From a virus: a stretch of DNA of 45,405 nt. Within the stretch, counting starts at the first letter, position 1. Each line of letters starts with the position of its first letter. The translations under genes were made by a program, and so were the position numbers. This document shows, piece after piece, positions 1-45,405 of the stretch. The stretch is from the IMG/VR virus record IMGVR_UViG_3300034106_001777, positions 1 through 45,405 of that record. One strand, written 5' to 3'. The notes under the pieces were generated by a model. That model saw nothing but the letters and a program-made list of their open reading frames with translations. It searched no databases and was not told where the DNA came from.

Positions 1-513
1 TATTATTACACCTCCACGCAAGCCAAGATAGAGCAGCTTACTCAATATAACGCCACTCTTATGGCGAATGTTGAACAGATGGAACAAGTGAACAAACAGA
101 ACATCGCTACGATTAATAATCTTCAGGCTGGTTATCAGCAGGCACAGGAGAACTTTGCTGCGCTTCAGAATAACTTTACGGAAATACGTCGTCAGAATAA
201 CGAATTGAGAGACAGACTCGGAAAGCACGAGTTGGATGTCCTCGCAGCTGCAAAACCGGGTTTGGTTGAAAAGATACTAAACAGCGCAGCTGAAAAAGCA
301 ATGAGATGTTTTGAACTTGAGTCTGGATCGGTTCTAACAGACAAAGAAAAGGAAGCAAAGAATGCAAGAGCGTTTAACAGCGAGTGTCCTTGGATTTATG
401 ATCGTCTTGTCGCTAGCGGCATGCTCACGCCCAGCGCCAGTGGAACCACCACCGAAGATAATAACGGAGACACAAATAGTGAAACCTCCGAAACCGTCGG
501 TTCCAACCCCTGA
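1..513 (+). CDS. inner-membrane spanin subunit (Rz-like), 5' end outside the window
   Basis: The frame is open from base 1, so the start and probably the N-terminal membrane anchor lie upstream; 170 residues are visible. They form a long Gln/Asn/Glu-rich helical stretch (about visible residues 5-75), as expected for the periplasmic coiled coil of an i-spanin, followed by a more compact part with the motif CPWIYDRLVASGM and a Ser/Thr/Asn-rich tail. The main support is context: a lipoprotein gene starts inside it in another frame (362-718), the classic nested Rz/Rz1 arrangement. Spanins join and fuse inner and outer membranes at the end of lysis. The ATG at 61 is internal, because the reading frame continues upstream of it. 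Confidence 0.72.
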   Translation, partial: YYYTSTQAKIEQLTQYNATLMANVEQMEQVNKQNIATINNLQAGYQQAQENFAALQNNFTEIRRQNNELRDRLGKHELDVLAAAKPGLVEKILNSAAEKAMRCFELESGSVLTDKEKEAKNARAFNSECPWIYDRLVASGMLTPSASGTTTEDNNGDTNSETSETVGSNP

Positions 514-718
514 CGAATTGAATCTAAGAGAAGTAAAATTCGCGGTCATTACACCCGAAAACGCAGAAGAAATTTTCTCAAAGGTAAAGGGAGACAAAGT
601 TCTCTTTGCTCTCACAGCGAAGGACTATGAGAACATTTCTCTCAACTTAAGTGACATTCGAGCATACATACAGCAGCAAAAAGAAATCATTGTGATATAT
701 GAAAAGCAGTGGGACTAA
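362..718 (+). CDS. outer-membrane spanin lipoprotein (Rz1-like)
   Basis: 118 residues. A short signal peptide (residues 1-20) ends in a clear lipobox, LSLAAC, with the lipidated Cys at 21, followed by a Pro-rich stretch (PAPVEPPP and more prolines). This is the usual o-spanin plan: an outer-membrane lipoprotein that contacts the C-terminus of the i-spanin. It begins 152 bases inside the preceding gene in a different frame, with a good ribosome site (AAGGAAG) about 5 bases before the ATG. The roughly 75-residue globular tail is longer than in lambda Rz1 but within the range of non-embedded o-spanins. A terminator hairpin follows at 746-772. Confidence 0.75.
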   Translation: MQERLTASVLGFMIVLSLAACSRPAPVEPPPKIITETQIVKPPKPSVPTPDELNLREVKFAVITPENAEEIFSKVKGDKVLFALTAKDYENISLNLSDIRAYIQQQKEIIVIYEKQWD

Positions 719-720
719 AA

Positions 721-728
721 TATAAATA
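721..728 (+). promoter_or_regulatory. T4-type late promoter motif
   Basis: TATAAATA, an exact match to the T4 late promoter -10 element used by sigma gp55. It lies 74 bases before the start at 802, with a hairpin (746-772) between the two. The match is seen; promoter activity is inferred. Confidence 0.5.
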
Positions 729-745
729 GTCTCGATTGGTTTTAG

Positions 746-772
746 ATGGCCCTTCAGGGGCCATTGTTCTTT
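746..772 (+). terminator. rho-independent terminator after the spanin genes
   Basis: ATGGCCC (746-752), loop TTCAG, GGGCCAT (758-764), then TGTTCTTT. A 7-bp GC-rich stem with a modest T tract. It lies downstream of the late-promoter motif at 721, so late transcripts from that motif would have to pass it. Confidence 0.7.
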
Positions 773-801
773 ATAGAATGTGATTTCTTTCAGGAAACAA
801 A

Positions 802-1269
802 ATGACTGACACCGAAGTAAACGTTCTAAAGACAGATGTCGCTCTTATCAAAAAAGACATTAAACAGATAGAGAGAGTATTTAATAAAGTCGACCACGCA
901 GTTGGTGACATGGCCGAGCTACATAAGATAGCTGCGGTTCAAGAGAAGATTCTTGAGAACGCTGAAAGAAGAATTGAAAACCTAGAAGATACCTTTATTA
1001 AACATGCCGATGATGAGGCTGAGCATCGTAAAGAACTCAGCAAAGTAATCGCCGACATGAGAGAGGACGCTCAGATACAAAGAGAACGTCGTCACAAAGA
1101 AGTATTAGAGTCAATACAGAATATGCATACGGTCATAACTGCAAAACTTGAGACTCAGGATGCAAGAATACAAGCCCTTGAAAACTGGAGATGGTGGATC
1201 CTCGGTGCAGCCGCGGTCTTGATCTTCCTCTTTGACAGATATGAATCCCTGATGTCACTTTTTGGTTGA
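802..1269 (+). CDS. coiled-coil protein with C-terminal membrane anchor
   Basis: 155 residues. Residues 1-120 are highly charged and helical, with heptad-like spacing. Residues 129-145 (after ENWRWW) form one transmembrane helix, followed by a short charged end. This plan (N-terminal coiled coil, Trp cluster, one C-terminal helix) resembles XhlA-type holin-associated proteins and some phage tail or baseplate-associated membrane proteins. It sits next to the spanins, so a lysis role is possible, but no sequence motif fixes it. Its leader holds a late-promoter motif (721) and a hairpin (746-772). Confidence 0.6.
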   Translation: MTDTEVNVLKTDVALIKKDIKQIERVFNKVDHAVGDMAELHKIAAVQEKILENAERRIENLEDTFIKHADDEAEHRKELSKVIADMREDAQIQRERRHKEVLESIQNMHTVITAKLETQDARIQALENWRWWILGAAAVLIFLFDRYESLMSLFG

Positions 1270-1293
1270 CATTTGGGATATATGGAATATATT
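1266..1293 (+). promoter_or_regulatory. sigma70-like promoter for the primase operon
   Basis: TTGACA (1266-1271), a 16-base spacer, TATATT (1288-1293). It overlaps the stop codon of the preceding gene and precedes the primase start at 1328. Confidence 0.6.
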
Positions 1294-1327
1294 GTAATTC
1301 AATATCATGCAACTAATGTGAGGCAAC

Positions 1328-2335
1328 GTGGTAGATTTTGTAGATCTCCAATACGCGACTATGCTTTCGAGCCGATTGGATCGGTTTAAAGTTCGGTCGA
1401 CGAATCCGTATAAGATAAACTTCAGGTGCCCTGTCTGCGGCGACTCTCAGACGTCAAAGACGAAGGCACGAGGCTGGCTGCTCGAAAAAGATAACAGCTT
1501 CCACTTCTACTGCCATAACTGCGGCGCAAGCCAATCGTTCTCGTACTTTCTCAAGAGTATTGACGGTATGGCATATAATGATTACATCGCAGAAAAGTTT
1601 GTGAAGGACGCGAAGAAGTCCGATGCGTCCATCTTAGAAAAAACAAAATTTGAAAAGCCTGTGTTCAATGTTGACCCTCTTAAACAACTTAAGAAGGTGA
1701 GTCAACTATCCACGGATCATCCTCTTAAAAAGTACGTAATGAAAAGAGGAATTCCACCACAGCACCACTATCGAATGTATTTTGCCCCAAAGTTTAAAAC
1801 TTGGATCAATAGCATTATTCCAAATAAGTTTGAGAACGTAGGCAAAGACGAACCTCGTCTCGTAATTCCATTCTTTGATGAGAACGGAAAGATGTTTGGT
1901 GTGTCGGCTCGTGGTTTTGATCCGAACGGCGTAAGATACATTACCATTATGTTTGAAGAACGTTCTAAGATCTTTGGCCTCGACACTGTAAATTTTGAAC
2001 AGACATACTTCGTAGTTGAAGGTGCTCTCGACTGTATGTTTCTTTCAAACGCTGTTGCAATGGCAGGTGCTGACGGAAACGTAAGTGGTCTGAAAAGAGC
2101 TGACAACGCGATCTTTGTATTCGATGCTGAGCCTCGGAATAAAGAGATCCATAAAAGGATTGAGAGGCTCATCAACGCCGGTTATCGAGTGTGCGTATGG
2201 CCCTCTAGCGTGCCTGGCAAGGATATAAATGAAATGGTTCTAAACGGTATATCAAACGTTGAAGAAGTCATTCGAGAAAACACTTATAAGGGTCTTCAAG
2301 CGACACTTAAGTTAGCATCATGGAGAAAAGTATGA
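1328..2335 (+). CDS. 61: T4 gp61-like DNA primase
   Basis: 335 residues, close to the 342 of T4 gp61. It makes the RNA primers for lagging-strand synthesis with the gp41-type helicase. An N-terminal zinc-binding module is visible as C34-x2-C37 and C62-x2-C65. The Toprim catalytic core follows, with EGALD (Glu231) and FVFDAE (Asp266) as the metal-binding acidic residues. The start is GTG at 1328, after GTGAGGCAAC. It opens an operon with dihydrofolate reductase and thymidylate synthase, with ATGA overlaps between all three. No helicase gene is in this window. Confidence 0.9.
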   Translation: MVDFVDLQYATMLSSRLDRFKVRSTNPYKINFRCPVCGDSQTSKTKARGWLLEKDNSFHFYCHNCGASQSFSYFLKSIDGMAYNDYIAEKFVKDAKKSDASILEKTKFEKPVFNVDPLKQLKKVSQLSTDHPLKKYVMKRGIPPQHHYRMYFAPKFKTWINSIIPNKFENVGKDEPRLVIPFFDENGKMFGVSARGFDPNGVRYITIMFEERSKIFGLDTVNFEQTYFVVEGALDCMFLSNAVAMAGADGNVSGLKRADNAIFVFDAEPRNKEIHKRIERLINAGYRVCVWPSSVPGKDINEMVLNGISNVEEVIRENTYKGLQATLKLASWRKV

Positions 2336-2829
2336 AGAATGTAAATGCTATTTTAGCTCACGATGCTTTTTGGGGAATTGGAAAGGACGGTGATCTTCCT
2401 TGGCCAAAGAATAGCGATGATCTTAAATGGTTTAAAGAAAAGACGCTCGGTGGTGTCGTTGTGATGGGTAGAAAGACTTGGGAGAGTCTACACGTCAAGC
2501 CATTACCTAATAGACTCAACTACGTTATCTCGTCTTCGAATAATATTTCGCGTGGCTATCATGGTACGTATGGCGGCAATGATATTGTAGAAGTAATTAA
2601 AGATAAGATTGTGAAACGATACTCGGATCATTCTAAAATCTGGATCATCGGTGGTGCGCAGCTCGTTGAGAGTTGTCTTGAAATCATTGATGAACTCTGG
2701 TTAAACGATGTCGGCGGTGTTTATGATTGCGATACATTCCTTCCTAAACAAAAGATCACGGAACAGTTTCATATGGGTAGCGTAGAAGTTTTAAGTTTTG
2801 GAATTATTACAAAGTGGGTTAAAAGATGA
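2332..2829 (+). CDS. frd: dihydrofolate reductase
   Basis: 165 residues from the preferred start at 2332. This ATG overlaps the primase stop (ATGA) and has GGAG 6 bases upstream; the in-frame ATG at 2320 has no such site. The enzyme reduces dihydrofolate with NADPH, recycling the cofactor used by thymidylate synthase next door. Recognisable parts are WGIGKDGDLPW near the N-terminus, the acidic substrate-binding residue in SDDLKWFK, the NADPH-binding VVMGRKTWES and the second dinucleotide motif IWIIGGAQL. The order frd then td matches T4. Confidence 0.95.
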   Translation: MKNVNAILAHDAFWGIGKDGDLPWPKNSDDLKWFKEKTLGGVVVMGRKTWESLHVKPLPNRLNYVISSSNNISRGYHGTYGGNDIVEVIKDKIVKRYSDHSKIWIIGGAQLVESCLEIIDELWLNDVGGVYDCDTFLPKQKITEQFHMGSVEVLSFGIITKWVKR

Positions 2830-3716
2830 AACAGTATCATAAATTACTCGAAGATATCCTAGAGTACGGAGAGGACGTAAATGACAGGACAGGAACAGGG
2901 ACAAGATCCATATTCGGTTACCAAATGCGATTTAATTTACAAGACGGATTCCCTGCAGTTACGACAAAAAAGCTCGCATGGAAAGCAGTCGTTGGAGAAC
3001 TACTCTGGTTCCTCGAAGGTGGAACAGACGAACGGCGTTTGGCGGAACTCACTTTTAACAAACATCGCGTCGACCTTATCGGAAGATCTACAATTTGGAC
3101 CGCCAATGCCGACACTCAAGGGAAGGCTCTTGGATACATCAACAATGAATTCACCAAAGAGCTTGGCCCAGTCTATGGAGCTCAGTGGCGCAACTTCAAC
3201 AACATCAAGGGTGGAGACTGGGGAGTCGACCAGATCGTGGATGTTATCCGACAGATACAAACCAACCCTGACTCAAGAAGAATTATCCTTTCAGCATGGA
3301 ACCCTCTACAGACCTCCGAAATGGCCCTACCGCCCTGTCACGTACTCACGCAGTTTCGGGTCGTTAACGGTAAGTTGAGTTGCCAGATGTATCAGAGAAG
3401 CGGCGACGCCGGTCTCGGAATTCCATTTAACATTGCTTCATACTCTCTATTAACTCATATCATAGCAAAAGAATGTAATCTAGGCGTTGGCGATTTTGTT
3501 CATACTATCGGAGACGCACATATCTATACGAACCATATCGAACAAGTAAGAGAACAATTGACTCGCGAAGAGTTTCCTCTTCCTACTCTACACATAGACA
3601 CCGACTTTGATCTCATGGATAGACTTAAGAACGGATTTAGACTCGACGACGTAAATAAGTTTCAACTTATAAACTATTTTCATCATTCAACTATCAAAAT
3701 GGACATGGCAGTGTGA
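2826..3716 (+). CDS. td: thymidylate synthase (ThyA type)
   Basis: 296 residues. It methylates dUMP to dTMP using methylene-tetrahydrofolate, giving dihydrofolate that the preceding gene product reduces. The catalytic Cys is Cys171 in LPPCHVLTQF; the phosphate-binding arginines lie in NDRTGTGTRS and PDSRRIILSAWNP, and the dUMP-binding GDAHIYTNH is intact. The C-terminus IKMDMAV fits the mobile ThyA tail. It overlaps frd by 4 bases. Unlike T4 td there is no group I intron: the frame is continuous. Confidence 0.97.
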   Translation: MKQYHKLLEDILEYGEDVNDRTGTGTRSIFGYQMRFNLQDGFPAVTTKKLAWKAVVGELLWFLEGGTDERRLAELTFNKHRVDLIGRSTIWTANADTQGKALGYINNEFTKELGPVYGAQWRNFNNIKGGDWGVDQIVDVIRQIQTNPDSRRIILSAWNPLQTSEMALPPCHVLTQFRVVNGKLSCQMYQRSGDAGLGIPFNIASYSLLTHIIAKECNLGVGDFVHTIGDAHIYTNHIEQVREQLTREEFPLPTLHIDTDFDLMDRLKNGFRLDDVNKFQLINYFHHSTIKMDMAV

Positions 3717-3758
3717 AGTAAAATATTGTATATAACTTCAAAAAGCTCTTGAGATAAG

Positions 3759-3766
3759 AATAAATA
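3759..3766 (+). promoter_or_regulatory. T4-type late promoter motif before nrdB
   Basis: AATAAATA, followed by C, 108 bases before the nrdB start. A UUCG hairpin (3817-3832) lies between the two. Confidence 0.4.
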
Positions 3767-3816
3767 CTACATGTTGACTAAAACAGACTAAAATCCACAA
3801 TATATGTATTTGATAA

Positions 3817-3840
3817 ACCCTATTCGTAGGGTGTTGATTC
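3817..3840 (+). terminator. UUCG hairpin in the td-nrdB intergenic region
   Basis: ACCCTA, TTCG tetraloop, TAGGGT (3817-3832), then GTTGATTCATTTT. The 6-bp stem is capped by a stabilising UUCG loop, but the T tract is weak. It may terminate the td transcript or act as a leader or 3'-end stabilising structure. The rest of 3717-3873 is AT-rich with no gene. Confidence 0.5.
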
Positions 3841-3873
3841 ATTTTCACTAATAACGATAAGAGGTACTTACGC

Positions 3874-5154
3874 ATGCTGGACGTTTCGAATAACGAAATA
3901 AGAAAGACAGTGAGCTATGTTTCGAAAAGAGACGGTTCAACTGAAAACTTCGATAGAAATAAAATTGTTACCGCAGTTTCAAAAGCTATGAGATCAGTTG
4001 GAATTAAAAGTAAAACTATACCAGAAGAAGTTTCATTGGAAGTGGCCGATAAACTTAACAGCGATGCTCTCAATGATGTTATCGTAAGCGTCGACGCAAT
4101 TCATAGAACAGTTGAAAACGTAATCATGGATATGGGTCTGCACGATCTCGCTCGAGAATACATCCTCTATCGTTATAACAATATGCCAAGTATCTTTCGT
4201 AAGAGAACAAATCTTAAACCTTACGAATATCCACAACTCATCGAGTACCTTGAAGCAATCCGCCATTCCTATTGGGTTCATACAGAGTTTAACTATTCAT
4301 CCGACATTCAGGATATGAAGGTTCGTATGACTCCTCAGGAAGCAGATATTGTAAAGAAGGCAATGCTTGCTATCTCTCAGATCGAAGTTCAAGTCAAAAC
4401 GTTCTGGGCGAAGGTTGGCGATAAGATGCCAAAGCCAGAAGTACAAGCCGTTGGTGTTACCTTTGGTGAGTCTGAAGTTCGTCATGCTGATGCGTATTCA
4501 AACCTTCTTGAGATAATGGGTCTTAACTCTGAGTTTGAGAACCTAGTTGAAGTACCAGCGATTAAGAAGCGTATCGCATATCTCGAGCAGTCGCTTCAGA
4601 CTCCAGTTGATGATAAGGACTACTTCCATAAGATCATTCTCTTTTCTATGTTCGTTGAAAATGTATCGCTATTCTCTCAGTTCCTTATTATGATGGCATT
4701 CAATAAACATAAGAACGTCCTTAAGGGTATCTCTAACGCTGTTGAAGCTACCTCAAAAGAAGAAGACATTCACGCTCGTTTTGGTTTCGAACTCGTGAAT
4801 ATCATTAAAGCAGAGAACCCAGACTGGTGGAACAAGGATACCATATCCGAAGTCAACCGTCTCTGCAAAGAAGCATATAAGGCAGAAGCTATGATCGTTG
4901 ATTGGATCTATGGTGATTCGGATCTTGACTTTCTTCCGAAAGAAACCGTAAAAGAATTCCTCAAGCACCGTTTCAATCAGTCGCTTCAGGCAATCGACCT
5001 TAAACCTATCTATGAAACCGATGTCAATGTAGTGAAGAGCACGAACTGGTTTGTTGAAGAAATCCTCAGCACAAAGAACGTTGACTTCTTCGTCAAGCGT
5101 AGCACTGCATACTCAAAGAAGACAAAGTCATTCACAGAATCAGATCTATTCTAA
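3874..5154 (+). CDS. nrdB: class I ribonucleotide reductase beta subunit with N-terminal ATP cone
   Basis: 426 residues, longer than a normal NrdB (about 375) because residues 10-100 form an ATP cone (KRDGSTENFDRNKIV, then AIHRTVENVIMDMG and AREYILYRY). This allosteric domain is normally on NrdA. The metal-binding helices are intact: Glu171, E201-x2-H204, Glu262 and E297-x2-H300. Tyr208, four residues after His204, matches the E. coli Tyr122 radical position. The subunit provides the radical for NDP reduction by NrdA (5374-7029). By analogy with bacterial NrdB proteins carrying an ATP cone, dATP would inhibit by changing beta-subunit oligomerisation. ATG at 3874. Confidence 0.93.
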   Translation: MLDVSNNEIRKTVSYVSKRDGSTENFDRNKIVTAVSKAMRSVGIKSKTIPEEVSLEVADKLNSDALNDVIVSVDAIHRTVENVIMDMGLHDLAREYILYRYNNMPSIFRKRTNLKPYEYPQLIEYLEAIRHSYWVHTEFNYSSDIQDMKVRMTPQEADIVKKAMLAISQIEVQVKTFWAKVGDKMPKPEVQAVGVTFGESEVRHADAYSNLLEIMGLNSEFENLVEVPAIKKRIAYLEQSLQTPVDDKDYFHKIILFSMFVENVSLFSQFLIMMAFNKHKNVLKGISNAVEATSKEEDIHARFGFELVNIIKAENPDWWNKDTISEVNRLCKEAYKAEAMIVDWIYGDSDLDFLPKETVKEFLKHRFNQSLQAIDLKPIYETDVNVVKSTNWFVEEILSTKNVDFFVKRSTAYSKKTKSFTESDLF

Positions 5155-5166
5155 GGAGAACATATA

Positions 5167-5370
5167 ATGAGAAAAGAAATCTTAATTGCGCTTCGAGACC
5201 ACGCGATTGCGCATATCAATAAGCATAAGGTAAACGTTGAAATCTATTTGAATAATCCAGTCGGAGTTGGTGAGCATTCAGATATCATGGACACAATAGA
5301 AAAGGAACTCGAGGAGATGGCAAAGTACCACGATCAACTCGAAATTATTAATACATATTTTAAGGAATAA
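5167..5370 (+). CDS. small conserved protein between nrdB and nrdA
   Basis: 67 residues, not assigned to a named family. Mostly helical, with the motifs HAIAHINKHKVNVEIYL and GEHSDIMDTIEKELEE, and several His and Glu that could bind metal. It has a strong ribosome site (AAGGAGAA) and ends 3 bases before nrdA, so it is translated with the RNR genes. Proteins of this look occur in other T4-like marine phages near RNR genes (recollection, not searched). An RNR accessory role is inference. Confidence 0.7.
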   Translation: MRKEILIALRDHAIAHINKHKVNVEIYLNNPVGVGEHSDIMDTIEKELEEMAKYHDQLEIINTYFKE

Positions 5371-5373
5371 TAA

Positions 5374-7029
5374 ATGGAAAAATTCTATTGGCTCAACGAT
5401 GACTCAAGAAAGTTTTTGTCTCGCGGATATCTAAGCGAAGGTGAAACTCCTGAGGAACGCATTCGTGCGATTGCTGATACTGCAGAAAAGTATTTGACCA
5501 TGCCAGGATATGCTGACAAGTTCTATGACTACATGGCTCGTGGTTTCTACTCTCTGTCGTCGCCAGTCTGGGCAAACTATGGTAAGGAAAGAGGACTTCC
5601 AGTATCCTGCTTTGGTTCTTACATCGACGATAACATGGAATCCATTCTATACGGTGTCGCCGAGAACGGAATGCTTATGAAGAACGGCGGAGGTACTTCC
5701 GGTTACTTCGGTGCAGTACGTCATCGTGGTGCTCCTATTCGTGACTCGGGCGAGTCTTCGGGTTCTGTGCACTTTATGCAGCTATATGATTCGTTGGCTT
5801 CAGTCGTATCTCAGGGTTCTGTTCGTCGTGGCTTCTTTGCTGCATATCACGACATCGATCACCCAGACGCAGACGAGTTTCTTGACATCGGAACGGAAGG
5901 AAATCCAATTCAGGGACTAACGACCGGTGTTGTTGTTTCAAACGAATTCATTCAGGCAATGAAGGATGGAGACGCAGAAAAACGTCGTCTTTGGGCAAAG
6001 GTTCTTCAGCGTCGTTCTGAGATTGGTTATCCATATGTTCTCTTCGGAGATAATGTTAACAATAACAAGCCTCAAGTATATAAGGATAAAGACCTCAAGA
6101 TCCATGCATCGAACATGTGTATTGAGATCGCGCTTCCTTCTTCCGTAGAAGAAACCTTTACTTGCGTTCTATCGTCAATCAACGTTCTTCATTGGGATGA
6201 GATCATTAAGACCGATGCGATCGAAGTCATGACTTATTTCCTCGACACAGTATGCGAGGAGTTCATTCGTAAGACTGAAGGCCAAGAATATCTCAAGAGA
6301 GCTCGTCAGTTCGCAATCAATCACAGAGCACTTGGTGTAGGAATACTTGGATGGCATTCATATCTTCAGTCAAAGATGATTGCATTTGAGTCAAAAGAAG
6401 CCGCTCAAAAGAATCTTGAGATCGCAAAGGTCCTTCGTGAACAGAGCCATAGAGCTTCTAAAGTTCTCGCAGAAATGTTTGGCGAGGCTCCTCTTCTTGT
6501 TGGTTACGGAATGCGCAATACGACTACGATGGCTATCGCTCCAACAAAGAGCAGCTCGTTCATCCTTGGTCAAGTAAGTCAATCCATCGAGCCAGAGTTC
6601 TCTAACTGCTACGTGAAGGATCTCGCAAAGATGAAGGTTACGATTAAGAACCCTTATCTTCTTCAGCTGCTTCAGGAAAAAGGTATGGACACGGAAGAAG
6701 TTTGGGACTCCATTAAGATAGCAGACGGTTCCGTTCAACACCTAAGCTTCTTGTCTCAGGAAGAGAAGGATGTATTCAAGACGTTCGCAGAAATCAATCC
6801 ATACACGATCATCGATCATGCGGCTGTCCGTCAAGAATATATAGATCAGGGGCAAAGCCTTAACCTCATGTTGGATCCTCACATGTCCGTGAAGGAAATA
6901 AACCAACTATACCTATATGCGCATGAAATGGGTGTTAAGAGTCTCTACTACAGCTACTCGATGTCTGCTGCGCAGTCGTTGACTAGAAAAAGAGTGATGG
7001 CAAGCAGCTGCGCAGCCTGCGAAGCCTAA
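5374..7029 (+). CDS. nrdA: class I ribonucleotide reductase alpha subunit without ATP cone
   Basis: 551 residues, shorter than E. coli NrdA (761): the N-terminal ATP cone is absent. The catalytic core is complete. Active-site Cys79 (PVSCFGSY) pairs with Cys264 (TFTCVLSS); the thiyl radical Cys249 lies in SNMCIEIALP with Glu251. The radical-transfer tyrosines are Tyr525 and Tyr526 (SLYYSYS), and the C-terminal redox pair is C546-AA-C549. It reduces ribonucleotides with NrdB. The phage glutaredoxin at 29814-30065 is a likely electron donor. Overall activity control must reside in the cone on NrdB. Confidence 0.95.
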   Translation: MEKFYWLNDDSRKFLSRGYLSEGETPEERIRAIADTAEKYLTMPGYADKFYDYMARGFYSLSSPVWANYGKERGLPVSCFGSYIDDNMESILYGVAENGMLMKNGGGTSGYFGAVRHRGAPIRDSGESSGSVHFMQLYDSLASVVSQGSVRRGFFAAYHDIDHPDADEFLDIGTEGNPIQGLTTGVVVSNEFIQAMKDGDAEKRRLWAKVLQRRSEIGYPYVLFGDNVNNNKPQVYKDKDLKIHASNMCIEIALPSSVEETFTCVLSSINVLHWDEIIKTDAIEVMTYFLDTVCEEFIRKTEGQEYLKRARQFAINHRALGVGILGWHSYLQSKMIAFESKEAAQKNLEIAKVLREQSHRASKVLAEMFGEAPLLVGYGMRNTTTMAIAPTKSSSFILGQVSQSIEPEFSNCYVKDLAKMKVTIKNPYLLQLLQEKGMDTEEVWDSIKIADGSVQHLSFLSQEEKDVFKTFAEINPYTIIDHAAVRQEYIDQGQSLNLMLDPHMSVKEINQLYLYAHEMGVKSLYYSYSMSAAQSLTRKRVMASSCAACEA

Positions 7030-7036
7030 TTTTCTA

Positions 7037-7065
7037 TTTACATTGTCCCCGAATCGGTATACTGT
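7037..7065 (+). promoter_or_regulatory. sigma70-like promoter, divergent member of the repeated family
   Basis: TTTACA (7037-7042), a 17-base spacer containing GAATCGGTA, TACTGT (7060-7065). It shares the GAATCxGTxTA core with the promoters at 24353 and 26763. An inverted repeat ATCGGT/ACCGAT (7053-7058 and 7078-7083) encloses a second one, CTGTA/TACAG. Confidence 0.6.
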
Positions 7066-7097
7066 AGTATTACAGAAACCGATAAGGGATAAATACA

Positions 7098-7292
7098 ATG
7101 GAACTTCAATCCGCGATTGAGTTTGCCCGTAAAATGCGTAGTTTGGCTCGTCGGGCAGACTCCTTTGGTTATAGTCGCCAACAAATCCTAGAAGCCATTA
7201 TTGATGTCGCTCAGAACTACGAAGAAGTTGCTGAACGTGTTGAACTGCAGATGATTATTCAAATGCAAAACGATTGGGTTGAAGCTTCGTAA
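7098..7292 (+). CDS. small helical protein of unknown function
   Basis: 64 residues. Basic N-terminal half (FARKMRSLARRADSFGYSRQQ), acidic C-terminal half, probably all-helical; no family recognised. AAGGG lies about 9 bases before the ATG. It is the first gene behind the promoter at 7037 and precedes the wall-hydrolase gene by 24 bases. Confidence 0.65.
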   Translation: MELQSAIEFARKMRSLARRADSFGYSRQQILEAIIDVAQNYEEVAERVELQMIIQMQNDWVEAS

Positions 7293-7316
7293 TCGAAACA
7301 ACGAACAGGAAATCTA

Positions 7317-7811
7317 ATGCGTTTATCAACACTAACATTTACGTTAACCATGCTTTTAAGTTCTTCTTTGGCATATGCTTCGGCTTGTGACACAGAGGAT
7401 AAAATTCATGCTCTGGCACTCAACATGTATCACGAGGCAAGAGGTGAAGGAAGCGATGCAATGCAGATGGTCGGTGAAGTAACACTTAATCGAGCAGGAA
7501 ATAACCTCTTTCCAAGTACCATATGCGATGTAGTCTATCAGGCGAAAACCGATTCTAACGGTAATCCACTTCGTGGAAAATGTCAGTTCTCTTGGTACTG
7601 CGATGGTAGATCTGATATGCCTCGTGATCGAGAGTTGTGGTCTGAATCAGTAGAGATTGCGACTGGTCTAGTTGATGGTACCGCAGACCTAATTGGTACT
7701 AACGCCACACACTATCACACAAAACGTGTAAAGCCTCATTGGGCTAAACACTATACAAAAGTAGGATACTATGGTGGTCATGTCTTTTATCGTGTTGGAA
7801 GTAAACTATGA
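7317..7811 (+). CDS. secreted cell-wall hydrolase, SleB/CwlJ (Hydrolase_2) family
   Basis: 164 residues. A signal peptide (about residues 1-23, ending AYASA) precedes a Hydrolase_2 domain. The catalytic Glu is probably Glu40 in MYHEARGE; other family marks are EVTLNRAGN, CQFSWYCDG and a His-rich THYHTKRVKPHW. The family cleaves peptidoglycan glycan strands (lytic transglycosylase or amidase type). The signal peptide suggests export by Sec, so it could work as an endolysin that needs no large holin. A two-TM protein gene overlaps its end by 4 bases, which supports a lysis module. A virion-associated role is the alternative. Confidence 0.85.
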   Translation: MRLSTLTFTLTMLLSSSLAYASACDTEDKIHALALNMYHEARGEGSDAMQMVGEVTLNRAGNNLFPSTICDVVYQAKTDSNGNPLRGKCQFSWYCDGRSDMPRDRELWSESVEIATGLVDGTADLIGTNATHYHTKRVKPHWAKHYTKVGYYGGHVFYRVGSKL

Positions 7812-7999
7812 TTCGATGGTATGACTATGCGATGGCCTTTCTGGTTGCCGATCTTTTAACAGGATTGATTATAAATGCTGCGATAGCAGAGACTTTTTGG
7901 CTGCAGATAGGCATAAGTTTACTTTTTGCTCTTATCTGGGATCTTTGGACTAATATATATTGTCAGGTAAGGCTGCGTATGGAAGAAAAACGTGAGTAA
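7808..7999 (+). CDS. small two-helix membrane protein, holin candidate
   Basis: 63 residues with two hydrophobic segments (about 7-27 and 32-52) and a charged C-terminus (RLRMEEKRE), the general shape of a class II holin. It starts in an ATGA overlap with the wall-hydrolase gene. No holin family signature is recognised; the call rests on size, topology and position. Confidence 0.55.
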   Translation: MIRWYDYAMAFLVADLLTGLIINAAIAETFWLQIGISLLFALIWDLWTNIYCQVRLRMEEKRE

Positions 8000-8420
8000 G
8001 TATTCAGAAGTAAAGAAATTGTTCTGGTTGATCCTAGGTATCGTGCTGTTAGGCATTGCATACCTAGGTATCATACTTCCTGGTATTCCATGGAGTACGC
8101 CAGCAGTTCTTGCTGCTATCTGTTTTGCAAAGTCAAGCAACCGAATGCACGCTTGGATCTATAACCATCGTGTGTTCGGTCCTTTTCTGACCAATTGGAA
8201 TGAAAAGAAAGTCTTTCCTACGAAAGCAAAGTACCTTATGATAGGAACGATGTCGGTATCACTTCTTATGTTGTGGATCGCTACTCAGAACATCAACGCC
8301 GTTATGTGGTCTGCATTGTTTATGTTCTTCGTAGCAGTGTGGGGATGGAGATATCCAGGAAGTGTAGAAGAACACGATCAAAGAGTTAAAGAGGGTAAGA
8401 AGATAGCATGGCTGAAATAG
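7992..8420 (+). CDS. DUF454 (YbaN-like) inner-membrane protein
   Basis: 142 residues, GTG start at 7992 overlapping the preceding gene by 8 bases. Family marks are LGIILPGIPWSTPAVLAAICFAKSS near the N-terminus and a RMHAWIYNHRVFGPFL stretch. About four membrane helices (residues 10-30, 33-50, 78-95, 98-116). DUF454 proteins are conserved bacterial inner-membrane proteins of unknown role. It sits in the lysis-like group and may have come from a host ybaN-type gene. Confidence 0.8.
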   Translation: MSKYSEVKKLFWLILGIVLLGIAYLGIILPGIPWSTPAVLAAICFAKSSNRMHAWIYNHRVFGPFLTNWNEKKVFPTKAKYLMIGTMSVSLLMLWIATQNINAVMWSALFMFFVAVWGWRYPGSVEEHDQRVKEGKKIAWLK

Positions 8421-8593
8421 AATTTGTACCGACCATCACTCCAGAAGAGTGGAAAGAATACGAGCAAAAGAGAGCTCAAATGATCGTGGATAATCCTGGG
8501 TACGAACCAGAGAATGACTATATGAAGGACTCGCTCAAGGCAGGCGAACTTCCAGAAAACGTTATGGAGACTCTAAAAAAGTCTTTATCATAA
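8408..8593 (+). CDS. small acidic protein of unknown function
   Basis: 61 residues, Glu/Pro-rich (TPEEWKEYEQKRAQM, GYEPENDYMKDS), no membrane segment, no family recognised. It starts 13 bases inside the DUF454 gene and is the last gene before the promoter at 8604. Confidence 0.65.
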   Translation: MAEIEFVPTITPEEWKEYEQKRAQMIVDNPGYEPENDYMKDSLKAGELPENVMETLKKSLS

Positions 8594-8603
8594 CACTTTT
8601 CTA

Positions 8604-8632
8604 TTTACATTCGTTTAGAATCAGTGTAGATT
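8604..8632 (+). promoter_or_regulatory. sigma70-like promoter of the repeated family
   Basis: TTTACA (8604-8609), spacer TTCGTTTAGAATCAGTG (identical to the consensus spacer), TAGATT (8627-8632). The right half of the inverted repeat seen in other copies is degenerate here. It drives 8663-9013. Confidence 0.75.
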
Positions 8633-8662
8633 GATAATATAAGGAATGGCAAGGAGGCCACC

Positions 8663-9013
8663 ATGATTACCATCTACCAGATCCAACTGACCGACGATCA
8701 GATCATCGCTATCAACGCAGGTCGTGAGGTTGAAGCTTTTACGGTTCGCAACCGAATGCAGTTCGGCTTTGATAAGTCTAAGTTCTCTGAAGCTTATCTG
8801 AAGCACTACGTCAAAGGTTGGGAAATCGATACTACCGACCTGGACGAAGCGTTCGAAGTTTCGAATGGGATTGGTGATCGTTACAAGGGTAAGCGCATCG
8901 GCCGTGCTTATTCCAGTTCTGTCGGTGATATCTTCATCGACGATAGCGGTGATTGCTTCGTCTGCGATACCTTTGGCTTCGTCGCTGTTGGCAAATATCC
9001 GCAGCTGACCTAG
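8663..9013 (+). CDS. phage protein of unknown function
   Basis: 116 residues, soluble, alpha/beta-looking, ending in a compact part with GDIFIDDSGDCFVCDTFGF. No family recognised. The ribosome site GGCAAGGAGG is near consensus. It is the only gene from its promoter: its transcript would end at the hairpin at 9046, inside the oppositely oriented next gene. Confidence 0.7.
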   Translation: MITIYQIQLTDDQIIAINAGREVEAFTVRNRMQFGFDKSKFSEAYLKHYVKGWEIDTTDLDEAFEVSNGIGDRYKGKRIGRAYSSSVGDIFIDDSGDCFVCDTFGFVAVGKYPQLT

Positions 9014-9561
9014 TTCATAGTCATAACTGTTGTGTTCACATCTGTAGGCCATCTTCTAACGGAGATGGCCTTTCTTGCTTCATATACCTTGTAGCTTACT
9101 TCGTTTCCTTGATTTCCACCAAGAATAACATAGTACATCTTTCCTTCGTCGACATAGGAAGTAACAAAGAATCCGACGTGTCCTTGCCACTGTTGCCTTC
9201 CTCTCGGAAACACGACTACATCTCCAGGTCGAGGACTCTCAGTAACTTCTTCACCCCACTTTAAAAAGCTTTTTGCCACGAGAGGATGATTACTGACTGA
9301 CTCGGATCCTGGTATACCCTTTGTGGATAGAATTGAATTTACGAAGGCGGCGCACCACTCGAAACGTGATGGATCCATACCCATTAGACTCTTTAGTTGC
9401 TTTCTGTCTGTTACCTCATGCATGCCTACGTAGTTACTAGCATAGTAAACCACCTTTTCACTATTTTCTTTTGCAAGCTTTTCTTCACGTTTAGCAAGAT
9501 ATTCAGGATTCGTGCAAGCAGTTAAGAATGTTAATATAAATAAAATCATGGTTATTTTCAT
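9010..9561 (-). CDS. lipoprotein with CHAP/NlpC-P60-like amidase domain (TIGR02594 type)
   Basis: 183 residues, the only convincing reverse-strand gene before gp23. The signal peptide ends in a lipobox (FLTAC, Cys16), so it should be lipid-anchored. The domain from residue 40 has the expected order for this papain-like peptidase/amidase group: FEWCAAFVNSILS with the catalytic Cys, PRPGDVVVFPRG, GHVGFFV with the catalytic His, and ILGGNQGNEVS. Such enzymes cut peptide bonds in peptidoglycan. It could aid lysis or modify the wall early in infection. Its last bases carry a + strand terminator. I could not see a promoter for it. Confidence 0.85.
   Translation of the reverse strand: MKITMILFILTFLTACTNPEYLAKREEKLAKENSEKVVYYASNYVGMHEVTDRKQLKSLMGMDPSRFEWCAAFVNSILSTKGIPGSESVSNHPLVAKSFLKWGEEVTESPRPGDVVVFPRGRQQWQGHVGFFVTSYVDEGKMYYVILGGNQGNEVSYKVYEARKAISVRRWPTDVNTTVMTMN
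9046..9076 (+). terminator. + strand terminator inside a reverse-strand gene
   Basis: AGGCCATCT (9046-9054), 8-base loop, AGATGGCCT (9063-9071), then TTCTT. The 9-bp stem ends the 8663-9013 transcript although it lies in the coding 3' end of 9010-9561 on the other strand. There is no T tract on the reverse strand. Confidence 0.7.
9535..9542 (+). promoter_or_regulatory. T4-type late promoter motif before 9579
   Basis: TATAAATA, 37 bases before the ATG at 9579. It overlaps the signal-peptide codons of the reverse-strand lipoprotein gene, so the match could be chance. Confidence 0.4.
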
Positions 9562-9578
9562 ATGAAAGGATTCCCTTG

Positions 9579-9797
9579 ATGTTTACAGCAATGATCATGA
9601 TATGTCTTATCGACAATCCTATAAGCTCAAGTAACTGTATCATACTATCAAATCAAAATATTTTAGAGTCTGAAAGAGAATGCGAAGATGCGATTGCGTC
9701 TTTCGTCAGCAACGAATATTTTCAGACGGCGTACGTTGGCTATGAGCCAAAGAAATATTCGTGTTATCACTGGGATGCTGCGGGTGCAGATTTGTAA
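9579..9797 (+). CDS. small secreted or membrane-anchored protein
   Basis: 72 residues with a hydrophobic N-terminus (MFTAMIMICLID) and four further Cys. The ATG at 9579 has AAGGA about 8 bases upstream and is preferred to the TTG at 9576. The pattern, hydrophobic start, then a Cys in a helix (ECEDAI), then a late Cys, resembles the product of 25726-25893. The two are probably the same kind of small exported phage protein. Function unknown. Confidence 0.6.
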   Translation: MFTAMIMICLIDNPISSSNCIILSNQNILESERECEDAIASFVSNEYFQTAYVGYEPKKYSCYHWDAAGADL

Positions 9798-9814
9798 CTG
9801 CTAGTATTTATCTA

Positions 9815-9843
9815 TTTACAACCCTTTAGTTGTGTGATATTAT
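9815..9843 (+). promoter_or_regulatory. sigma70-like promoter for the Dda helicase gene
   Basis: TTTACA (9815-9820), 17-base spacer, TATTAT (9838-9843). The spacer is unrelated to the repeated promoter family. Confidence 0.65.
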
Positions 9844-9872
9844 GGTTTTGTATGGTAAGATAAGGGGCAGTT

Positions 9873-10973
9873 ATGTGGTCACCACAACAAGAGACCGCAC
9901 TTAAAGCGGTCGATAGATGGTTCTATACGGAATCAAAAAAGAAGCAGGTCTTTCGCATCTTTGGTTATGCTGGCACGGGAAAAACTACACTGGCCACACA
10001 CTTCGCTCAAAACATTGACGGTCTCGTCTTGTTTGCGGCATTCACCGGTAAAGCTGCGCTCGTAATGAGAAAGCGTGGTTGCGAAGGTGCAAGAACCATC
10101 CACAGTCTAATCTATATCGCCGAACCGGACAAAAAGACGGGCGAGGTTTGGTGGCGTCTGAATAAAGAGAGCATGCTCAAGGAAGCATCTCTTTTGATCA
10201 TTGACGAGTGTTCGATGGTTGACGAAGAACTGGCGAAGGATCTTCTTTCGTTTGGAGTTCCTGTCTTGGTTCTAGGAGATCCGGCTCAGCTGCCTCCAGT
10301 CTCAGGAGCTGGTTTCTTCACAGAAGCAAAGCCTGACGTTATGTTGACTGAGATCCATCGTCAAGCACAAGACAATCCAATCGTCTATCTTGCGTCTCAG
10401 GTTCGCCAAGGAATTCAACCAGACATTGGTGACTACGGAGATTCTCGTATCGTTTCGAAGGTGTCCTCGACTGATGCACTCGAGGCGAGCCAGATCCTCG
10501 TAGGAAGGAATGCGACTCGTGACACGATGAACTTAAAGGTTCGCAAACTTCTAAAGATCTATGATGAGTATCCAATCAAAGGAGAAAAACTCATCTGCCT
10601 TCGTAACGATCGCGATCGAGCAATCTTTAACGGCGGTATGTTTAATGTGGATCGTGTCTTTGAGTCAAAGTATAAGACTAGCTTTCTGAATATGAGTCTC
10701 AATCCAGAAGACGACGACACGAGTCTTCCTGTGATGGTAAAGGTTCATAAGAGCTTCTTTAGTTCAGAAGTTGCAGTTCCAGATTGGAAGTTCTTAAAAG
10801 GAAGTCAAGAGTTCGACTTTGGATACGCGATCACGTGTCATAAGTCGCAGGGTTCGCAGTGGGAAAATGTTCTCATATATGACGAGTCTTGGTGTTTCCG
10901 AGACGACTGGCAAAGGTGGTTGTATACTGCAATCACTCGAGCTTCTGAAAAAATTACTCTAGTCAAATCGTAA
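9873..10973 (+). CDS. dda: Dda-like SF1 DNA helicase
   Basis: 366 residues (T4 Dda has 439). Motifs run in SF1B order: Walker A GYAGTGKT (31-38), GKAALVMR (motif Ia region), LLIIDECSMVD (Walker B), GDPAQLPPVSG (motif III), ITCHKSQGSQWE (motif V) and YTAITRAS (motif VI). A 5'-to-3' helicase that helps early replication and fork restart in T4. It is shorter than T4 Dda, so the tower or hook insertions may be reduced. It opens an operon continuing into the small genes at 10985 and 11160 and the phosphoesterase at 11372. Confidence 0.92.
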   Translation: MWSPQQETALKAVDRWFYTESKKKQVFRIFGYAGTGKTTLATHFAQNIDGLVLFAAFTGKAALVMRKRGCEGARTIHSLIYIAEPDKKTGEVWWRLNKESMLKEASLLIIDECSMVDEELAKDLLSFGVPVLVLGDPAQLPPVSGAGFFTEAKPDVMLTEIHRQAQDNPIVYLASQVRQGIQPDIGDYGDSRIVSKVSSTDALEASQILVGRNATRDTMNLKVRKLLKIYDEYPIKGEKLICLRNDRDRAIFNGGMFNVDRVFESKYKTSFLNMSLNPEDDDTSLPVMVKVHKSFFSSEVAVPDWKFLKGSQEFDFGYAITCHKSQGSQWENVLIYDESWCFRDDWQRWLYTAITRASEKITLVKS

Positions 10974-10984
10974 GGAGAAGAGAC

Positions 10985-11158
10985 ATGTATATCAAAAAAC
11001 TGAAAGACATCATGTGGGTTGAAGGTGATAATATGAACACTCAGCAGTACGAACCTATGGCAATCCATGAACAAGAGCCGACGATTGCTGAGTTGTTCGA
11101 AGACGTGTTGCGTCGTCTCGATGTTATCGAAGAAAAGATTAACCAGATAAAGGTGTAA
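10985..11158 (+). CDS. small protein of unknown function
   Basis: 57 residues. A Met-rich N-terminal half and a helical acidic end (LRRLDVIEEKINQIKV) with coiled-coil character. Excellent ribosome site (AAGGAGAAG), 11 bases after dda and 1 base before the next ATG. No family recognised. Confidence 0.65.
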   Translation: MYIKKLKDIMWVEGDNMNTQQYEPMAIHEQEPTIAELFEDVLRRLDVIEEKINQIKV

Positions 11159-11159
11159 G

Positions 11160-11375
11160 ATGGCATACGCAACAATTGACATAAGCCTAAGAGAATTCGA
11201 TGACGATGACTTGATCGATGAAATCGAAGATCGTGGGTATCGAGTCGTTGAAGATGATGAGTTTGTTCCTGGTGATTTGATTCCAGAAGAGGTTGACTTT
11301 ATCCTAGCAACGTTTTCAACCCATGCGCCTGGAACGATGGGCTACCACATTTATGAGAAGATGAGGAAACGATGA
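11160..11375 (+). CDS. small acidic protein
   Basis: 71 residues, very acidic at the N-terminus (REFDDDDLIDEIEDRGY), with a helix-like C-terminal half. The charge and the DDDDLIDEIEDRGY pattern recall short regulatory or DNA-mimic proteins of phages, but no family is assigned. It overlaps the phosphoesterase gene by 4 bases. Confidence 0.65.
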   Translation: MAYATIDISLREFDDDDLIDEIEDRGYRVVEDDEFVPGDLIPEEVDFILATFSTHAPGTMGYHIYEKMRKR

Positions 11376-12022
11376 CACTTACACGACTGATTGGCGATAT
11401 CCACGGCCAGATGGCTGAATACAAAGTATATGGCATTAATAATTTCGAAGGTCCTACGATTCAGATCGGTGACTTTGGCGTAGGCTTTGGTCAGTCGGAC
11501 TATTGGCACGAGAGTATCAATAGCTTTCATTCTGATGGCACTCACCGCTTCATCCGTGGCAACCACGACAACCCTGCTAAGTGCAAAGAGATGGTTGGCT
11601 GGATCAAGGACGGCACTGTAGAGAACGATGTGATGTTCATCGGTGGTGCATGGAGCATTGATAACCCTGATGCTCCTCCTGGCTGGTACAAACGTACTAA
11701 GGATCTTGACTGGTGGGAAGACGAAGAGTGTTCGGATGAACAGTTTGACTTGATGTTAGATACATATCTGGCAGTCAAGCCTCGGATTATGATTACTCAC
11801 GACTGCCCGCATAACATCGCCACTGAAATGTTCTGGAACACCGGATTTCTAAAAGGACCTCGATACAACACTCGAACTGGCGACTTCTTGCAGAAACTAT
11901 TCGAGCTTCATCAACCGGAAAGTTGGTATTTTGGTCATTGGCACAATACGATGCAATATAAATCTGGAAGAACCCTGTTTCATTGTATAGGAATATACGA
12001 TCACGTGGACGTTGAACTCTAA
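11372..12022 (+). CDS. calcineurin-like metallophosphoesterase
   Basis: 216 residues. All metal-binding motifs are present in order: GDIHG (8-12), GDFG, RGNHDN, THDCPHN and FGHWHN. The fold hydrolyses phosphate mono- or diesters with two metal ions. It resembles phage and bacterial Ser/Thr phosphatase-like and cyclic-nucleotide phosphodiesterase-like members, so the substrate cannot be named. It is unrelated in detail to the PlcP-like enzyme at 18567. Transcribed from the dda promoter, with the next gene set starting from the promoter at 12030. Confidence 0.85.
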   Translation: MTLTRLIGDIHGQMAEYKVYGINNFEGPTIQIGDFGVGFGQSDYWHESINSFHSDGTHRFIRGNHDNPAKCKEMVGWIKDGTVENDVMFIGGAWSIDNPDAPPGWYKRTKDLDWWEDEECSDEQFDLMLDTYLAVKPRIMITHDCPHNIATEMFWNTGFLKGPRYNTRTGDFLQKLFELHQPESWYFGHWHNTMQYKSGRTLFHCIGIYDHVDVEL

Positions 12023-12029
12023 AAAGTTG

Positions 12030-12058
12030 TTTACATTCGTTGCGAAATGGTTTATACT
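12030..12058 (+). promoter_or_regulatory. sigma70-like promoter of the small-gene cluster
   Basis: TTTACA (12030-12035), 17-base spacer starting TTCGTT, TATACT (12053-12058). The leader AAGGAACGAGAGGAACC matches that of the repeated promoter family, but the -10 inverted repeat is missing. Confidence 0.75.
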
Positions 12059-12087
12059 GATTCTATAAGGAACGAGAGGAACCTATC

Positions 12088-12291
12088 ATGACTGATCGTG
12101 TTTTTGAAGATGATCGTAGTTTTGAAGTCTCTGGTGGTGGCCGCAGCGTAGAAGCCTATGTGTTTGCGGGTGGTGATATTATGATCACTACGAATGAAGA
12201 CAACGGTTGGGATAGTCAACGAGCCAGCTTTACTATGACTGCAGAAGAAGCTACAGCTATGAAGAACTTCTTGATCAAGCAAGGGTACTGA
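12088..12291 (+). CDS. small protein of unknown function
   Basis: 67 residues, beta-rich with repeated Gly (SGGGRSVEAYVFAGGDIMI) and a short C-terminal helix. Well-placed AGAGGAAC ribosome site; first gene behind the promoter at 12030. No family recognised. Confidence 0.65.
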   Translation: MTDRVFEDDRSFEVSGGGRSVEAYVFAGGDIMITTNEDNGWDSQRASFTMTAEEATAMKNFLIKQGY

Positions 12292-12292
12292 G

Positions 12293-12538
12293 ATGATGTA
12301 TAGTATTATTGGACATACTCCTGTCACTGTAGAACAGGTTAAGCAATGGCGTAAGCAAGGAACCGATAAAGAAGTTCCTATGATGGTCGCAAGACATAAC
12401 GCACAAGTATCAAATCTGCTTGACGAATTGAATGATATTCGTTTTACGCGAGTGACCGACGTTGACGACGTGAACAATAAGATTGATAAACTAATCGAAA
12501 TACTCATTCGTGGAGTCAATTTCAAGGATGGATGGTGA
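12293..12538 (+). CDS. small helical protein of unknown function
   Basis: 81 residues (two adjacent ATGs, 12293 and 12296; either may be used). Its centre (VEQVKQWRKQGTDKEVPMM, then NAQVSNLLDELNDIRF) is helical and charged. One base after the preceding stop; its 3' end overlaps the SLOG gene. Confidence 0.65.
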   Translation: MMYSIIGHTPVTVEQVKQWRKQGTDKEVPMMVARHNAQVSNLLDELNDIRFTRVTDVDDVNNKIDKLIEILIRGVNFKDGW

Positions 12539-12902
12539 TGAGTTCCGAGTCCTCGTCTGCGGAGGCAGAGACTATTCAGACTCCGTTCGACTTAGAAGAG
12601 TACTTGACGCAGTACATGAAGGAGTCCGGAATGCAGAAAAAGTTCTGGTCATCATTCATGGAAACGCACGAGGGGCGGATCTTCTCGCAGATCAATACGC
12701 AAGAGAGAGATCGCTTAAGGTTCTATCATTTCCTGCAGACTGGGCAAATCATGGAAGATCTGCAGGACCAATTCGCAATAAATTAATGTTGACATCTGGG
12801 CAACCGCATGTTATAATAGCTTTTAGAGGTGGTAAAGGTACCGCTGATATGATTCGACAAGGAAAGAAAGCTGGAATTCCAGTATATGAGGTGAAGGAAT
12901 GA
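12528..12902 (+). CDS. SLOG-family (DUF2493, YspA-like) nucleotide-binding protein
   Basis: About 124 residues from the ATG at 12528 (a GTG at 12510 is also in frame; neither start has a good ribosome site). The fold signature is clear: a Rossmann-like start RVLVCGGRDYSD, the ligand loop IIHGNARGADLLA, and WANHGRSAGPIRNKLM with the conserved GP-RN. SLOG proteins bind nucleotides or nucleotide sugars and appear in DprA, LOG and bacterial stress or anti-phage signalling. Its phage role is unknown; reading or degrading a host nucleotide signal is one possibility. A consensus promoter lies inside its 3' half (12789-12817). Confidence 0.75.
   Translation: MDGDEFRVLVCGGRDYSDSVRLRRVLDAVHEGVRNAEKVLVIIHGNARGADLLADQYARERSLKVLSFPADWANHGRSAGPIRNKLMLTSGQPHVIIAFRGGKGTADMIRQGKKAGIPVYEVKE
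12789..12817 (+). promoter_or_regulatory. perfect-consensus sigma70 promoter inside the SLOG gene
   Basis: TTGACA (12789-12794), exactly 17 bases, TATAAT (12812-12817). Both hexamers match the consensus completely, though they lie in coding sequence. It would drive 12899 and the chain of small genes after it. Confidence 0.6.
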
Positions 12903-13063
12903 TTCGTCTAATTCAACTACTCTTCTTTGGTCATATCCATAAGTGGAAGATCATTGATAAACTTAGAGTTGATTATGAAACCGACTTTTCAAAAGGGTCG
13001 TGTGATCGCTATACGTTGCAGTGCGATCACTGCGGCAATATTAAAGTAAAGGATGCTAAATGA
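12899..13063 (+). CDS. small zinc-finger protein, DUF1660-like
   Basis: 54 residues, linked by ATGA overlaps on both sides. A hydrophobic/basic start (LIQLLFFGHIHKWKI) and a CDHCGNIK knuckle at the C-terminus, with a further Cys before it, resemble the short phage proteins called DUF1660. Probably zinc-binding. Function unknown. Confidence 0.65.
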   Translation: MIRLIQLLFFGHIHKWKIIDKLRVDYETDFSKGSCDRYTLQCDHCGNIKVKDAK

Positions 13064-13347
13064 TGATCGACAATCGTAATTTTGAACGTCTTACGTTTGA
13101 ACTCGAACAAGCTGCCCGTGACTACACGAAGGCTCAGAATGAGATTAAAAAGATCAAGGAAAATGCTCTCAACCGCATCAGAGAAGTTGGTACTGATGGT
13201 TTTGAGACGAAAGAAATCCTTGATAAAATGATTGAAGAAGTGACTGACTGGGAAAACACGATTCACTGGGCTCAAGACACGTTCCGCAAGGCGAAAGACA
13301 AGATGCTGGATATGATTCGTAACATCGAGTTGCCAAGGAACTATTAA
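13060..13347 (+). CDS. helical coiled-coil protein
   Basis: 95 residues, nearly all predicted helix, alternating charges (FELEQAARDYTKAQNEIKKI) and a second helix WENTIHWAQDTFRKAKDKM. No membrane segment and no family recognised. ATGA overlap with the preceding gene, and it shares one base with the next. Confidence 0.65.
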   Translation: MMIDNRNFERLTFELEQAARDYTKAQNEIKKIKENALNRIREVGTDGFETKEILDKMIEEVTDWENTIHWAQDTFRKAKDKMLDMIRNIELPRNY

Positions 13348-13676
13348 TGAGAAACTATTTTCCTGATAACTGGGTCGTGATCAAATTCAAAGGTGATGAT
13401 CCTCACTATCGTGTTCTTGCTGGTTGGTCCGGCGGTTACACCACTGGTGACTCTTGGCGTATGAACAGTGGTATTGTTCGAGTCACCGAGGACAAACACT
13501 GCTTCAACTTCTATGGTTCCACTGGTTCTTGCTACCAGTGCCGCAAGACTTCGTATTGCCTTCGTATGAACAATGCTCATATCTGGTCGCGGCTACAAGA
13601 TGAATATGGAGGCGAAGTTGAAATGATGCCAGAAGATACGGACTGGATGAATATGGATTGGATCATCGAAAAATGA
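13347..13676 (+). CDS. conserved phage protein with a Cys cluster
   Basis: 109 residues. The middle has a Cys group (CFNFYGSTGSCYQCRKTSYC) that could bind zinc. The start NWVVIKFKGDDPHYRVLAGWSGGY, with its GW-GGY turn, is a pattern I associate with small proteins shared by many unrelated tailed phages. Function unknown. Overlaps its neighbours by 1 and 4 bases. Confidence 0.7.
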   Translation: MRNYFPDNWVVIKFKGDDPHYRVLAGWSGGYTTGDSWRMNSGIVRVTEDKHCFNFYGSTGSCYQCRKTSYCLRMNNAHIWSRLQDEYGGEVEMMPEDTDWMNMDWIIEK

Positions 13677-13927
13677 AACAGTATCCTTGGAAGTTCAAAC
13701 TAGAACGGGATGGTATTGAGTGGTGGCAGAGTGATGTAACTCTTGGTACTGACCATTACTTCTATTATTTTAAGTGGGATTGGATTAGTAAGACTGGAAG
13801 AGAGGCACGAAAAAAGTTAAAGTGGAAGATCTTTGGTATTAATCGGTTTTGGCATGATGGACCACATGCTCAACTTGACTTATACTTCTTCTGTTTTTAT
13901 TGGTCTACTCCGTGGACAAAGTCGTAA
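13673..13927 (+). CDS. small aromatic-rich protein
   Basis: 84 residues from the ATGA overlap at 13673; an upstream in-frame ATG at 13658 lies inside the preceding gene and has no ribosome site. Very rich in Trp, Tyr and Phe (HYFYYFKWDWISK, LYFFCFYWSTPW) with basic stretches. It may associate with the membrane, but there is no clean transmembrane helix. No family recognised. Confidence 0.55.
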   Translation: MKQYPWKFKLERDGIEWWQSDVTLGTDHYFYYFKWDWISKTGREARKKLKWKIFGINRFWHDGPHAQLDLYFFCFYWSTPWTKS

Positions 13928-13937
13928 AGGAAACCGA

Positions 13938-14309
13938 ATGAAACTAATTGAAAATCTCAAGGCTGTAGAAACCGGCAATCGTCGGCATATCTTCGAACCT
14001 CTTCATTCGATTAAGCTAACTTTTGACAAAGACCCAATTGACCACCGCTCCAGATTTGCTAGAGAATATGCAATCATTGTCACTATTGGTACTAATGAAT
14101 GGATTGCAGAAGATCTAATTCGAGCATCAGATGGTGAAGTGATCACGCATGCAGTCGAGAATATGAAACACGCAATCATTGAACATGTGTATGGCGAACT
14201 GCGTAGAGATCTATTTGATTTGCGGATGGAAATGCGTAATGAGATGAATTACTATAATAGTCCTTCTTTGAAAAAACTTGAAAAGATTATGGAGAAAATT
14301 TCGCTATGA
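13938..14309 (+). CDS. phage protein of unknown function
   Basis: 123 residues from the ATG at 13938, which has AAAGG about 8 bases upstream; the open frame extends further back but without a start signal. The first half is beta-like (SIKLTFDKDPIDH, YAIIVTIGTNEW). The second half is helical with NMKHAIIEHVYGELRRDL. This layout is common in phage accessory regions, with no known role. Confidence 0.65.
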   Translation: MKLIENLKAVETGNRRHIFEPLHSIKLTFDKDPIDHRSRFAREYAIIVTIGTNEWIAEDLIRASDGEVITHAVENMKHAIIEHVYGELRRDLFDLRMEMRNEMNYYNSPSLKKLEKIMEKISL

Positions 14310-14473
14310 AACTACTTGATTATACGGTAGAGATTCTTGTTGCAATTGTTGCAATCTTCTTCTTGTGGGGAGTTGGGTATATGATTCTGACTACTGAAGA
14401 ACAAACAAGAGAGTTCAAGAAGCAATGCATTGAAAGTGGCATGCAATATATTAGTGGGAGCTGTGTGAAATGA
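14306..14473 (+). CDS. small single-pass membrane protein
   Basis: 55 residues. One hydrophobic helix (about residues 7-28, ILVAIVAIFFLWGVGYMIL), then a charged tail with two Cys. ATGA overlaps at both ends, so translation is coupled. Confidence 0.65.
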   Translation: MKLLDYTVEILVAIVAIFFLWGVGYMILTTEEQTREFKKQCIESGMQYISGSCVK

Positions 14474-14898
14474 AACCATTTAAAGTAAATCGTGACTCTT
14501 GGCACTATAAACTGAATCAACACTTCTTTAACGAACGTGGTGATAACGAATGGTATATGCGAGACACTTGGGAGCAAAAGCACAATAACTTCTGCGCATA
14601 CTGGCGAGTGACTATGTTTCGTTTAGTGGCCGCAGCGGCCGGCACGGCCGGTATTCTATCGTTCCTTTTCGTTATTGGTGTAGTTGCCTATCAAAATCCT
14701 TGGGATACTTTTAAGGTTGTAGGTAGCGTAGTTGGTGTAATTTTTGCGTTTGGTACGATAATTGTATGTGGAATGTTCCTCAGCGAGTATTTTGAAAAGC
14801 GTAAATACCAAAACAAAGAAGTTCCAGACTCTCTGTTCGTTGCAAAGTATAAGTCGTACAAGTCTAAGGTCTGCCCAATGGTGGAGTATGATAAATGA
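14470..14898 (+). CDS. membrane protein with two transmembrane helices
   Basis: 142 residues. A 50-residue charged N-terminal part with many aromatic residues, then helices at about 51-73 and 83-105, then a 37-residue cytoplasmic tail. The codons for the first helix contain a short very GC-rich run (about 14628-14652, GGCCG repeats) that stands out from its AT-rich surroundings. Resembles membrane proteins in other phage small-gene clusters; function unknown. Confidence 0.7.
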   Translation: MKPFKVNRDSWHYKLNQHFFNERGDNEWYMRDTWEQKHNNFCAYWRVTMFRLVAAAAGTAGILSFLFVIGVVAYQNPWDTFKVVGSVVGVIFAFGTIIVCGMFLSEYFEKRKYQNKEVPDSLFVAKYKSYKSKVCPMVEYDK

Positions 14899-15152
14899 AA
14901 CTCTATCTAATAGAAAAACCCGGAGACACTAGGGATTGGCCACACCCAACATTTAATCTAGTATATCCAGCACTCGTAGATGGTATTGAAGAAAGAACCA
15001 TAGAACTTGTTGAAGATGAAAACGGCGAAATTTACATAGAACAATACACCAATCAAAAATCTATGAGAGTAACACACTTCAGAGTTTCTGGTTTGGGTCA
15101 AAAGTCAATTCATTCGGACTGGATGAAACGATTTACCGCGGTGCAGAAATGA
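14895..15152 (+). CDS. small protein of unknown function
   Basis: 85 residues, mixed alpha/beta, acidic centre (TIELVEDENGEIYIEQY) and basic C-terminus. No membrane segment or known motif. ATGA overlaps with both neighbours. Confidence 0.6.
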   Translation: MKLYLIEKPGDTRDWPHPTFNLVYPALVDGIEERTIELVEDENGEIYIEQYTNQKSMRVTHFRVSGLGQKSIHSDWMKRFTAVQK

Positions 15153-15301
15153 AAATACCTACTCTGTATCTATCATACGCCAAGAGCGTGCTTCGAGTCA
15201 TCGCATTTGGTGGATTGGCTGCAGGGTTTCTGGTTGCCGAAGTAACTGCTGGTCTGTTGCTATTGGCTGAGTTAATTCGAATTGCGGAGGAACGCAAATG
15301 A
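15149..15301 (+). CDS. small single-pass membrane protein
   Basis: 50 residues: a basic start (YAKSVLR), one long hydrophobic helix (VIAFGGLAAGFLVAEVTAGL and onward), and a charged end ending RIAEERK. ATGA overlap with both neighbours; the GGAGG of the next gene lies in its last codons. Confidence 0.6.
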   Translation: MKIPTLYLSYAKSVLRVIAFGGLAAGFLVAEVTAGLLLLAELIRIAEERK

Positions 15302-15660
15302 CTAAGATCTTTGTCTTTGGTTCTAACCTTGCTGGTCGCCACGGTGCCGGGGCAGCTAAGTATGCACACGAGCGCTACGGCGCAGAGTATGGTGTAGGTG
15401 TTGGTCGGACTGGCTGTTCATATGCCATTCCCACCAAAGACTTTAGTCTTAAGACTCTTACTCTTGAAGCAATTGAGCAACACATCGCTGACTTTATCAA
15501 GTATGCATATGCTAATCCTGATGATGAGTTTCTACTGACTCCTATTGGTTGTGGTCTTGCTGGCTATCGTCGTGACCAGATCAAGCCACTGATTGAAAAG
15601 TACAACCGACCTTCAAATGTGATATACACCAAAGAATGGGAAGATGAGGATATTAACTAA
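15298..15660 (+). CDS. macro-domain-like phage protein (A1S_2505-type)
   Basis: 120 residues. The sequence FVFGSNLAGRHGAGAAKYA at the N-terminus, then SYAIPTKD and LTPIGCGLAGYRRDQI, follows the order of ADP-ribose-binding macro domains (Gly-rich loop, GxGxAG, second Gly loop). It matches the group I know as phage non-structural proteins. Macro domains bind or hydrolyse ADP-ribose; some phages use such enzymes against host ADP-ribose signalling or toxin modification. The fold call is fairly secure, the role is inference. Strong GGAGGAACGC ribosome site. Confidence 0.7.
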   Translation: MTKIFVFGSNLAGRHGAGAAKYAHERYGAEYGVGVGRTGCSYAIPTKDFSLKTLTLEAIEQHIADFIKYAYANPDDEFLLTPIGCGLAGYRRDQIKPLIEKYNRPSNVIYTKEWEDEDIN

Positions 15661-15983
15661 TGAATAAAGAAGAACGCAATAAGGCAATCGAGAAGATTCA
15701 GTCTGATGTTGAAGATATCAAGCATGATGTTGCTTTGATCATTCAGCACCTCCTTAAGAAAGATGAACCTAATCCAATTCCTCCTCATGTTCCATATCCT
15801 CGTGACGGTATTCCAACTCCTCCAGTGAAATGTTCAAAGTGTGGAATGGAGTTTAGAGGAGTAATGGGATATGTCTGTGCTGATATTCACTGTCCTACGT
15901 TTATGAGACCGTATTACGGCACGAAAATTGTCACCACAGGGTACACTCCCTGGCAATCATATAATGAGAAGCCTAAAGAATGA
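15660..15983 (+). CDS. coiled-coil and zinc-ribbon protein
   Basis: 107 residues. Residues 1-35 form a helix (KIQSDVEDIKHDVALIIQHL), then a Pro-rich linker, then a zinc-binding part with CSKCGMEF and CADIHCP. Overlaps the previous gene by one base. Function unknown. Confidence 0.65.
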   Translation: MNKEERNKAIEKIQSDVEDIKHDVALIIQHLLKKDEPNPIPPHVPYPRDGIPTPPVKCSKCGMEFRGVMGYVCADIHCPTFMRPYYGTKIVTTGYTPWQSYNEKPKE

Positions 15984-16168
15984 ACTGGTATGAATGGCTT
16001 GGTTATCACAGTATGGATATTGATACAGGTGAAGACTCGCTTGACCTTATGAAGAAAGCATACATCGCAGGGCTTCAAACTGCTTATGACCAAATGTATA
16101 AAAATGAAGATGGCGACTATGACTTCGTTATGTGGCGCTTGAAAAATCTAATAGAGGAAAGCAAATGA
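15980..16168 (+). CDS. small acidic protein
   Basis: 62 residues, helical, with a WYEWLGYHSMD start and DSLDLMKKAYIAGLQTAYDQ in the middle. No family recognised. ATGA overlaps on both sides. Confidence 0.6.
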   Translation: MNWYEWLGYHSMDIDTGEDSLDLMKKAYIAGLQTAYDQMYKNEDGDYDFVMWRLKNLIEESK

Positions 16169-16656
16169 GCAACATGTTGAAATGGGCGGAAGCCGAACTT
16201 AAACTGGCTGGATATGATATTAATGATCCAGAAGATGGACCAAACCGTTGGCTTGCAGAAGGAACGCTTGAGCTTCTCAAAGTGTTCTCAGAACAAGGAC
16301 ACAGCGGTATGTCGGCACCGTATGCAGTAGCTTTGTTTGAGAAGCTCGCATCATGGAAACCTATTGCTCCTTTGACTGGCGAATCTGACGAGTGGACGGA
16401 AGTCAGCGCAGATATGTGGCAGAACAAACGTAACAGTTCTGTCTTTAAGGATGAAGATGGGCGACCATACTGGATGGATGGTCGAGTGTTTTGGGAATGG
16501 TATTCATCGCCAGATATTGACGAAGGTAAACCATATAAGAGCTACTATACGGGTCGTGAAAGCCGAGTGTTTATTGAGTTTCCGTGGACACAACCAGAAA
16601 AGCCTGAGTATGTTTTTGTACCAACAGAACAGTTTCCAAACGAGGTAATCGAATGA
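16165..16656 (+). CDS. conserved phage protein of unknown function
   Basis: 163 residues from the ATG at 16165, chosen because AGAGGAAAG lies just upstream and it overlaps the preceding stop; an in-frame ATG at 16132 lacks both. The motifs EQGHSGMSAPYAVALFEKL and PLTGESDEW are a recurring pattern I recognise from many tailed-phage proteins that have no assigned activity. The C-terminal half is rich in Trp and acidic residues. Confidence 0.7.
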   Translation: MSNMLKWAEAELKLAGYDINDPEDGPNRWLAEGTLELLKVFSEQGHSGMSAPYAVALFEKLASWKPIAPLTGESDEWTEVSADMWQNKRNSSVFKDEDGRPYWMDGRVFWEWYSSPDIDEGKPYKSYYTGRESRVFIEFPWTQPEKPEYVFVPTEQFPNEVIE

Positions 16657-16835
16657 CTGAGTTAGTATGTGAAGGGTGTAAACAGCCACTCACCGATTGT
16701 GGTCCTATCGGTTGGGAATGCTGCAATAAGGATTGTACATACGACCAAGATATCTATATCAGATGGCTGCGTAAAGACAAAGAACGTAAAGAACGAGCCG
16801 AACTTGCTCGACTAAAAGAAAAATACGAGGGATAA
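16653..16835 (+). CDS. small zinc-finger protein
   Basis: 60 residues. Cys pairs in LVCEGCKQPL and WECCNKDCTY make a treble-clef or ribbon-like zinc site, followed by a charged helix (RWLRKDKERKERAELARLKE). Function unknown. Confidence 0.65.
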   Translation: MTELVCEGCKQPLTDCGPIGWECCNKDCTYDQDIYIRWLRKDKERKERAELARLKEKYEG

Positions 16836-16837
16836 AG

Positions 16838-17497
16838 ATGCGTGTATACATAGGACCTTATCGCTACCGTTGGATTTCTAAAGTCCATGATCGTTGGATG
16901 GATAGAAAGTACGCCGAGACATGGTGGGATATGGATGAAGACAAGTATACTTGGATGGACAAGTTTACTTACAAACTCGAGAGTGCCCTTCAAACTCTCT
17001 ATAACAAAACTATCAATAAGTATCTTGACAAAGCTCAACGCAAGGTTAAGATCCACGTTGACGGATACGATGTTTGGGGTGCGGATCATACGATCGCAAT
17101 GCTTGTTCATCCTTTGCTGTTGAAGCTGAAAGAGAACAAGCACGGTGCACCTTATGTTGATGATGAGGATGTTCCTGAGCATCTTCGTAGCACTGCTGCA
17201 CCACCAAAAAGGGATGAATGGGACATTGATGATAACCACGAAGCACGTTGGGACTGGGTTCTCGACGAGATGATCTGGGCATTCGAGCAATGCGCAAAGG
17301 ACGACACTGGTGACGATCAATTCTACTCTGGTGAGGTTGATTGGAAGTTTGTAAAAGAAGACGACAAATACTCTAGAATGGAATATGGCCCGAACCATAC
17401 GTTCAAGGTAGACGAAGAAGGTAAGAAAGCTCACTACGATCGCATCAAGAACGGCCACCGACTTTTTGGAAAGTATTATTTTTCACTTTGGGATTAA
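16838..17497 (+). CDS. conserved phage protein of unknown function
   Basis: 219 residues, the largest of the cluster. Hallmarks are VKIHVDGYDVWGADHTIAML and a helical Trp-rich section (WVLDEMIWAFEQC). The sequence pattern is one I associate with many phages of diverse hosts, so it is a real phage protein, but no activity is known to me. It ends the cluster; the next gene has its own Pho-type promoter. Confidence 0.75.
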   Translation: MRVYIGPYRYRWISKVHDRWMDRKYAETWWDMDEDKYTWMDKFTYKLESALQTLYNKTINKYLDKAQRKVKIHVDGYDVWGADHTIAMLVHPLLLKLKENKHGAPYVDDEDVPEHLRSTAAPPKRDEWDIDDNHEARWDWVLDEMIWAFEQCAKDDTGDDQFYSGEVDWKFVKEDDKYSRMEYGPNHTFKVDEEGKKAHYDRIKNGHRLFGKYYFSLWD

Positions 17498-17518
17498 TTT
17501 TACAAAAATTTATTCCAA

Positions 17519-17550
17519 CTGTTATACGATTGTTACATCTTCAATATAAT
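17519..17550 (+). promoter_or_regulatory. PhoB-box-like site and -10 element of the pst operon
   Basis: CTGTTAT (17519-17525), ACGA, TTGTTAC (17530-17536): two 7-base direct repeats spaced by 4, close to the PhoB consensus (CTGTCAT, 4 bases, CTGTCAC). TATAAT follows at 17545-17550, 8 bases after the box, with no TTGACA-like -35. This is the layout of a PhoB-activated promoter. No other promoter in the window looks like this. Confidence 0.6.
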
Positions 17551-17555
17551 ATAGT

Positions 17556-17580
17556 AATATCCCCAATGAATAGGGATATT
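17556..17580 (+). promoter_or_regulatory. hairpin in the pstS leader
   Basis: AATATCCC (17556-17563), 9-base loop, GGGATATT (17573-17580), just after the predicted transcription start and 18 bases before the pstS ATG. No proper T tract follows (TAAAC), so a leader stem or transcript-stabilising element is more likely than a terminator. Confidence 0.45.
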
Positions 17581-17598
17581 TAAACAAAGGAGAATTAT

Positions 17599-18564
17599 AT
17601 GAAAGCTTTACTATCAGCGGCGGCAATTATTGCTTTGGCGTCCACGACTGCGTTTGCAAGAGATAACGTTCAAGTAACAGGATCGTCTACAGTACTACCA
17701 TATGCAACCATTGTCGCAGAGGCATTTGGTGAAAATTTTGATTTTCCGTCGCCAGTAGTTGAAGGTGGTGGTTCGGGTGCAGGCCGTAAGAAGCTCTGCG
17801 AAGGTGTTGGTGAAAACACTGTTGACATCGCAAATAGTTCTTCAAAGATGAAGGATGAAGAAAGAGCCAAGTGTGAAGAAGCAATTGGTGAAGTGACTGA
17901 GGTTCGTATTGGTTATGACGGTATCGTGTTTGCATCGAACATCGATCAACTTAATATCGATAATCTAACAGTCGAACAACTCTATAGCGCTCTACACGAG
18001 TCGAGCACTGCAAAACTCTGGAGTGAAGTCGACTCGACTCTTCCAGAAGTAGCAATCCTTGCATACATTCCAGGTACCAAACACGGCACTCGTGAAGTGT
18101 TCGATGTAAAGGTGATGGAAGAAGGTTGTAAAGCAGCTCTCGGTGTTGAGAAACTCGATGACGATCAAAAGAAAGCTTGTGTGAAAGTAAGAACTGACGG
18201 TGCAGCAGTTGACATCGATGGCGACTACACAGAAACACTTGCTCGTCTTGATGCTAATAAAACATCGCTAGGTGTGTTTGGTCTTAGCTTCTATCAGAAC
18301 AACACTGATAAACTAGAAGTTGCCACGGTAAGTGGCGTGGCACCAAGCGTAGAAACCATCTCAAGCGGTGACTATCCAATCAGCCGTCCACTTTACTTCT
18401 ACGTGAAGAACGCTCACCTCAGCGTCATTCCTGGTCTGAAGGAATACATCGAGTTCTTCGTGAGTGATGAGATGGCAGGTCCTGATGGCGCTCTTGCACA
18501 GTATGGATTGGTTCCAGATCCAGAACTTGCAGCTACTCAGGCTGAAGTTTCTGCTCTTAAATAA
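17599..18564 (+). CDS. pstS: periplasmic phosphate-binding protein PstS
   Basis: 321 residues with a Sec signal peptide (1-20, ending TTAFA). Phosphate-binding regions are recognisable: TGSSTVLPYA (27-36), GGGSGAGRKKLCEG and DIANSSSKMKDEE, then GTKHGTREVFD. PstS binds inorganic phosphate and hands it to the host PstCAB transporter; no pstCAB genes are here, so it must serve a host transporter. Phage pstS is known from cyanophages, where it is induced in phosphate-starved hosts. It has a consensus ribosome site (AAAGGAG) and a Pho-type promoter, and is followed after 2 bases by the PlcP-like gene. Confidence 0.92.
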   Translation: MKALLSAAAIIALASTTAFARDNVQVTGSSTVLPYATIVAEAFGENFDFPSPVVEGGGSGAGRKKLCEGVGENTVDIANSSSKMKDEERAKCEEAIGEVTEVRIGYDGIVFASNIDQLNIDNLTVEQLYSALHESSTAKLWSEVDSTLPEVAILAYIPGTKHGTREVFDVKVMEEGCKAALGVEKLDDDQKKACVKVRTDGAAVDIDGDYTETLARLDANKTSLGVFGLSFYQNNTDKLEVATVSGVAPSVETISSGDYPISRPLYFYVKNAHLSVIPGLKEYIEFFVSDEMAGPDGALAQYGLVPDPELAATQAEVSALK

Positions 18565-18566
18565 GA

Positions 18567-19337
18567 ATGAAATATAAAAGCATCTTCATAAGTGATGTGC
18601 ATTTAGGAACCAGAGGGTGTCAAGCAGACGCCCTCTGTGTTTTCTTAAAAAACAACACAAGCGAAAACCTATTCCTAGTTGGTGATATGCTGGATGGTTG
18701 GCGCTTAAAGAAACGTTGGTACTTTCCACAGAGTCATGCCAATGTGATACGCAGAATACTCACGGCAGCTAAGCGTGGCACTAGAGTAGAATACATATTA
18801 GGTAATCACGATGAAGCAGGCCGTAAGTTTTTAAACTTTGATATCAGCTTCGGTAATATTAAAGTAACTAACAGACAAGACTACATAGGTTTAGACGGCA
18901 AACGTTATCTGGTTATTCATGGTGACTTCTTTGACGTATTGATGCATGATAAAAAATGGTTGATGCACATTGGAGATACTTTGTATGACGCTATGATATA
19001 TGCCAATGTTCAGTTTAATCGAGTAAGAAGTTTGTTTGGTATGGACTATTGGAGTTTAAGTAAATATCTAAAACAGAATACTAAACACGCGTTAAACTTT
19101 ATCAATCGTTACGAAGAACATCTAGCTGCCTATTGTAAGCAACATGGATATGACGGAATAATTTGTGGTCACATTCATCATGCTGAAATAAAAGAAATAA
19201 ATGGTGTTATATACATGAACGATGGCGACTGGGTCGAGAGTGCCACCGCTCTGGTAGAACACTTTGATGGAAGATGGGAGATAGTGCATTATGCCGAAGA
19301 TCTTAATAGTTACAGACAACTTACCGAATCAGATTAA
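18567..19337 (+). CDS. plcP: PlcP-like metallophosphoesterase (phospholipase C type; LpxH relative)
   Basis: 256 residues. Metal sites: D10-x-H12 (FISDVHLG), GD40, GN80-H81-D82, HGD (118-120) and GHIHH (201-205). SDVHLGTRGCQAD, LVGDMLDGW and NDGDWVESATALVEH are typical of the alphaproteobacterial family often annotated UDP-2,3-diacylglucosamine diphosphatase that includes Sinorhizobium PlcP. PlcP splits phosphatidylcholine and related lipids into diacylglycerol and phospho-headgroup during phosphate limitation. Position between pstS and an Agt-like glycosyltransferase is the main reason to prefer PlcP over LpxH. No signal peptide, so it should act at the cytoplasmic membrane face. Substrate is inferred. 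Confidence 0.78.
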   Translation: MKYKSIFISDVHLGTRGCQADALCVFLKNNTSENLFLVGDMLDGWRLKKRWYFPQSHANVIRRILTAAKRGTRVEYILGNHDEAGRKFLNFDISFGNIKVTNRQDYIGLDGKRYLVIHGDFFDVLMHDKKWLMHIGDTLYDAMIYANVQFNRVRSLFGMDYWSLSKYLKQNTKHALNFINRYEEHLAAYCKQHGYDGIICGHIHHAEIKEINGVIYMNDGDWVESATALVEHFDGRWEIVHYAEDLNSYRQLTESD

Positions 19338-20298
19338 TGGTGTGGTTACGACCTACAAAAATATTGAGACGTATGCGATTCGCGACGGTTATACTGTTGA
19401 TTATATTCATCCCGGGATGTACGGCCATATTGATTGCCCAAAGTACAATGAAGTTAAGCTTGCCTGGGCACCTCCTTGGGTTGTTGGGAAAGAGATCAAG
19501 AAGATTGATCCGGATTATATACACATCGCCACAGAAGGTCCTATGGGTATGTCTGCTAGAAGGTATCTTGCAATACGTGGGATTAAGTACAATACTGCTT
19601 ACCATACTAAGTTTCCTGAAGGTGTAAGGACGTTACTAGGAATTCCTGAAGGAATTACTTGGGCAGTTGTGCGCTGGTTCCATAAGAATAGCAATAAGGT
19701 ACTCACTACGACAAAATCAATGGTCGATGAACTTCATGCGCATGGATTTAATAACAATGTTATTCATTGGACTCGAGGAGTTGATAGGGATATATTCAAA
19801 CCGGCAGTGAAAGAACCATGCTCGCACATTAACCTCGTTTGCGTGAGTCGAGTAAGCAAAGAAAAAAATCTGGAAGCTTTTCTTGAGATAAACTACCCCA
19901 ATGCAGTTAAAACTATCGTAGGCGATGGTCCTATGTTAGAAACATACAAGAAGCAATATCCTTACGTGAACTTTGTAGGTGCCAAACGTGGTGCTGAACT
20001 CGCGCATTATTATCAACAGGCTGATGTTTTTGTGTTTCCTAGTCGTTGGGATACATTTGGATTGGTGATGATTGAGGCAATGGCATGCGGTACTCCGGTC
20101 GCTGCTTATCCTGTGCAAGGACCATTAGACGTAATAGATCAAGATGTAACTGGTTATATGGATGAGGATATCACTATCGCTATTAAAAAATCTCTTGACC
20201 TCGATAGAGAATCAGTATACAAATTCAGCATGAAATGGGATTGGGGAAACGCTTGGAACATTTTTCGAGACAATCTTATAAACTGTAAAACTAACTAG
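19291..20298 (+). CDS. GT4 glycosyltransferase, Agt-like (diacylglycerol glycosylation candidate)
   Basis: 335 residues, GT-B fold. The N-terminal domain starts KILIVTDNLPNQINGVVTT and has HIATEGPMGMSARRYL and AYHTKFPE, as in the glycosyltransferase that accompanies plcP in alphaproteobacteria. The C-terminal sugar-nucleotide domain shows VSRVSKEKN, IVGDGPML and the donor motif D254-x7-E262 (DTFGLVMIEAMACGTPV). In Agrobacterium, Agt adds glucose or glucuronate from UDP-sugars to diacylglycerol. The gene overlaps the PlcP-like gene by 47 bases, with GGGAG before its ATG, so the two proteins are made together. Another acceptor is possible. Confidence 0.8.
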   Translation: MPKILIVTDNLPNQINGVVTTYKNIETYAIRDGYTVDYIHPGMYGHIDCPKYNEVKLAWAPPWVVGKEIKKIDPDYIHIATEGPMGMSARRYLAIRGIKYNTAYHTKFPEGVRTLLGIPEGITWAVVRWFHKNSNKVLTTTKSMVDELHAHGFNNNVIHWTRGVDRDIFKPAVKEPCSHINLVCVSRVSKEKNLEAFLEINYPNAVKTIVGDGPMLETYKKQYPYVNFVGAKRGAELAHYYQQADVFVFPSRWDTFGLVMIEAMACGTPVAAYPVQGPLDVIDQDVTGYMDEDITIAIKKSLDLDRESVYKFSMKWDWGNAWNIFRDNLINCKTN

Positions 20299-20308
20299 AG
20301 GATAAACC

Positions 20309-21067
20309 ATGATTGTACTATTAGGATACGGCTTCGTTGGTAAAGCTCACTATAAAGCGTTTAGCCCTCATCACGAAATGTCTATCGTAGATCCGGCCTT
20401 CAGCAATATTCGTATCAAAGACATAGAAAACATTAGTGGTGCTATCGTCTGTGTTTCGACTCCATCATCTGAAGATGGAAGCTGTGATATGAGCATAATC
20501 TATAATGTAATTCAAGACATTCCAAAAGAAGCTCCAATTCTCATTAAGAGCACGATATCGATGGAGGGATGGGAAACTCTCGAAAGAAACTTTCCTGAAC
20601 ACTCCATCACATTTAGTCCAGAATTTCTTCGAGCTGCAAGCGCAGACGACGACCTTAAGAACCTCACTCATGCGTTCTTGGCTGGCGGTAACGTTCAATA
20701 CTGGTTAGATTTTTACACGACGGTGTATCCAGACATCAGCATAACTGTATGTAAGCCAAAGCACGCAATTGCCATCAAGTATTTTCGAAACTCGTTTCTT
20801 GCGGCAAAGTGTAGCTTCTTCAACGAGATCTACGATTTCTGTGAAACGCTCGGATTGGATTACGAGTCGGTTCGCTCTGGTGTCACGTTAGACTCTCGTA
20901 TCGGTGAGAGCCATACTTTTGTAAATGAGAACGATAGAGGCTGGGGCGGAGCGTGTTTTCCAAAGGATACCGCGGCGATTCTGCAGACGGCAAAGAACTC
21001 AGGCGTCGAGCTACAGACGCTAGAAGCTGCCGTAAAATATAATGAGTCTGTTCGAAAAAAAGTTTAA
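20309..21067 (+). CDS. short UDP-glucose 6-dehydrogenase-like protein
   Basis: 252 residues against about 430 for the usual enzyme. The NAD-binding Rossmann start LLGYGFVGKA (4-13), the VCVSTPSSEDGSCDMS loop, the central helix with KYFRNSFLAAKCSFFNE, and the catalytic Cys216 in GGACFPKD are all present. The C-terminal UDP-sugar-binding domain is missing; the protein ends soon after the central helix and there is no frameshift signature. The full enzyme oxidises UDP-glucose to UDP-glucuronate. If active it could feed the Agt-like enzyme and the UDP-glucuronate 4-epimerase at 31534. It starts 10 bases after the glycosyltransferase gene with AGAGGATAA as ribosome site. Confidence 0.8.
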   Translation: MIVLLGYGFVGKAHYKAFSPHHEMSIVDPAFSNIRIKDIENISGAIVCVSTPSSEDGSCDMSIIYNVIQDIPKEAPILIKSTISMEGWETLERNFPEHSITFSPEFLRAASADDDLKNLTHAFLAGGNVQYWLDFYTTVYPDISITVCKPKHAIAIKYFRNSFLAAKCSFFNEIYDFCETLGLDYESVRSGVTLDSRIGESHTFVNENDRGWGGACFPKDTAAILQTAKNSGVELQTLEAAVKYNESVRKKV

Positions 21068-21075
21068 GAAAGCCA

Positions 21076-21104
21076 TTGACATTTGCTTCTACATTGATTA
21101 TATC
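21076..21104 (+). promoter_or_regulatory. sigma70-like promoter
   Basis: TTGACA (21076-21081), 17-base spacer, TATATC (21099-21104). Resets transcription after the pst operon and drives 21131 and the kinase gene. Confidence 0.65.
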
Positions 21105-21130
21105 TATATTGTAAGCAATGGAGAACAACT

Positions 21131-21409
21131 ATGGCTATCGCAATCGTGACCCCCGAAGAAGTTGAAGTCGACGTCTGCTACGGCAACTTTGACGGTTCCT
21201 ATACCAAAACTATGTATGTAGTTGACTTCTTTAGAACTGAAGTAGGTATGTTGCACGGCGATCTCGACACATCGATGTATATCAAGACTGAACACGATGC
21301 AAAGATGATGGCCCGACTTTATGAACTCGGCATGACCGGCCGTGGCGAATACAACGAGATTACCTTTAACAAGATTTTTGAAGATGCAGAGGTTGGCGAA
21401 GATGCCTAA
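21131..21409 (+). CDS. phage protein of unknown function
   Basis: 92 residues. Beta-rich first half (VEVDVCYGNFDGSYTKTMYV), helical acidic second half. First gene behind its own promoter and overlaps the kinase gene by 8 bases. No family recognised. Confidence 0.65.
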   Translation: MAIAIVTPEEVEVDVCYGNFDGSYTKTMYVVDFFRTEVGMLHGDLDTSMYIKTEHDAKMMARLYELGMTGRGEYNEITFNKIFEDAEVGEDA

Positions 21410-21926
21410 GGTTGAAGTTCTCGTAGGTCTGCCTGGTTCAGGTAAGTCGACTCGATTGTCGTTTGTTGACGATCCGGAGTTTGGTGGAGACGTCTTTGTG
21501 TATAGCACTGATGCATATATCGAAGCTCGAGCCAAAGAAGCTGGTAAGTCTTACGACGACGTGTTCGGTGATCACATCAACGAAGCAACTAAGCATATGA
21601 ATAATGTGCTTGCAATTGCTATCAGCGCAGGGATTGATGTGTACTGGGATCAGACTAATATGTCTTCGAAGAAGCGTAAGAGCATCTTGTCGAAGTTCCC
21701 TAAGAACTATCACAAGGAATGTTGGTGCGTTCGTGTTCCTCAGACTGCTGAAGAGTGGGCTGAACTCGATCGTCGCCTTGATTCTCGTCCTGGGAAGACT
21801 ATCCCTCATCACATCATTGAAGCTATGGCTGATTCCTATGTTGAACCTGAACTCGATGAAGGCTTCGATAAGATCACCATTGTCGACATCTTTTGCAATG
21901 TAATTATGGAGAAGAAAAATGCATGA
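21402..21926 (+). CDS. polynucleotide 5'-kinase-type P-loop kinase (AAA_33)
   Basis: 174 residues from the ATG at 21402, which has GAGG upstream and leaves the Walker A at the N-terminus; the in-frame ATG at 21342 lies within the preceding gene. Walker A is GLPGSGKST (9-17); YSTDAYIEARAKEAGKSYDDVF matches the substrate-binding part of T4 Pnkp-type kinases; DQTNMS and RLDSRPGKTIP supply the lid residues. It would phosphorylate 5'-OH ends of RNA or DNA. The matching 3'-phosphatase domain is encoded separately at 25119, so the two halves of T4 PseT are split by about 3.2 kb. Confidence 0.82.
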   Translation: MPKVEVLVGLPGSGKSTRLSFVDDPEFGGDVFVYSTDAYIEARAKEAGKSYDDVFGDHINEATKHMNNVLAIAISAGIDVYWDQTNMSSKKRKSILSKFPKNYHKECWCVRVPQTAEEWAELDRRLDSRPGKTIPHHIIEAMADSYVEPELDEGFDKITIVDIFCNVIMEKKNA

Positions 21927-21966
21927 TATTGCGTACTTAGTTATTAATTGGAAATTGGAGGAATAG

Positions 21967-22152
21967 ATGGCTTTTTATACTATGATTGGCTTCATTGTCG
22001 TTGCGGCTGTGATTGGTGTTGGTGCGTATTGGGTGGTGTCAAATATCACGTTTAAACGCCAGCCTGAACGCTTCACGTATACCAAAGATGAAGATGGTAA
22101 TGAATACGTCCGTGATAACACTGTAACAACGAAAGATAAACCTGATGTTTAA
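21967..22152 (+). CDS. small membrane-anchored protein
   Basis: 61 residues: one N-terminal helix (about 4-26, MIGFIVVAAVIGVGAYWVV) and a soluble charged tail. GGAGGAAT ribosome site. It overlaps the SPFH gene by 8 bases and could be a partner of that membrane protein. Function unknown. Confidence 0.65.
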   Translation: MAFYTMIGFIVVAAVIGVGAYWVVSNITFKRQPERFTYTKDEDGNEYVRDNTVTTKDKPDV

Positions 22153-23101
22153 ACCTGATCGCTATGACTTTAACACTAAAGCTGAGTATGAAGCAGCACT
22201 AAATCAATATAATGAACGTAAAAGGAAAATGAAAATGAATGCTATCGTTGGTGGAACTATCGCTACTGTCGTCGGTCTTACTGCACTGACTGTAATTGGC
22301 GGATCGTGGTATACTGTTGATGAAGGTTACCGTGGTGTAACTCTTCGTAACGGTGCCGTGGTTGGTACTGCAGAACCAGGTCTTGGATTTAAAATCCCTT
22401 TGATCGAAAAGGTGGTTGATATTTCTGTTCAATCACAGGCTCAGTTGTACGAGAACATCCTTGCTTACTCTCGTGATCAACAGACTGCGGGTCTAAACCT
22501 GTCTGTTAACTATCGCTTCCCTGCAGATCAAGTTGAGACGATCTATCGTGAATATGGTGGCGAAGCTGGCGTGATCTCTCGCTTGCTTGATCGTCAGGTT
22601 CTTGAAGAAGTCAAGAACGTCTTTGGTAAGTTCAACGCAGCAACCGCTATTCAGGAACGTGAACGTCTTGCTGCAGAAGTTCAGATGGCAATCCAGAAAG
22701 CTGTAATTGGTCCTATCATCGTTGAGTCGGTTCAAATTGAGAACATCGACTTCTCTGATGCTTATGAACAATCGATTGAAGCTCGTATGCTTGCAGAAGT
22801 CGAAGTGCAAAAGGTTCGGCAGAACGCAGAACGTGAAAAGGTTCAGGCTGAGATCGTCGTGACTCAGGCACAGGCACAAGCCGACGCTCAACTAGCTCAA
22901 GCAGTTGCGGCCGCAGAAGCAACTCGTATTCAAGGTGAAGCAGAAGCAAGCGCGATTAAGGCGAAAGCAGAAGCTCTGAAGGATAACGCAGGTTTGATTG
23001 CTCTAGTTCAAGCTGAAAAGTGGAACGGTGCTCTTCCTACCACTATGATCCCAGACTCGACTGTTCCATTCATGGACGTTGTTGCTAAGCCAGCCCAGTA
23101 A
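22145..23101 (+). CDS. SPFH/prohibitin-family membrane protein
   Basis: 318 residues. A cytoplasmic start (1-30), one membrane helix (about 33-55), the SPFH/PHB domain (VDEGYRGVTLRNGAV, GLGFKIPLIEKVVDISVQ), then a long Ala/Glu/Gln coiled coil (about 195-285) and a C-terminal part with LPTTMIPDS. Prohibitin/HflC-like proteins form ring or cage assemblies that organise membranes and control the FtsH protease. T4-like phages of several hosts carry such genes; modulation of host FtsH or of the membrane is a reasonable guess. A strong terminator follows. Confidence 0.9.
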   Translation: MFKPDRYDFNTKAEYEAALNQYNERKRKMKMNAIVGGTIATVVGLTALTVIGGSWYTVDEGYRGVTLRNGAVVGTAEPGLGFKIPLIEKVVDISVQSQAQLYENILAYSRDQQTAGLNLSVNYRFPADQVETIYREYGGEAGVISRLLDRQVLEEVKNVFGKFNAATAIQERERLAAEVQMAIQKAVIGPIIVESVQIENIDFSDAYEQSIEARMLAEVEVQKVRQNAEREKVQAEIVVTQAQAQADAQLAQAVAAAEATRIQGEAEASAIKAKAEALKDNAGLIALVQAEKWNGALPTTMIPDSTVPFMDVVAKPAQ

Positions 23102-23119
23102 GATAAAAATATGAAGAAA

Positions 23120-23143
23120 AAGAGCGCTTCGGCGCTCTTTTTT
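23120..23143 (+). terminator. rho-independent terminator
   Basis: AAGAGCGC (23120-23127), TTCG tetraloop, GCGCTCTT (23132-23139), TTTT. An 8-bp stem with a UUCG loop and T run, the clearest terminator in the window; it ends the kinase/SPFH transcript. Confidence 0.92.
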
Positions 23144-23144
23144 G

Positions 23145-23173
23145 TTTACAATCTCATAAAACTAGTTTATACA
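23145..23173 (+). promoter_or_regulatory. sigma70-like promoter for the DNA ligase gene
   Basis: TTTACA (23145-23150), 17-base spacer, TATACA (23168-23173), beginning 2 bases after the terminator. Confidence 0.7.
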
Positions 23174-23204
23174 GAACAAGTATGAACCAATTCGGAGAAT
23201 CGTT

Positions 23205-24329
23205 ATGGAAGTTAAAACAAGCACTGAGAACCTGTATAAGGTAGATACAAAAGGTAAGACGCGAGTCTGGCGAGCAGAGACCGGCACTGATGGAACTCGA
23301 TGGGGTCTACGGACGATCTCAGGGCTTCAGGACGGAAAACAGATTACTTCTGAATGGACCTTCGTTGAACAAAAGAACGTCGGACGCTCAAACGAGACGT
23401 CTCTCGAAGCGCAAGCAAACGCTGAGATGGTATCTGAAATGCAGAAGAAAGAAGATACTGGCTATTTCTCTAACATCGATATGATCCATACCTTTGATAA
23501 GTTCAAGCCGATGTTGGCTGAGAAGTATGAAGAGGTTCCGGTTAACTGGTCAAAGGGATACATCTATAGTCAACCGAAGCTCGATGGCATTCGTTGCATC
23601 GCTCGTAAGGATGGTCTATGGACTCGCGCAGGAAAAGAAATCGTCGCTGTTCCTCACGTCTGGGAGTCGCTGCAGTCTTATTTTGAAAAGAATCCAAACT
23701 TAATTCTTGACGGCGAACTCTATAATCACGAGCTGAAGGATGACTTCAACACCATCACCTCGATGGTTCGTAAGACAAAACCGAAGCCCGAAGACATCAT
23801 GAAATCGAAGGAACTCGTGCAGTATCACGTCTATGACGTCTATGTGACTGATAGTCCGGATCTGCCGTTCCGTAAGCGTGAGCTGTTGCGCTACGAAGCT
23901 TCGAACGAATTCGTAAAGATGGTTCCGACCATGCAGGTCAACGATCCGCAGTCGATCGATACTCTGTATGAGGGTTATCTCGAACATGGATACGAAGGTC
24001 AGATGATCCGCATCGATGGTCGTTACGAGAACAAGCGTACGAAAAACTTGCTGAAGCGTAAAGAGTTCTTGACCGACGAGTTCGAAGTCAAGGAAATGAT
24101 GTCTGGTATTGGAAACTGGCAGGGATGCACTAAACATTTTGTTTTGAAACTGAATGATACTCGTGACTTCCAAGCTGGTGTTCGTGGTGACATGGACACT
24201 CTACGTGCTCTCTGGGATGCAGGCAAGAAACCCGATTGGGTTACTCTTCGCTACTTCACTCCGACTCCGGATGGCGTTCCTCGGTTTCCAGTCGTAATCG
24301 ATTGGGGCTTTGGAAAAAGAGAAGATTAA
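23205..24329 (+). CDS. ATP-dependent DNA ligase with WGR-like N-terminal module
   Basis: 374 residues (T4 gp30 has 487). Seals nicks using ATP; Lys125 in QPKLDGIRC forms the AMP adduct. Other nucleotidyltransferase motifs are LDGELYNH (III), GYEGQMIRIDG (IIIa/IV) and LLKRKEFLTDEFEV (V). The OB-fold part at the C-terminus is short. Residues 1-85 (LYKVDTKGKTRVWRAETG, then KNVGRSNETS) resemble a WGR-type nucleic-acid-binding module rather than the T4 N-terminal domain. It has its own promoter between two terminator/promoter boundaries. Confidence 0.92.
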   Translation: MEVKTSTENLYKVDTKGKTRVWRAETGTDGTRWGLRTISGLQDGKQITSEWTFVEQKNVGRSNETSLEAQANAEMVSEMQKKEDTGYFSNIDMIHTFDKFKPMLAEKYEEVPVNWSKGYIYSQPKLDGIRCIARKDGLWTRAGKEIVAVPHVWESLQSYFEKNPNLILDGELYNHELKDDFNTITSMVRKTKPKPEDIMKSKELVQYHVYDVYVTDSPDLPFRKRELLRYEASNEFVKMVPTMQVNDPQSIDTLYEGYLEHGYEGQMIRIDGRYENKRTKNLLKRKEFLTDEFEVKEMMSGIGNWQGCTKHFVLKLNDTRDFQAGVRGDMDTLRALWDAGKKPDWVTLRYFTPTPDGVPRFPVVIDWGFGKRED

Positions 24330-24340
24330 ATGAAAAAGAG

Positions 24341-24404
24341 TGCACTTTCCTATTTACATTCATTTAGAATCAGTATATTCTAATAATGTAAGGAACGAAA
24401 GGAA
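24341..24404 (+). repeat. 64-base promoter-leader repeat, copy A
   Basis: Matches 26751-26814 at all but about two or three positions, from TGCACTTTCC through the promoter to the ribosome-site leader. Includes the promoter annotated at 24353. Such copies suggest duplication together with an early gene, or selection for a shared regulator. Confidence 0.85.
24353..24381 (+). promoter_or_regulatory. repeated early promoter with inverted repeat over the -10
   Basis: TTTACA (24353-24358), 17-base spacer, TATTCT (24376-24381). TTAGAAT (24364-24370) and ATTCTAA (24377-24383) form a perfect 7-bp inverted repeat with a 6-base centre, covering the -10. Confidence 0.85.
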
Positions 24405-24410
24405 CATCCG

Positions 24411-24596
24411 ATGTTTGTACTCACTCTTGCTGCTGACTACGAAGGTGAAACCCTTCTAGGCGTATACTCGTCTCGTGAACTCGCAGAAGCTGCTTCGCAA
24501 CAGTATCTGGTTGATGCTGAACGTGATCTGCCATCTTATGAGCAGTTCGTTGTTCGTGAAGTCGCAGTTGATGCACCTGCAGAATATCGCTTCTAA
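24411..24596 (+). CDS. small early protein of unknown function
   Basis: 61 residues: a beta start (MFVLTLAADYEGETLLGVYS), then a helix (RELAEAASQQYLVDAE). First gene behind an early-type promoter with the AAGGAACGAAAGGAAC leader. No family recognised; the shape recalls short phage proteins with an ASK-like fold. Confidence 0.7.
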   Translation: MFVLTLAADYEGETLLGVYSSRELAEAASQQYLVDAERDLPSYEQFVVREVAVDAPAEYRF

Positions 24597-24606
24597 GGAG
24601 AATCAG

Positions 24607-24768
24607 ATGTACAAGGTCTACGCACACTACGAAGAGTTCGATCGTTACGGCGATCGACTCGAGTCTTACGACATGTTTAGAGCAGACACAAAAGAAGAGG
24701 TCGAAAAGATCGTTGAAGGTCTCGACAAAGAGTACTATGTTTTTATTGAAATCGCAAAGGTGATCTAA
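24607..24768 (+). CDS. small protein of unknown function
   Basis: 53 residues from the ATG at 24607 behind TAAGGAGAA; the open frame extends upstream into the previous gene without a start. Same general plan as its neighbour (beta start YKVYAHYEEFDRYG, helix KEEVEKIVEGLDKEY). Possibly a distant paralogue of 24411-24596. Confidence 0.65.
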   Translation: MYKVYAHYEEFDRYGDRLESYDMFRADTKEEVEKIVEGLDKEYYVFIEIAKVI

Positions 24769-24769
24769 G

Positions 24770-25135
24770 ATGACTTGGAACCTGTTTCTTGATGACGAAC
24801 GTAACCTCGAGGATGCCACTTGGGCACCTTGGCAGGTTCGCGAGAAGTATCGTAACGAAGAGTGGGTGATCTGCCGCAATTTTTATGAAGTTGTTATAGC
24901 TGTTAGGACGAGAGGAATGCCATCATATATTTCATTTGATCACGATCTTGGTCAAGATGAACCCACCGGTCACGATGTCGCTAAACGTATTATGTATTGG
25001 GATATGAATGATAAGCGCTACCCGCTTCCAGACAACTTTGACTTCTACGTCCACTCACAAAACCCTATCGGCAAAGCAAACATCGAAGGCTTGCTGAACA
25101 ACTATCTGAGGATTATAAATGCTAATCGTATTTGA
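24770..25135 (+). CDS. cREC-like receiver-domain protein (cyclic-phosphate processing family candidate)
   Basis: 121 residues with a receiver-like fold. LFLDDERN (5-12) provides acidic residues, ISFDHDLGQ (54-62) the middle motif and VHSQNPIG (94-101) the last one. This set (DDER, FDHDLG, HSxNPxG) is the signature I know for the cREC family. That family is predicted from gene neighbourhoods to act on cyclic-phosphate RNA ends alongside kinase, phosphatase and ligase. The neighbourhood agrees: it overlaps the Pnkp-type 3'-phosphatase gene by 17 bases, with RNA ligase 1 about 2.4 kb on. Enzymatic activity is inference. It is not a normal response regulator: no DNA-binding domain. Confidence 0.75.
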   Translation: MTWNLFLDDERNLEDATWAPWQVREKYRNEEWVICRNFYEVVIAVRTRGMPSYISFDHDLGQDEPTGHDVAKRIMYWDMNDKRYPLPDNFDFYVHSQNPIGKANIEGLLNNYLRIINANRI

Positions 25136-25565
25136 CTTGGACGGAACACTCGCTAACATCGAGCATCGTTTGGACTATGTTCGTAGCAAGCCTAAGAACT
25201 GGGCTGCATTTGATGCTGGCATTCCGAATGATAAAGTGAACCGATTTGTTGCGGAAGCCTTTCACTCTCTAAGTGCTGCTAGGAACACCATTGTCCTAGC
25301 GAGCGGTCGCAACGAGCGCAGTCGTGAAGCCACAGTCGCATGGTTGACTAAGAACAACCTGCATACGTGGGACAAGCTCTACATGCGTCCCGCAGATGAC
25401 TTCCGTGGTGATGATATTGTAAAGCGTGAAATGCTGGATCAAATCATCTCTGACTTTGGTAAGAAGCCAGACATGGTGTTTGACGATCGTCCTCGCGTGG
25501 TTCGCATGTGGCGTGATGCTGGTATCTTTGTGTTTAACGTCTATCAAGGTGAGGAGGACTTCTAA
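25119..25565 (+). CDS. polynucleotide 3'-phosphatase (HAD), separate Pnkp phosphatase domain
   Basis: 148 residues. HAD motif I is DLDGTLA (6-12) with nucleophile Asp6 and acid/base Asp8; motif II is LASGRNERSR; later VFDDRPRVVRMWRDAG carries the acidic motif IV. KPKNWAAFDAGIPND, LYMRPADDFRGDDIVKREM and the end FNVYQGEEDF follow the T4 PseT phosphatase domain closely. It removes 3'-phosphate or 2',3'-cyclic phosphate so an end can be ligated. Pairs functionally with the kinase at 21402 and the ligase at 27531. Confidence 0.88.
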   Translation: MLIVFDLDGTLANIEHRLDYVRSKPKNWAAFDAGIPNDKVNRFVAEAFHSLSAARNTIVLASGRNERSREATVAWLTKNNLHTWDKLYMRPADDFRGDDIVKREMLDQIISDFGKKPDMVFDDRPRVVRMWRDAGIFVFNVYQGEEDF

Positions 25566-25729
25566 TGGGTAAACATATCAAAACTCAACTGGACTACGAT
25601 CTAATCGAAACTCTTGCACAGGAGTTGCATCGAGTGGATCCAGATAATGCTAAACTGAAACACTATCTGGCAATGGATAACTTTGAAGGTGGAGAGCTGC
25701 GTAAGGCAGTTACAAAGGTGAGCAAATGA
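25565..25729 (+). CDS. small protein of unknown function
   Basis: 54 residues in a TAATG overlap with the phosphatase gene. Helical and charged (LDYDLIETLAQELHRVDPDN); the end FEGGELRKAVTKVSK is basic. No family recognised. Confidence 0.6.
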   Translation: MGKHIKTQLDYDLIETLAQELHRVDPDNAKLKHYLAMDNFEGGELRKAVTKVSK

Positions 25730-25893
25730 TTGACACAGCAGGCGCATATATTCTTATTCTAATCAGCTCTTATAACGGAGCTGCTATTACAACACTGGAA
25801 TTCCCTAATTATGATTCTTGCAAATCTGCTATTACACAGCTTGAGCCGGTGCGCGCCTTGGAAGGATATTGTATTGCAAAGGAAGTAAAATGA
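25726..25893 (+). CDS. small secreted or membrane-anchored protein
   Basis: 55 residues. Hydrophobic start (AGAYILILISSYNGAAI), then FPNYDSCKSAITQLE and a late Cys. The arrangement resembles 9579-9797; the two look like one family of small exported phage proteins. ATGA overlaps on both sides. Confidence 0.6.
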   Translation: MIDTAGAYILILISSYNGAAITTLEFPNYDSCKSAITQLEPVRALEGYCIAKEVK

Positions 25894-26138
25894 CTGACGA
25901 AGAACTGGTGAAGCGGCTGCGGAAGCGGCAAGAGTTTGAGTCTATTGACGGGTACAAGCGGATTGAGTGGAAAGATGAAGATGCTCTCGAAGCCGCCGAC
26001 CGCATCGAAGAACTAGAGGACAATCTGGCGAAGGCCGTCGGGGGTCTTAATGCAATCTATGTTTGGGGAGAAGACACGTATGCAAGAGATATGGCCCGCA
26101 CCACGCTGGGCGAGATTGCGGGAAAGAAGACATGGTAA
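25890..26138 (+). CDS. small helical protein of unknown function
   Basis: 82 residues from the ATG at 25890 (GGAAG 5 bases upstream, ATGA overlap); an in-frame ATG at 25869 has no ribosome site. EELVKRLRKRQEF and a second helix ALEAADRIEELEDNLAK resemble the Lar/Ead-like small proteins of phage accessory regions. Function unknown. Confidence 0.65.
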   Translation: MTDEELVKRLRKRQEFESIDGYKRIEWKDEDALEAADRIEELEDNLAKAVGGLNAIYVWGEDTYARDMARTTLGEIAGKKTW

Positions 26139-26428
26139 GTAACGAAGAACTAAAATCTCCAATTAATGCCTTCCAACAGTTAATGGCAATTACAGCAGAA
26201 GAATCGGGCGAATTAACTCAAGTCTGCATGAAAATTATGCGTAAGTATGATAACATGGAAGATATGTCTAAAGACAAATATAGGTATCAACTAGTTGAAG
26301 AAGCAGGTGATGTGCTTTGTATGATTAAACTAATGGTAGAACACGGCGTCTTGACTAATGATGAATTAGATGATAGAGTAGATGTAAAGCGAAATAAACT
26401 TAAAACTTGGAGTAATTTAATTAAATGA
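26132..26428 (+). CDS. MazG-like nucleotide pyrophosphohydrolase
   Basis: 98 residues from the ATG at 26132, with GGAAAG upstream. The helix pair AITAEESGELTQVCMKIMRK and LVEEAGDVLCMIKLM provides the E-ExxE and ExxD metal-binding residues of the MazG/all-alpha NTP-PPase fold. A single-domain member that could hydrolyse (d)NTPs to NMPs. In phages this is proposed to tune nucleotide pools or to counter (p)ppGpp signalling; the phosphate theme of this genome makes the latter interesting but unproven. Confidence 0.82.
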   Translation: MVSNEELKSPINAFQQLMAITAEESGELTQVCMKIMRKYDNMEDMSKDKYRYQLVEEAGDVLCMIKLMVEHGVLTNDELDDRVDVKRNKLKTWSNLIK

Positions 26429-26736
26429 CCAAATATGTAATCGTAACTGCTATCTCGTCTTACCGTATGCGGTATTGTATTCCTGTAGATGAACTGCAGG
26501 AATTGAACGTTGAAGTTCCTGTCGAAGGACGTGAGATCGAATGGGCTGAAGACTGTGTTACCTGTGACGAGGTAGTAGAGTTTTCTCAGAAGCACGTTGG
26601 CGAGACTATCATCGACTCGGAGATTCTCACCGAAGAACAGATGCTCGAGAAGTTCGACGCTGACAACGACTATCTTAAAGATTGGACTCGTGAGAAGAAG
26701 GTCGAATACGTTCGCAATTGGAAAAATATTTCCTAA
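26425..26736 (+). CDS. phage protein of unknown function
   Basis: 103 residues. Beta-rich start (KYVIVTAISSYRMRYCIP), acidic middle, helical Trp-rich end (WTREKKVEYVRNWKNIS). Overlaps the MazG gene by 4 bases. No family recognised. Confidence 0.65.
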   Translation: MTKYVIVTAISSYRMRYCIPVDELQELNVEVPVEGREIEWAEDCVTCDEVVEFSQKHVGETIIDSEILTEEQMLEKFDADNDYLKDWTREKKVEYVRNWKNIS

Positions 26737-26750
26737 AAAATCGTGGTCAG

Positions 26751-26814
26751 TGCACTTTCCTATTTACATTCGTTTAGAATCAGTGTATTCTAATAATGTA
26801 AGGAACGAAAGGAA
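26751..26814 (+). repeat. 64-base promoter-leader repeat, copy B
   Basis: Near-identical to 24341-24404; contains the promoter annotated at 26763. Confidence 0.85.
26763..26791 (+). promoter_or_regulatory. repeated early promoter with inverted repeat over the -10
   Basis: TTTACA (26763-26768), spacer TTCGTTTAGAATCAGTG, TATTCT (26786-26791). Inverted repeat TTAGAAT/ATTCTAA spans 26774-26793. Confidence 0.87.
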
Positions 26815-26821
26815 ACTGACC

Positions 26822-27028
26822 ATGATGACCTTCAACGAACACAACGAAGCTACCAACTCCATCAAGCCGGTTATGATCCATAAGACTTTCAAAGGTTACA
26901 TGGTCTTTACCCCCGAGGGTCGTCTGCTCGACAACTTCACCTCAGCCGGTCCTTTCGTGGACTTCGAAGCTGCTAAGCGTAACGCCGAAACGAATGTCGG
27001 TATGGCAATGAACTGGAGTGACTTCTAA
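26822..27028 (+). CDS. small early protein of unknown function
   Basis: 68 residues from ATG 26822 (a second ATG follows at 26825). Sequence such as VMIHKTFKGYMVFTPEGRLL and VDFEAAKRNAETNV suggests a small alpha/beta domain. Higher GC and host-like codons than the genes around it, as for other genes behind this promoter type. No family recognised. Confidence 0.7.
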   Translation: MMTFNEHNEATNSIKPVMIHKTFKGYMVFTPEGRLLDNFTSAGPFVDFEAAKRNAETNVGMAMNWSDF

Positions 27029-27117
27029 TGACCGCTGTAATGATCCCCGTCGTCTTTCTTATCGTACTCGTTGTGTACGGTGCAATCGAAGATCTTGTGC
27101 TAGGAAAAGCAGAATGA
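27028..27117 (+). CDS. 29-residue membrane peptide
   Basis: TAATG overlap with the preceding gene and ATGA overlap with the next. One hydrophobic helix (MIPVVFLIVLVVYGAI), then an acidic/basic tail. Too small for a family call; coupled position and clean topology support it. Confidence 0.5.
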   Translation: MTAVMIPVVFLIVLVVYGAIEDLVLGKAE

Positions 27118-27347
27118 CTTGTTCTTCGTGTAACAGTGACTGCAACCAGGGTCGTGCCTGCCCAAGCCGAAGTAGTATTGAAAGAGTAGGCTTCCTTCGG
27201 ATTAAGTGGTCCGGTTTTCATTGGTATCGTGCCGAAGATTTTGAAGAAGTCACTGATGGTTACAGCTATGCAGATGGTGCCATCGTGTTGGGTTTGTTTG
27301 TCTATCGGTATCGTGTATGGCGCAAAGCAAAGATTAAAAATGACTGA
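27114..27347 (+). CDS. small Cys-rich protein
   Basis: 77 residues from the ATGA overlap at 27114; the open frame begins earlier, without a start signal. Five Cys in the first 16 residues (MTCSSCNSDCNQGRACP) form a probable zinc or disulfide cluster, seen at the start of other small phage proteins. Residues 50-66 are hydrophobic (YADGAIVLGLFVYRY) and could be a membrane segment. Confidence 0.65.
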   Translation: MTCSSCNSDCNQGRACPSRSSIERVGFLRIKWSGFHWYRAEDFEEVTDGYSYADGAIVLGLFVYRYRVWRKAKIKND

Positions 27348-27531
27348 CGAAAAACAATACGAAGTGGCGAATGGTCTCTGGATTGGTTCTAAATTTGGAG
27401 ACCTCCGCCGCGAACGAGAGAAGCTTATGAAGAAACTCGTTCAAGATAATGACGCTTCGGTAAAGCCACGAATTCGTGAACTCACTCTTGAGATGACAGA
27501 GTATCTATCGAGTCGAAAAAGGAACACCTAA
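27340..27531 (+). CDS. small helical protein of unknown function
   Basis: 63 residues from ATG 27340, preferred to an in-frame upstream ATG at 27229 inside the previous gene. Charged helix (GDLRREREKLMKKL) and RELTLEMTEYLSSRK. Shares its last base with the RNA-ligase start, so translation is coupled to that gene. Confidence 0.6.
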   Translation: MTDEKQYEVANGLWIGSKFGDLRREREKLMKKLVQDNDASVKPRIRELTLEMTEYLSSRKRNT

Positions 27532-28673
27532 TGCACTACGCCTTTCCTATCATACGCACCATCGAAGACGTCCTTCCTCACATCGAAGGTCGTCCTGAGT
27601 TCGTTGTGGCAGAACGTGAAGGGTATACCATCGTCAACTATGTGGTGGCGATGGCTGACACCTTTGATATGACTGGCCCCGATGACCTTGGTGGCGCGAT
27701 CCGCCGTGAATGCCGTGGTCTTATCTTTGATGCTGATGGTAACCTGATGAGCCGCCCGTTTCACAAGTTCTTCAACGTGAACGAACGTGAAGAGACTCAA
27801 GCACATCGGTTGGATCTCAGTGTTTTGTTTGATCACGTGATCATGGAAAAGCTCGATGGTTCGATGATCCGTCCTATCTTGGTCGATGGTTACCTTCGTC
27901 TTGCTACCAAGATGGGCGTGACTGAAGTGGCTATGCAGGCTGAGACCTGGCTTGCTGCTCAGGACCCTTCGTTGAACGAATGGCTTCGTCAGTGTGTACA
28001 CGACTCGGTGACTCCGATCTTTGAGTGGGTAAGCCCGTTCAACCAGATCGTGTTGGCATACGAAGAAGCAGACCTCGTGTATCTTGGTACTCGTGACAAC
28101 GCAACCGGTGCGTATGTAATGGATAAGTCTTGTCCGTTCTCCACTGTTCCTCGTTATGGTAGTGTAGAAGGCAACCTTGCTGACTACATTAGCCGTCAGC
28201 GCGGTGCAGAAGGTCGTGAGGGTGACATCATTCGTTTTGCTGATGGCCATATGGTTAAGGTCAAGAATGATTGGTATGTGCGTATCCACAAGACTGTGGA
28301 TCGTATCGTGTTCGACCGTAACATCGTTGCTCTTATCCTCAACGAGGAAATGGACGACGTGATGCCGATGCTACCTGTCATTCAGGCAAACCGTGTTCGT
28401 AACTTTGAGGTTCGTTTTGCAGAGCGGCTTCATGCTGTCGTAGAAATCTACGATCGCTACTGGAACACCGTGGTCGCAAGCGGTCTCGACCGCAAGCGTT
28501 ACGCTTTGGAGTGGATGCCGTCCATCAAGGACAACGACTCATTCGCTCCTAACTATGTGTTTGGGCGTTTCGCTGGCCGTGACGGTCGCGAGATGATCCT
28601 TGATCATATCGAAAAGCAATTGTCGTCTAACGTCAAGTGGGATGAATGCGCAACTTGGATGGGAATGAAGTAA
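27531..28673 (+). CDS. rnlA: RNA ligase 1 (T4 Rnl1 family)
   Basis: 380 residues (T4 Rnl1 has 374). RRECRGLIFD and SRPFHKFFNVNE precede the nucleotidyl-transfer motif EKLDGS, with Lys107 as the AMP-accepting residue (Lys99 in T4). Motif IV is PIFEWVSPFN; motif V is DGHMVKVKNDWY. In T4 the enzyme reseals tRNA cut by the host PrrC anticodon nuclease, after Pnkp heals the ends. Pnkp-type kinase (21402) and phosphatase (25119) genes are present. High-GC, host-like codons suggest strong expression. Confidence 0.93.
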   Translation: MHYAFPIIRTIEDVLPHIEGRPEFVVAEREGYTIVNYVVAMADTFDMTGPDDLGGAIRRECRGLIFDADGNLMSRPFHKFFNVNEREETQAHRLDLSVLFDHVIMEKLDGSMIRPILVDGYLRLATKMGVTEVAMQAETWLAAQDPSLNEWLRQCVHDSVTPIFEWVSPFNQIVLAYEEADLVYLGTRDNATGAYVMDKSCPFSTVPRYGSVEGNLADYISRQRGAEGREGDIIRFADGHMVKVKNDWYVRIHKTVDRIVFDRNIVALILNEEMDDVMPMLPVIQANRVRNFEVRFAERLHAVVEIYDRYWNTVVASGLDRKRYALEWMPSIKDNDSFAPNYVFGRFAGRDGREMILDHIEKQLSSNVKWDECATWMGMK

Positions 28674-28916
28674 ATGACTTATTGGGCTACACTATGGTAC
28701 TCTGGTGCGGTCGTGATGCAGCTTGGCTATGAAGGTCAAACTGCCGACGAGTGTTTGTCACTCACGCGAACGATGACGTTAGACCTTGAGCAGAGTTATG
28801 CGGAACCGGAAAATATCGATCCGCAAACTTTGTTCATGTTTCCGACGAATGAATTCGCCGTGAGCTGCGAGATGGAAGAGCTCGGCATCGATGAAAAATA
28901 CGCTAAAGAGAATTGA
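28674..28916 (+). CDS. small acidic protein
   Basis: 80 residues, aromatic start (YWATLWYSGAVVMQLGY), acidic second half with two Cys. It follows RNA ligase immediately. No family recognised; it shares the shape of small exported or membrane-associated phage proteins but lacks a real signal peptide. Confidence 0.6.
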   Translation: MTYWATLWYSGAVVMQLGYEGQTADECLSLTRTMTLDLEQSYAEPENIDPQTLFMFPTNEFAVSCEMEELGIDEKYAKEN

Positions 28917-28919
28917 AAG

Positions 28920-29153
28920 ATGGTCGAATTTGTAGATGTAGCAATTAGCGACCTTGTTTCAGTTACAAAGTTCCTTCGCAGCATCAATCCATCCTTTAAG
29001 GATAAGCTCGTTGTAGGTATTGAAAAACCACAAAGCATGGACCGAAGCGTGGTGTTTCATCTGTCTTCAAAAGAAGACGTAGAAGAAGACATCATCTTTA
29101 TGCTATGTGCCGAATATATTCTTGAACATCCCTATTGGAAACAAAATAAATAG
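28920..29153 (+). CDS. small protein of unknown function
   Basis: 77 residues, alpha/beta, no motif (VSVTKFLRSINPSFKDK, then EDVEEDIIFMLCAEYIL). The late-promoter motif for the next gene (29145) overlaps its last codons. Confidence 0.6.
   Translation: MVEFVDVAISDLVSVTKFLRSINPSFKDKLVVGIEKPQSMDRSVVFHLSSKEDVEEDIIFMLCAEYILEHPYWKQNK
29145..29152 (+). promoter_or_regulatory. T4-type late promoter motif
   Basis: AATAAATA then G, 28 bases before the ATG at 29180, the usual distance for this motif in the window. Confidence 0.5.
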
Positions 29154-29179
29154 TTCTTTAATAGGATGGGAGTGATTGC

Positions 29180-29296
29180 ATGTCTTTGGTACAGGAACTA
29201 GAAGATCTCATAAGAAGAACTGGCTCTCATCACGACAGAGAGATCCTGACGAGAGTTTTAGAACAACTAAGTAAATCTGCAAAAAGCTCTTCGTGA
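29180..29296 (+). CDS. 38-residue helical protein
   Basis: Amphipathic, charged helix (VQELEDLIRRTGSHHDREIL) ending in SKSAKSSS. GGGAG lies about 7 bases upstream of the ATG. Its last codons and stop lie in the left half of the 26-base palindrome at 29286. Confidence 0.5.
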   Translation: MSLVQELEDLIRRTGSHHDREILTRVLEQLSKSAKSSS

Positions 29297-29311
29297 AATT
29301 TCACGAAGAGC
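29286..29311. repeat. perfect 26-base palindrome
   Basis: GCTCTTCGTGAAA (29286-29298) is followed directly by its exact reverse complement (29299-29311), with no spacer. No T run on the + strand; on the reverse strand it is followed by TTTTTGCAGA, so it could terminate reverse transcripts. It overlaps the stop codon of 29180-29296. Confidence 0.85.
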
Positions 29312-29351
29312 GCAAGGTTGTAAGAAAGTAACTTTAGAATAAGAGGGCGAT

Positions 29352-29501
29352 ATGGCAACGAAGCAAGAATATGCAAAATGGTGTATGATGCTAATCGAGG
29401 GTGAGGATTTCATGGTGGATGATATCTTTGAAGCAATGCACGATGATGGTTTTATTGACGAAGCTCAAGAATGGGTATATGATGAAGACGAAGATAACTG
29501 A
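29352..29501 (+). CDS. 49-residue acidic protein
   Basis: Strongly acidic (net charge about -14), with FMVDDIFEAMHDDGFIDEAQ and the end DEDEDN. AGAGGG lies upstream of the ATG. The charge distribution could suit a DNA-mimic inhibitor, but that is speculation. No family recognised. Confidence 0.6.
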   Translation: MATKQEYAKWCMMLIEGEDFMVDDIFEAMHDDGFIDEAQEWVYDEDEDN

Positions 29502-29610
29502 AGCAGAGATGCTGAATGATATTCTTTGGTTGCTTACTATCGTAAAGCAAGTATCCGACTATCGGATTGATAATGAAAAACTAAAAGAGATACGAGAAAA
29601 ATATGAATGA
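29482..29610 (+). CDS. 42-residue helical protein
   Basis: Starts at ATG 29482 inside the previous gene; the longer open frame from 29401 has no ribosome site. Sequence EAEMLNDILWLLTIVKQ then IDNEKLKEIREKYE: an amphipathic helix pair. Weak start signal, so moderate confidence. Confidence 0.5.
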   Translation: MKTKITEAEMLNDILWLLTIVKQVSDYRIDNEKLKEIREKYE

Positions 29611-29776
29611 ATTTGTTGTTCTAGGCATTGTGTTATTGCTCGTAGCTACATTCATTCGTGGCGCGATCATCGTGTTTTCAAAAAATTTTTGGTTAGCGCT
29701 AGCGCTATTCTTTTTAATCCTTCCTCTCTTTGTACTATGGGCATTCGTCGAAGGATTTTTTAACTGGTCGGACTGA
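29603..29776 (+). CDS. two-helix membrane protein
   Basis: 57 residues with two hydrophobic segments (about 4-24, VVLGIVLLLVATFIRGAII, and 29-50, FWLALALFFLILPLFVLWAF). Overlaps the previous gene by 8 bases. Size and topology fit a small holin or another phage membrane protein. A late-promoter motif overlaps its stop codon. Confidence 0.6.
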   Translation: MNEFVVLGIVLLLVATFIRGAIIVFSKNFWLALALFFLILPLFVLWAFVEGFFNWSD

Positions 29777-29782
29777 TAAATA
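29775..29782 (+). promoter_or_regulatory. T4-type late promoter motif before the glutaredoxin gene
   Basis: GATAAATA, 32 bases before the ATG at 29814. Confidence 0.45.
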
Positions 29783-29813
29783 AGTTAGGTATTTCAATAG
29801 GATTGGAGCATAA

Positions 29814-30065
29814 ATGATTACAATATACGGTAAGGACAACTGCCACTGGTGCCAAGAAGCAAAAAAGATCGCCGAGCAATACGACTTAAAGTACGAATAC
29901 AAGAATACCGGGTTTACAGATAACCGCGATGAAATGTTTGAACGTTATCCAGAAGTAAAGACGGTTCCGCAGATCTGGTGGGATGAGAGACACATCGGAG
30001 GATACTCGGAATTCGTAAAAGAGATCGAAGATACACTAGGAAATTACGGCCAGTCAGCTTTTTGA
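29814..30065 (+). CDS. nrdC: glutaredoxin
   Basis: 83 residues, a single thioredoxin-fold domain with the redox pair C10-HW-C13, cis-proline motif KTVPQIW and glutathione-binding IGGYSEF. It shuttles electrons from glutathione to disulfide enzymes; its most likely partner is the phage NrdA with its C-terminal CAAC. CHWC replaces the common CPYC, which should shift its redox potential. In T4 the corresponding gene is nrdC. Confidence 0.93.
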   Translation: MITIYGKDNCHWCQEAKKIAEQYDLKYEYKNTGFTDNRDEMFERYPEVKTVPQIWWDERHIGGYSEFVKEIEDTLGNYGQSAF

Positions 30066-30066
30066 G

Positions 30067-30095
30067 TTGACATTCTGATAGAATCAGTATACTCT
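30067..30095 (+). promoter_or_regulatory. sigma70-like promoter of the repeated family
   Basis: TTGACA (30067-30072), spacer TTCTGATAGAATCAGTA, TACTCT (30090-30095). Keeps AGAATCAGTxTA; the inverted repeat has one mismatch (AGAAT/ACTCT). Confidence 0.78.
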
Positions 30096-30119
30096 AGTAA
30101 ATATCATATGGAGATAGAC

Positions 30120-30362
30120 ATGGCTACCAAGACAGAAGCTTCTGACTATGAGATTCATCTTGTTACTCTTATGAGGGACTATCATCTAACTCTATCGGAA
30201 GCACTCAGCTTTGACTTTGAAGCAGAATGCATCGATATATCAAACGTCTTTGATCCGTGCGAATTTCTTGAAGAAAAACTTGTTGACCTTGAAAAGGTCA
30301 TGTACTACATGATGGTATGGACCGGCCAAGAGCTGGATATTGAACTGAAGAAGATCCAATAA
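30120..30362 (+). CDS. small acidic protein of unknown function
   Basis: 80 residues from ATG 30120, which has GGAG 6 bases upstream; the ATG at 30108 has no ribosome site. Helical, with Cys and acidic residues (LSEALSFDFEAECIDIS). Shares one base with the next gene. Confidence 0.65.
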   Translation: MATKTEASDYEIHLVTLMRDYHLTLSEALSFDFEAECIDISNVFDPCEFLEEKLVDLEKVMYYMMVWTGQELDIELKKIQ

Positions 30363-30706
30363 TGACTATGCATTTGATTCGAGGGATGACTTCCCTCAAC
30401 ACTCGTAAGAGAAAGCCAAAGACCAAAACGAAGCGTATGATCGAAGCCGAAGCGGAACACGCTCGGTTTCTTGCTCGTGCTGGCTATAAAGGAAACTCAA
30501 AGGACTACCGTTACGAGATTCCGGACTACAACACTGGCCCTCGAGTCACAAGCGATGTTGTTGCCGCCAACGGCGCAAAGAAAGCTAGCGTTAAGTACAC
30601 AGGCAATGAGATCCTCGGCATTGCGACCACGCACAAGTCCAACATGGTTCCTATTCGTAAAGACAATAAACAGGCTGCGGTTGATGCAGCGAGTATGAGA
30701 AGATAG
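30362..30706 (+). CDS. basic conserved phage protein
   Basis: 114 residues, strongly basic N-terminus (HLIRGMTSLNTRKRKPKTKT), then EAEHARFLARAGYK and a disordered-looking Gly/Asn end. A pattern I associate with small nucleic-acid-binding-like proteins of T4-like and other phages. No activity known. Confidence 0.65.
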   Translation: MTMHLIRGMTSLNTRKRKPKTKTKRMIEAEAEHARFLARAGYKGNSKDYRYEIPDYNTGPRVTSDVVAANGAKKASVKYTGNEILGIATTHKSNMVPIRKDNKQAAVDAASMRR

Positions 30707-30709
30707 ATA

Positions 30710-31537
30710 TTGAAGAGATTACTGTACCAGTTTCACGTCGACTTTAAAGATAGAAGTAAGAATGTTTTCGGCGAAAGCTTTGATCGAGTTTCGGTTGGAG
30801 AATACTGGAAACATAGCACAACTTTTGCAAAAGCATACTGTGAGAGATATGGTATCGACTATAAGTTTGAGTTCCTAAGTGAAGAGGAATATAAACCTTG
30901 GGCATTTGGCGTTGAGACCTTTGATAAGTATAGAGCAGTTCAACATCTAAAGGATTACGATCAGGTTCTATACGTAGACACCGACGTGATCATACACCAA
31001 AATGCCGATAACATCTTTGAAGAATTTATGCATAGCGGACTCGTCGGTTACTTTGATAATGTCGCTGATAGATATATTCATAGGGATAGCAGCTCGCTCG
31101 GAAAGATAAATTCTGGTGTCATACTGTTTAATAACACAAATAGAAATTTAAAGAACGGACATGGAAAACTATATAACATGGATATATTTTCTGGTAACTA
31201 TCCATGCAGAGGAACTCCATCTGAAACTCATATACTTGAGAAATTTTCAAAGGGCAAATGGTGGGAGCATTGGGAAGAAAAGCATTCTGAAAACGTAATT
31301 TATCTAAAGAACAAAACAGCTTCAGATGAAAATTTCTTTCACTACATTGTGAACTTATATACTCTACTTCCATTCCATATCGGAAGAAAGTATAACTATC
31401 GCAGAAAATTTAGCGAAAAGCCATTCTTTAGAAGTGGATCGGAAATGATTGAGGTGTCTCCAAGCTTTATTCATTATGAAGGCGCATCTAAAAAACTAAT
31501 TTATAAAGACTTCGAAGAAGGTTTATTTTTTAAATGA
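30710..31537 (+). CDS. GT8-like glycosyltransferase
   Basis: 275 residues with a TTG start at 30710 (MKRLLYQFHV would be the natural N-terminus; no nearby ATG). GT-A fold with the metal-binding motif YVD90-T-D92 (QVLYVDTDVIIH) and KINSGVILFNN, typical of GT8/glycogenin-like transferases that use UDP-sugars. Overlaps the epimerase gene by 4 bases, so a shared glycan pathway is likely. Could decorate phage structural proteins, DNA or a host surface glycan; the acceptor cannot be read from sequence. Confidence 0.75.
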   Translation: MKRLLYQFHVDFKDRSKNVFGESFDRVSVGEYWKHSTTFAKAYCERYGIDYKFEFLSEEEYKPWAFGVETFDKYRAVQHLKDYDQVLYVDTDVIIHQNADNIFEEFMHSGLVGYFDNVADRYIHRDSSSLGKINSGVILFNNTNRNLKNGHGKLYNMDIFSGNYPCRGTPSETHILEKFSKGKWWEHWEEKHSENVIYLKNKTASDENFFHYIVNLYTLLPFHIGRKYNYRRKFSEKPFFRSGSEMIEVSPSFIHYEGASKKLIYKDFEEGLFFK

Positions 31538-32469
31538 AAAGAGTTCTTGTAACTGGTGCAGCAGGATTTATTGGAGCTTCACTATCCGCTCGTCTTCGCG
31601 ATTGCGGTTACGAGATAATTGGTATTGACAACTATTGTGATTACTATCCAGCTACACTTAAGGTGGATAGAGTTAAGCATTTTCGCTTGCCTCCAGTACA
31701 CCTAGTAGATATCATTCATAAAGAAGCTCTATCTCGCTTTATTAAGAGTGCGAAGCCAGACATTGTTGTACACCTAGCAGCGATGGCGGGTGTAAGATAT
31801 TCTATGAAGAACCCTGGTATCTACCATAAGGTAAACATAGACGGAACTCAAAACGTTATTGATGCGTGCAAAGAAAACGGCATAGAAAAAGTCGTCTATG
31901 CATCTACTTCTAGCGTCTGCGCTGGAATCGAACAACTTCCATGGAGAGAAGACGAACCGGTTCTTCATCAGATAAGTCCGTATGGATACACTAAGTTTGT
32001 TAATGAATGCCAGTTTAAGATGTCTGGCCTGAACGACATCGGTCTTCGTTTCTTCACAGTATATGGACCTTGGGGTAGACCCGACATGGCTCTCTATGAC
32101 TTCACAAAGAACATTCTCAATCGTGAAAAGATAAAGCTGTATAACTATGGAAACATGAAGCGCGATTTCACGTACATTGATGATATCGTGAAAGGTGTTC
32201 AGATAGTGATGGAAAACGACAGTATTCCTTCGAACGAGATCTTTAACATAGGTAACACTCAGCAAGTCACTCTTAAACGTTTCGTAGAAGCAATCGAAAC
32301 GGCGACTGGAAAGAAAGCTGATATTGAGTATATCGAACACCAAGCAGGCGATTGTCTTGAGACTCAGTCTGACGTATCAAAACTTGTAAAGTATGGTTAT
32401 CAACCTTCAGTCAATATCGAAGAAGGTGTTGCTTCATTCGTTGATTGGTACACTTCATATCATAAGTAG
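31534..32469 (+). CDS. UDP-glucuronate 4-epimerase-like SDR enzyme
   Basis: 311 residues. NAD-binding GAAGFIG (8-14), the NAD-linked HLAAMAGVRYS, catalytic Y150-x3-K154 (SPYGYTK), then LRFFTVYGPWGRPDMALYDF and RDFTYIDDIVKG. The GPWGRPDMA and AGVRYS motifs are those of UDP-glucuronate 4-epimerases, which make UDP-galacturonate. The short UDP-glucose dehydrogenase at 20309 would provide the substrate. GalA is common in rhizobial surface sugars. Very similar UDP-GlcNAc or UDP-Glc epimerases cannot be fully excluded. Confidence 0.85.
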   Translation: MKRVLVTGAAGFIGASLSARLRDCGYEIIGIDNYCDYYPATLKVDRVKHFRLPPVHLVDIIHKEALSRFIKSAKPDIVVHLAAMAGVRYSMKNPGIYHKVNIDGTQNVIDACKENGIEKVVYASTSSVCAGIEQLPWREDEPVLHQISPYGYTKFVNECQFKMSGLNDIGLRFFTVYGPWGRPDMALYDFTKNILNREKIKLYNYGNMKRDFTYIDDIVKGVQIVMENDSIPSNEIFNIGNTQQVTLKRFVEAIETATGKKADIEYIEHQAGDCLETQSDVSKLVKYGYQPSVNIEEGVASFVDWYTSYHK

Positions 32470-32474
32470 TCTAA

Positions 32475-32482
32475 GATAAATA
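32475..32482 (+). promoter_or_regulatory. T4-type late promoter motif before the RuvC-like gene
   Basis: GATAAATA then T, 24 bases before the ATG at 32506. Confidence 0.45.
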
Positions 32483-32505
32483 TCTCTACAAGATGGAGAT
32501 ATTTT

Positions 32506-33072
32506 ATGATAGTTGCTGGTATTGATTATAGTTTGACGAGCCCCGCTATATGCGTTCACGAGGGCGATGAATGGAACGTGAAAAACTGCCGTTTCTACTA
32601 TGTCGTACATCGAGAGAAATCAGTCGTTGTCTCTGGGCAGTTCTATGGAGAGATGTATCAAGAGTATCTTTGCGACGCGCATCGATACGATAACCTCTCA
32701 AAGTGGTCACTCAAGACTCTCACATCAAACAACGTAACTAAGTGCTTCATTGAAGGATACGCCTTCAATGCTGTCGGCCGAGTCTTTCAGATAGCAGAGA
32801 ACACCGGCCAACTAAAGTATCGTCTTTGGAAAGACAAGATTCCCTTTCAAGTGTTTGCGCCACCCGAGATCAAAAAGTTTGCTACCACGAAGGGAAACGC
32901 AAACAAAGAAAAGATGTATGAAAGCTTTTTTGAAGAAACAATGGTTGACATTCGCGTAGAATTGGATATATTAAATAAGAATCAATGGAATCCGGTTTCG
33001 GACATTGTTGATTCCTACTATATCGCAAAGCTAGGCTTCATAAAGGAAAAAGAAAATGTGGATCAAGCGTAA
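32506..33072 (+). CDS. RuvC-like nuclease (Holliday junction resolvase-like)
   Basis: 188 residues, RNase H-like fold. First acidic residue Asp7 in GIDYSLTSPAI, then FIEGYAF (Glu), VFAPPEIKKFATTKGNANKE (the PxxVKKxxTGxGxAxK motif of RuvC) and the C-terminal DIVDSYYIAKLG. It should cut branched DNA; T4 uses gp49 (a different fold) to resolve branches before packaging, so this could be its replacement. GGAG ribosome site and a late-promoter motif suggest late expression. Confidence 0.8.
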   Translation: MIVAGIDYSLTSPAICVHEGDEWNVKNCRFYYVVHREKSVVVSGQFYGEMYQEYLCDAHRYDNLSKWSLKTLTSNNVTKCFIEGYAFNAVGRVFQIAENTGQLKYRLWKDKIPFQVFAPPEIKKFATTKGNANKEKMYESFFEETMVDIRVELDILNKNQWNPVSDIVDSYYIAKLGFIKEKENVDQA

Positions 33073-33277
33073 GAGCATTCTGACTGGTGTTGAGCGTACT
33101 CGCAACATTCCGGTTAACCCTGACGACATGGCTGCTTGGGAAACTGGCCTAGGCAACATTCAGGAGCTGATGCCGTATCTTAACGATACCGACCGCGAGT
33201 TCATTCTTTCCGGTATCACTGCCAAGGAGTGGGATGAAGCATTTGCAGAAGCATCGACGGAGGAGCATAGGTTTTGA
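33056..33277 (+). CDS. conserved small phage protein
   Basis: 73 residues. IKRKSILTGVERTRNIPVNP, MAAWETGLGNIQELMPYL and DREFILSGITAKEWD form a pattern I know from many phages of different types, without an assigned activity. Overlaps the RuvC-like gene by 17 bases and the kinase gene by 4. Confidence 0.7.
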   Translation: MWIKRKSILTGVERTRNIPVNPDDMAAWETGLGNIQELMPYLNDTDREFILSGITAKEWDEAFAEASTEEHRF

Positions 33278-33909
33278 TCGTAATTTTTAATGGTCCTCCT
33301 GGATCTGGTAAAGATGAATCTGCGGCGTATTTCGCTCGCCGCGGATTTACTCATTTAAGTTTTAAGGATGTTCTATTCGAAGAGACCATCTCTTTCTTTG
33401 GCGTTGACAAAGAATGGTTCATGGATGGCTATAACGATAGATCCGTCAAAGAGAGAAAAGAAGAACTTCTCGAAGACATGTCGAGACGAGAAGCTATGAT
33501 CTATGTATCAGAAGTGATCACGAAACCTGCCTTCGGTAAGGACGTATTTGGTGTCGCAGTGGCATCGAAGATCGAAGATGGCGTTGACTACGCGATCTCA
33601 GACGGCGGCTTCGAAGAGGAATTAGTTCCATTAATAAATAGAGTTAGAGCTGAAAATATACTATTGGTTCAGCTTACACGCAATGGGTGCGACTACTCTT
33701 CAGACTCACGCCGATATTTCAATGGAAGATTAGAAAAAGAATACGTTATTCGCGAGACGACAGAGATCGATAGCGAACACGTGCTCTCTCACAAATTTCC
33801 AATCCGTACCTATCGTGTACATAACAATGGTTCTCTTGAGGAGTTCCATGATGTTCTCCAAGATATTTACGATAAGGAACGTGATGCAAAAACAGAAAAC
33901 AAAACCTAG
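33274..33909 (+). CDS. 1: deoxynucleoside monophosphate kinase (gp1-like)
   Basis: 211 residues, TTG start at 33274 with GGAG about 10 bases upstream. Walker A NGPPGSGKDESA (6-17) with Lys13, then LSFKDVLF and the helical lid. ISDGGFEEEL matches the acidic substrate site of phage dNMP kinases. In T4, gp1 phosphorylates dNMPs to dNDPs, completing the nucleotide supply from RNR and thymidylate synthase. Fold secure, exact substrate inferred. Confidence 0.82.
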   Translation: MIVIFNGPPGSGKDESAAYFARRGFTHLSFKDVLFEETISFFGVDKEWFMDGYNDRSVKERKEELLEDMSRREAMIYVSEVITKPAFGKDVFGVAVASKIEDGVDYAISDGGFEEELVPLINRVRAENILLVQLTRNGCDYSSDSRRYFNGRLEKEYVIRETTEIDSEHVLSHKFPIRTYRVHNNGSLEEFHDVLQDIYDKERDAKTENKT

Positions 33910-34105
33910 GGTTTTCTATGAAAATCCATACGACTTAGAGACATTATTCGAATCGTTATCAATTGCGTCAGAACATGATAAGGAACTTATATTCGTCGAT
34001 AGACTCATCTCTCTATTGAGATTAGACCCAGAAGTCGATCTAACAACTCTTAACTTCAAGATACTTAAAGATCTTAACCTCGTAACACTTGAAATGACCA
34101 ACTAA
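33884..34105 (+). CDS. small protein of unknown function
   Basis: 73 residues from ATG 33884 with AAGGAA 5 bases upstream; the frame extends upstream without a start signal. Basic start, then YENPYDLETLFESL and helical LIFVDRLISLLRL. No family recognised; translated in overlap with the dNMP kinase gene. Confidence 0.6.
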   Translation: MQKQKTKPRVFYENPYDLETLFESLSIASEHDKELIFVDRLISLLRLDPEVDLTTLNFKILKDLNLVTLEMTN

Positions 34106-34119
34106 GGAGATACTATATT

Positions 34120-34398
34120 ATGGCAAAGGGAAAGAGCTCGTCCGGTAAAAATTATGTTTCTAAGGGCGAAAACAAAAACGTTAACTCCAAGCTTTTGAAT
34201 AGCATTCGCGCCGAAAGAACTGGCGCCGATGACATGCTCAATAAGCAGCGTGCATGGGTGAATGGATCGAACCCATGGCTGACCATCGAGAATCCAAACA
34301 AAGAACAGACGAATAAGCGTTTCATTCGTGTTCGAATGAACGATCTGAACGGTGGACCCGCAAAAGAGCGCTCCAAAAAAATCTTTGCTATGACCTAA
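34120..34398 (+). CDS. conserved basic phage protein
   Basis: 92 residues, rich in Lys/Arg/Asn. KGKSSSGKNYVSKGE, SIRAERTGADDM and NKRFIRVRMNDLNGGPAKER are typical of a small protein found near SH3-like and RNase H genes in T4-like phages of marine and rhizobial hosts (recollection). Probably binds nucleic acid or a structural partner. Confidence 0.7.
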   Translation: MAKGKSSSGKNYVSKGENKNVNSKLLNSIRAERTGADDMLNKQRAWVNGSNPWLTIENPNKEQTNKRFIRVRMNDLNGGPAKERSKKIFAMT

Positions 34399-34408
34399 GG
34401 AAACAGTT

Positions 34409-34669
34409 ATGAATTATGATAAAGACGATATCATTAAAAAGCTAAACGAAACGATCTGCAAGGTCGTTTTCACAAAAGCAAACGGTGAGACTCGAGTGAT
34501 GCACTGCACTCTATCAAATGAGTTTCTGCCAGCTCAAGTAGATCTTGAAGAAGCAATTCAAAAGAAGATTCCAAACCACACTGTGCTTGCGGTCTGGGAT
34601 GTTGAAGCAAACGGATGGCGTTCTTTCCGTTGGGACTCTCTTAAAGAGTTCAGCACAGTAGACAAATAA
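34409..34669 (+). CDS. SH3-like beta-barrel phage protein
   Basis: 86 residues. TICKVVFTKANGETRVMHCTL and VLAVWDVEANGWRSFRWD match the SH3-fold small proteins widespread in T4-like phages. Function unknown. TAATG overlap with the glycosyltransferase gene that follows. Confidence 0.75.
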   Translation: MNYDKDDIIKKLNETICKVVFTKANGETRVMHCTLSNEFLPAQVDLEEAIQKKIPNHTVLAVWDVEANGWRSFRWDSLKEFSTVDK

Positions 34670-35622
34670 TGAGCTGTATTTACAAGGGAAACATTGTAGA
34701 TACAAACCTCTCTCGCAATGCTCGTGGAGGCACTGAGATGATGCGAGAGAGGCTGCTTAATAATGTTCCGCCGGAACTTCTACAGAATTTTGCAGTTCAC
34801 TTCTCGAGGCCTCGTGAGATGCACAAAGATGTGAAAAACATTTTCTACTGCCATGATTTAGTTTTTGATCCAGAGAATGCTGTTCTTCGTGACGGCGGTT
34901 GGCAAAAGTTCGATCACTTTGTTTTCGTTTCGTATTGGCAGCGTGATCAATACATGCTCATCTATCAGATTCCATACTCGAAGTGTAGCGTAATACACAA
35001 TGCGATTGAGTTGGAGTATCACCCGCATCAAAAGAGAACCGATCAAATTCGTTTCATCTATCACACGACTCCGCATCGTGGATTGGAACTCGTCTATCCG
35101 ATCTTTGATGCTCTCAGCAAACAATACGACAACATTCATCTGGATGTATACTCATCCTTTAAGATTTATGGTTGGGAACAACGTGATAAGCCATATGAAA
35201 ACTTGTTCGAAAAACTCAAAGCTCATCCACGAATTACATATCATGGATCAAAGAGTAACGAAGAAGTTCTCGAAGCTCTGAAGGAATCTCATATCTTCCT
35301 TTTCCCTTCAATATGGCAGGAAACGTCTTGTATCGCGATGATAGAAGCGATACGTTCTGGTGTATTGGTGATCCATCCTAATTATGCAGCTCTGCCAGAA
35401 ACGTCTTCTAACGCTACTCTAATGTATGAATATACTGAGGATAGAAACGAGCATGCGAACCGTTCTTTTTCTGCAGTAAAGAACATACTTGATGCCCAGC
35501 GTATCGACGAAAACTTCATTAATAAGATAACGAATTCGGACGCATGTAACCTTCCACGGAATAGCATAAATACCTTTAAGAACTCTTGGATTAACTTGTT
35601 GAGGCGTTTAAGTAATGGCTGA
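34669..35622 (+). CDS. GT-B glycosyltransferase (GT4-like)
   Basis: 317 residues. A short N-terminal half (ARGGTEMMRERL, the donor side of some GT4 enzymes, and IFYCHDLVFDP), then IRFIYHTTPHRGLELV and the sugar-nucleotide motif IFLFPSIWQETSCIAMIEA with Glu-x7-Glu. Likely UDP- or GDP-sugar dependent; acceptor unknown. Similar genes near RNase H in T4-like phages are thought to modify DNA bases or virion proteins. It carries a late-promoter motif for the next gene in its 3' end. Confidence 0.78.
   Translation: MSCIYKGNIVDTNLSRNARGGTEMMRERLLNNVPPELLQNFAVHFSRPREMHKDVKNIFYCHDLVFDPENAVLRDGGWQKFDHFVFVSYWQRDQYMLIYQIPYSKCSVIHNAIELEYHPHQKRTDQIRFIYHTTPHRGLELVYPIFDALSKQYDNIHLDVYSSFKIYGWEQRDKPYENLFEKLKAHPRITYHGSKSNEEVLEALKESHIFLFPSIWQETSCIAMIEAIRSGVLVIHPNYAALPETSSNATLMYEYTEDRNEHANRSFSAVKNILDAQRIDENFINKITNSDACNLPRNSINTFKNSWINLLRRLSNG
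35565..35572 (+). promoter_or_regulatory. T4-type late promoter motif inside the glycosyltransferase gene
   Basis: CATAAATA then C, 43 bases before the ATG at 35615, located in coding sequence. Confidence 0.35.
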
Positions 35623-35956
35623 AATCATAAAATTCCCTCGAATGAAACTCGACTCACCACCACAATCACTCGAAGAGTTATCCGAAAAACTTACGGAATA
35701 CAGAACGAGTTTTTCGAACGACGTCGCAGAAAGTCTTTGGAACCTTGTTCTTATCGAGATGGTAAGGTCTGGGTGCAGGTTCGAACAAGACACCGAAAGG
35801 TACTACCCGTCCATCATTCTTCTTCTCGAATCAATTCGCTCGCTTCATTTAATGGCAAGCGACATATATCATCCTCTGCAAGACTTTGCAGATGAATTTA
35901 TAGAAAATGAAGAAATCGACAAAGAAATGATTGACATTGGTGAATTACTAGAGTAG
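35615..35956 (+). CDS. phage protein of unknown function
   Basis: 113 residues, helical, with the N-terminal MAEIIKFPRMK and acidic C-terminus (ENEEIDKEMIDIGELLE). SLWNLVLIEMVRSGCRF is a pattern I recall in T4-like phages beside RNase H. Overlaps the glycosyltransferase gene by 8 bases. Confidence 0.65.
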   Translation: MAEIIKFPRMKLDSPPQSLEELSEKLTEYRTSFSNDVAESLWNLVLIEMVRSGCRFEQDTERYYPSIILLLESIRSLHLMASDIYHPLQDFADEFIENEEIDKEMIDIGELLE

Positions 35957-35959
35957 TAT
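35931..35959 (+). promoter_or_regulatory. sigma70-like promoter for the RNase H gene
   Basis: TTGACA (35931-35936), 17-base spacer, TAGTAT (35954-35959), inside the end of the preceding gene. No inverted repeat. Confidence 0.55.
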
Positions 35960-35998
35960 AGACTCATAAGATCCAAATATAAGAGAAACACATACAAC

Positions 35999-36859
35999 AT
36001 GGCAATACTCATTGACTTCAACCAAGTGATCCTAGCATCACTATTTGTCGGTATCGGCAATCACCACAACATTGACTTGGATGAAAATCTTCTTCGTCAT
36101 ATGTTTCTAAACTCAATCCGTTCAAACCGAAAAAAGTTTCATAAAGAGTTCGGTGAGATCGTTATCTGCGCCGACGGTAAGAACTCTTGGCGGCGAGAAA
36201 CCTTTCCTTACTACAAAGCAAACCGCAGAAAGTCTCGTGAAGAGTCTGAGCTCGATTGGAACGAACTGTTTCGAATGATCAATACCATTCGTTCTGAGCT
36301 TAAAGATCACTTCCCTTATAAGGTCATTCATATCGACCACTGTGAAGCAGACGACATCATCGGTGCTGTCGTCCATGAGCATGGAACAGAACTAAACATC
36401 GGCGCTGAGCAGTTCCTTATCCTTTCGGGTGATAAAGACTACATCCAATTGCATAAGTATGCAAACGTAAAGCAGTACGATCCGGTTCGCAAGAAATGGG
36501 TTCAGAATTCAGATCCCGATAAATACCTCATGGAACATATCATTAAAGGCGACAGCGGTGACGGTGTACCGAACATTCTATCTCCAGACAACTGTCTTGC
36601 GATTGGTGAACGCCAAAAAATGATGACTGCGAATCGCCTGGCCAATTTTTTGAAAGGCCCTGATCACATGGATGAAAATACAGTTAGAAACTATCATCGT
36701 AATAAGATGATGATTGATCTGACTGAGATTCCAGATGCTTATAAAAAGAAAATCCTTGAAGACTACAGCGTGGATAAAGAAGTTGGGAGATCTCAACTAT
36801 TTGATTACTTTATGAAGAACAAACTTAAAAATTTAATCACTGATATACAGGACTTTTGA
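35999..36859 (+). CDS. rnh: T4 RNase H-like 5'-nuclease
   Basis: 286 residues (T4 RNase H has 305), FEN/5'-3' exonuclease family. Acidic metal residues appear in LIDFNQ, VICADGKNSWRRE, HCEADDIIG and ILSGDKDYIQL; GDSGDGVPN provides the helix-hairpin-helix entry. It removes RNA primers from lagging-strand fragments, cooperating with the primase (1328) and ligase (23205). Starts 40 bases after its promoter. Confidence 0.92.
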   Translation: MAILIDFNQVILASLFVGIGNHHNIDLDENLLRHMFLNSIRSNRKKFHKEFGEIVICADGKNSWRRETFPYYKANRRKSREESELDWNELFRMINTIRSELKDHFPYKVIHIDHCEADDIIGAVVHEHGTELNIGAEQFLILSGDKDYIQLHKYANVKQYDPVRKKWVQNSDPDKYLMEHIIKGDSGDGVPNILSPDNCLAIGERQKMMTANRLANFLKGPDHMDENTVRNYHRNKMMIDLTEIPDAYKKKILEDYSVDKEVGRSQLFDYFMKNKLKNLITDIQDF

Positions 36860-37306
36860 ATGTTACTCTCCCTATCGGAAATTGTAAATAAAGCGGCAGA
36901 ACTAAAGACGAATCAAGAAAAGATCGAATGGCTTCGTAAGAATGATTCTGTTCCACTTCGAACAATACTTAAGAACACCTATGATAAGAGTGTGGAATTC
37001 CTTATTCCAAACACTCCTCCGCCTTGGAAGAAGAACAGCTACATCGGCGTTGAAGGTATGCTTTTGAAAGAAGCAAGACGTCTTCGTATCTTTGTGAAGG
37101 GTGGCGGCTACGATACTCTTAATCAAGTCAAACGCGAAAACCTTTTCATCAGTCTTTTAGAAGATATTGATAATGGTGATGCAGAACTTTTGTGTAAGAT
37201 GATTGCACAAAAACCATTGACAGGTCTGCCTCGAAGTGTTATAGTACAATCGTTCCCAGGATTAATCGAAGGAGTAAAAGAGGAACAAGATGGCAAAGTC
37301 GTTTAA
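36860..37306 (+). CDS. DUF6433-like conserved T4-type phage protein
   Basis: 148 residues, starting directly after the RNase H stop. Features are LKTNQEKIEWLRKNDSVPLR, IPNTPPPWKKNSYIGVEGML and CKMIAQKPLTGLPRSVI. I recognise it as a protein conserved beside RNase H in cyanophages and other T4-like phages. Its role is not known; the position might suggest replication. Confidence 0.8.
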   Translation: MLLSLSEIVNKAAELKTNQEKIEWLRKNDSVPLRTILKNTYDKSVEFLIPNTPPPWKKNSYIGVEGMLLKEARRLRIFVKGGGYDTLNQVKRENLFISLLEDIDNGDAELLCKMIAQKPLTGLPRSVIVQSFPGLIEGVKEEQDGKVV

Positions 37307-37445
37307 GAAATTCCGCGAGCAGTGGGATGATGATTGGAATGACGATTCTGATGACAAGGATCGTGAACCTCAGAAACGTCGCGATCAGCGTCGAAAAAAG
37401 ACCGCTGAGAAATTTTCTCGATTTGATGAAAAGGCTGATGATTAA
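37290..37445 (+). CDS. small charged protein
   Basis: 51 residues with a highly mixed charge (REQWDDDWNDDSDDKDRE then KRRDQRRKKTAEKF). AGAGGAAC ribosome site; overlaps its neighbours by 17 bases and by one base (TAATG). Disordered, perhaps nucleic-acid associated. It appears to belong to the conserved T4-like string RNase H, DUF6433, this protein, HAD. Confidence 0.7.
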   Translation: MAKSFKKFREQWDDDWNDDSDDKDREPQKRRDQRRKKTAEKFSRFDEKADD

Positions 37446-38077
37446 TGTCTAAGGTGATACTATCTGACGTCGATGGTTGTATGGTTGTTTGGAAAAACGA
37501 ATTCAACAATTTCATGGAGAGACACGGTTTCGAAAACGTTGTCGAAAGAGATAATAATATTCATCCGTGGTTGTATCGCGACGACGTATATGAGATTGAA
37601 GATCTCTATGGTATCAGTAAACAGCAAGCTGACTTTATGGTCGATATGTTTAACGAGAGTATCCACCTAGGCCATCTACCTCCTCTGAAAGATGCGATTA
37701 AGTACATTCGAAAGCTACACGAAGAGCACGGATATGTATTCCATTGCATCACTGCCTGTGGTACTCATCATCGCGTACATGATCTTCGCCTCAAGAATCT
37801 TAACGATCTCTTTGGTTCTAATGTGATTAAACGGCTTGTATGTACAGAGTCAAGTAGGGCAAAGAGACCAATCCTTGAAGAGTACAAAGACTCTAGACTC
37901 TACTGGGTAGAGGATAAAGTATCGAATGCTATCATGGGGCACGAACTTGGCCTGCGATCAATTCTCATCAATCATTCATACAACCTAAATTACATTGAAC
38001 ATCCATTTGATGAACCTCAGTACCTAAGAGTAAATAATTGGAAACAAATCTACGATATCGTCGTAGACTCAGAGTAG
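37445..38077 (+). CDS. HAD-superfamily phosphatase (5'-nucleotidase-like)
   Basis: 210 residues. Nucleophile motif LSDVDGCMV (6-14), a helical cap region (VYEIEDLYGISKQQ, LPPLKDAIKYIRKL), motif II ITACGTHHRV and the acidic motif WVEDKVSNAIMG. Resembles phage HAD proteins annotated as 5'(3')-deoxyribonucleotidases; the substrate is unknown. Confidence 0.78.
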   Translation: MSKVILSDVDGCMVVWKNEFNNFMERHGFENVVERDNNIHPWLYRDDVYEIEDLYGISKQQADFMVDMFNESIHLGHLPPLKDAIKYIRKLHEEHGYVFHCITACGTHHRVHDLRLKNLNDLFGSNVIKRLVCTESSRAKRPILEEYKDSRLYWVEDKVSNAIMGHELGLRSILINHSYNLNYIEHPFDEPQYLRVNNWKQIYDIVVDSE

Positions 38078-38083
38078 TACAGG

Positions 38084-38091
38084 AATAAATA
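38084..38091 (+). promoter_or_regulatory. T4-type late promoter motif
   Basis: AATAAATA then C, 71 bases before the ATG at 38162, with a terminator hairpin (38119-38145) in between. Confidence 0.45.
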
Positions 38092-38118
38092 CAATTAAGC
38101 AGATCTATATCATGATGT

Positions 38119-38145
38119 GGCGATCTTGCGGGATCGCCCTTTGTT
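38119..38145 (+). terminator. rho-independent terminator
   Basis: GGCGATC (38119-38125), 6-base loop, GATCGCC (38132-38138), CTTTGTT. Ends the HAD transcript; sits inside the leader that starts at the late motif 38084. Confidence 0.75.
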
Positions 38146-38161
38146 ATTAACAGGAGACTAA

Positions 38162-38395
38162 ATGCCGGTATATAGCTTTAGAGATACTGAAACTAAAGAA
38201 GAATACGAAGCTACAATGCGATACTCTGAGCTTGATGAGTATCTAAAAAACAACTCCCACATAGTACAAATATTTACTCGATTCCCGGGGACAGTTGACT
38301 CGGTACGCATCGGCATTCGCAAGCCCGATGATAATTTTCGTGATGTGTTGAAAAAAGCAAAGGTTCATAAACATAACACAATCAATGACTTTTAA
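38162..38395 (+). CDS. conserved T4-like phage protein (FmdB-like, without zinc ribbon)
   Basis: 77 residues. MPVYSFRDTETKEEYEATM resembles the N-terminus of FmdB-type proteins but without Cys; the end RIGIRKPDDNFRDVLKKAK and KHNTINDF is a pattern I know from T4-like phages of marine hosts. Function unknown. GGAGAC ribosome site. Confidence 0.75.
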   Translation: MPVYSFRDTETKEEYEATMRYSELDEYLKNNSHIVQIFTRFPGTVDSVRIGIRKPDDNFRDVLKKAKVHKHNTINDF

Positions 38396-38411
38396 GTCAT
38401 AAGGAGGCCGC

Positions 38412-39161
38412 ATGGTAGTATCACGTCGTCTATCTCGAAAAGAAAAAAGAAGACATGAAAGAAATCTAGATAATATAGTGAACGTAGTTAATCAGAAGTT
38501 CACAATGAAAAAGATACAACCAATTACTTCAACTCAAGAGATGCTATTCGACGATTATAAACAAGGATACAACATAGCGGCCATCGGAACAGCAGGAACA
38601 GGTAAAACAATGTGTGCTCTCTATCTCGCGTTGAACGACGTGATGGAGACAAAGAACTACGAAAAGGTCATAGTCATTCGATCTGCGGTTCAGACTCGCG
38701 ATCAAGGATTTATGCCAGGTAGTCTTAAGGAAAAAATAGCATACTATGAGACGCCATATATAGATATAGTAAACGATTTGTTTGGAAGATCTGATGGCTA
38801 TAGCATTATGAAACAGCAAGGATGCATCGAATTCATGAGCTCTTCGTTTGTTCGTGGTCTTACTTTCGATAACTCAGTCATCGTAGTTGACGAATGCCAG
38901 AACATGACATACGAAGAAATAAGATCAATTATGACTCGTGTTGGCGAGTCTTCTAAGATTATTTTCTGTGGTGATACGAAGCAGGACGACCTTCGAAATT
39001 CTAAGAACCGATTGGATCGCTCTGGACTATCGAGCTTTATCAATGTGTTGAAAGAGATAAGAGAGTTTAAAACGATAGAATTCACAGTCGATGACATCGT
39101 AAGATCTGGTCTCGTGAAGTCGTTTATCCTCGCAGAAGAAAAAGTTTTAGACTACGCGTAA
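38412..39161 (+). CDS. phoH: PhoH-like ATPase
   Basis: 249 residues. Walker A GTAGTGKT (59-66), Walker B VIVVDECQNM, and the PhoH marks IRSAVQTRDQGFMPGSLKEK and IFCGDTKQDDL. A basic N-terminal extension (SRRLSRKEKRRHER) precedes the domain. PhoH is frequent in marine phages, including those with pstS, but its role is not settled (RNA-associated ATPase or Pho-regulon protein). No Pho box is visible near it, so a link to phosphate is by name and distant context only. Confidence 0.9.
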   Translation: MVVSRRLSRKEKRRHERNLDNIVNVVNQKFTMKKIQPITSTQEMLFDDYKQGYNIAAIGTAGTGKTMCALYLALNDVMETKNYEKVIVIRSAVQTRDQGFMPGSLKEKIAYYETPYIDIVNDLFGRSDGYSIMKQQGCIEFMSSSFVRGLTFDNSVIVVDECQNMTYEEIRSIMTRVGESSKIIFCGDTKQDDLRNSKNRLDRSGLSSFINVLKEIREFKTIEFTVDDIVRSGLVKSFILAEEKVLDYA

Positions 39162-39176
39162 AGAGGAGAATTACGT

Positions 39177-39482
39177 ATGCCAGCGGTTGCCGTCTGTACT
39201 GTTGATACGATCACCACCGGTCACGGTTGTGACGGCACCGCTCTCATACAAGGTTCTCTTCAGACAAAGGTTACGATAGGTGGAAAGAGAGTCGCTGTGC
39301 AAGGTGATGCAATTGCACCTCATACTATTAATGCGGGACCAGTTTGTGTCCCGCATTCTTCTGTTATCAATGCGGGTTCTTCAAAAGTAACGATAGCAGG
39401 AATACCGGTTGCGCGTGTAGGAGACTCGGCCGACGCTGGGTCTGTGGCAACTGGGTCAGGTAAAGTATCATGCGGAGGGTGA
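39177..39482 (+). CDS. PAAR-motif spike-tip protein
   Basis: 101 residues, Gly/Val/Ala/Thr-rich beta repeats with TTGHGCDG, TINAGPVCVPHSSVI and PVARVGDSADAGS. The His/Cys set should bind the metal at the tip of a cone, as in PAAR proteins that cap the VgrG/gp5 spike (T4 gp5.4). It points the tail needle during membrane puncture. Next to non-structural genes, as in some T4-like relatives. Strong AGAGGAGAA ribosome site. Confidence 0.88.
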   Translation: MPAVAVCTVDTITTGHGCDGTALIQGSLQTKVTIGGKRVAVQGDAIAPHTINAGPVCVPHSSVINAGSSKVTIAGIPVARVGDSADAGSVATGSGKVSCGG

Positions 39483-40154
39483 ATGTTTCAACACGTAGAT
39501 CATGGGTTGGTGCTTCCTGTTATCACTAGGAAGACTACCGAAAGTGGAAGAAAGTATTATACGCCAGAAGGCAATGCGTATCCGTCAATCACGACGGTTT
39601 TGTCTGTTATGGACAAAGATGGCCTAATCGAATGGCGTAAGAGAGTCGGCGAAGAAGAAGCGAACCGTATCTCTAAACAAGCCGCAGGGCGAGGTACCGC
39701 AGTACACAAGCTAGCCGAGGACTATCTCAATAACGAACCAGAATGGCAAAAAGATCATATGCCGGGGAACCTATTCTCGTTCAATCAGATCAAAAAGATA
39801 CTTGATGAAAGAGTAAACAATGTATGGTTCCAAGAAACCTTTCTATACAGCGATAGCCTAAAGTGCGCAGGTCAGACTGACTGTATAGCCGAGTTCGACG
39901 GCGAACTCTCTATCATAGATTTCAAAACATCAAGAAAAGAAAAGAAGAAGGAATGGATCCTTGGGTATTTCATTCAGGCTGCGTTCTATGCGGCTGCTTT
40001 CTACGAGATGACTGGCATACCTATCAAGCAAGCTGCCATAGTCATAATGGTTGACGACTCAGAGCCACAAGTCTTTAAAGTCAACACATACGATTACTTG
40101 CCAGAGTTCTTAAAGGTTCGAAAAAAGTACAAACTTCTTCATGAAAACGGTTGA
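39483..40154 (+). CDS. PD-(D/E)XK-type nuclease
   Basis: 223 residues, start just after the PAAR stop. GRGTAVHKLAEDYL gives the N-terminal Glu; CAGQTDCIAEFDGELSIIDFKTS contains the catalytic D-x-n-(D)xK core; GYFIQAAFYAAAF is the Q-containing helix of RecB/Cas4-like nucleases. Likely a 5'-3' or recombination exonuclease used in phage replication or host DNA breakdown. A promoter overlaps its stop codon. Confidence 0.82.
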   Translation: MFQHVDHGLVLPVITRKTTESGRKYYTPEGNAYPSITTVLSVMDKDGLIEWRKRVGEEEANRISKQAAGRGTAVHKLAEDYLNNEPEWQKDHMPGNLFSFNQIKKILDERVNNVWFQETFLYSDSLKCAGQTDCIAEFDGELSIIDFKTSRKEKKKEWILGYFIQAAFYAAAFYEMTGIPIKQAAIVIMVDDSEPQVFKVNTYDYLPEFLKVRKKYKLLHENG

Positions 40155-40179
40155 CATTCGTTCAGAATCAGTATAGACT
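40151..40179 (+). promoter_or_regulatory. sigma70-like promoter of the repeated family
   Basis: TTGACA (40151-40156), spacer TTCGTTCAGAATCAGTA, TAGACT (40174-40179). The right inverted-repeat arm is degenerate. It starts in the stop codon of the nuclease gene. Confidence 0.78.
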
Positions 40180-40206
40180 GTTCTATATCAAACGAAAGGA
40201 TACACC

Positions 40207-40437
40207 ATGTACGTCGCCGAACTCGACATCTCCGCCGAAGCCTCGCAAGAATCCATTCATCAGTTCGCAACCGAACACGGCTGCACCGCTCTTCTTATCA
40301 TGGAATACGGCCCTGCCGGCGGTAACCCTCTCTATCAGTTCTCGTCTAACAGTCAAGACTGCCTCGAGGAACTCGTCTCTCAAGTACTAGGTGACATCGA
40401 CTATCAACATATCCTCGACGCAATCCGAGAAATCTAA
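40207..40437 (+). CDS. small early protein of unknown function
   Basis: 76 residues, acidic: VAELDISAEASQESIHQFA, LLIMEYGPAGGNPLY and LEELVSQVLGDIDYQHI. High GC and host-like codons. The alternative frame from 40151 through this region is rejected because this one has AAAGGA upstream and its own promoter. No family recognised. Confidence 0.7.
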   Translation: MYVAELDISAEASQESIHQFATEHGCTALLIMEYGPAGGNPLYQFSSNSQDCLEELVSQVLGDIDYQHILDAIREI

Positions 40438-40444
40438 AAAGTAG

Positions 40445-40473
40445 TTGACATTCGTTTAGAATCAGTGTATTCT
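40445..40473 (+). promoter_or_regulatory. repeated early promoter with inverted repeat over the -10
   Basis: TTGACA (40445-40450), spacer TTCGTTTAGAATCAGTG, TATTCT (40468-40473). TTAGAAT/ATTCTAA at 40456-40475. Leader identical to the copy at 24353 as far as GGAAC. Confidence 0.88.
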
Positions 40474-40502
40474 AATAATGTAAGGAACGAAAGGAACCTC
40501 CT

Positions 40503-40862
40503 ATGAAATTCTCCAAGTTTGACCGTACCAATCTGAATGCTCTTCGTGCCGAGATGGCCGTTCTTCTGAATAAGTACGGCGTTGACTCGAACCTTGAGTT
40601 TGAAGTCGGCAATATGAAGTTCAGCGCGAACGAAGTTGAGATTAAAGTCAAAGCGAAGGTCAAAGGTGCAAAGACTCTCACCAATGTGATCCTTGAGTCT
40701 CGTGTAGCTGCTCTCGGCATCAAGCTGAAGAATAAAGCAGGTGACGAGCTCGTTGACTATAACACTCGCGCCCCGAAGATGCCGTTCGTCTATCGTAACG
40801 CTGCAGACGGTAAGCTCTATAAGTGCACCGAAATGATGACTAAGATCCGCTTCGCAGCTTAA
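40503..40862 (+). CDS. early protein of unknown function
   Basis: 119 residues, very basic. FSKFDRTNLNALRAEMAVLL is a helical start; LEFEVGNMKFSANEVEIKVK looks like a beta hairpin repeat; the second half is Lys-rich. Strong promoter and host-like codons indicate high early expression. The charge suggests nucleic-acid or RNA-polymerase binding (inference). No family recognised. Confidence 0.7.
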   Translation: MKFSKFDRTNLNALRAEMAVLLNKYGVDSNLEFEVGNMKFSANEVEIKVKAKVKGAKTLTNVILESRVAALGIKLKNKAGDELVDYNTRAPKMPFVYRNAADGKLYKCTEMMTKIRFAA

Positions 40863-40876
40863 TCGAAAGAAACATC

Positions 40877-41077
40877 ATGAAATACGCAATCGTTCTCTTT
40901 GCTTTGACTATGTCGGCTTGCTCTTCGATGGACCCCGAGCTGAAAGCTCATCTTGAAGCCGAAGCTGACTTTGCTCGCCATCAGTATCATACTCAGCAAG
41001 CTCATGAAAAGGATTACGATCCTGAATATGTAGACGACTGCTACTATCACGAAGAACTCGTCTGTGAATTCGAATGA
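40877..41077 (+). CDS. small lipoprotein
   Basis: 66 residues. Signal peptide with lipobox MSACSS (Cys15), then an acidic, His-rich mature part (HRQY-like, EADFARHQYHTQQ, YDPEYVDDCYYHEELVCEF). Lipid anchored, function unknown; superinfection exclusion is a typical role for such early lipoproteins but is not shown here. ATGA overlap with the next gene. Confidence 0.72.
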   Translation: MKYAIVLFALTMSACSSMDPELKAHLEAEADFARHQYHTQQAHEKDYDPEYVDDCYYHEELVCEFE

Positions 41078-41277
41078 CGCTGTTTCAGTCTAAGTCAATC
41101 AATACGAATGGACACCAGTTCATTGGATATGTCTGGAAGTTTCGTGGATGCCAAGTAGAGATGCATGCGAATGGCTTTTCTTGTAACTGCAAGAAGCGCC
41201 ACTTTGCAAAGTGCAATCACGTAAAGAGCGTAGAACTTGGCATTCTAGGTGTAAATCAGATTAAGTATAAACTATAG
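41074..41277 (+). CDS. SWIM-type zinc-finger protein
   Basis: 67 residues. CNCKKRHFAKCNH fits the SWIM pattern CxCx(n)CxH, preceded by a beta-rich half (QFIGYVWKFRGCQVEMHANG). SWIM fingers bind DNA or proteins and are often part of recombination or helicase partners; here the finger is a free small protein. AATGA overlap with the lipoprotein gene. Confidence 0.72.
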   Translation: MTLFQSKSINTNGHQFIGYVWKFRGCQVEMHANGFSCNCKKRHFAKCNHVKSVELGILGVNQIKYKL

Positions 41278-41287
41278 AGGAAATCCT

Positions 41288-41484
41288 ATGTTCACGACTA
41301 TTGTTGCATGGATCGCATTTGTTGTTGGATCTTTTTTATCTTCATTGCGCTATTGGACAGCATTTTTCAGTTTACAGTAAGTGACTTTCAGCGTAGAATG
41401 AAAATACGTAAGCATTATTTCACTGGGCGGATGGGGTTCATTCTCATTGCCTGGTTCTTGTCAGGAATGCATCTTTTTGGATAA
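41288..41484 (+). CDS. two-helix membrane protein with probable -1 frameshift
   Basis: Frame 0 encodes 30 residues (MFTTIVAWIAFVVGSFLSS...) and stops at 41378-41380. At TTTTTTA (41332-41338), in slippery phase T_TTT_TTA, a -1 shift continues for 48 residues to the stop at 41482-41484, giving about 65 residues: a first helix joined smoothly to IFIALLDSIFQF, a basic loop, a second helix FILIAWFLSGMHLFG. The joined product has the shape of common two-helix phage membrane proteins, and no other gene occupies 41381-41490. A programmed shift or a one-T deletion (sequence error or mutation) explains it equally. AGAGGAAA ribosome site. Confidence 0.62.
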
Positions 41485-41490
41485 ATCATC

Positions 41491-42048
41491 ATGAATCTTT
41501 TTATTTTGGATAAAGACCCAGTTGTCGCAGCGCAACTGCAGTGTGATAAGCACGTAGTCAAAATGATCGTGGAGTCGGCACAGATGTTGTCGACTGCGCA
41601 TCGTATGCTTGATGGTGTTCTTAAACGTGCGCCATCGAAGTCGGGTAAGACGATGTCAAAGCATTGGACTCTTCCTGATGAGCGCGAACATATTCTATAC
41701 AAAGCAGTTCACATGGCGCACCCTTGTACCGTATGGACTACTCAGTCGAATAACAACTACACTTGGCACTGGGTTCACTTCGCTGCTCTCTGCGACGAGT
41801 ACACCTATCGTTATGGCAAGGTTCATTCGACTGACAAACTTCTTCGCGAAAAGCTGAAGGAACTACCACGAAACATTCCTATCGGATATCTAACTCAGCA
41901 GCCGCTCGCAATGAAAGCTAATCCTGAGTGCATGTTCCCTAACGATCCTGTTCGTTCTTATCGAGAGTTCTATCAGACGAAACAAGCAAGGTTCAAAATG
42001 GTGTGGACTAAACGTGATATCCCTGAGTGGTTTAAAGTAGCAGCTTAA
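41491..42048 (+). CDS. conserved phage protein of unknown function
   Basis: 185 residues. Sequence FILDKDPVVAAQLQCDKHVVKM, ESAQMLSTAHRMLDG, YKAVHMAHPCTVWTTQSNNNY and CDEYTYRYGKVH are hallmarks of a protein I know across many phage types. His and Cys residues are regularly spaced and may bind metal. No activity known. Ends one base inside the next gene. Confidence 0.75.
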   Translation: MNLFILDKDPVVAAQLQCDKHVVKMIVESAQMLSTAHRMLDGVLKRAPSKSGKTMSKHWTLPDEREHILYKAVHMAHPCTVWTTQSNNNYTWHWVHFAALCDEYTYRYGKVHSTDKLLREKLKELPRNIPIGYLTQQPLAMKANPECMFPNDPVRSYREFYQTKQARFKMVWTKRDIPEWFKVAA

Positions 42049-42347
42049 TGAGATACGCGATTGCAGAAGAAGATCTAGGTTTCTTTCTGGGCGCGTTCCA
42101 GAAGTATGGAATCTTTGCTAAGAATGATGTCATAGGTCTCTCAAAGGCAATCGCATTTGATACCGAGGATGAAGCGAATCTATACATCGACGATTTTCTC
42201 GGACGAGATCGTGGAGTCTGGAAAGTAATTCCGGTCGACACGAAAGACGAATACGTTAGTGTCGTATACCTAGTGAAGAATGGTTATGGAAAGTATACTC
42301 ATAAGATGATTGATTTCATTCCTATGACTTCTACAACTATGCACTAA
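42048..42347 (+). CDS. small protein of unknown function
   Basis: 99 residues: EEDLGFFLGAFQKYGIFA helix, LSKAIAFDTEDEANLYIDDF, then YGKYTHKMIDF. Alpha/beta, soluble. TAATG overlap with its predecessor. Followed by 80 bases holding the strong promoter for the DUF932 gene. Confidence 0.65.
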   Translation: MRYAIAEEDLGFFLGAFQKYGIFAKNDVIGLSKAIAFDTEDEANLYIDDFLGRDRGVWKVIPVDTKDEYVSVVYLVKNGYGKYTHKMIDFIPMTSTTMH

Positions 42348-42363
42348 TTTTTTCATTTAATGG

Positions 42364-42392
42364 TTGACATTCGTTTAGAATCAGTGTATTCT
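42364..42392 (+). promoter_or_regulatory. repeated early promoter with inverted repeat over the -10
   Basis: TTGACA (42364-42369), spacer TTCGTTTAGAATCAGTG, TATTCT (42387-42392). TTAGAAT/ATTCTAA at 42375-42394. The leader diverges after AAGGAACA. Confidence 0.88.
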
Positions 42393-42428
42393 AATAATGT
42401 AAGGAACACAAACTGAAAGGTCTACAGA

Positions 42429-43385
42429 ATGGCTCACATGATTGAAATGATCGACGGCGTTGCCCAGATGGCTTACCGCTCGTCGAAAGGCAAACCTTGG
42501 CATGGCCTTGGTACTCCGGTTGGCGACGATATGACTCCTGCCGAAATGATGAAGGCCGCTGGCCTTGATTGGAATGTTCAGAAGGTTGACTCCTTCGTCG
42601 AATTCAACGGCAAGCGCATTCCGACCGGTCAGCAGTCGCTCATTCGCGAAACTGACGGTAAGATCCTGACTCAGGTCGGTCCTGGTTGGAATCCGGTTCA
42701 GAACGAAGAAGCCTTTAACTTCTTCACCGACTTTGTTTCCAAAGGCGACATGGTGATGGACACCGCTGGTTCGCTCCGCGACGGTCGTATCGTCTGGGCT
42801 CTTGCAGATGTTCGTGACGGTTTCACTCTGTTCGGTGGCGATGAAGTGAAGGGTTACTTGCTCTTCTCCAACCCGCACCAGTACGGTAAGTCGATCGACG
42901 TTCGTTTCGTACTTGAGCGCGTTGTCTGCAACAACACTCTGACTGTTGCTCTGGCTGAGAGCGGTCAGGCTGCTGTTCGTGTCAACCACCGTTCGGTCTT
43001 CGACGCTGAGCGCGTGAAAGAACTGCTCGGCATCTCGCACCGTAAGGTCGAAACCTTCAAATCGGCTGCTGAACTGCTTGGTTCGAAGCAGTACGGTCAG
43101 AAAGATCTGGAAAAGTACTTCGGTAAGATCTTCGGTGAGTCGACGAAGGAAGGTAAGCTTCTGTCGCCGACCGCTGAACGTGCCCTCGAAGTCGTCGAGA
43201 CTCAGCCCGGCGCAGAGTTCAAGAAGGGTTCGTTCTGGCAGATGTTCAACGCAGTTACCTACCTGACTGACCATGAACTCGGCCGTTCGAACGACACTCG
43301 TCTTTCGTCGGCTTGGTTCGGTGCCAACGCAAAGCGCAAGGTTGACGCTCTAAACCTGGCAGTAGAAATGGCAGAGGCTGCGTGA
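42429..43385 (+). CDS. DUF932 phage/plasmid protein
   Basis: 318 residues. The family start is plain: KPWHGLGTPVGDDMTPAEMM, then ILTQVGPGWNPVQNEEAFNF, YLLFSNPHQYGKSIDVRFV, RVVCNNTLTVAL and FNAVTYLTDH. DUF932 proteins occur on plasmids and phages, and no activity is established. Strong promoter, higher GC than average and host-like codons point to heavy early expression. The last codons and stop lie in the terminator hairpin at 43373. Confidence 0.92.
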   Translation: MAHMIEMIDGVAQMAYRSSKGKPWHGLGTPVGDDMTPAEMMKAAGLDWNVQKVDSFVEFNGKRIPTGQQSLIRETDGKILTQVGPGWNPVQNEEAFNFFTDFVSKGDMVMDTAGSLRDGRIVWALADVRDGFTLFGGDEVKGYLLFSNPHQYGKSIDVRFVLERVVCNNTLTVALAESGQAAVRVNHRSVFDAERVKELLGISHRKVETFKSAAELLGSKQYGQKDLEKYFGKIFGESTKEGKLLSPTAERALEVVETQPGAEFKKGSFWQMFNAVTYLTDHELGRSNDTRLSSAWFGANAKRKVDALNLAVEMAEAA

Positions 43386-43403
43386 GCAGCCTCTCTTTAC
43401 TTT
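43373..43403 (+). terminator. terminator overlapping the DUF932 stop codon
   Basis: AGAGGCTGC (43373-43381), GTGA tetraloop, GCAGCCTCT (43386-43394), CTTTACTTT. A 9-bp stem with the TGA stop (43383-43385) in the loop, so a translating ribosome would block its folding. Confidence 0.82.
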
Positions 43404-43415
43404 AGAAAGAGTACT

Positions 43416-43835
43416 ATGAATAAGATCCTTAACGAACCGGTTCTATTTAACCGAGAACAGATCGCAAAGATCGAAGATCTGAAGCGAGCAAGATATGTAT
43501 GCGCAACCGAAAGAGACGATAAGACTATCGAGATATTCTACTCAGAGGATGCGCATGTTGCTGGCGGACGATACTTTGGCCTATACTTTAGCAGTCTAGA
43601 TAATCAACTCTATATTACTAACGGCGGATTCGTTGAAGATCAAGAGATCTCTGCCGTGATCGCTGATGACGGCGAGATTGTATATAGTAGGTTTCGACAC
43701 GACTATCGATCCTCATCCGATGGTTCTGTTTTCATTGACGGCGGTCGATCCTATACAAGAGTTAGCTTGGTTGATGAATCTCGATATGCAACACTTATCG
43801 TAAAAGAGGGAGTTCTACAGGTAAAGAATGTCTGA
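43416..43835 (+). CDS. phage protein of unknown function
   Basis: 139 residues, beta-rich: GRYFGLYFSSLDNQLYITNG, AVIADDGEIVYSRFRHDY and GSVFIDGGRSYTRVSL. No motif. Follows the DUF932 terminator by about 12 bases, without a visible promoter, so it may rely on read-through. Confidence 0.65.
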   Translation: MNKILNEPVLFNREQIAKIEDLKRARYVCATERDDKTIEIFYSEDAHVAGGRYFGLYFSSLDNQLYITNGGFVEDQEISAVIADDGEIVYSRFRHDYRSSSDGSVFIDGGRSYTRVSLVDESRYATLIVKEGVLQVKNV

Positions 43836-44013
43836 CTTTAAGATCTCAGACTATGACTATATTGGAAGCTCGATTGGAAATGCGTTTTTCAGTGGAGTTT
43901 CCTTTGAACAACTTTGGGATTGTGTATCACTGTCCCAAACAAGAGAAGAATTGGATGCCGCAGTTACTGCAACCATTCGATTGAATGAATTAACAAAAGG
44001 AGAAGAGATATGA
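43828..44013 (+). CDS. small acidic protein of unknown function
   Basis: 61 residues, acidic, helical at the C-terminus (REELDAAVTATIRLNEL). Overlaps neighbours by 8 and 4 bases. No family recognised. Confidence 0.6.
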   Translation: MSDFKISDYDYIGSSIGNAFFSGVSFEQLWDCVSLSQTREELDAAVTATIRLNELTKGEEI

Positions 44014-44255
44014 ACGATGCATATAACGTAACCGCCGATGAACTTCGTCAGTTCATCGAACGCTACGAACAGCTTGAGTCAGAAAAGAAAGACGTCACAA
44101 ATTCTCAAAAGGAATTGATGGCAGAAGCTAAGGGTCGTGGATACGACACGAAAGTCATGAAGAAGATCATCGCCATTCGTAAACGTAAAGCAGATGCAAT
44201 CGCCGAAGAAGAAGCAGTTCTTGAGATGTACAAAGCTGCATTGGGTATGATCTAA
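44010..44255 (+). CDS. GapR-like nucleoid-associated protein (DUF2312)
   Basis: 81 residues, close to the length of Caulobacter GapR (89). ADELRQFIERYEQLESEKKD, then ELMAEAKGRGYDTKVMKKII and IAIRKRK match the DUF2312 family closely; the end EEEAVLEMYKAALGM is the typical tail. GapR clamps around overtwisted DNA ahead of polymerases and aids topoisomerases; it is almost confined to alphaproteobacteria and their phages. AAAGGAGAAG ribosome site; shares the last base with the methyltransferase gene. Confidence 0.88.
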   Translation: MNDAYNVTADELRQFIERYEQLESEKKDVTNSQKELMAEAKGRGYDTKVMKKIIAIRKRKADAIAEEEAVLEMYKAALGMI

Positions 44256-44890
44256 TGAGTAAGGAAGAAAGTAAACGCCTTATTGAAAAGATATATCCTG
44301 ACTTCGATAATCGTTTTGGCGAGTGGGGCTGGTGTTCTCTAAACAAAGCTGGGTGTATTATTGACTGTATTGATGATATCTTTACTCACGTGAAAGATCC
44401 GGTATGCGTAGAGATTGGCGTCTATGGTGGAAAGAGTGTCATTCCTGCAGTTCTAGAACTTAAGAGAATGAACTCTGGCAAGTTCTATGCGATTGATCCA
44501 TGGGATAACGTAGAGGCAACCAAGGGCTATGACGGCGACAACTACAAGTTTTGGACCAACGTCAACATGCCTTGGATCTATAATGTCTTTACTACAGTCT
44601 TGGAAGAAAACGACTGTGGAAAGTACGTAGAGATCATTCGAAAGCCAAGCGACGATGCGCCTGTTATCTTCGATATTGATTTTCTTTATATTGATGGTCA
44701 GCATACAATCCAAGCAATTCGTGATGTAAATAAGTATGCGCGCCAAGTAAAACTTGGTGGTTACTGTATTGCGGACGATATTAACTGGGGAGATGTTTCT
44801 CTCGTTCCTGATGCTCTTAAAGAGATTGGGTTCGAAGAACAACGATGGATTGACGGCGCTATCATCTTTAAGCGGACGTCTATTAAATAA
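44255..44890 (+). CDS. class I SAM methyltransferase (Methyltransf_24-like)
   Basis: 211 residues. VCVEIGVYGGKSVIPAVLEL (about 51-70) is the SAM-binding motif I; YAIDPWDN the acidic motif; FLYIDGQHTIQAIRDV and LGGYCIADDINW complete the Rossmann fold. This type often acts on small molecules or sugars, in line with the sugar enzymes of this phage, rather than DNA. The substrate is not determined. Confidence 0.8.
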   Translation: MSKEESKRLIEKIYPDFDNRFGEWGWCSLNKAGCIIDCIDDIFTHVKDPVCVEIGVYGGKSVIPAVLELKRMNSGKFYAIDPWDNVEATKGYDGDNYKFWTNVNMPWIYNVFTTVLEENDCGKYVEIIRKPSDDAPVIFDIDFLYIDGQHTIQAIRDVNKYARQVKLGGYCIADDINWGDVSLVPDALKEIGFEEQRWIDGAIIFKRTSIK

Positions 44891-44912
44891 AAGGCGGATC
44901 CGAAGACCCGCC
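44886..44912 (-). terminator. reverse-strand terminator for gp23
   Basis: On the reverse strand GGCGGGTC, TTCG tetraloop, GATCCGCC (44912-44893), then TTTTATTT. An 8-bp stem with one G-T pair. It lies beyond the + strand terminator, so gp23 transcripts cross both hairpins. Confidence 0.75.
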
Positions 44913-44924
44913 GAGTTATTAGAA

Positions 44925-44950
44925 GGGGCCGGTTGTTTCCGGCCTCTTTT
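44925..44950 (+). terminator. + strand terminator of the methyltransferase operon
   Basis: GGCCGG (44927-44932), TTGTTT loop, CCGGCC (44939-44944), TCTTTTATT. Distal of two hairpins read by + strand transcripts. Confidence 0.85.
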
Positions 44951-44954
44951 ATTA

Positions 44955-45405
44955 TTAGAATAGGTTCGAAACGCGAACTCTACGGTAGTAGACGTTGCTG
45001 TTAGCGGTAAGAGCACCTTCGCTACGGGTTGGGCCGAAAGCGAATGGGTTAGCAACCATACCGTAACGGGTTTTGAAGCCGATCTTTGGCTGGAAGCTGT
45101 TTTCACCAACTGCGCGGTACATCTGTAGTGGAACGTATGGGCAGTAGAAGAGACCTGCGTCGAATGCGGAGGATCCCTTATAGCCAACTACGAGGTAGTT
45201 TGCACCAGCGTATGGGTCGATGTAAACTCTGTAACGACCGTTTAGAACACCAGCGAAGGTGTTTCCGGTGTCGTCAACGTTTAGAGCGTTGCTGTTAAGA
45301 GCTGGGGTGTAATCGAGAACACCTGCCATCTGAAGAGCAGAAGCTACGTCAGAAGAACAGATAACGATGTTACCCTTGCCTCTACGAGTTGCTTTTGCAA
45401 TCGCG
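44955..45405 (-). CDS. 23: major capsid protein gp23, C-terminal part
   Basis: Partial: about 150 C-terminal residues are visible and the frame runs off the right edge. The in-window ATG at 45329 is internal. ATRRGKGNIVI, SSDVASAL and MAGVLDYTPALN lead into YIDPYAGANYLVVGYKGSS, PYVPLQMYRAVGENSF and QPKIGFKTRYGMVANPF, the highly conserved end of T4-like gp23. It forms the hexamers of the prolate head. It lies on the reverse strand, convergent with the early-type genes, marking the boundary with a structural block outside the window. Confidence 0.97.
   Translation of the reverse strand, partial: AIAKATRRGKGNIVICSSDVASALQMAGVLDYTPALNSNALNVDDTGNTFAGVLNGRYRVYIDPYAGANYLVVGYKGSSAFDAGLFYCPYVPLQMYRAVGENSFQPKIGFKTRYGMVANPFAFGPTRSEGALTANSNVYYRRVRVSNLF

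Follow-up and report, generated by a model that had tools for sequence, protein, structure and literature searches.

Host control over a phage-borne phosphate gene has been described in cyanophages, where pstS of Prochlorococcus phage P-SSM2 and of Synechococcus phages is controlled by the host PhoBR system, and where the cyanobacterial Pho box reads YTTAAYY[T/A] (PMC10976474). The E. coli Pho box, CTGTCATN4CTGTCAT, is built of two 7-nt direct repeats set 4 nt apart (PMC4415409, PMC8528852). In Pseudomonas, Pho boxes lie upstream of the plcP and agt genes, whose products respond to phosphate stress by turning phospholipids into glycolipids with the help of UDP-glucose or UDP-glucuronate (PMC8528852).

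The viral DNA analysed here (IMG/VR record IMGVR_UViG_3300034106_001777, 45,405 nucleotides, all of which we call the window) carries a pstS gene preceded by a Pho box and followed by a predicted lipid operon (Table 1). As in the cyanophages, a phage pstS would be read by the host phosphate two-component system; in contrast to them, the box is of the proteobacterial type, the host phylum differs, and the window has linked lipid genes, which are not seen in the available text of PMC10976474. The first-pass annotation had drawn the parallel with cyanophage pstS; it holds for the principle of host PhoB control and is limited to this principle because the cyanobacterial box has a different sequence. 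We put at roughly 0.85 the probability that phosphorylated host PhoB activates both phosphate capture and the replacement of phospholipids by glycolipids during infection. From the sequence we infer PhoB binding, induction, co-transcription, the enzyme activities and the benefit to the phage.

Table 1. Features of the pstS promoter and the genes behind it (window coordinates)
Feature	Position	Strand	Remarks
Upstream half-sites ATTTTAC, aaaa, ATTTATT	17497..17514	+	ATTTTAC 17497-17503, ATTTATT 17508-17514; weaker; 11-bp phase shared with the box
Pho box CTGTTAT-acga-TTGTTAC	17519..17536	+	CTGTTAT 17519-17525, acga 17526-17529, TTGTTAC 17530-17536; two 7-nt direct repeats, 11-bp period; top host-matrix score; conserved in viral pstS promoters
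Spacer atcttcaa	17537..17544		between the box and TATAAT
-10 region	17545..17552	+	TATAAT at +8 (17545-17550) or TAATAT at +10 (17547-17552) after the box
Probable pstS ribosome-binding site	17589..17594	+	purine-rich aaggagaat stretch; predicted from sequence
pstS, periplasmic phosphate-binding protein	17599..18564	+	Pfam PF12849, E 8e-54; viral clade in tree
PlcP-like metallophosphoesterase	18567..19337	+	PF00149; starts 2 nt past the pstS stop
Terminator-like hairpin	18611..18637	+	11-bp, T-rich stretch after; in the plcP 5' coding region
Agt-like GT4 glycosyltransferase	19291..20298	+	PF00534/PF13439; start overlaps the plcP end
Putative short UDP-glucose dehydrogenase (ugd)	20309..21067	+	PF00984, PF03721; phrog_9148, E 5e-36; GGACFPKD motif in translation

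The box sits in the 101-nt gap between a gene without assigned function (16838-17497) and pstS, 62 nt upstream of the pstS start. The architecture that the first-pass annotation had read from the letters, namely two repeats with a 4-nt spacer, 8 nt before a perfect TATAAT and without a -35 hexamer, was confirmed base for base. The repeats have the CTGTCAT-like sequence and the 11-bp period of a proteobacterial Pho box, with T in place of the E. coli C at position 5 of both; T is also the commonest base there in the downstream repeat of viral promoters. No TTGACA-like hexamer was found 16-18 nt before either candidate -10, a stretch that is filled by the box itself. In geometry the site matches PhoB-dependent sigma-70 promoters, in which the box replaces the -35 about 10 nt before the -10. 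The weaker half-sites upstream, which may also be bound, recur in equal phase in five related loci (L003, L004, L007, L015 and L036) and give a weak signal in columns -33..-27 and -22..-17. The annotation had further stated that the other recognisable promoters of the window carry TTGACA or TTTACA; by and large this applies to the best matches, but a consensus scan is circular here and its totals lie near the shuffled expectation. A perfect TTGACA-17-TATAAT promoter, with TG ahead of the -10, is present at 12789-12817 (+).

A scan for Pho boxes, which the first-pass annotation had proposed, singled out this site both by matrix in the window and by degenerate pattern in a larger record. A first scan, with simple weights that we set ourselves from the known consensus, scored the site at 17519 best among all window positions. 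Because these weights were our own, a second matrix was built exclusively from the best sites of 28 cellular pstS upstream regions (alphaproteobacterial, mostly from Rhodobacterales, with relatives). With this matrix the site scored 18.4 and ranked first of ~90,800 window positions (runner-up, 14.5), and a score of 18.4 or more was reached in 0 of 30 first-order Markov windows. The score falls inside the 14.2-22.7 range of the training sites, matching the boxes of related cellular phosphate genes. The training sites had been chosen with the first weights, a mild circularity; nevertheless, each of the 27 non-redundant cellular upstream regions outscored its shuffled versions (p at most 0.005). 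No other strong Pho box was found in the window, including before the start of the PhoH-like gene (38412-39161): the next-best matches, at 22218, 2881 and 24880, have far lower scores than the site and seem to fall within predicted coding regions.

In a 218 kb record (G001) whose pstS is identical to that of the window, the pattern YTGTYAYN4YTGTYAY occurs once, at the pstS promoter, and the reversed-pattern control does not occur; when two mismatches were allowed, pattern and control gave 52 occurrences each. Since there is a single exact occurrence in 218 kb, the pattern does not mark a class of promoters in this phage, and assignment to a phage middle-promoter class was rejected. The possibility that the repeats match a Pho box by chance, beside an ordinary promoter whose -10 is good, could draw on their three mismatches in 14 to the strict E. 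coli consensus; it is nevertheless refuted statistically by the unique pattern in G001, the host-matrix rank and the enrichment in viral and cellular promoters described below, and we regard its probability as negligible.

Viral contigs yielded 80 pstS loci (60-100% identity), from which 49 non-redundant upstream regions, without near-copies, were kept. A score of 10 or more was found in 82% of these, versus 1.4% of 424 control regions taken from these loci upstream of ORFs other than pstS (Mann-Whitney p 2e-24, a value that overstates independence because the sequences are related, although the contrast with the same-locus controls is still large). When the rows were anchored on the downstream half-site and the -10 only, the upstream half-site emerged 11 bp earlier (T in 98% at -8, A in 96% at -6). 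The locus L086, with pstS and plcP in the same tight order as in the window, carries a box of its own with a different spelling (score 15.0, and TATACT at +10), and about one-sixth of the viral pstS genes (for example L019, L022, L048, L049 and L077) have no recognisable box. The record named Acinetobacter phage MD-2021a (L084) contains a chromosomal-looking pstSCAB operon by aroP and ipdC, and may be host DNA. As most related phages have retained the switch, the genes are probably induced by the phosphate alarm of the infected cell, and the phages that keep it appear to form a broad group infecting alphaproteobacteria, which is new as far as the searched literature shows.

In 42 viral promoters, an offset of 10 nt from the second repeat gave the best -10 (3.9/6 matches on average, versus 3.3 at 8 nt and 2.3 +/- 0.2 when shuffled); a -10 beginning 10 nt past the box is the geometry of PhoB promoters. 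Since the relatives favour this spacing, TAATAT is an alternative to TATAAT in the window. In T4-like phages, activator boxes stand in place of the -35, and this precedent could be taken to suggest a phage-specific middle or late element that serves a phage activator and resembles a Pho box by accident. Against this, the box goes with pstS in many different phages and in bacteria; we consider such an element highly improbable.

The same box was found at the closest cellular pstS genes in 27/27 cases. The nearest cellular PstS proteins come from Rhodobacterales and some Rhizobiales, and the window PstS is ~60-65% identical to cellular PstS; judged solely from this similarity, the host is probably an alphaproteobacterium of the Rhodobacterales. 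In a maximum-likelihood tree the window PstS falls in a highly supported group of 28-30 rows, all of them viral, and four cellular sequences lie inside a wider viral-rich clade. Phage and alphaproteobacterial pstS promoters share the repeats, the 11-bp period and similar distances to the -10 and to the gene; they differ in the -10, which is CATAAG or CAAAAG in cells and TATAAT-like in phages (base composition could explain part of this), and the phage operon lacks pstCAB. The phage form of the -10 may make the promoter stronger or leakier than that of the host, and a near-consensus TATAAT could permit PhoB-independent transcription, which is a point against PhoB dependence. Viral PstS is related to cellular PstS and the two have the box in common, as would be expected if pstS had been acquired together with a host promoter whose box is now out of use; yet the box persists while the flanking upstream DNA has diverged among the 49 representatives, and the -10 is unlike the host form, making such a relic very unlikely. 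The proposal of host PhoB control in the first-pass annotation is supported at the sequence level by the nearest cellular promoters, the contrast between viral promoters and controls, and the fixed 11-bp repeat with 10-nt spacing to the -10, and the promoter is very probably controlled by PhoB.

The first gene product scores above the cut-off of PF12849 and thus belongs to the PBP-like phosphate-binding family; TIGR02136 was matched with E 1e-45 but at 156 bits, under its 206.6 cut-off. The functions of the next two genes are predicted from family resemblance. The PlcP-like protein, a calcineurin-like phosphoesterase by its PF00149 match, is 46% identical to a Rhizobium protein (LpxH was rejected as its identity, with scores below the curated NCBIfam cut-offs), and the Agt-like protein matches GT4 domains but falls far under the cut-off of the glucosyl-diacylglycerol synthase model. 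The putative short UDP-glucose dehydrogenase has the N-terminal and central domains and the GGACFPKD motif, no C-terminal domain having been found, and is a possible source of UDP-glucuronate. Given the Pseudomonas PlcP-Agt pathway, with its phosphate-stress role and Pho boxes, the phage gene combination is functionally coherent, on predicted activities. Like the PlcP-Agt operons of Pseudomonas and marine bacteria (PMC8528852), the window has PlcP-like and Agt-like genes side by side in a context of phosphate stress; unlike them, its genes are phage-borne, lie behind pstS and are joined by the short dehydrogenase, with activities that are predicted.

Many viral contigs carry a plcP-agt pair, in some cases near pstS, but most viral plcP genes have no box of their own, 7/46 reaching the threshold. 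Repeats that resemble a Pho box (RTGTAAC acaa CTGTAAC and the like) occur 24-36 nt before the plcP start in L146, L153, L090 and L164. A search for plcP in 16 cellular genomes gave matches in three only (31-46% identity), so that a close cellular source was not found among those 16. In Pelagibacter phage Mosig EXVC030M (MT647606), PstS (41% identity) and a PlcP-like protein (56% identity) are likewise encoded by neighbours, but the two genes are divergent, unlike in the window. No proteobacterial Pho box was found in the Mosig intergenic region, only YTTAAC-type repeats (L083:3845-3994), possibly another form of Pho box. Elsewhere in the window, the protein encoded at 16132-16656, two genes ahead of the Pho-box promoter, matches Tad3, an inhibitor of Thoeris defence (PF25185, E 7e-39). 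The window was also searched for tRNAs and against Rfam, without a match.

The lipid genes are likely to be co-transcribed with pstS because of the gene spacing. However, the hairpin at the start of plcP may lower the expression of genes beyond pstS, and could stop most transcripts after it. Its stability exceeds that of synonymous-codon shuffles in the window (z -5.1) and in L086, L090, L094, L096, L102, L106 and L107 (the register being shifted in L094, L106 and L107), but not in the majority of distant relatives (p<0.05 in 11/46), and compensatory changes are weak (4 pairs vs 1.7 expected by shuffling). It is thus conceivable, although we think it unlikely, that the PhoB box governs pstS only, with most transcription ending at this strong hairpin and its T-rich tail, and the lipid genes being expressed by read-through or from another promoter. 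The 2-nt gap between pstS and plcP and the overlap of plcP with agt speak against this, translation of plcP, if active, could keep the hairpin from forming, and the hairpin is also found in L090 and L102, where plcP does not follow pstS in the stretch examined.

The reading that we favour, in which host PhoB drives the whole operon, would work as follows. Positions 17497-17552 would form a PhoB-dependent sigma-70 promoter; in an alphaproteobacterial host short of phosphate, PhoR would phosphorylate PhoB, and PhoB dimers on the 11-bp-phased repeats would stand in for the absent -35 contact, recruiting RNA polymerase to the -10. Transcription would start with pstS, leading to greater phosphate capture via the host PstCAB, and would probably run on into plcP, agt and ugd. 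PlcP would then strip phosphate head groups off phospholipids, Agt would add a sugar cap to the resulting diacylglycerol, for which Ugd could provide UDP-glucuronate, and the freed phosphate would go into phage DNA synthesis. More tentatively, and with somewhat less than even odds, many diverse alphaproteobacterial phages put pstS under host PhoB, some of them adding a complete phospholipid-to-glycolipid pathway with sugar-nucleotide supply, such that the membrane of the starving cell serves as a phosphate store for phage DNA and the intragenic hairpin sets how much transporter is made relative to the lipid enzymes.

Host PhoB control of cyanophage pstS was already known; what is new, as far as the literature shows, is a box of the proteobacterial type in a broad group of phages, together with the lipid operon linked to it. 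Our open-literature search found no phages with a box of the proteobacterial type and no phage lipid-renovation operon under one; for phage plcP or phage-encoded lipid remodelling it returned nothing relevant, which is weak evidence, as subscription papers were outside its scope. These results extend the control of phage genes by host PhoB beyond the cyanophages, to alphaproteobacterial phages, with another box sequence and good statistics, and tie it to the replacement of membrane lipids. They predict that phage infection of phosphate-starved alphaproteobacteria should alter membrane lipids and release phosphate, a release that would bear on phosphorus cycling in water.

Follow-up and report, generated by a model that had tools for sequence, protein, structure and literature searches.

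A GAATC-containing family of early-type promoters in a clade of uncultured T4-like phages and its possible tuning to host GcrA

We found that a phage of the T4 superfamily carries many copies of a sigma70-type promoter in which a nearly invariant word, GAATCRGT, occupies one fixed position in the spacer between the -35 and -10 elements. The word contains GAATC, an instance of GANTC, which the alphaproteobacterial methylase CcrM recognises as its site. The chances appear about even that these putative early promoters are tuned to the host protein GcrA, possibly with gating by methylation.

The phage and its promoter copies

The DNA analysed here (the window) is a stretch of 45,405 nucleotides from IMG/VR virus record IMGVR_UViG_3300034106_001777. 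It overlaps an IMG/VR contig of 217,966 bases (G001; a 218-kb phage), in which the spacings between the perfect promoter copies described below (1919, 13,682, and 2410 bases) are identical to those in the window. Judged from its genes, G001 is an uncultured T4-superfamily phage, with T4-type portal gp20, TerL gp17, gp23, and gp43. By portal (54% identity) and by TerL (59%), its closest isolated relatives are the Sinorhizobium phages phiM12 and phiN3, and the DNA polymerase is 45% identical to that of cyanophages. Genes for ribonucleotide reductase, thymidylate synthase, DNA ligase, RNA ligase, a Dda-like helicase, RNase H, and PhoH are present in the window.

As judged from sequence, the host group is probably the Alphaproteobacteria. 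Alpha-type tmRNA (alpha_tmRNA, RF01849) was found in G001, G004, G015, G016, G019, G061, and G062, and the match in G001 is marginal (50.5 bits against a threshold of 50). This tmRNA is present in 7 of about 14 larger contigs with the GAATC promoter, whereas about 15 relatives that lack the promoter, on smaller contigs, gave no match; when the contigs were split strictly by the standard offset of GAATC, the association had a p value of 0.09. The RF01849 search is incompletely specific, as Stenotrophomonas phage DLP6 also gave a partial match.

Promoters of this type number at least 18 in G001, where 18 sites match TTKAC-N9-GANTC-N4-TAnnnT, and their invariant form is TTKACATTy-N4-[AC]GAATC[AG]GTnTAnnnT. 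Each has a -35 element (TTKACA), a 17-bp spacer, and a -10 element (TAnnnT), followed by a Shine-Dalgarno sequence and a start codon. They lie outside the structural gene block, mostly on the same strand as the nucleotide-metabolism genes. Most head small ORFs without a known family, and others head DUF932 and topoisomerase genes. From this gene content and position, we infer that the promoters act early. The -35/-10 frame and the many copies agree with a sequence-only reading of the window, which had described a family of early-type sigma70 promoters.

That reading had also reported a perfect inverted repeat, TTAGAAT-N6-ATTCTAA, at four positions. A pattern search of the whole window found exactly these four (24364, 26774, 40456, and 42375), and allowing up to two mismatches added none. 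Each perfect copy spans a promoter with -35 TTTACA or TTGACA, a 17-bp spacer, and -10 TATTCT. Three further copies had been proposed to keep the spacer core, and they do; their coordinates (8604, 30067, and 40151) are the starts of the -35 elements. One more GAATC copy and two degenerate relatives had not been listed. The leaders had been called almost identical, which holds for three of the four perfect copies, all with AAGGAACGAAAGGAAC, and fails for the copy at 42375, which carries AAGGAACACAAACTG. The ten copies in the window are as follows.

24353-24381, plus strand: GAATC promoter, palindromic (24364-24383); -35 TTTACA 24353-24358, GAATC 24367-24371, -10 TATTCT 24376-24381; leads a 61-aa ORF (24411-24596)
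26763-26791, plus strand: GAATC promoter, palindromic (26774-26793); GAATC 26777-26781; leads a 68-aa ORF (26822-27028)
40445-40473, plus strand: GAATC promoter, palindromic (40456-40475); GAATC 40459-40463; leads a 119-aa ORF (40503-40862)
42364-42392, plus strand: GAATC promoter, palindromic (42375-42394); GAATC 42378-42382; leads a DUF932 protein (42429-43385)
8604-8632, plus strand: GAATC promoter, non-palindromic; -10 TAGATT; leads a 116-aa ORF (8663-9013)
30067-30095, plus strand: GAATC promoter, non-palindromic; -10 TACTCT; leads an 80-aa ORF (84 aa from an upstream ATG) ending at 30362
40151-40179, plus strand: GAATC promoter, non-palindromic; -10 TAGACT; leads a 76-aa ORF (40207-40437)
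7037-7065, plus strand: GAATC promoter, overlooked earlier; TTTACATTGTCCCCGAATCGGTATACTGT; leads a 64-aa ORF (7098-7292)
12030-12058, plus strand: degenerate relative with GAAAT in place of GAATC; upstream of the ORF at 12088
32945-32972, plus strand: degenerate relative with GAATT and a 16-bp spacer; upstream of the ORF at 33056

The inverted repeat across the -10 element

The four perfect copies had led to the proposal that the repeat is the operator of a dimeric regulator, or a hairpin that helps to melt the promoter, with strong and weak sites. We consider this very improbable. For two perfect copies, taken as single strands, folding energies of -5.4 and -3.8 kcal/mol were obtained when the outer ACATT/AATGT arms took part; however, the hairpin is formed by the palindromic copies only and is absent from the others, and on this ground we rejected it as a melting device of the family.

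The arms are also not kept together. Perfect arms occurred in 11 of 165 unique promoters, where shuffling predicts 5.5 (p 0.007). At stricter de-duplication thresholds, the numbers fell to 4 against 1.7 (p 0.05) and, in the strictest set of 66 non-redundant promoters, to 2 against 0.6 (p = 0.12). As the association disappears once near-duplicates are removed, the signal reflects shared descent. In the same 66 promoters, complementarity at arm pairs 14-27 and 15-26 is limited to 29% and 35%, respectively, and the two arms are neither jointly conserved nor co-varying.

Orthologous promoters gave the same picture. Starting only from the DUF932 protein encoded behind the 42375 copy and ignoring the motif, we gathered 80 relatives of the gene, and 12 of their 46 distinct upstream regions had a GAATC promoter at the standard offset. 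In several of these (L250, L252, L254, and L303), the right arm is lost and GAATCAGT is kept. Upstream of the topoisomerase gene, we found four distinct GAATC promoters, all non-palindromic, that vary in the remaining spacer bases. The ATTCTAA block itself also follows left arms to which it is not complementary (TCCGAAT, GTCGAAT, and ACAGAAT). On comparison of these sequences, the palindrome is what arises where the GAATCRGT word meets the TATTCTAA variant of the -10 element. The right arm at 40151 had been described as damaged, which probably has the direction wrong: its orthologues in other contigs carry AAACTGT or AGGCTGT, so this site was probably never palindromic. On the strength of permutation on non-redundant promoters and of the orthologous sites, we rejected the palindrome as a functional unit; what is conserved is a single asymmetric word, GAATCRGT, with its GANTC site.

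Conservation and distribution of the GAATC word

The promoter family is far above chance. The pattern TTGAC-N9-GANTC-N4-TAnnnT gave 55 sites in 8 contigs with this promoter, and the reversed control pattern gave none. In seven whole contigs, GANTC lies at one fixed offset (index 14 of the -35/-10 frame) in 66 sites, against 0 to 2 sites at each other offset, and all 66 are GAATC. Taking the start of the -10 element as -12, GAATC spans about -21 to -17. A 1-bp shifted variant occurs in G015 and G016. The central base of GANTC is A in 164 of the 165 unique sites, with one GAGTC and one GATTC in the family contigs; in IMG/VR, a tighter GAATC pattern was found in at least 118 stretches and GANTC with another central base in 5. 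Positions left unconstrained by the search pattern are also conserved: A or C precedes the site in 36 of 37 non-redundant sites, and A or G follows it in all 37, and then GT. Where family loci depart from the word by a single base, GANTC is lost at least as often as it is preserved.

The -10 element is weak. Of the 81 GAATC promoters, only 1 has TATAAT, whereas 15 of the 128 remaining promoters from the same contigs have it (p = 0.006). Such near-absence of the consensus is the weakness expected for activator-dependent promoters.

The element is restricted to one clade of the T4 superfamily, into which all motif contigs with a T4 portal gene fall. It is absent from the phages phiM12, phiN3, phiM9, P10VF, Cr30, CcrColossus, Atu_ph07, PAU, HTVC008M, and RHph_I1_18, which have alphaproteobacterial hosts, and among twelve named phages the TTGAC-N9-GANTC-N4-TAnnnT pattern gave one chance-like match, in syn9. 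In the sister contigs G056, G059, and G065, the conserved word in the spacer is a different one, TTAAAyGAT, and the -10 element is TATAAT; thus, the spacer word can switch between lineages. A host origin of the word was also considered and rejected, as the tighter pattern matched at 9 scattered places in 84,980 bacterial genomes, and no genome with a GcrA match was among those concerned.

The sequence-only reading had held that spacer conservation goes beyond sigma70 needs, and this is confirmed by the eight spacer bases that stay nearly invariant among diverged contigs. These bases argue against the alternative that no regulator is involved and that the word, optimised for host RNA polymerase, belongs to a strong early promoter spread by duplication. 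The near-consensus -35 element, the A/T-rich tract upstream, and the 17-bp spacing would suit such a promoter, as would near-identical copies such as those at 24353 and 26763 (97% alike across 66 bp). However, the eight bases are kept even in the orthologous topoisomerase and DUF932 promoters, in which other bases vary, the weak -10 element speaks against simple strength, and the word is nearly missing from the bacterial genomes. We therefore regard this explanation as improbable. The promoters are probably read by a regulator, as first proposed. A small RNA suspected 3' of one promoter type turned out to be the topoisomerase leader.

Candidate readers of the word

GcrA is a sigma70 cofactor of Alphaproteobacteria. 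The sigma70 promoters that it activates carry methylated GANTC as TGATTCG or YGAKTCK (PMC7987155), and one timed activation class in Caulobacter is associated with a GANTC placed between the -10 and -35 elements (PMC4287350). Mutation of GANTC cuts several GcrA promoters by 60-80% (PMC3667746). GcrA binds sigma2 and stimulates open-complex formation, and it has a flexible linker (PMC7403470), with which the 1-bp shifted variant is consistent. At all 66 fixed-offset sites, GANTC lies between the -35 and -10 elements as in promoters of the GcrA/CcrM type, and the reverse complement of the phage word, CYGATTCK, fits YGAKTCK. The free flanks (A/C and A/G) show the same degeneracy as YGAKTCK read on the other strand, which fits GcrA.

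In the mechanism that we propose, the early (pre-replicative) promoters of the phage would combine -35 TTGACA or TTTACA and, 17 bp away, a -10 of the non-consensus type TAnnnT with a GANTC site fixed as MGAATCRG. Host GcrA would bind this site and touch sigma region 2, and the resulting acceleration of promoter opening would allow efficient use of the weak -10 element. In the motif contigs searched, PF07750, PF01555, and PF02086 revealed no gcrA or ccrM genes; thus, the mechanism would need those of the host. If GcrA prefers CcrM-methylated GANTC here as it does in the host, the early promoters would already be licensed on arrival, because the virion DNA would carry methylation from the previous host, and phage replication would dilute the methyl mark and may help to shut them off. 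This full version, in which GcrA reads the promoter GAATC only when it is methylated, the inherited mark licenses the promoters, and replication switches them off, is doubtful in our view.

Some observations count against GcrA. A pure methylation reader should tolerate other central bases, and YGAKTCK also allows GACTC, whereas the phage sites keep A. phiM12 has no such element, although the group that includes its Sinorhizobium host possesses GcrA and CcrM, and the other named phages of alphaproteobacterial hosts listed above lack it too. The tendency of single-base variants to break GANTC and the absence of gcrA and ccrM from the motif contigs searched weigh on the same side, as does the GcrA of Brevundimonas, which showed no extended motif (PMC7987155). 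The conserved GT after GAATC and ATTy after the -35 element lie outside the GcrA motif and also speak against GcrA.

The chief rival is a clade-specific factor encoded by the phage, either an activator or a later repressor of early promoters, that would read GAATCRGT asymmetrically, the GANTC match being coincidental. The confinement of the element to one clade, its absence from the nearest isolated relatives, and the fixed central base favour such a factor, and the sister contigs with TTAAAyGAT and TATAAT look as though the reader had changed. Nevertheless, no DNA-binding protein was recognisable among the G001 genes restricted to GAATC contigs, many of which are partial: 20 candidate shared genes gave no recognisable DNA-binding domain among those scanned, and they include small proteins without a Pfam match. 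Moreover, an arbitrary 9-bp word would contain YGAKTCK in either orientation in an estimated <1% of cases. We consider a phage factor possible but unlikely.

Compared with known GcrA/CcrM promoters (Caulobacter mipZ, podJ P2, and ctrA P1), the phage promoters share the sigma70 frame, the GANTC between -35 and -10, flanks that fit YGAKTCK, and, as predicted here, an activator that would contact sigma region 2. They differ in being of a phage early type, in many copies, at one fixed offset, and almost always GAATC, with the extra GT and -35 flank. As in T4, there are many sigma70 promoters outside the late block with conservation beyond both hexamers, and TATAAATA late-type sites also occur in the phage; T4, however, has no such GANTC element, and the phage studied here has a weak -10 and a nearly invariant spacer word. 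Mobile PeSL (promoter early stem-loop) cassettes of T4-type phages were reportedly described by Arbiol et al. in 2010. These resemble our family in placing near-identical early promoters at several intergenic sites, but most of the ten window copies have no strong hairpin with a T-run in the 60 nt upstream, that is, no clear terminator stem-loop directly upstream, and we rejected this assignment. Pelagiphages are depleted of GANTC (PMC9516812); in HTVC008M, we counted 43 sites against 441 expected. As in pelagiphages, the phage genome would be shaped by the host GANTC methylation mark, but here GANTC is kept at about normal frequency and placed in promoters. GANTC avoidance by our phages was rejected, being mild and not specific to GANTC.

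In the literature searched, we found no description of a phage that uses the GcrA/methylation switch of its host for early genes. If host GcrA drives these promoters, the phage would be using an epigenetic cell-cycle switch of the host as the start signal of infection, which would tie infection to the cell-cycle stage of the host and provide a replication-linked timer from early to late expression. Even without GcrA, the clade-wide promoter word provides a marker for the early regulon of uncultured T4-like phages, which are widespread, and the data show promoter words switching between sister lineages.

Variants of the GAATC promoter and another spacer word

In two related phage contigs (G015 and G016), the GAATC of the early-type promoter was found 1 bp nearer the -10 element, in the form TTGACATT-N2-GTTTAGAATCAGTTATATT, and the overall spacing was unchanged. 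In L050, L109, and their relatives, which are sequence stretches carrying the topoisomerase gene, a second GAATC-type sequence, GTCTATACTGATTCT, lies upstream of the topoisomerase promoter in the opposite (divergent) orientation. The sister contigs G056, G059, and G065 (stretches L401-L404 and L409-L417) contain a repeated promoter, TTGACATTyGTTyTTAAAyGATrTATAAT, which is unlike the GAATC type and has a conserved spacer word of its own.

tRNA, tmRNA, and large reading frames

The 217,966-base contig that overlaps the window (G001; stretches L022 and L023) has 32 predicted tRNA genes arrayed within about 19 kb, as well as a marginal Alphaproteobacteria-type tmRNA at contig positions 45429-46068. 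A clear tmRNA of this type was found in the phage contig G004:

L041:18424-18787, permuted Alphaproteobacteria-type tmRNA, predicted tag ANENFAPKAFALAA

On the reverse complement of G001, two ORFs of 564 and 681 amino acids are located at 176.6-181.0 kb, within the phage genome; on the sequence alone, judged by eye, the former looks like curlin-type repeats and the latter like a CHASE2 plus cyclase protein.

GANTC sites in a pelagiphage

In Pelagibacter phage HTVC008M (L208-L215), we counted 43 GANTC sites against 441 expected, in agreement with the published depletion of GANTC in pelagiphages (PMC9516812).
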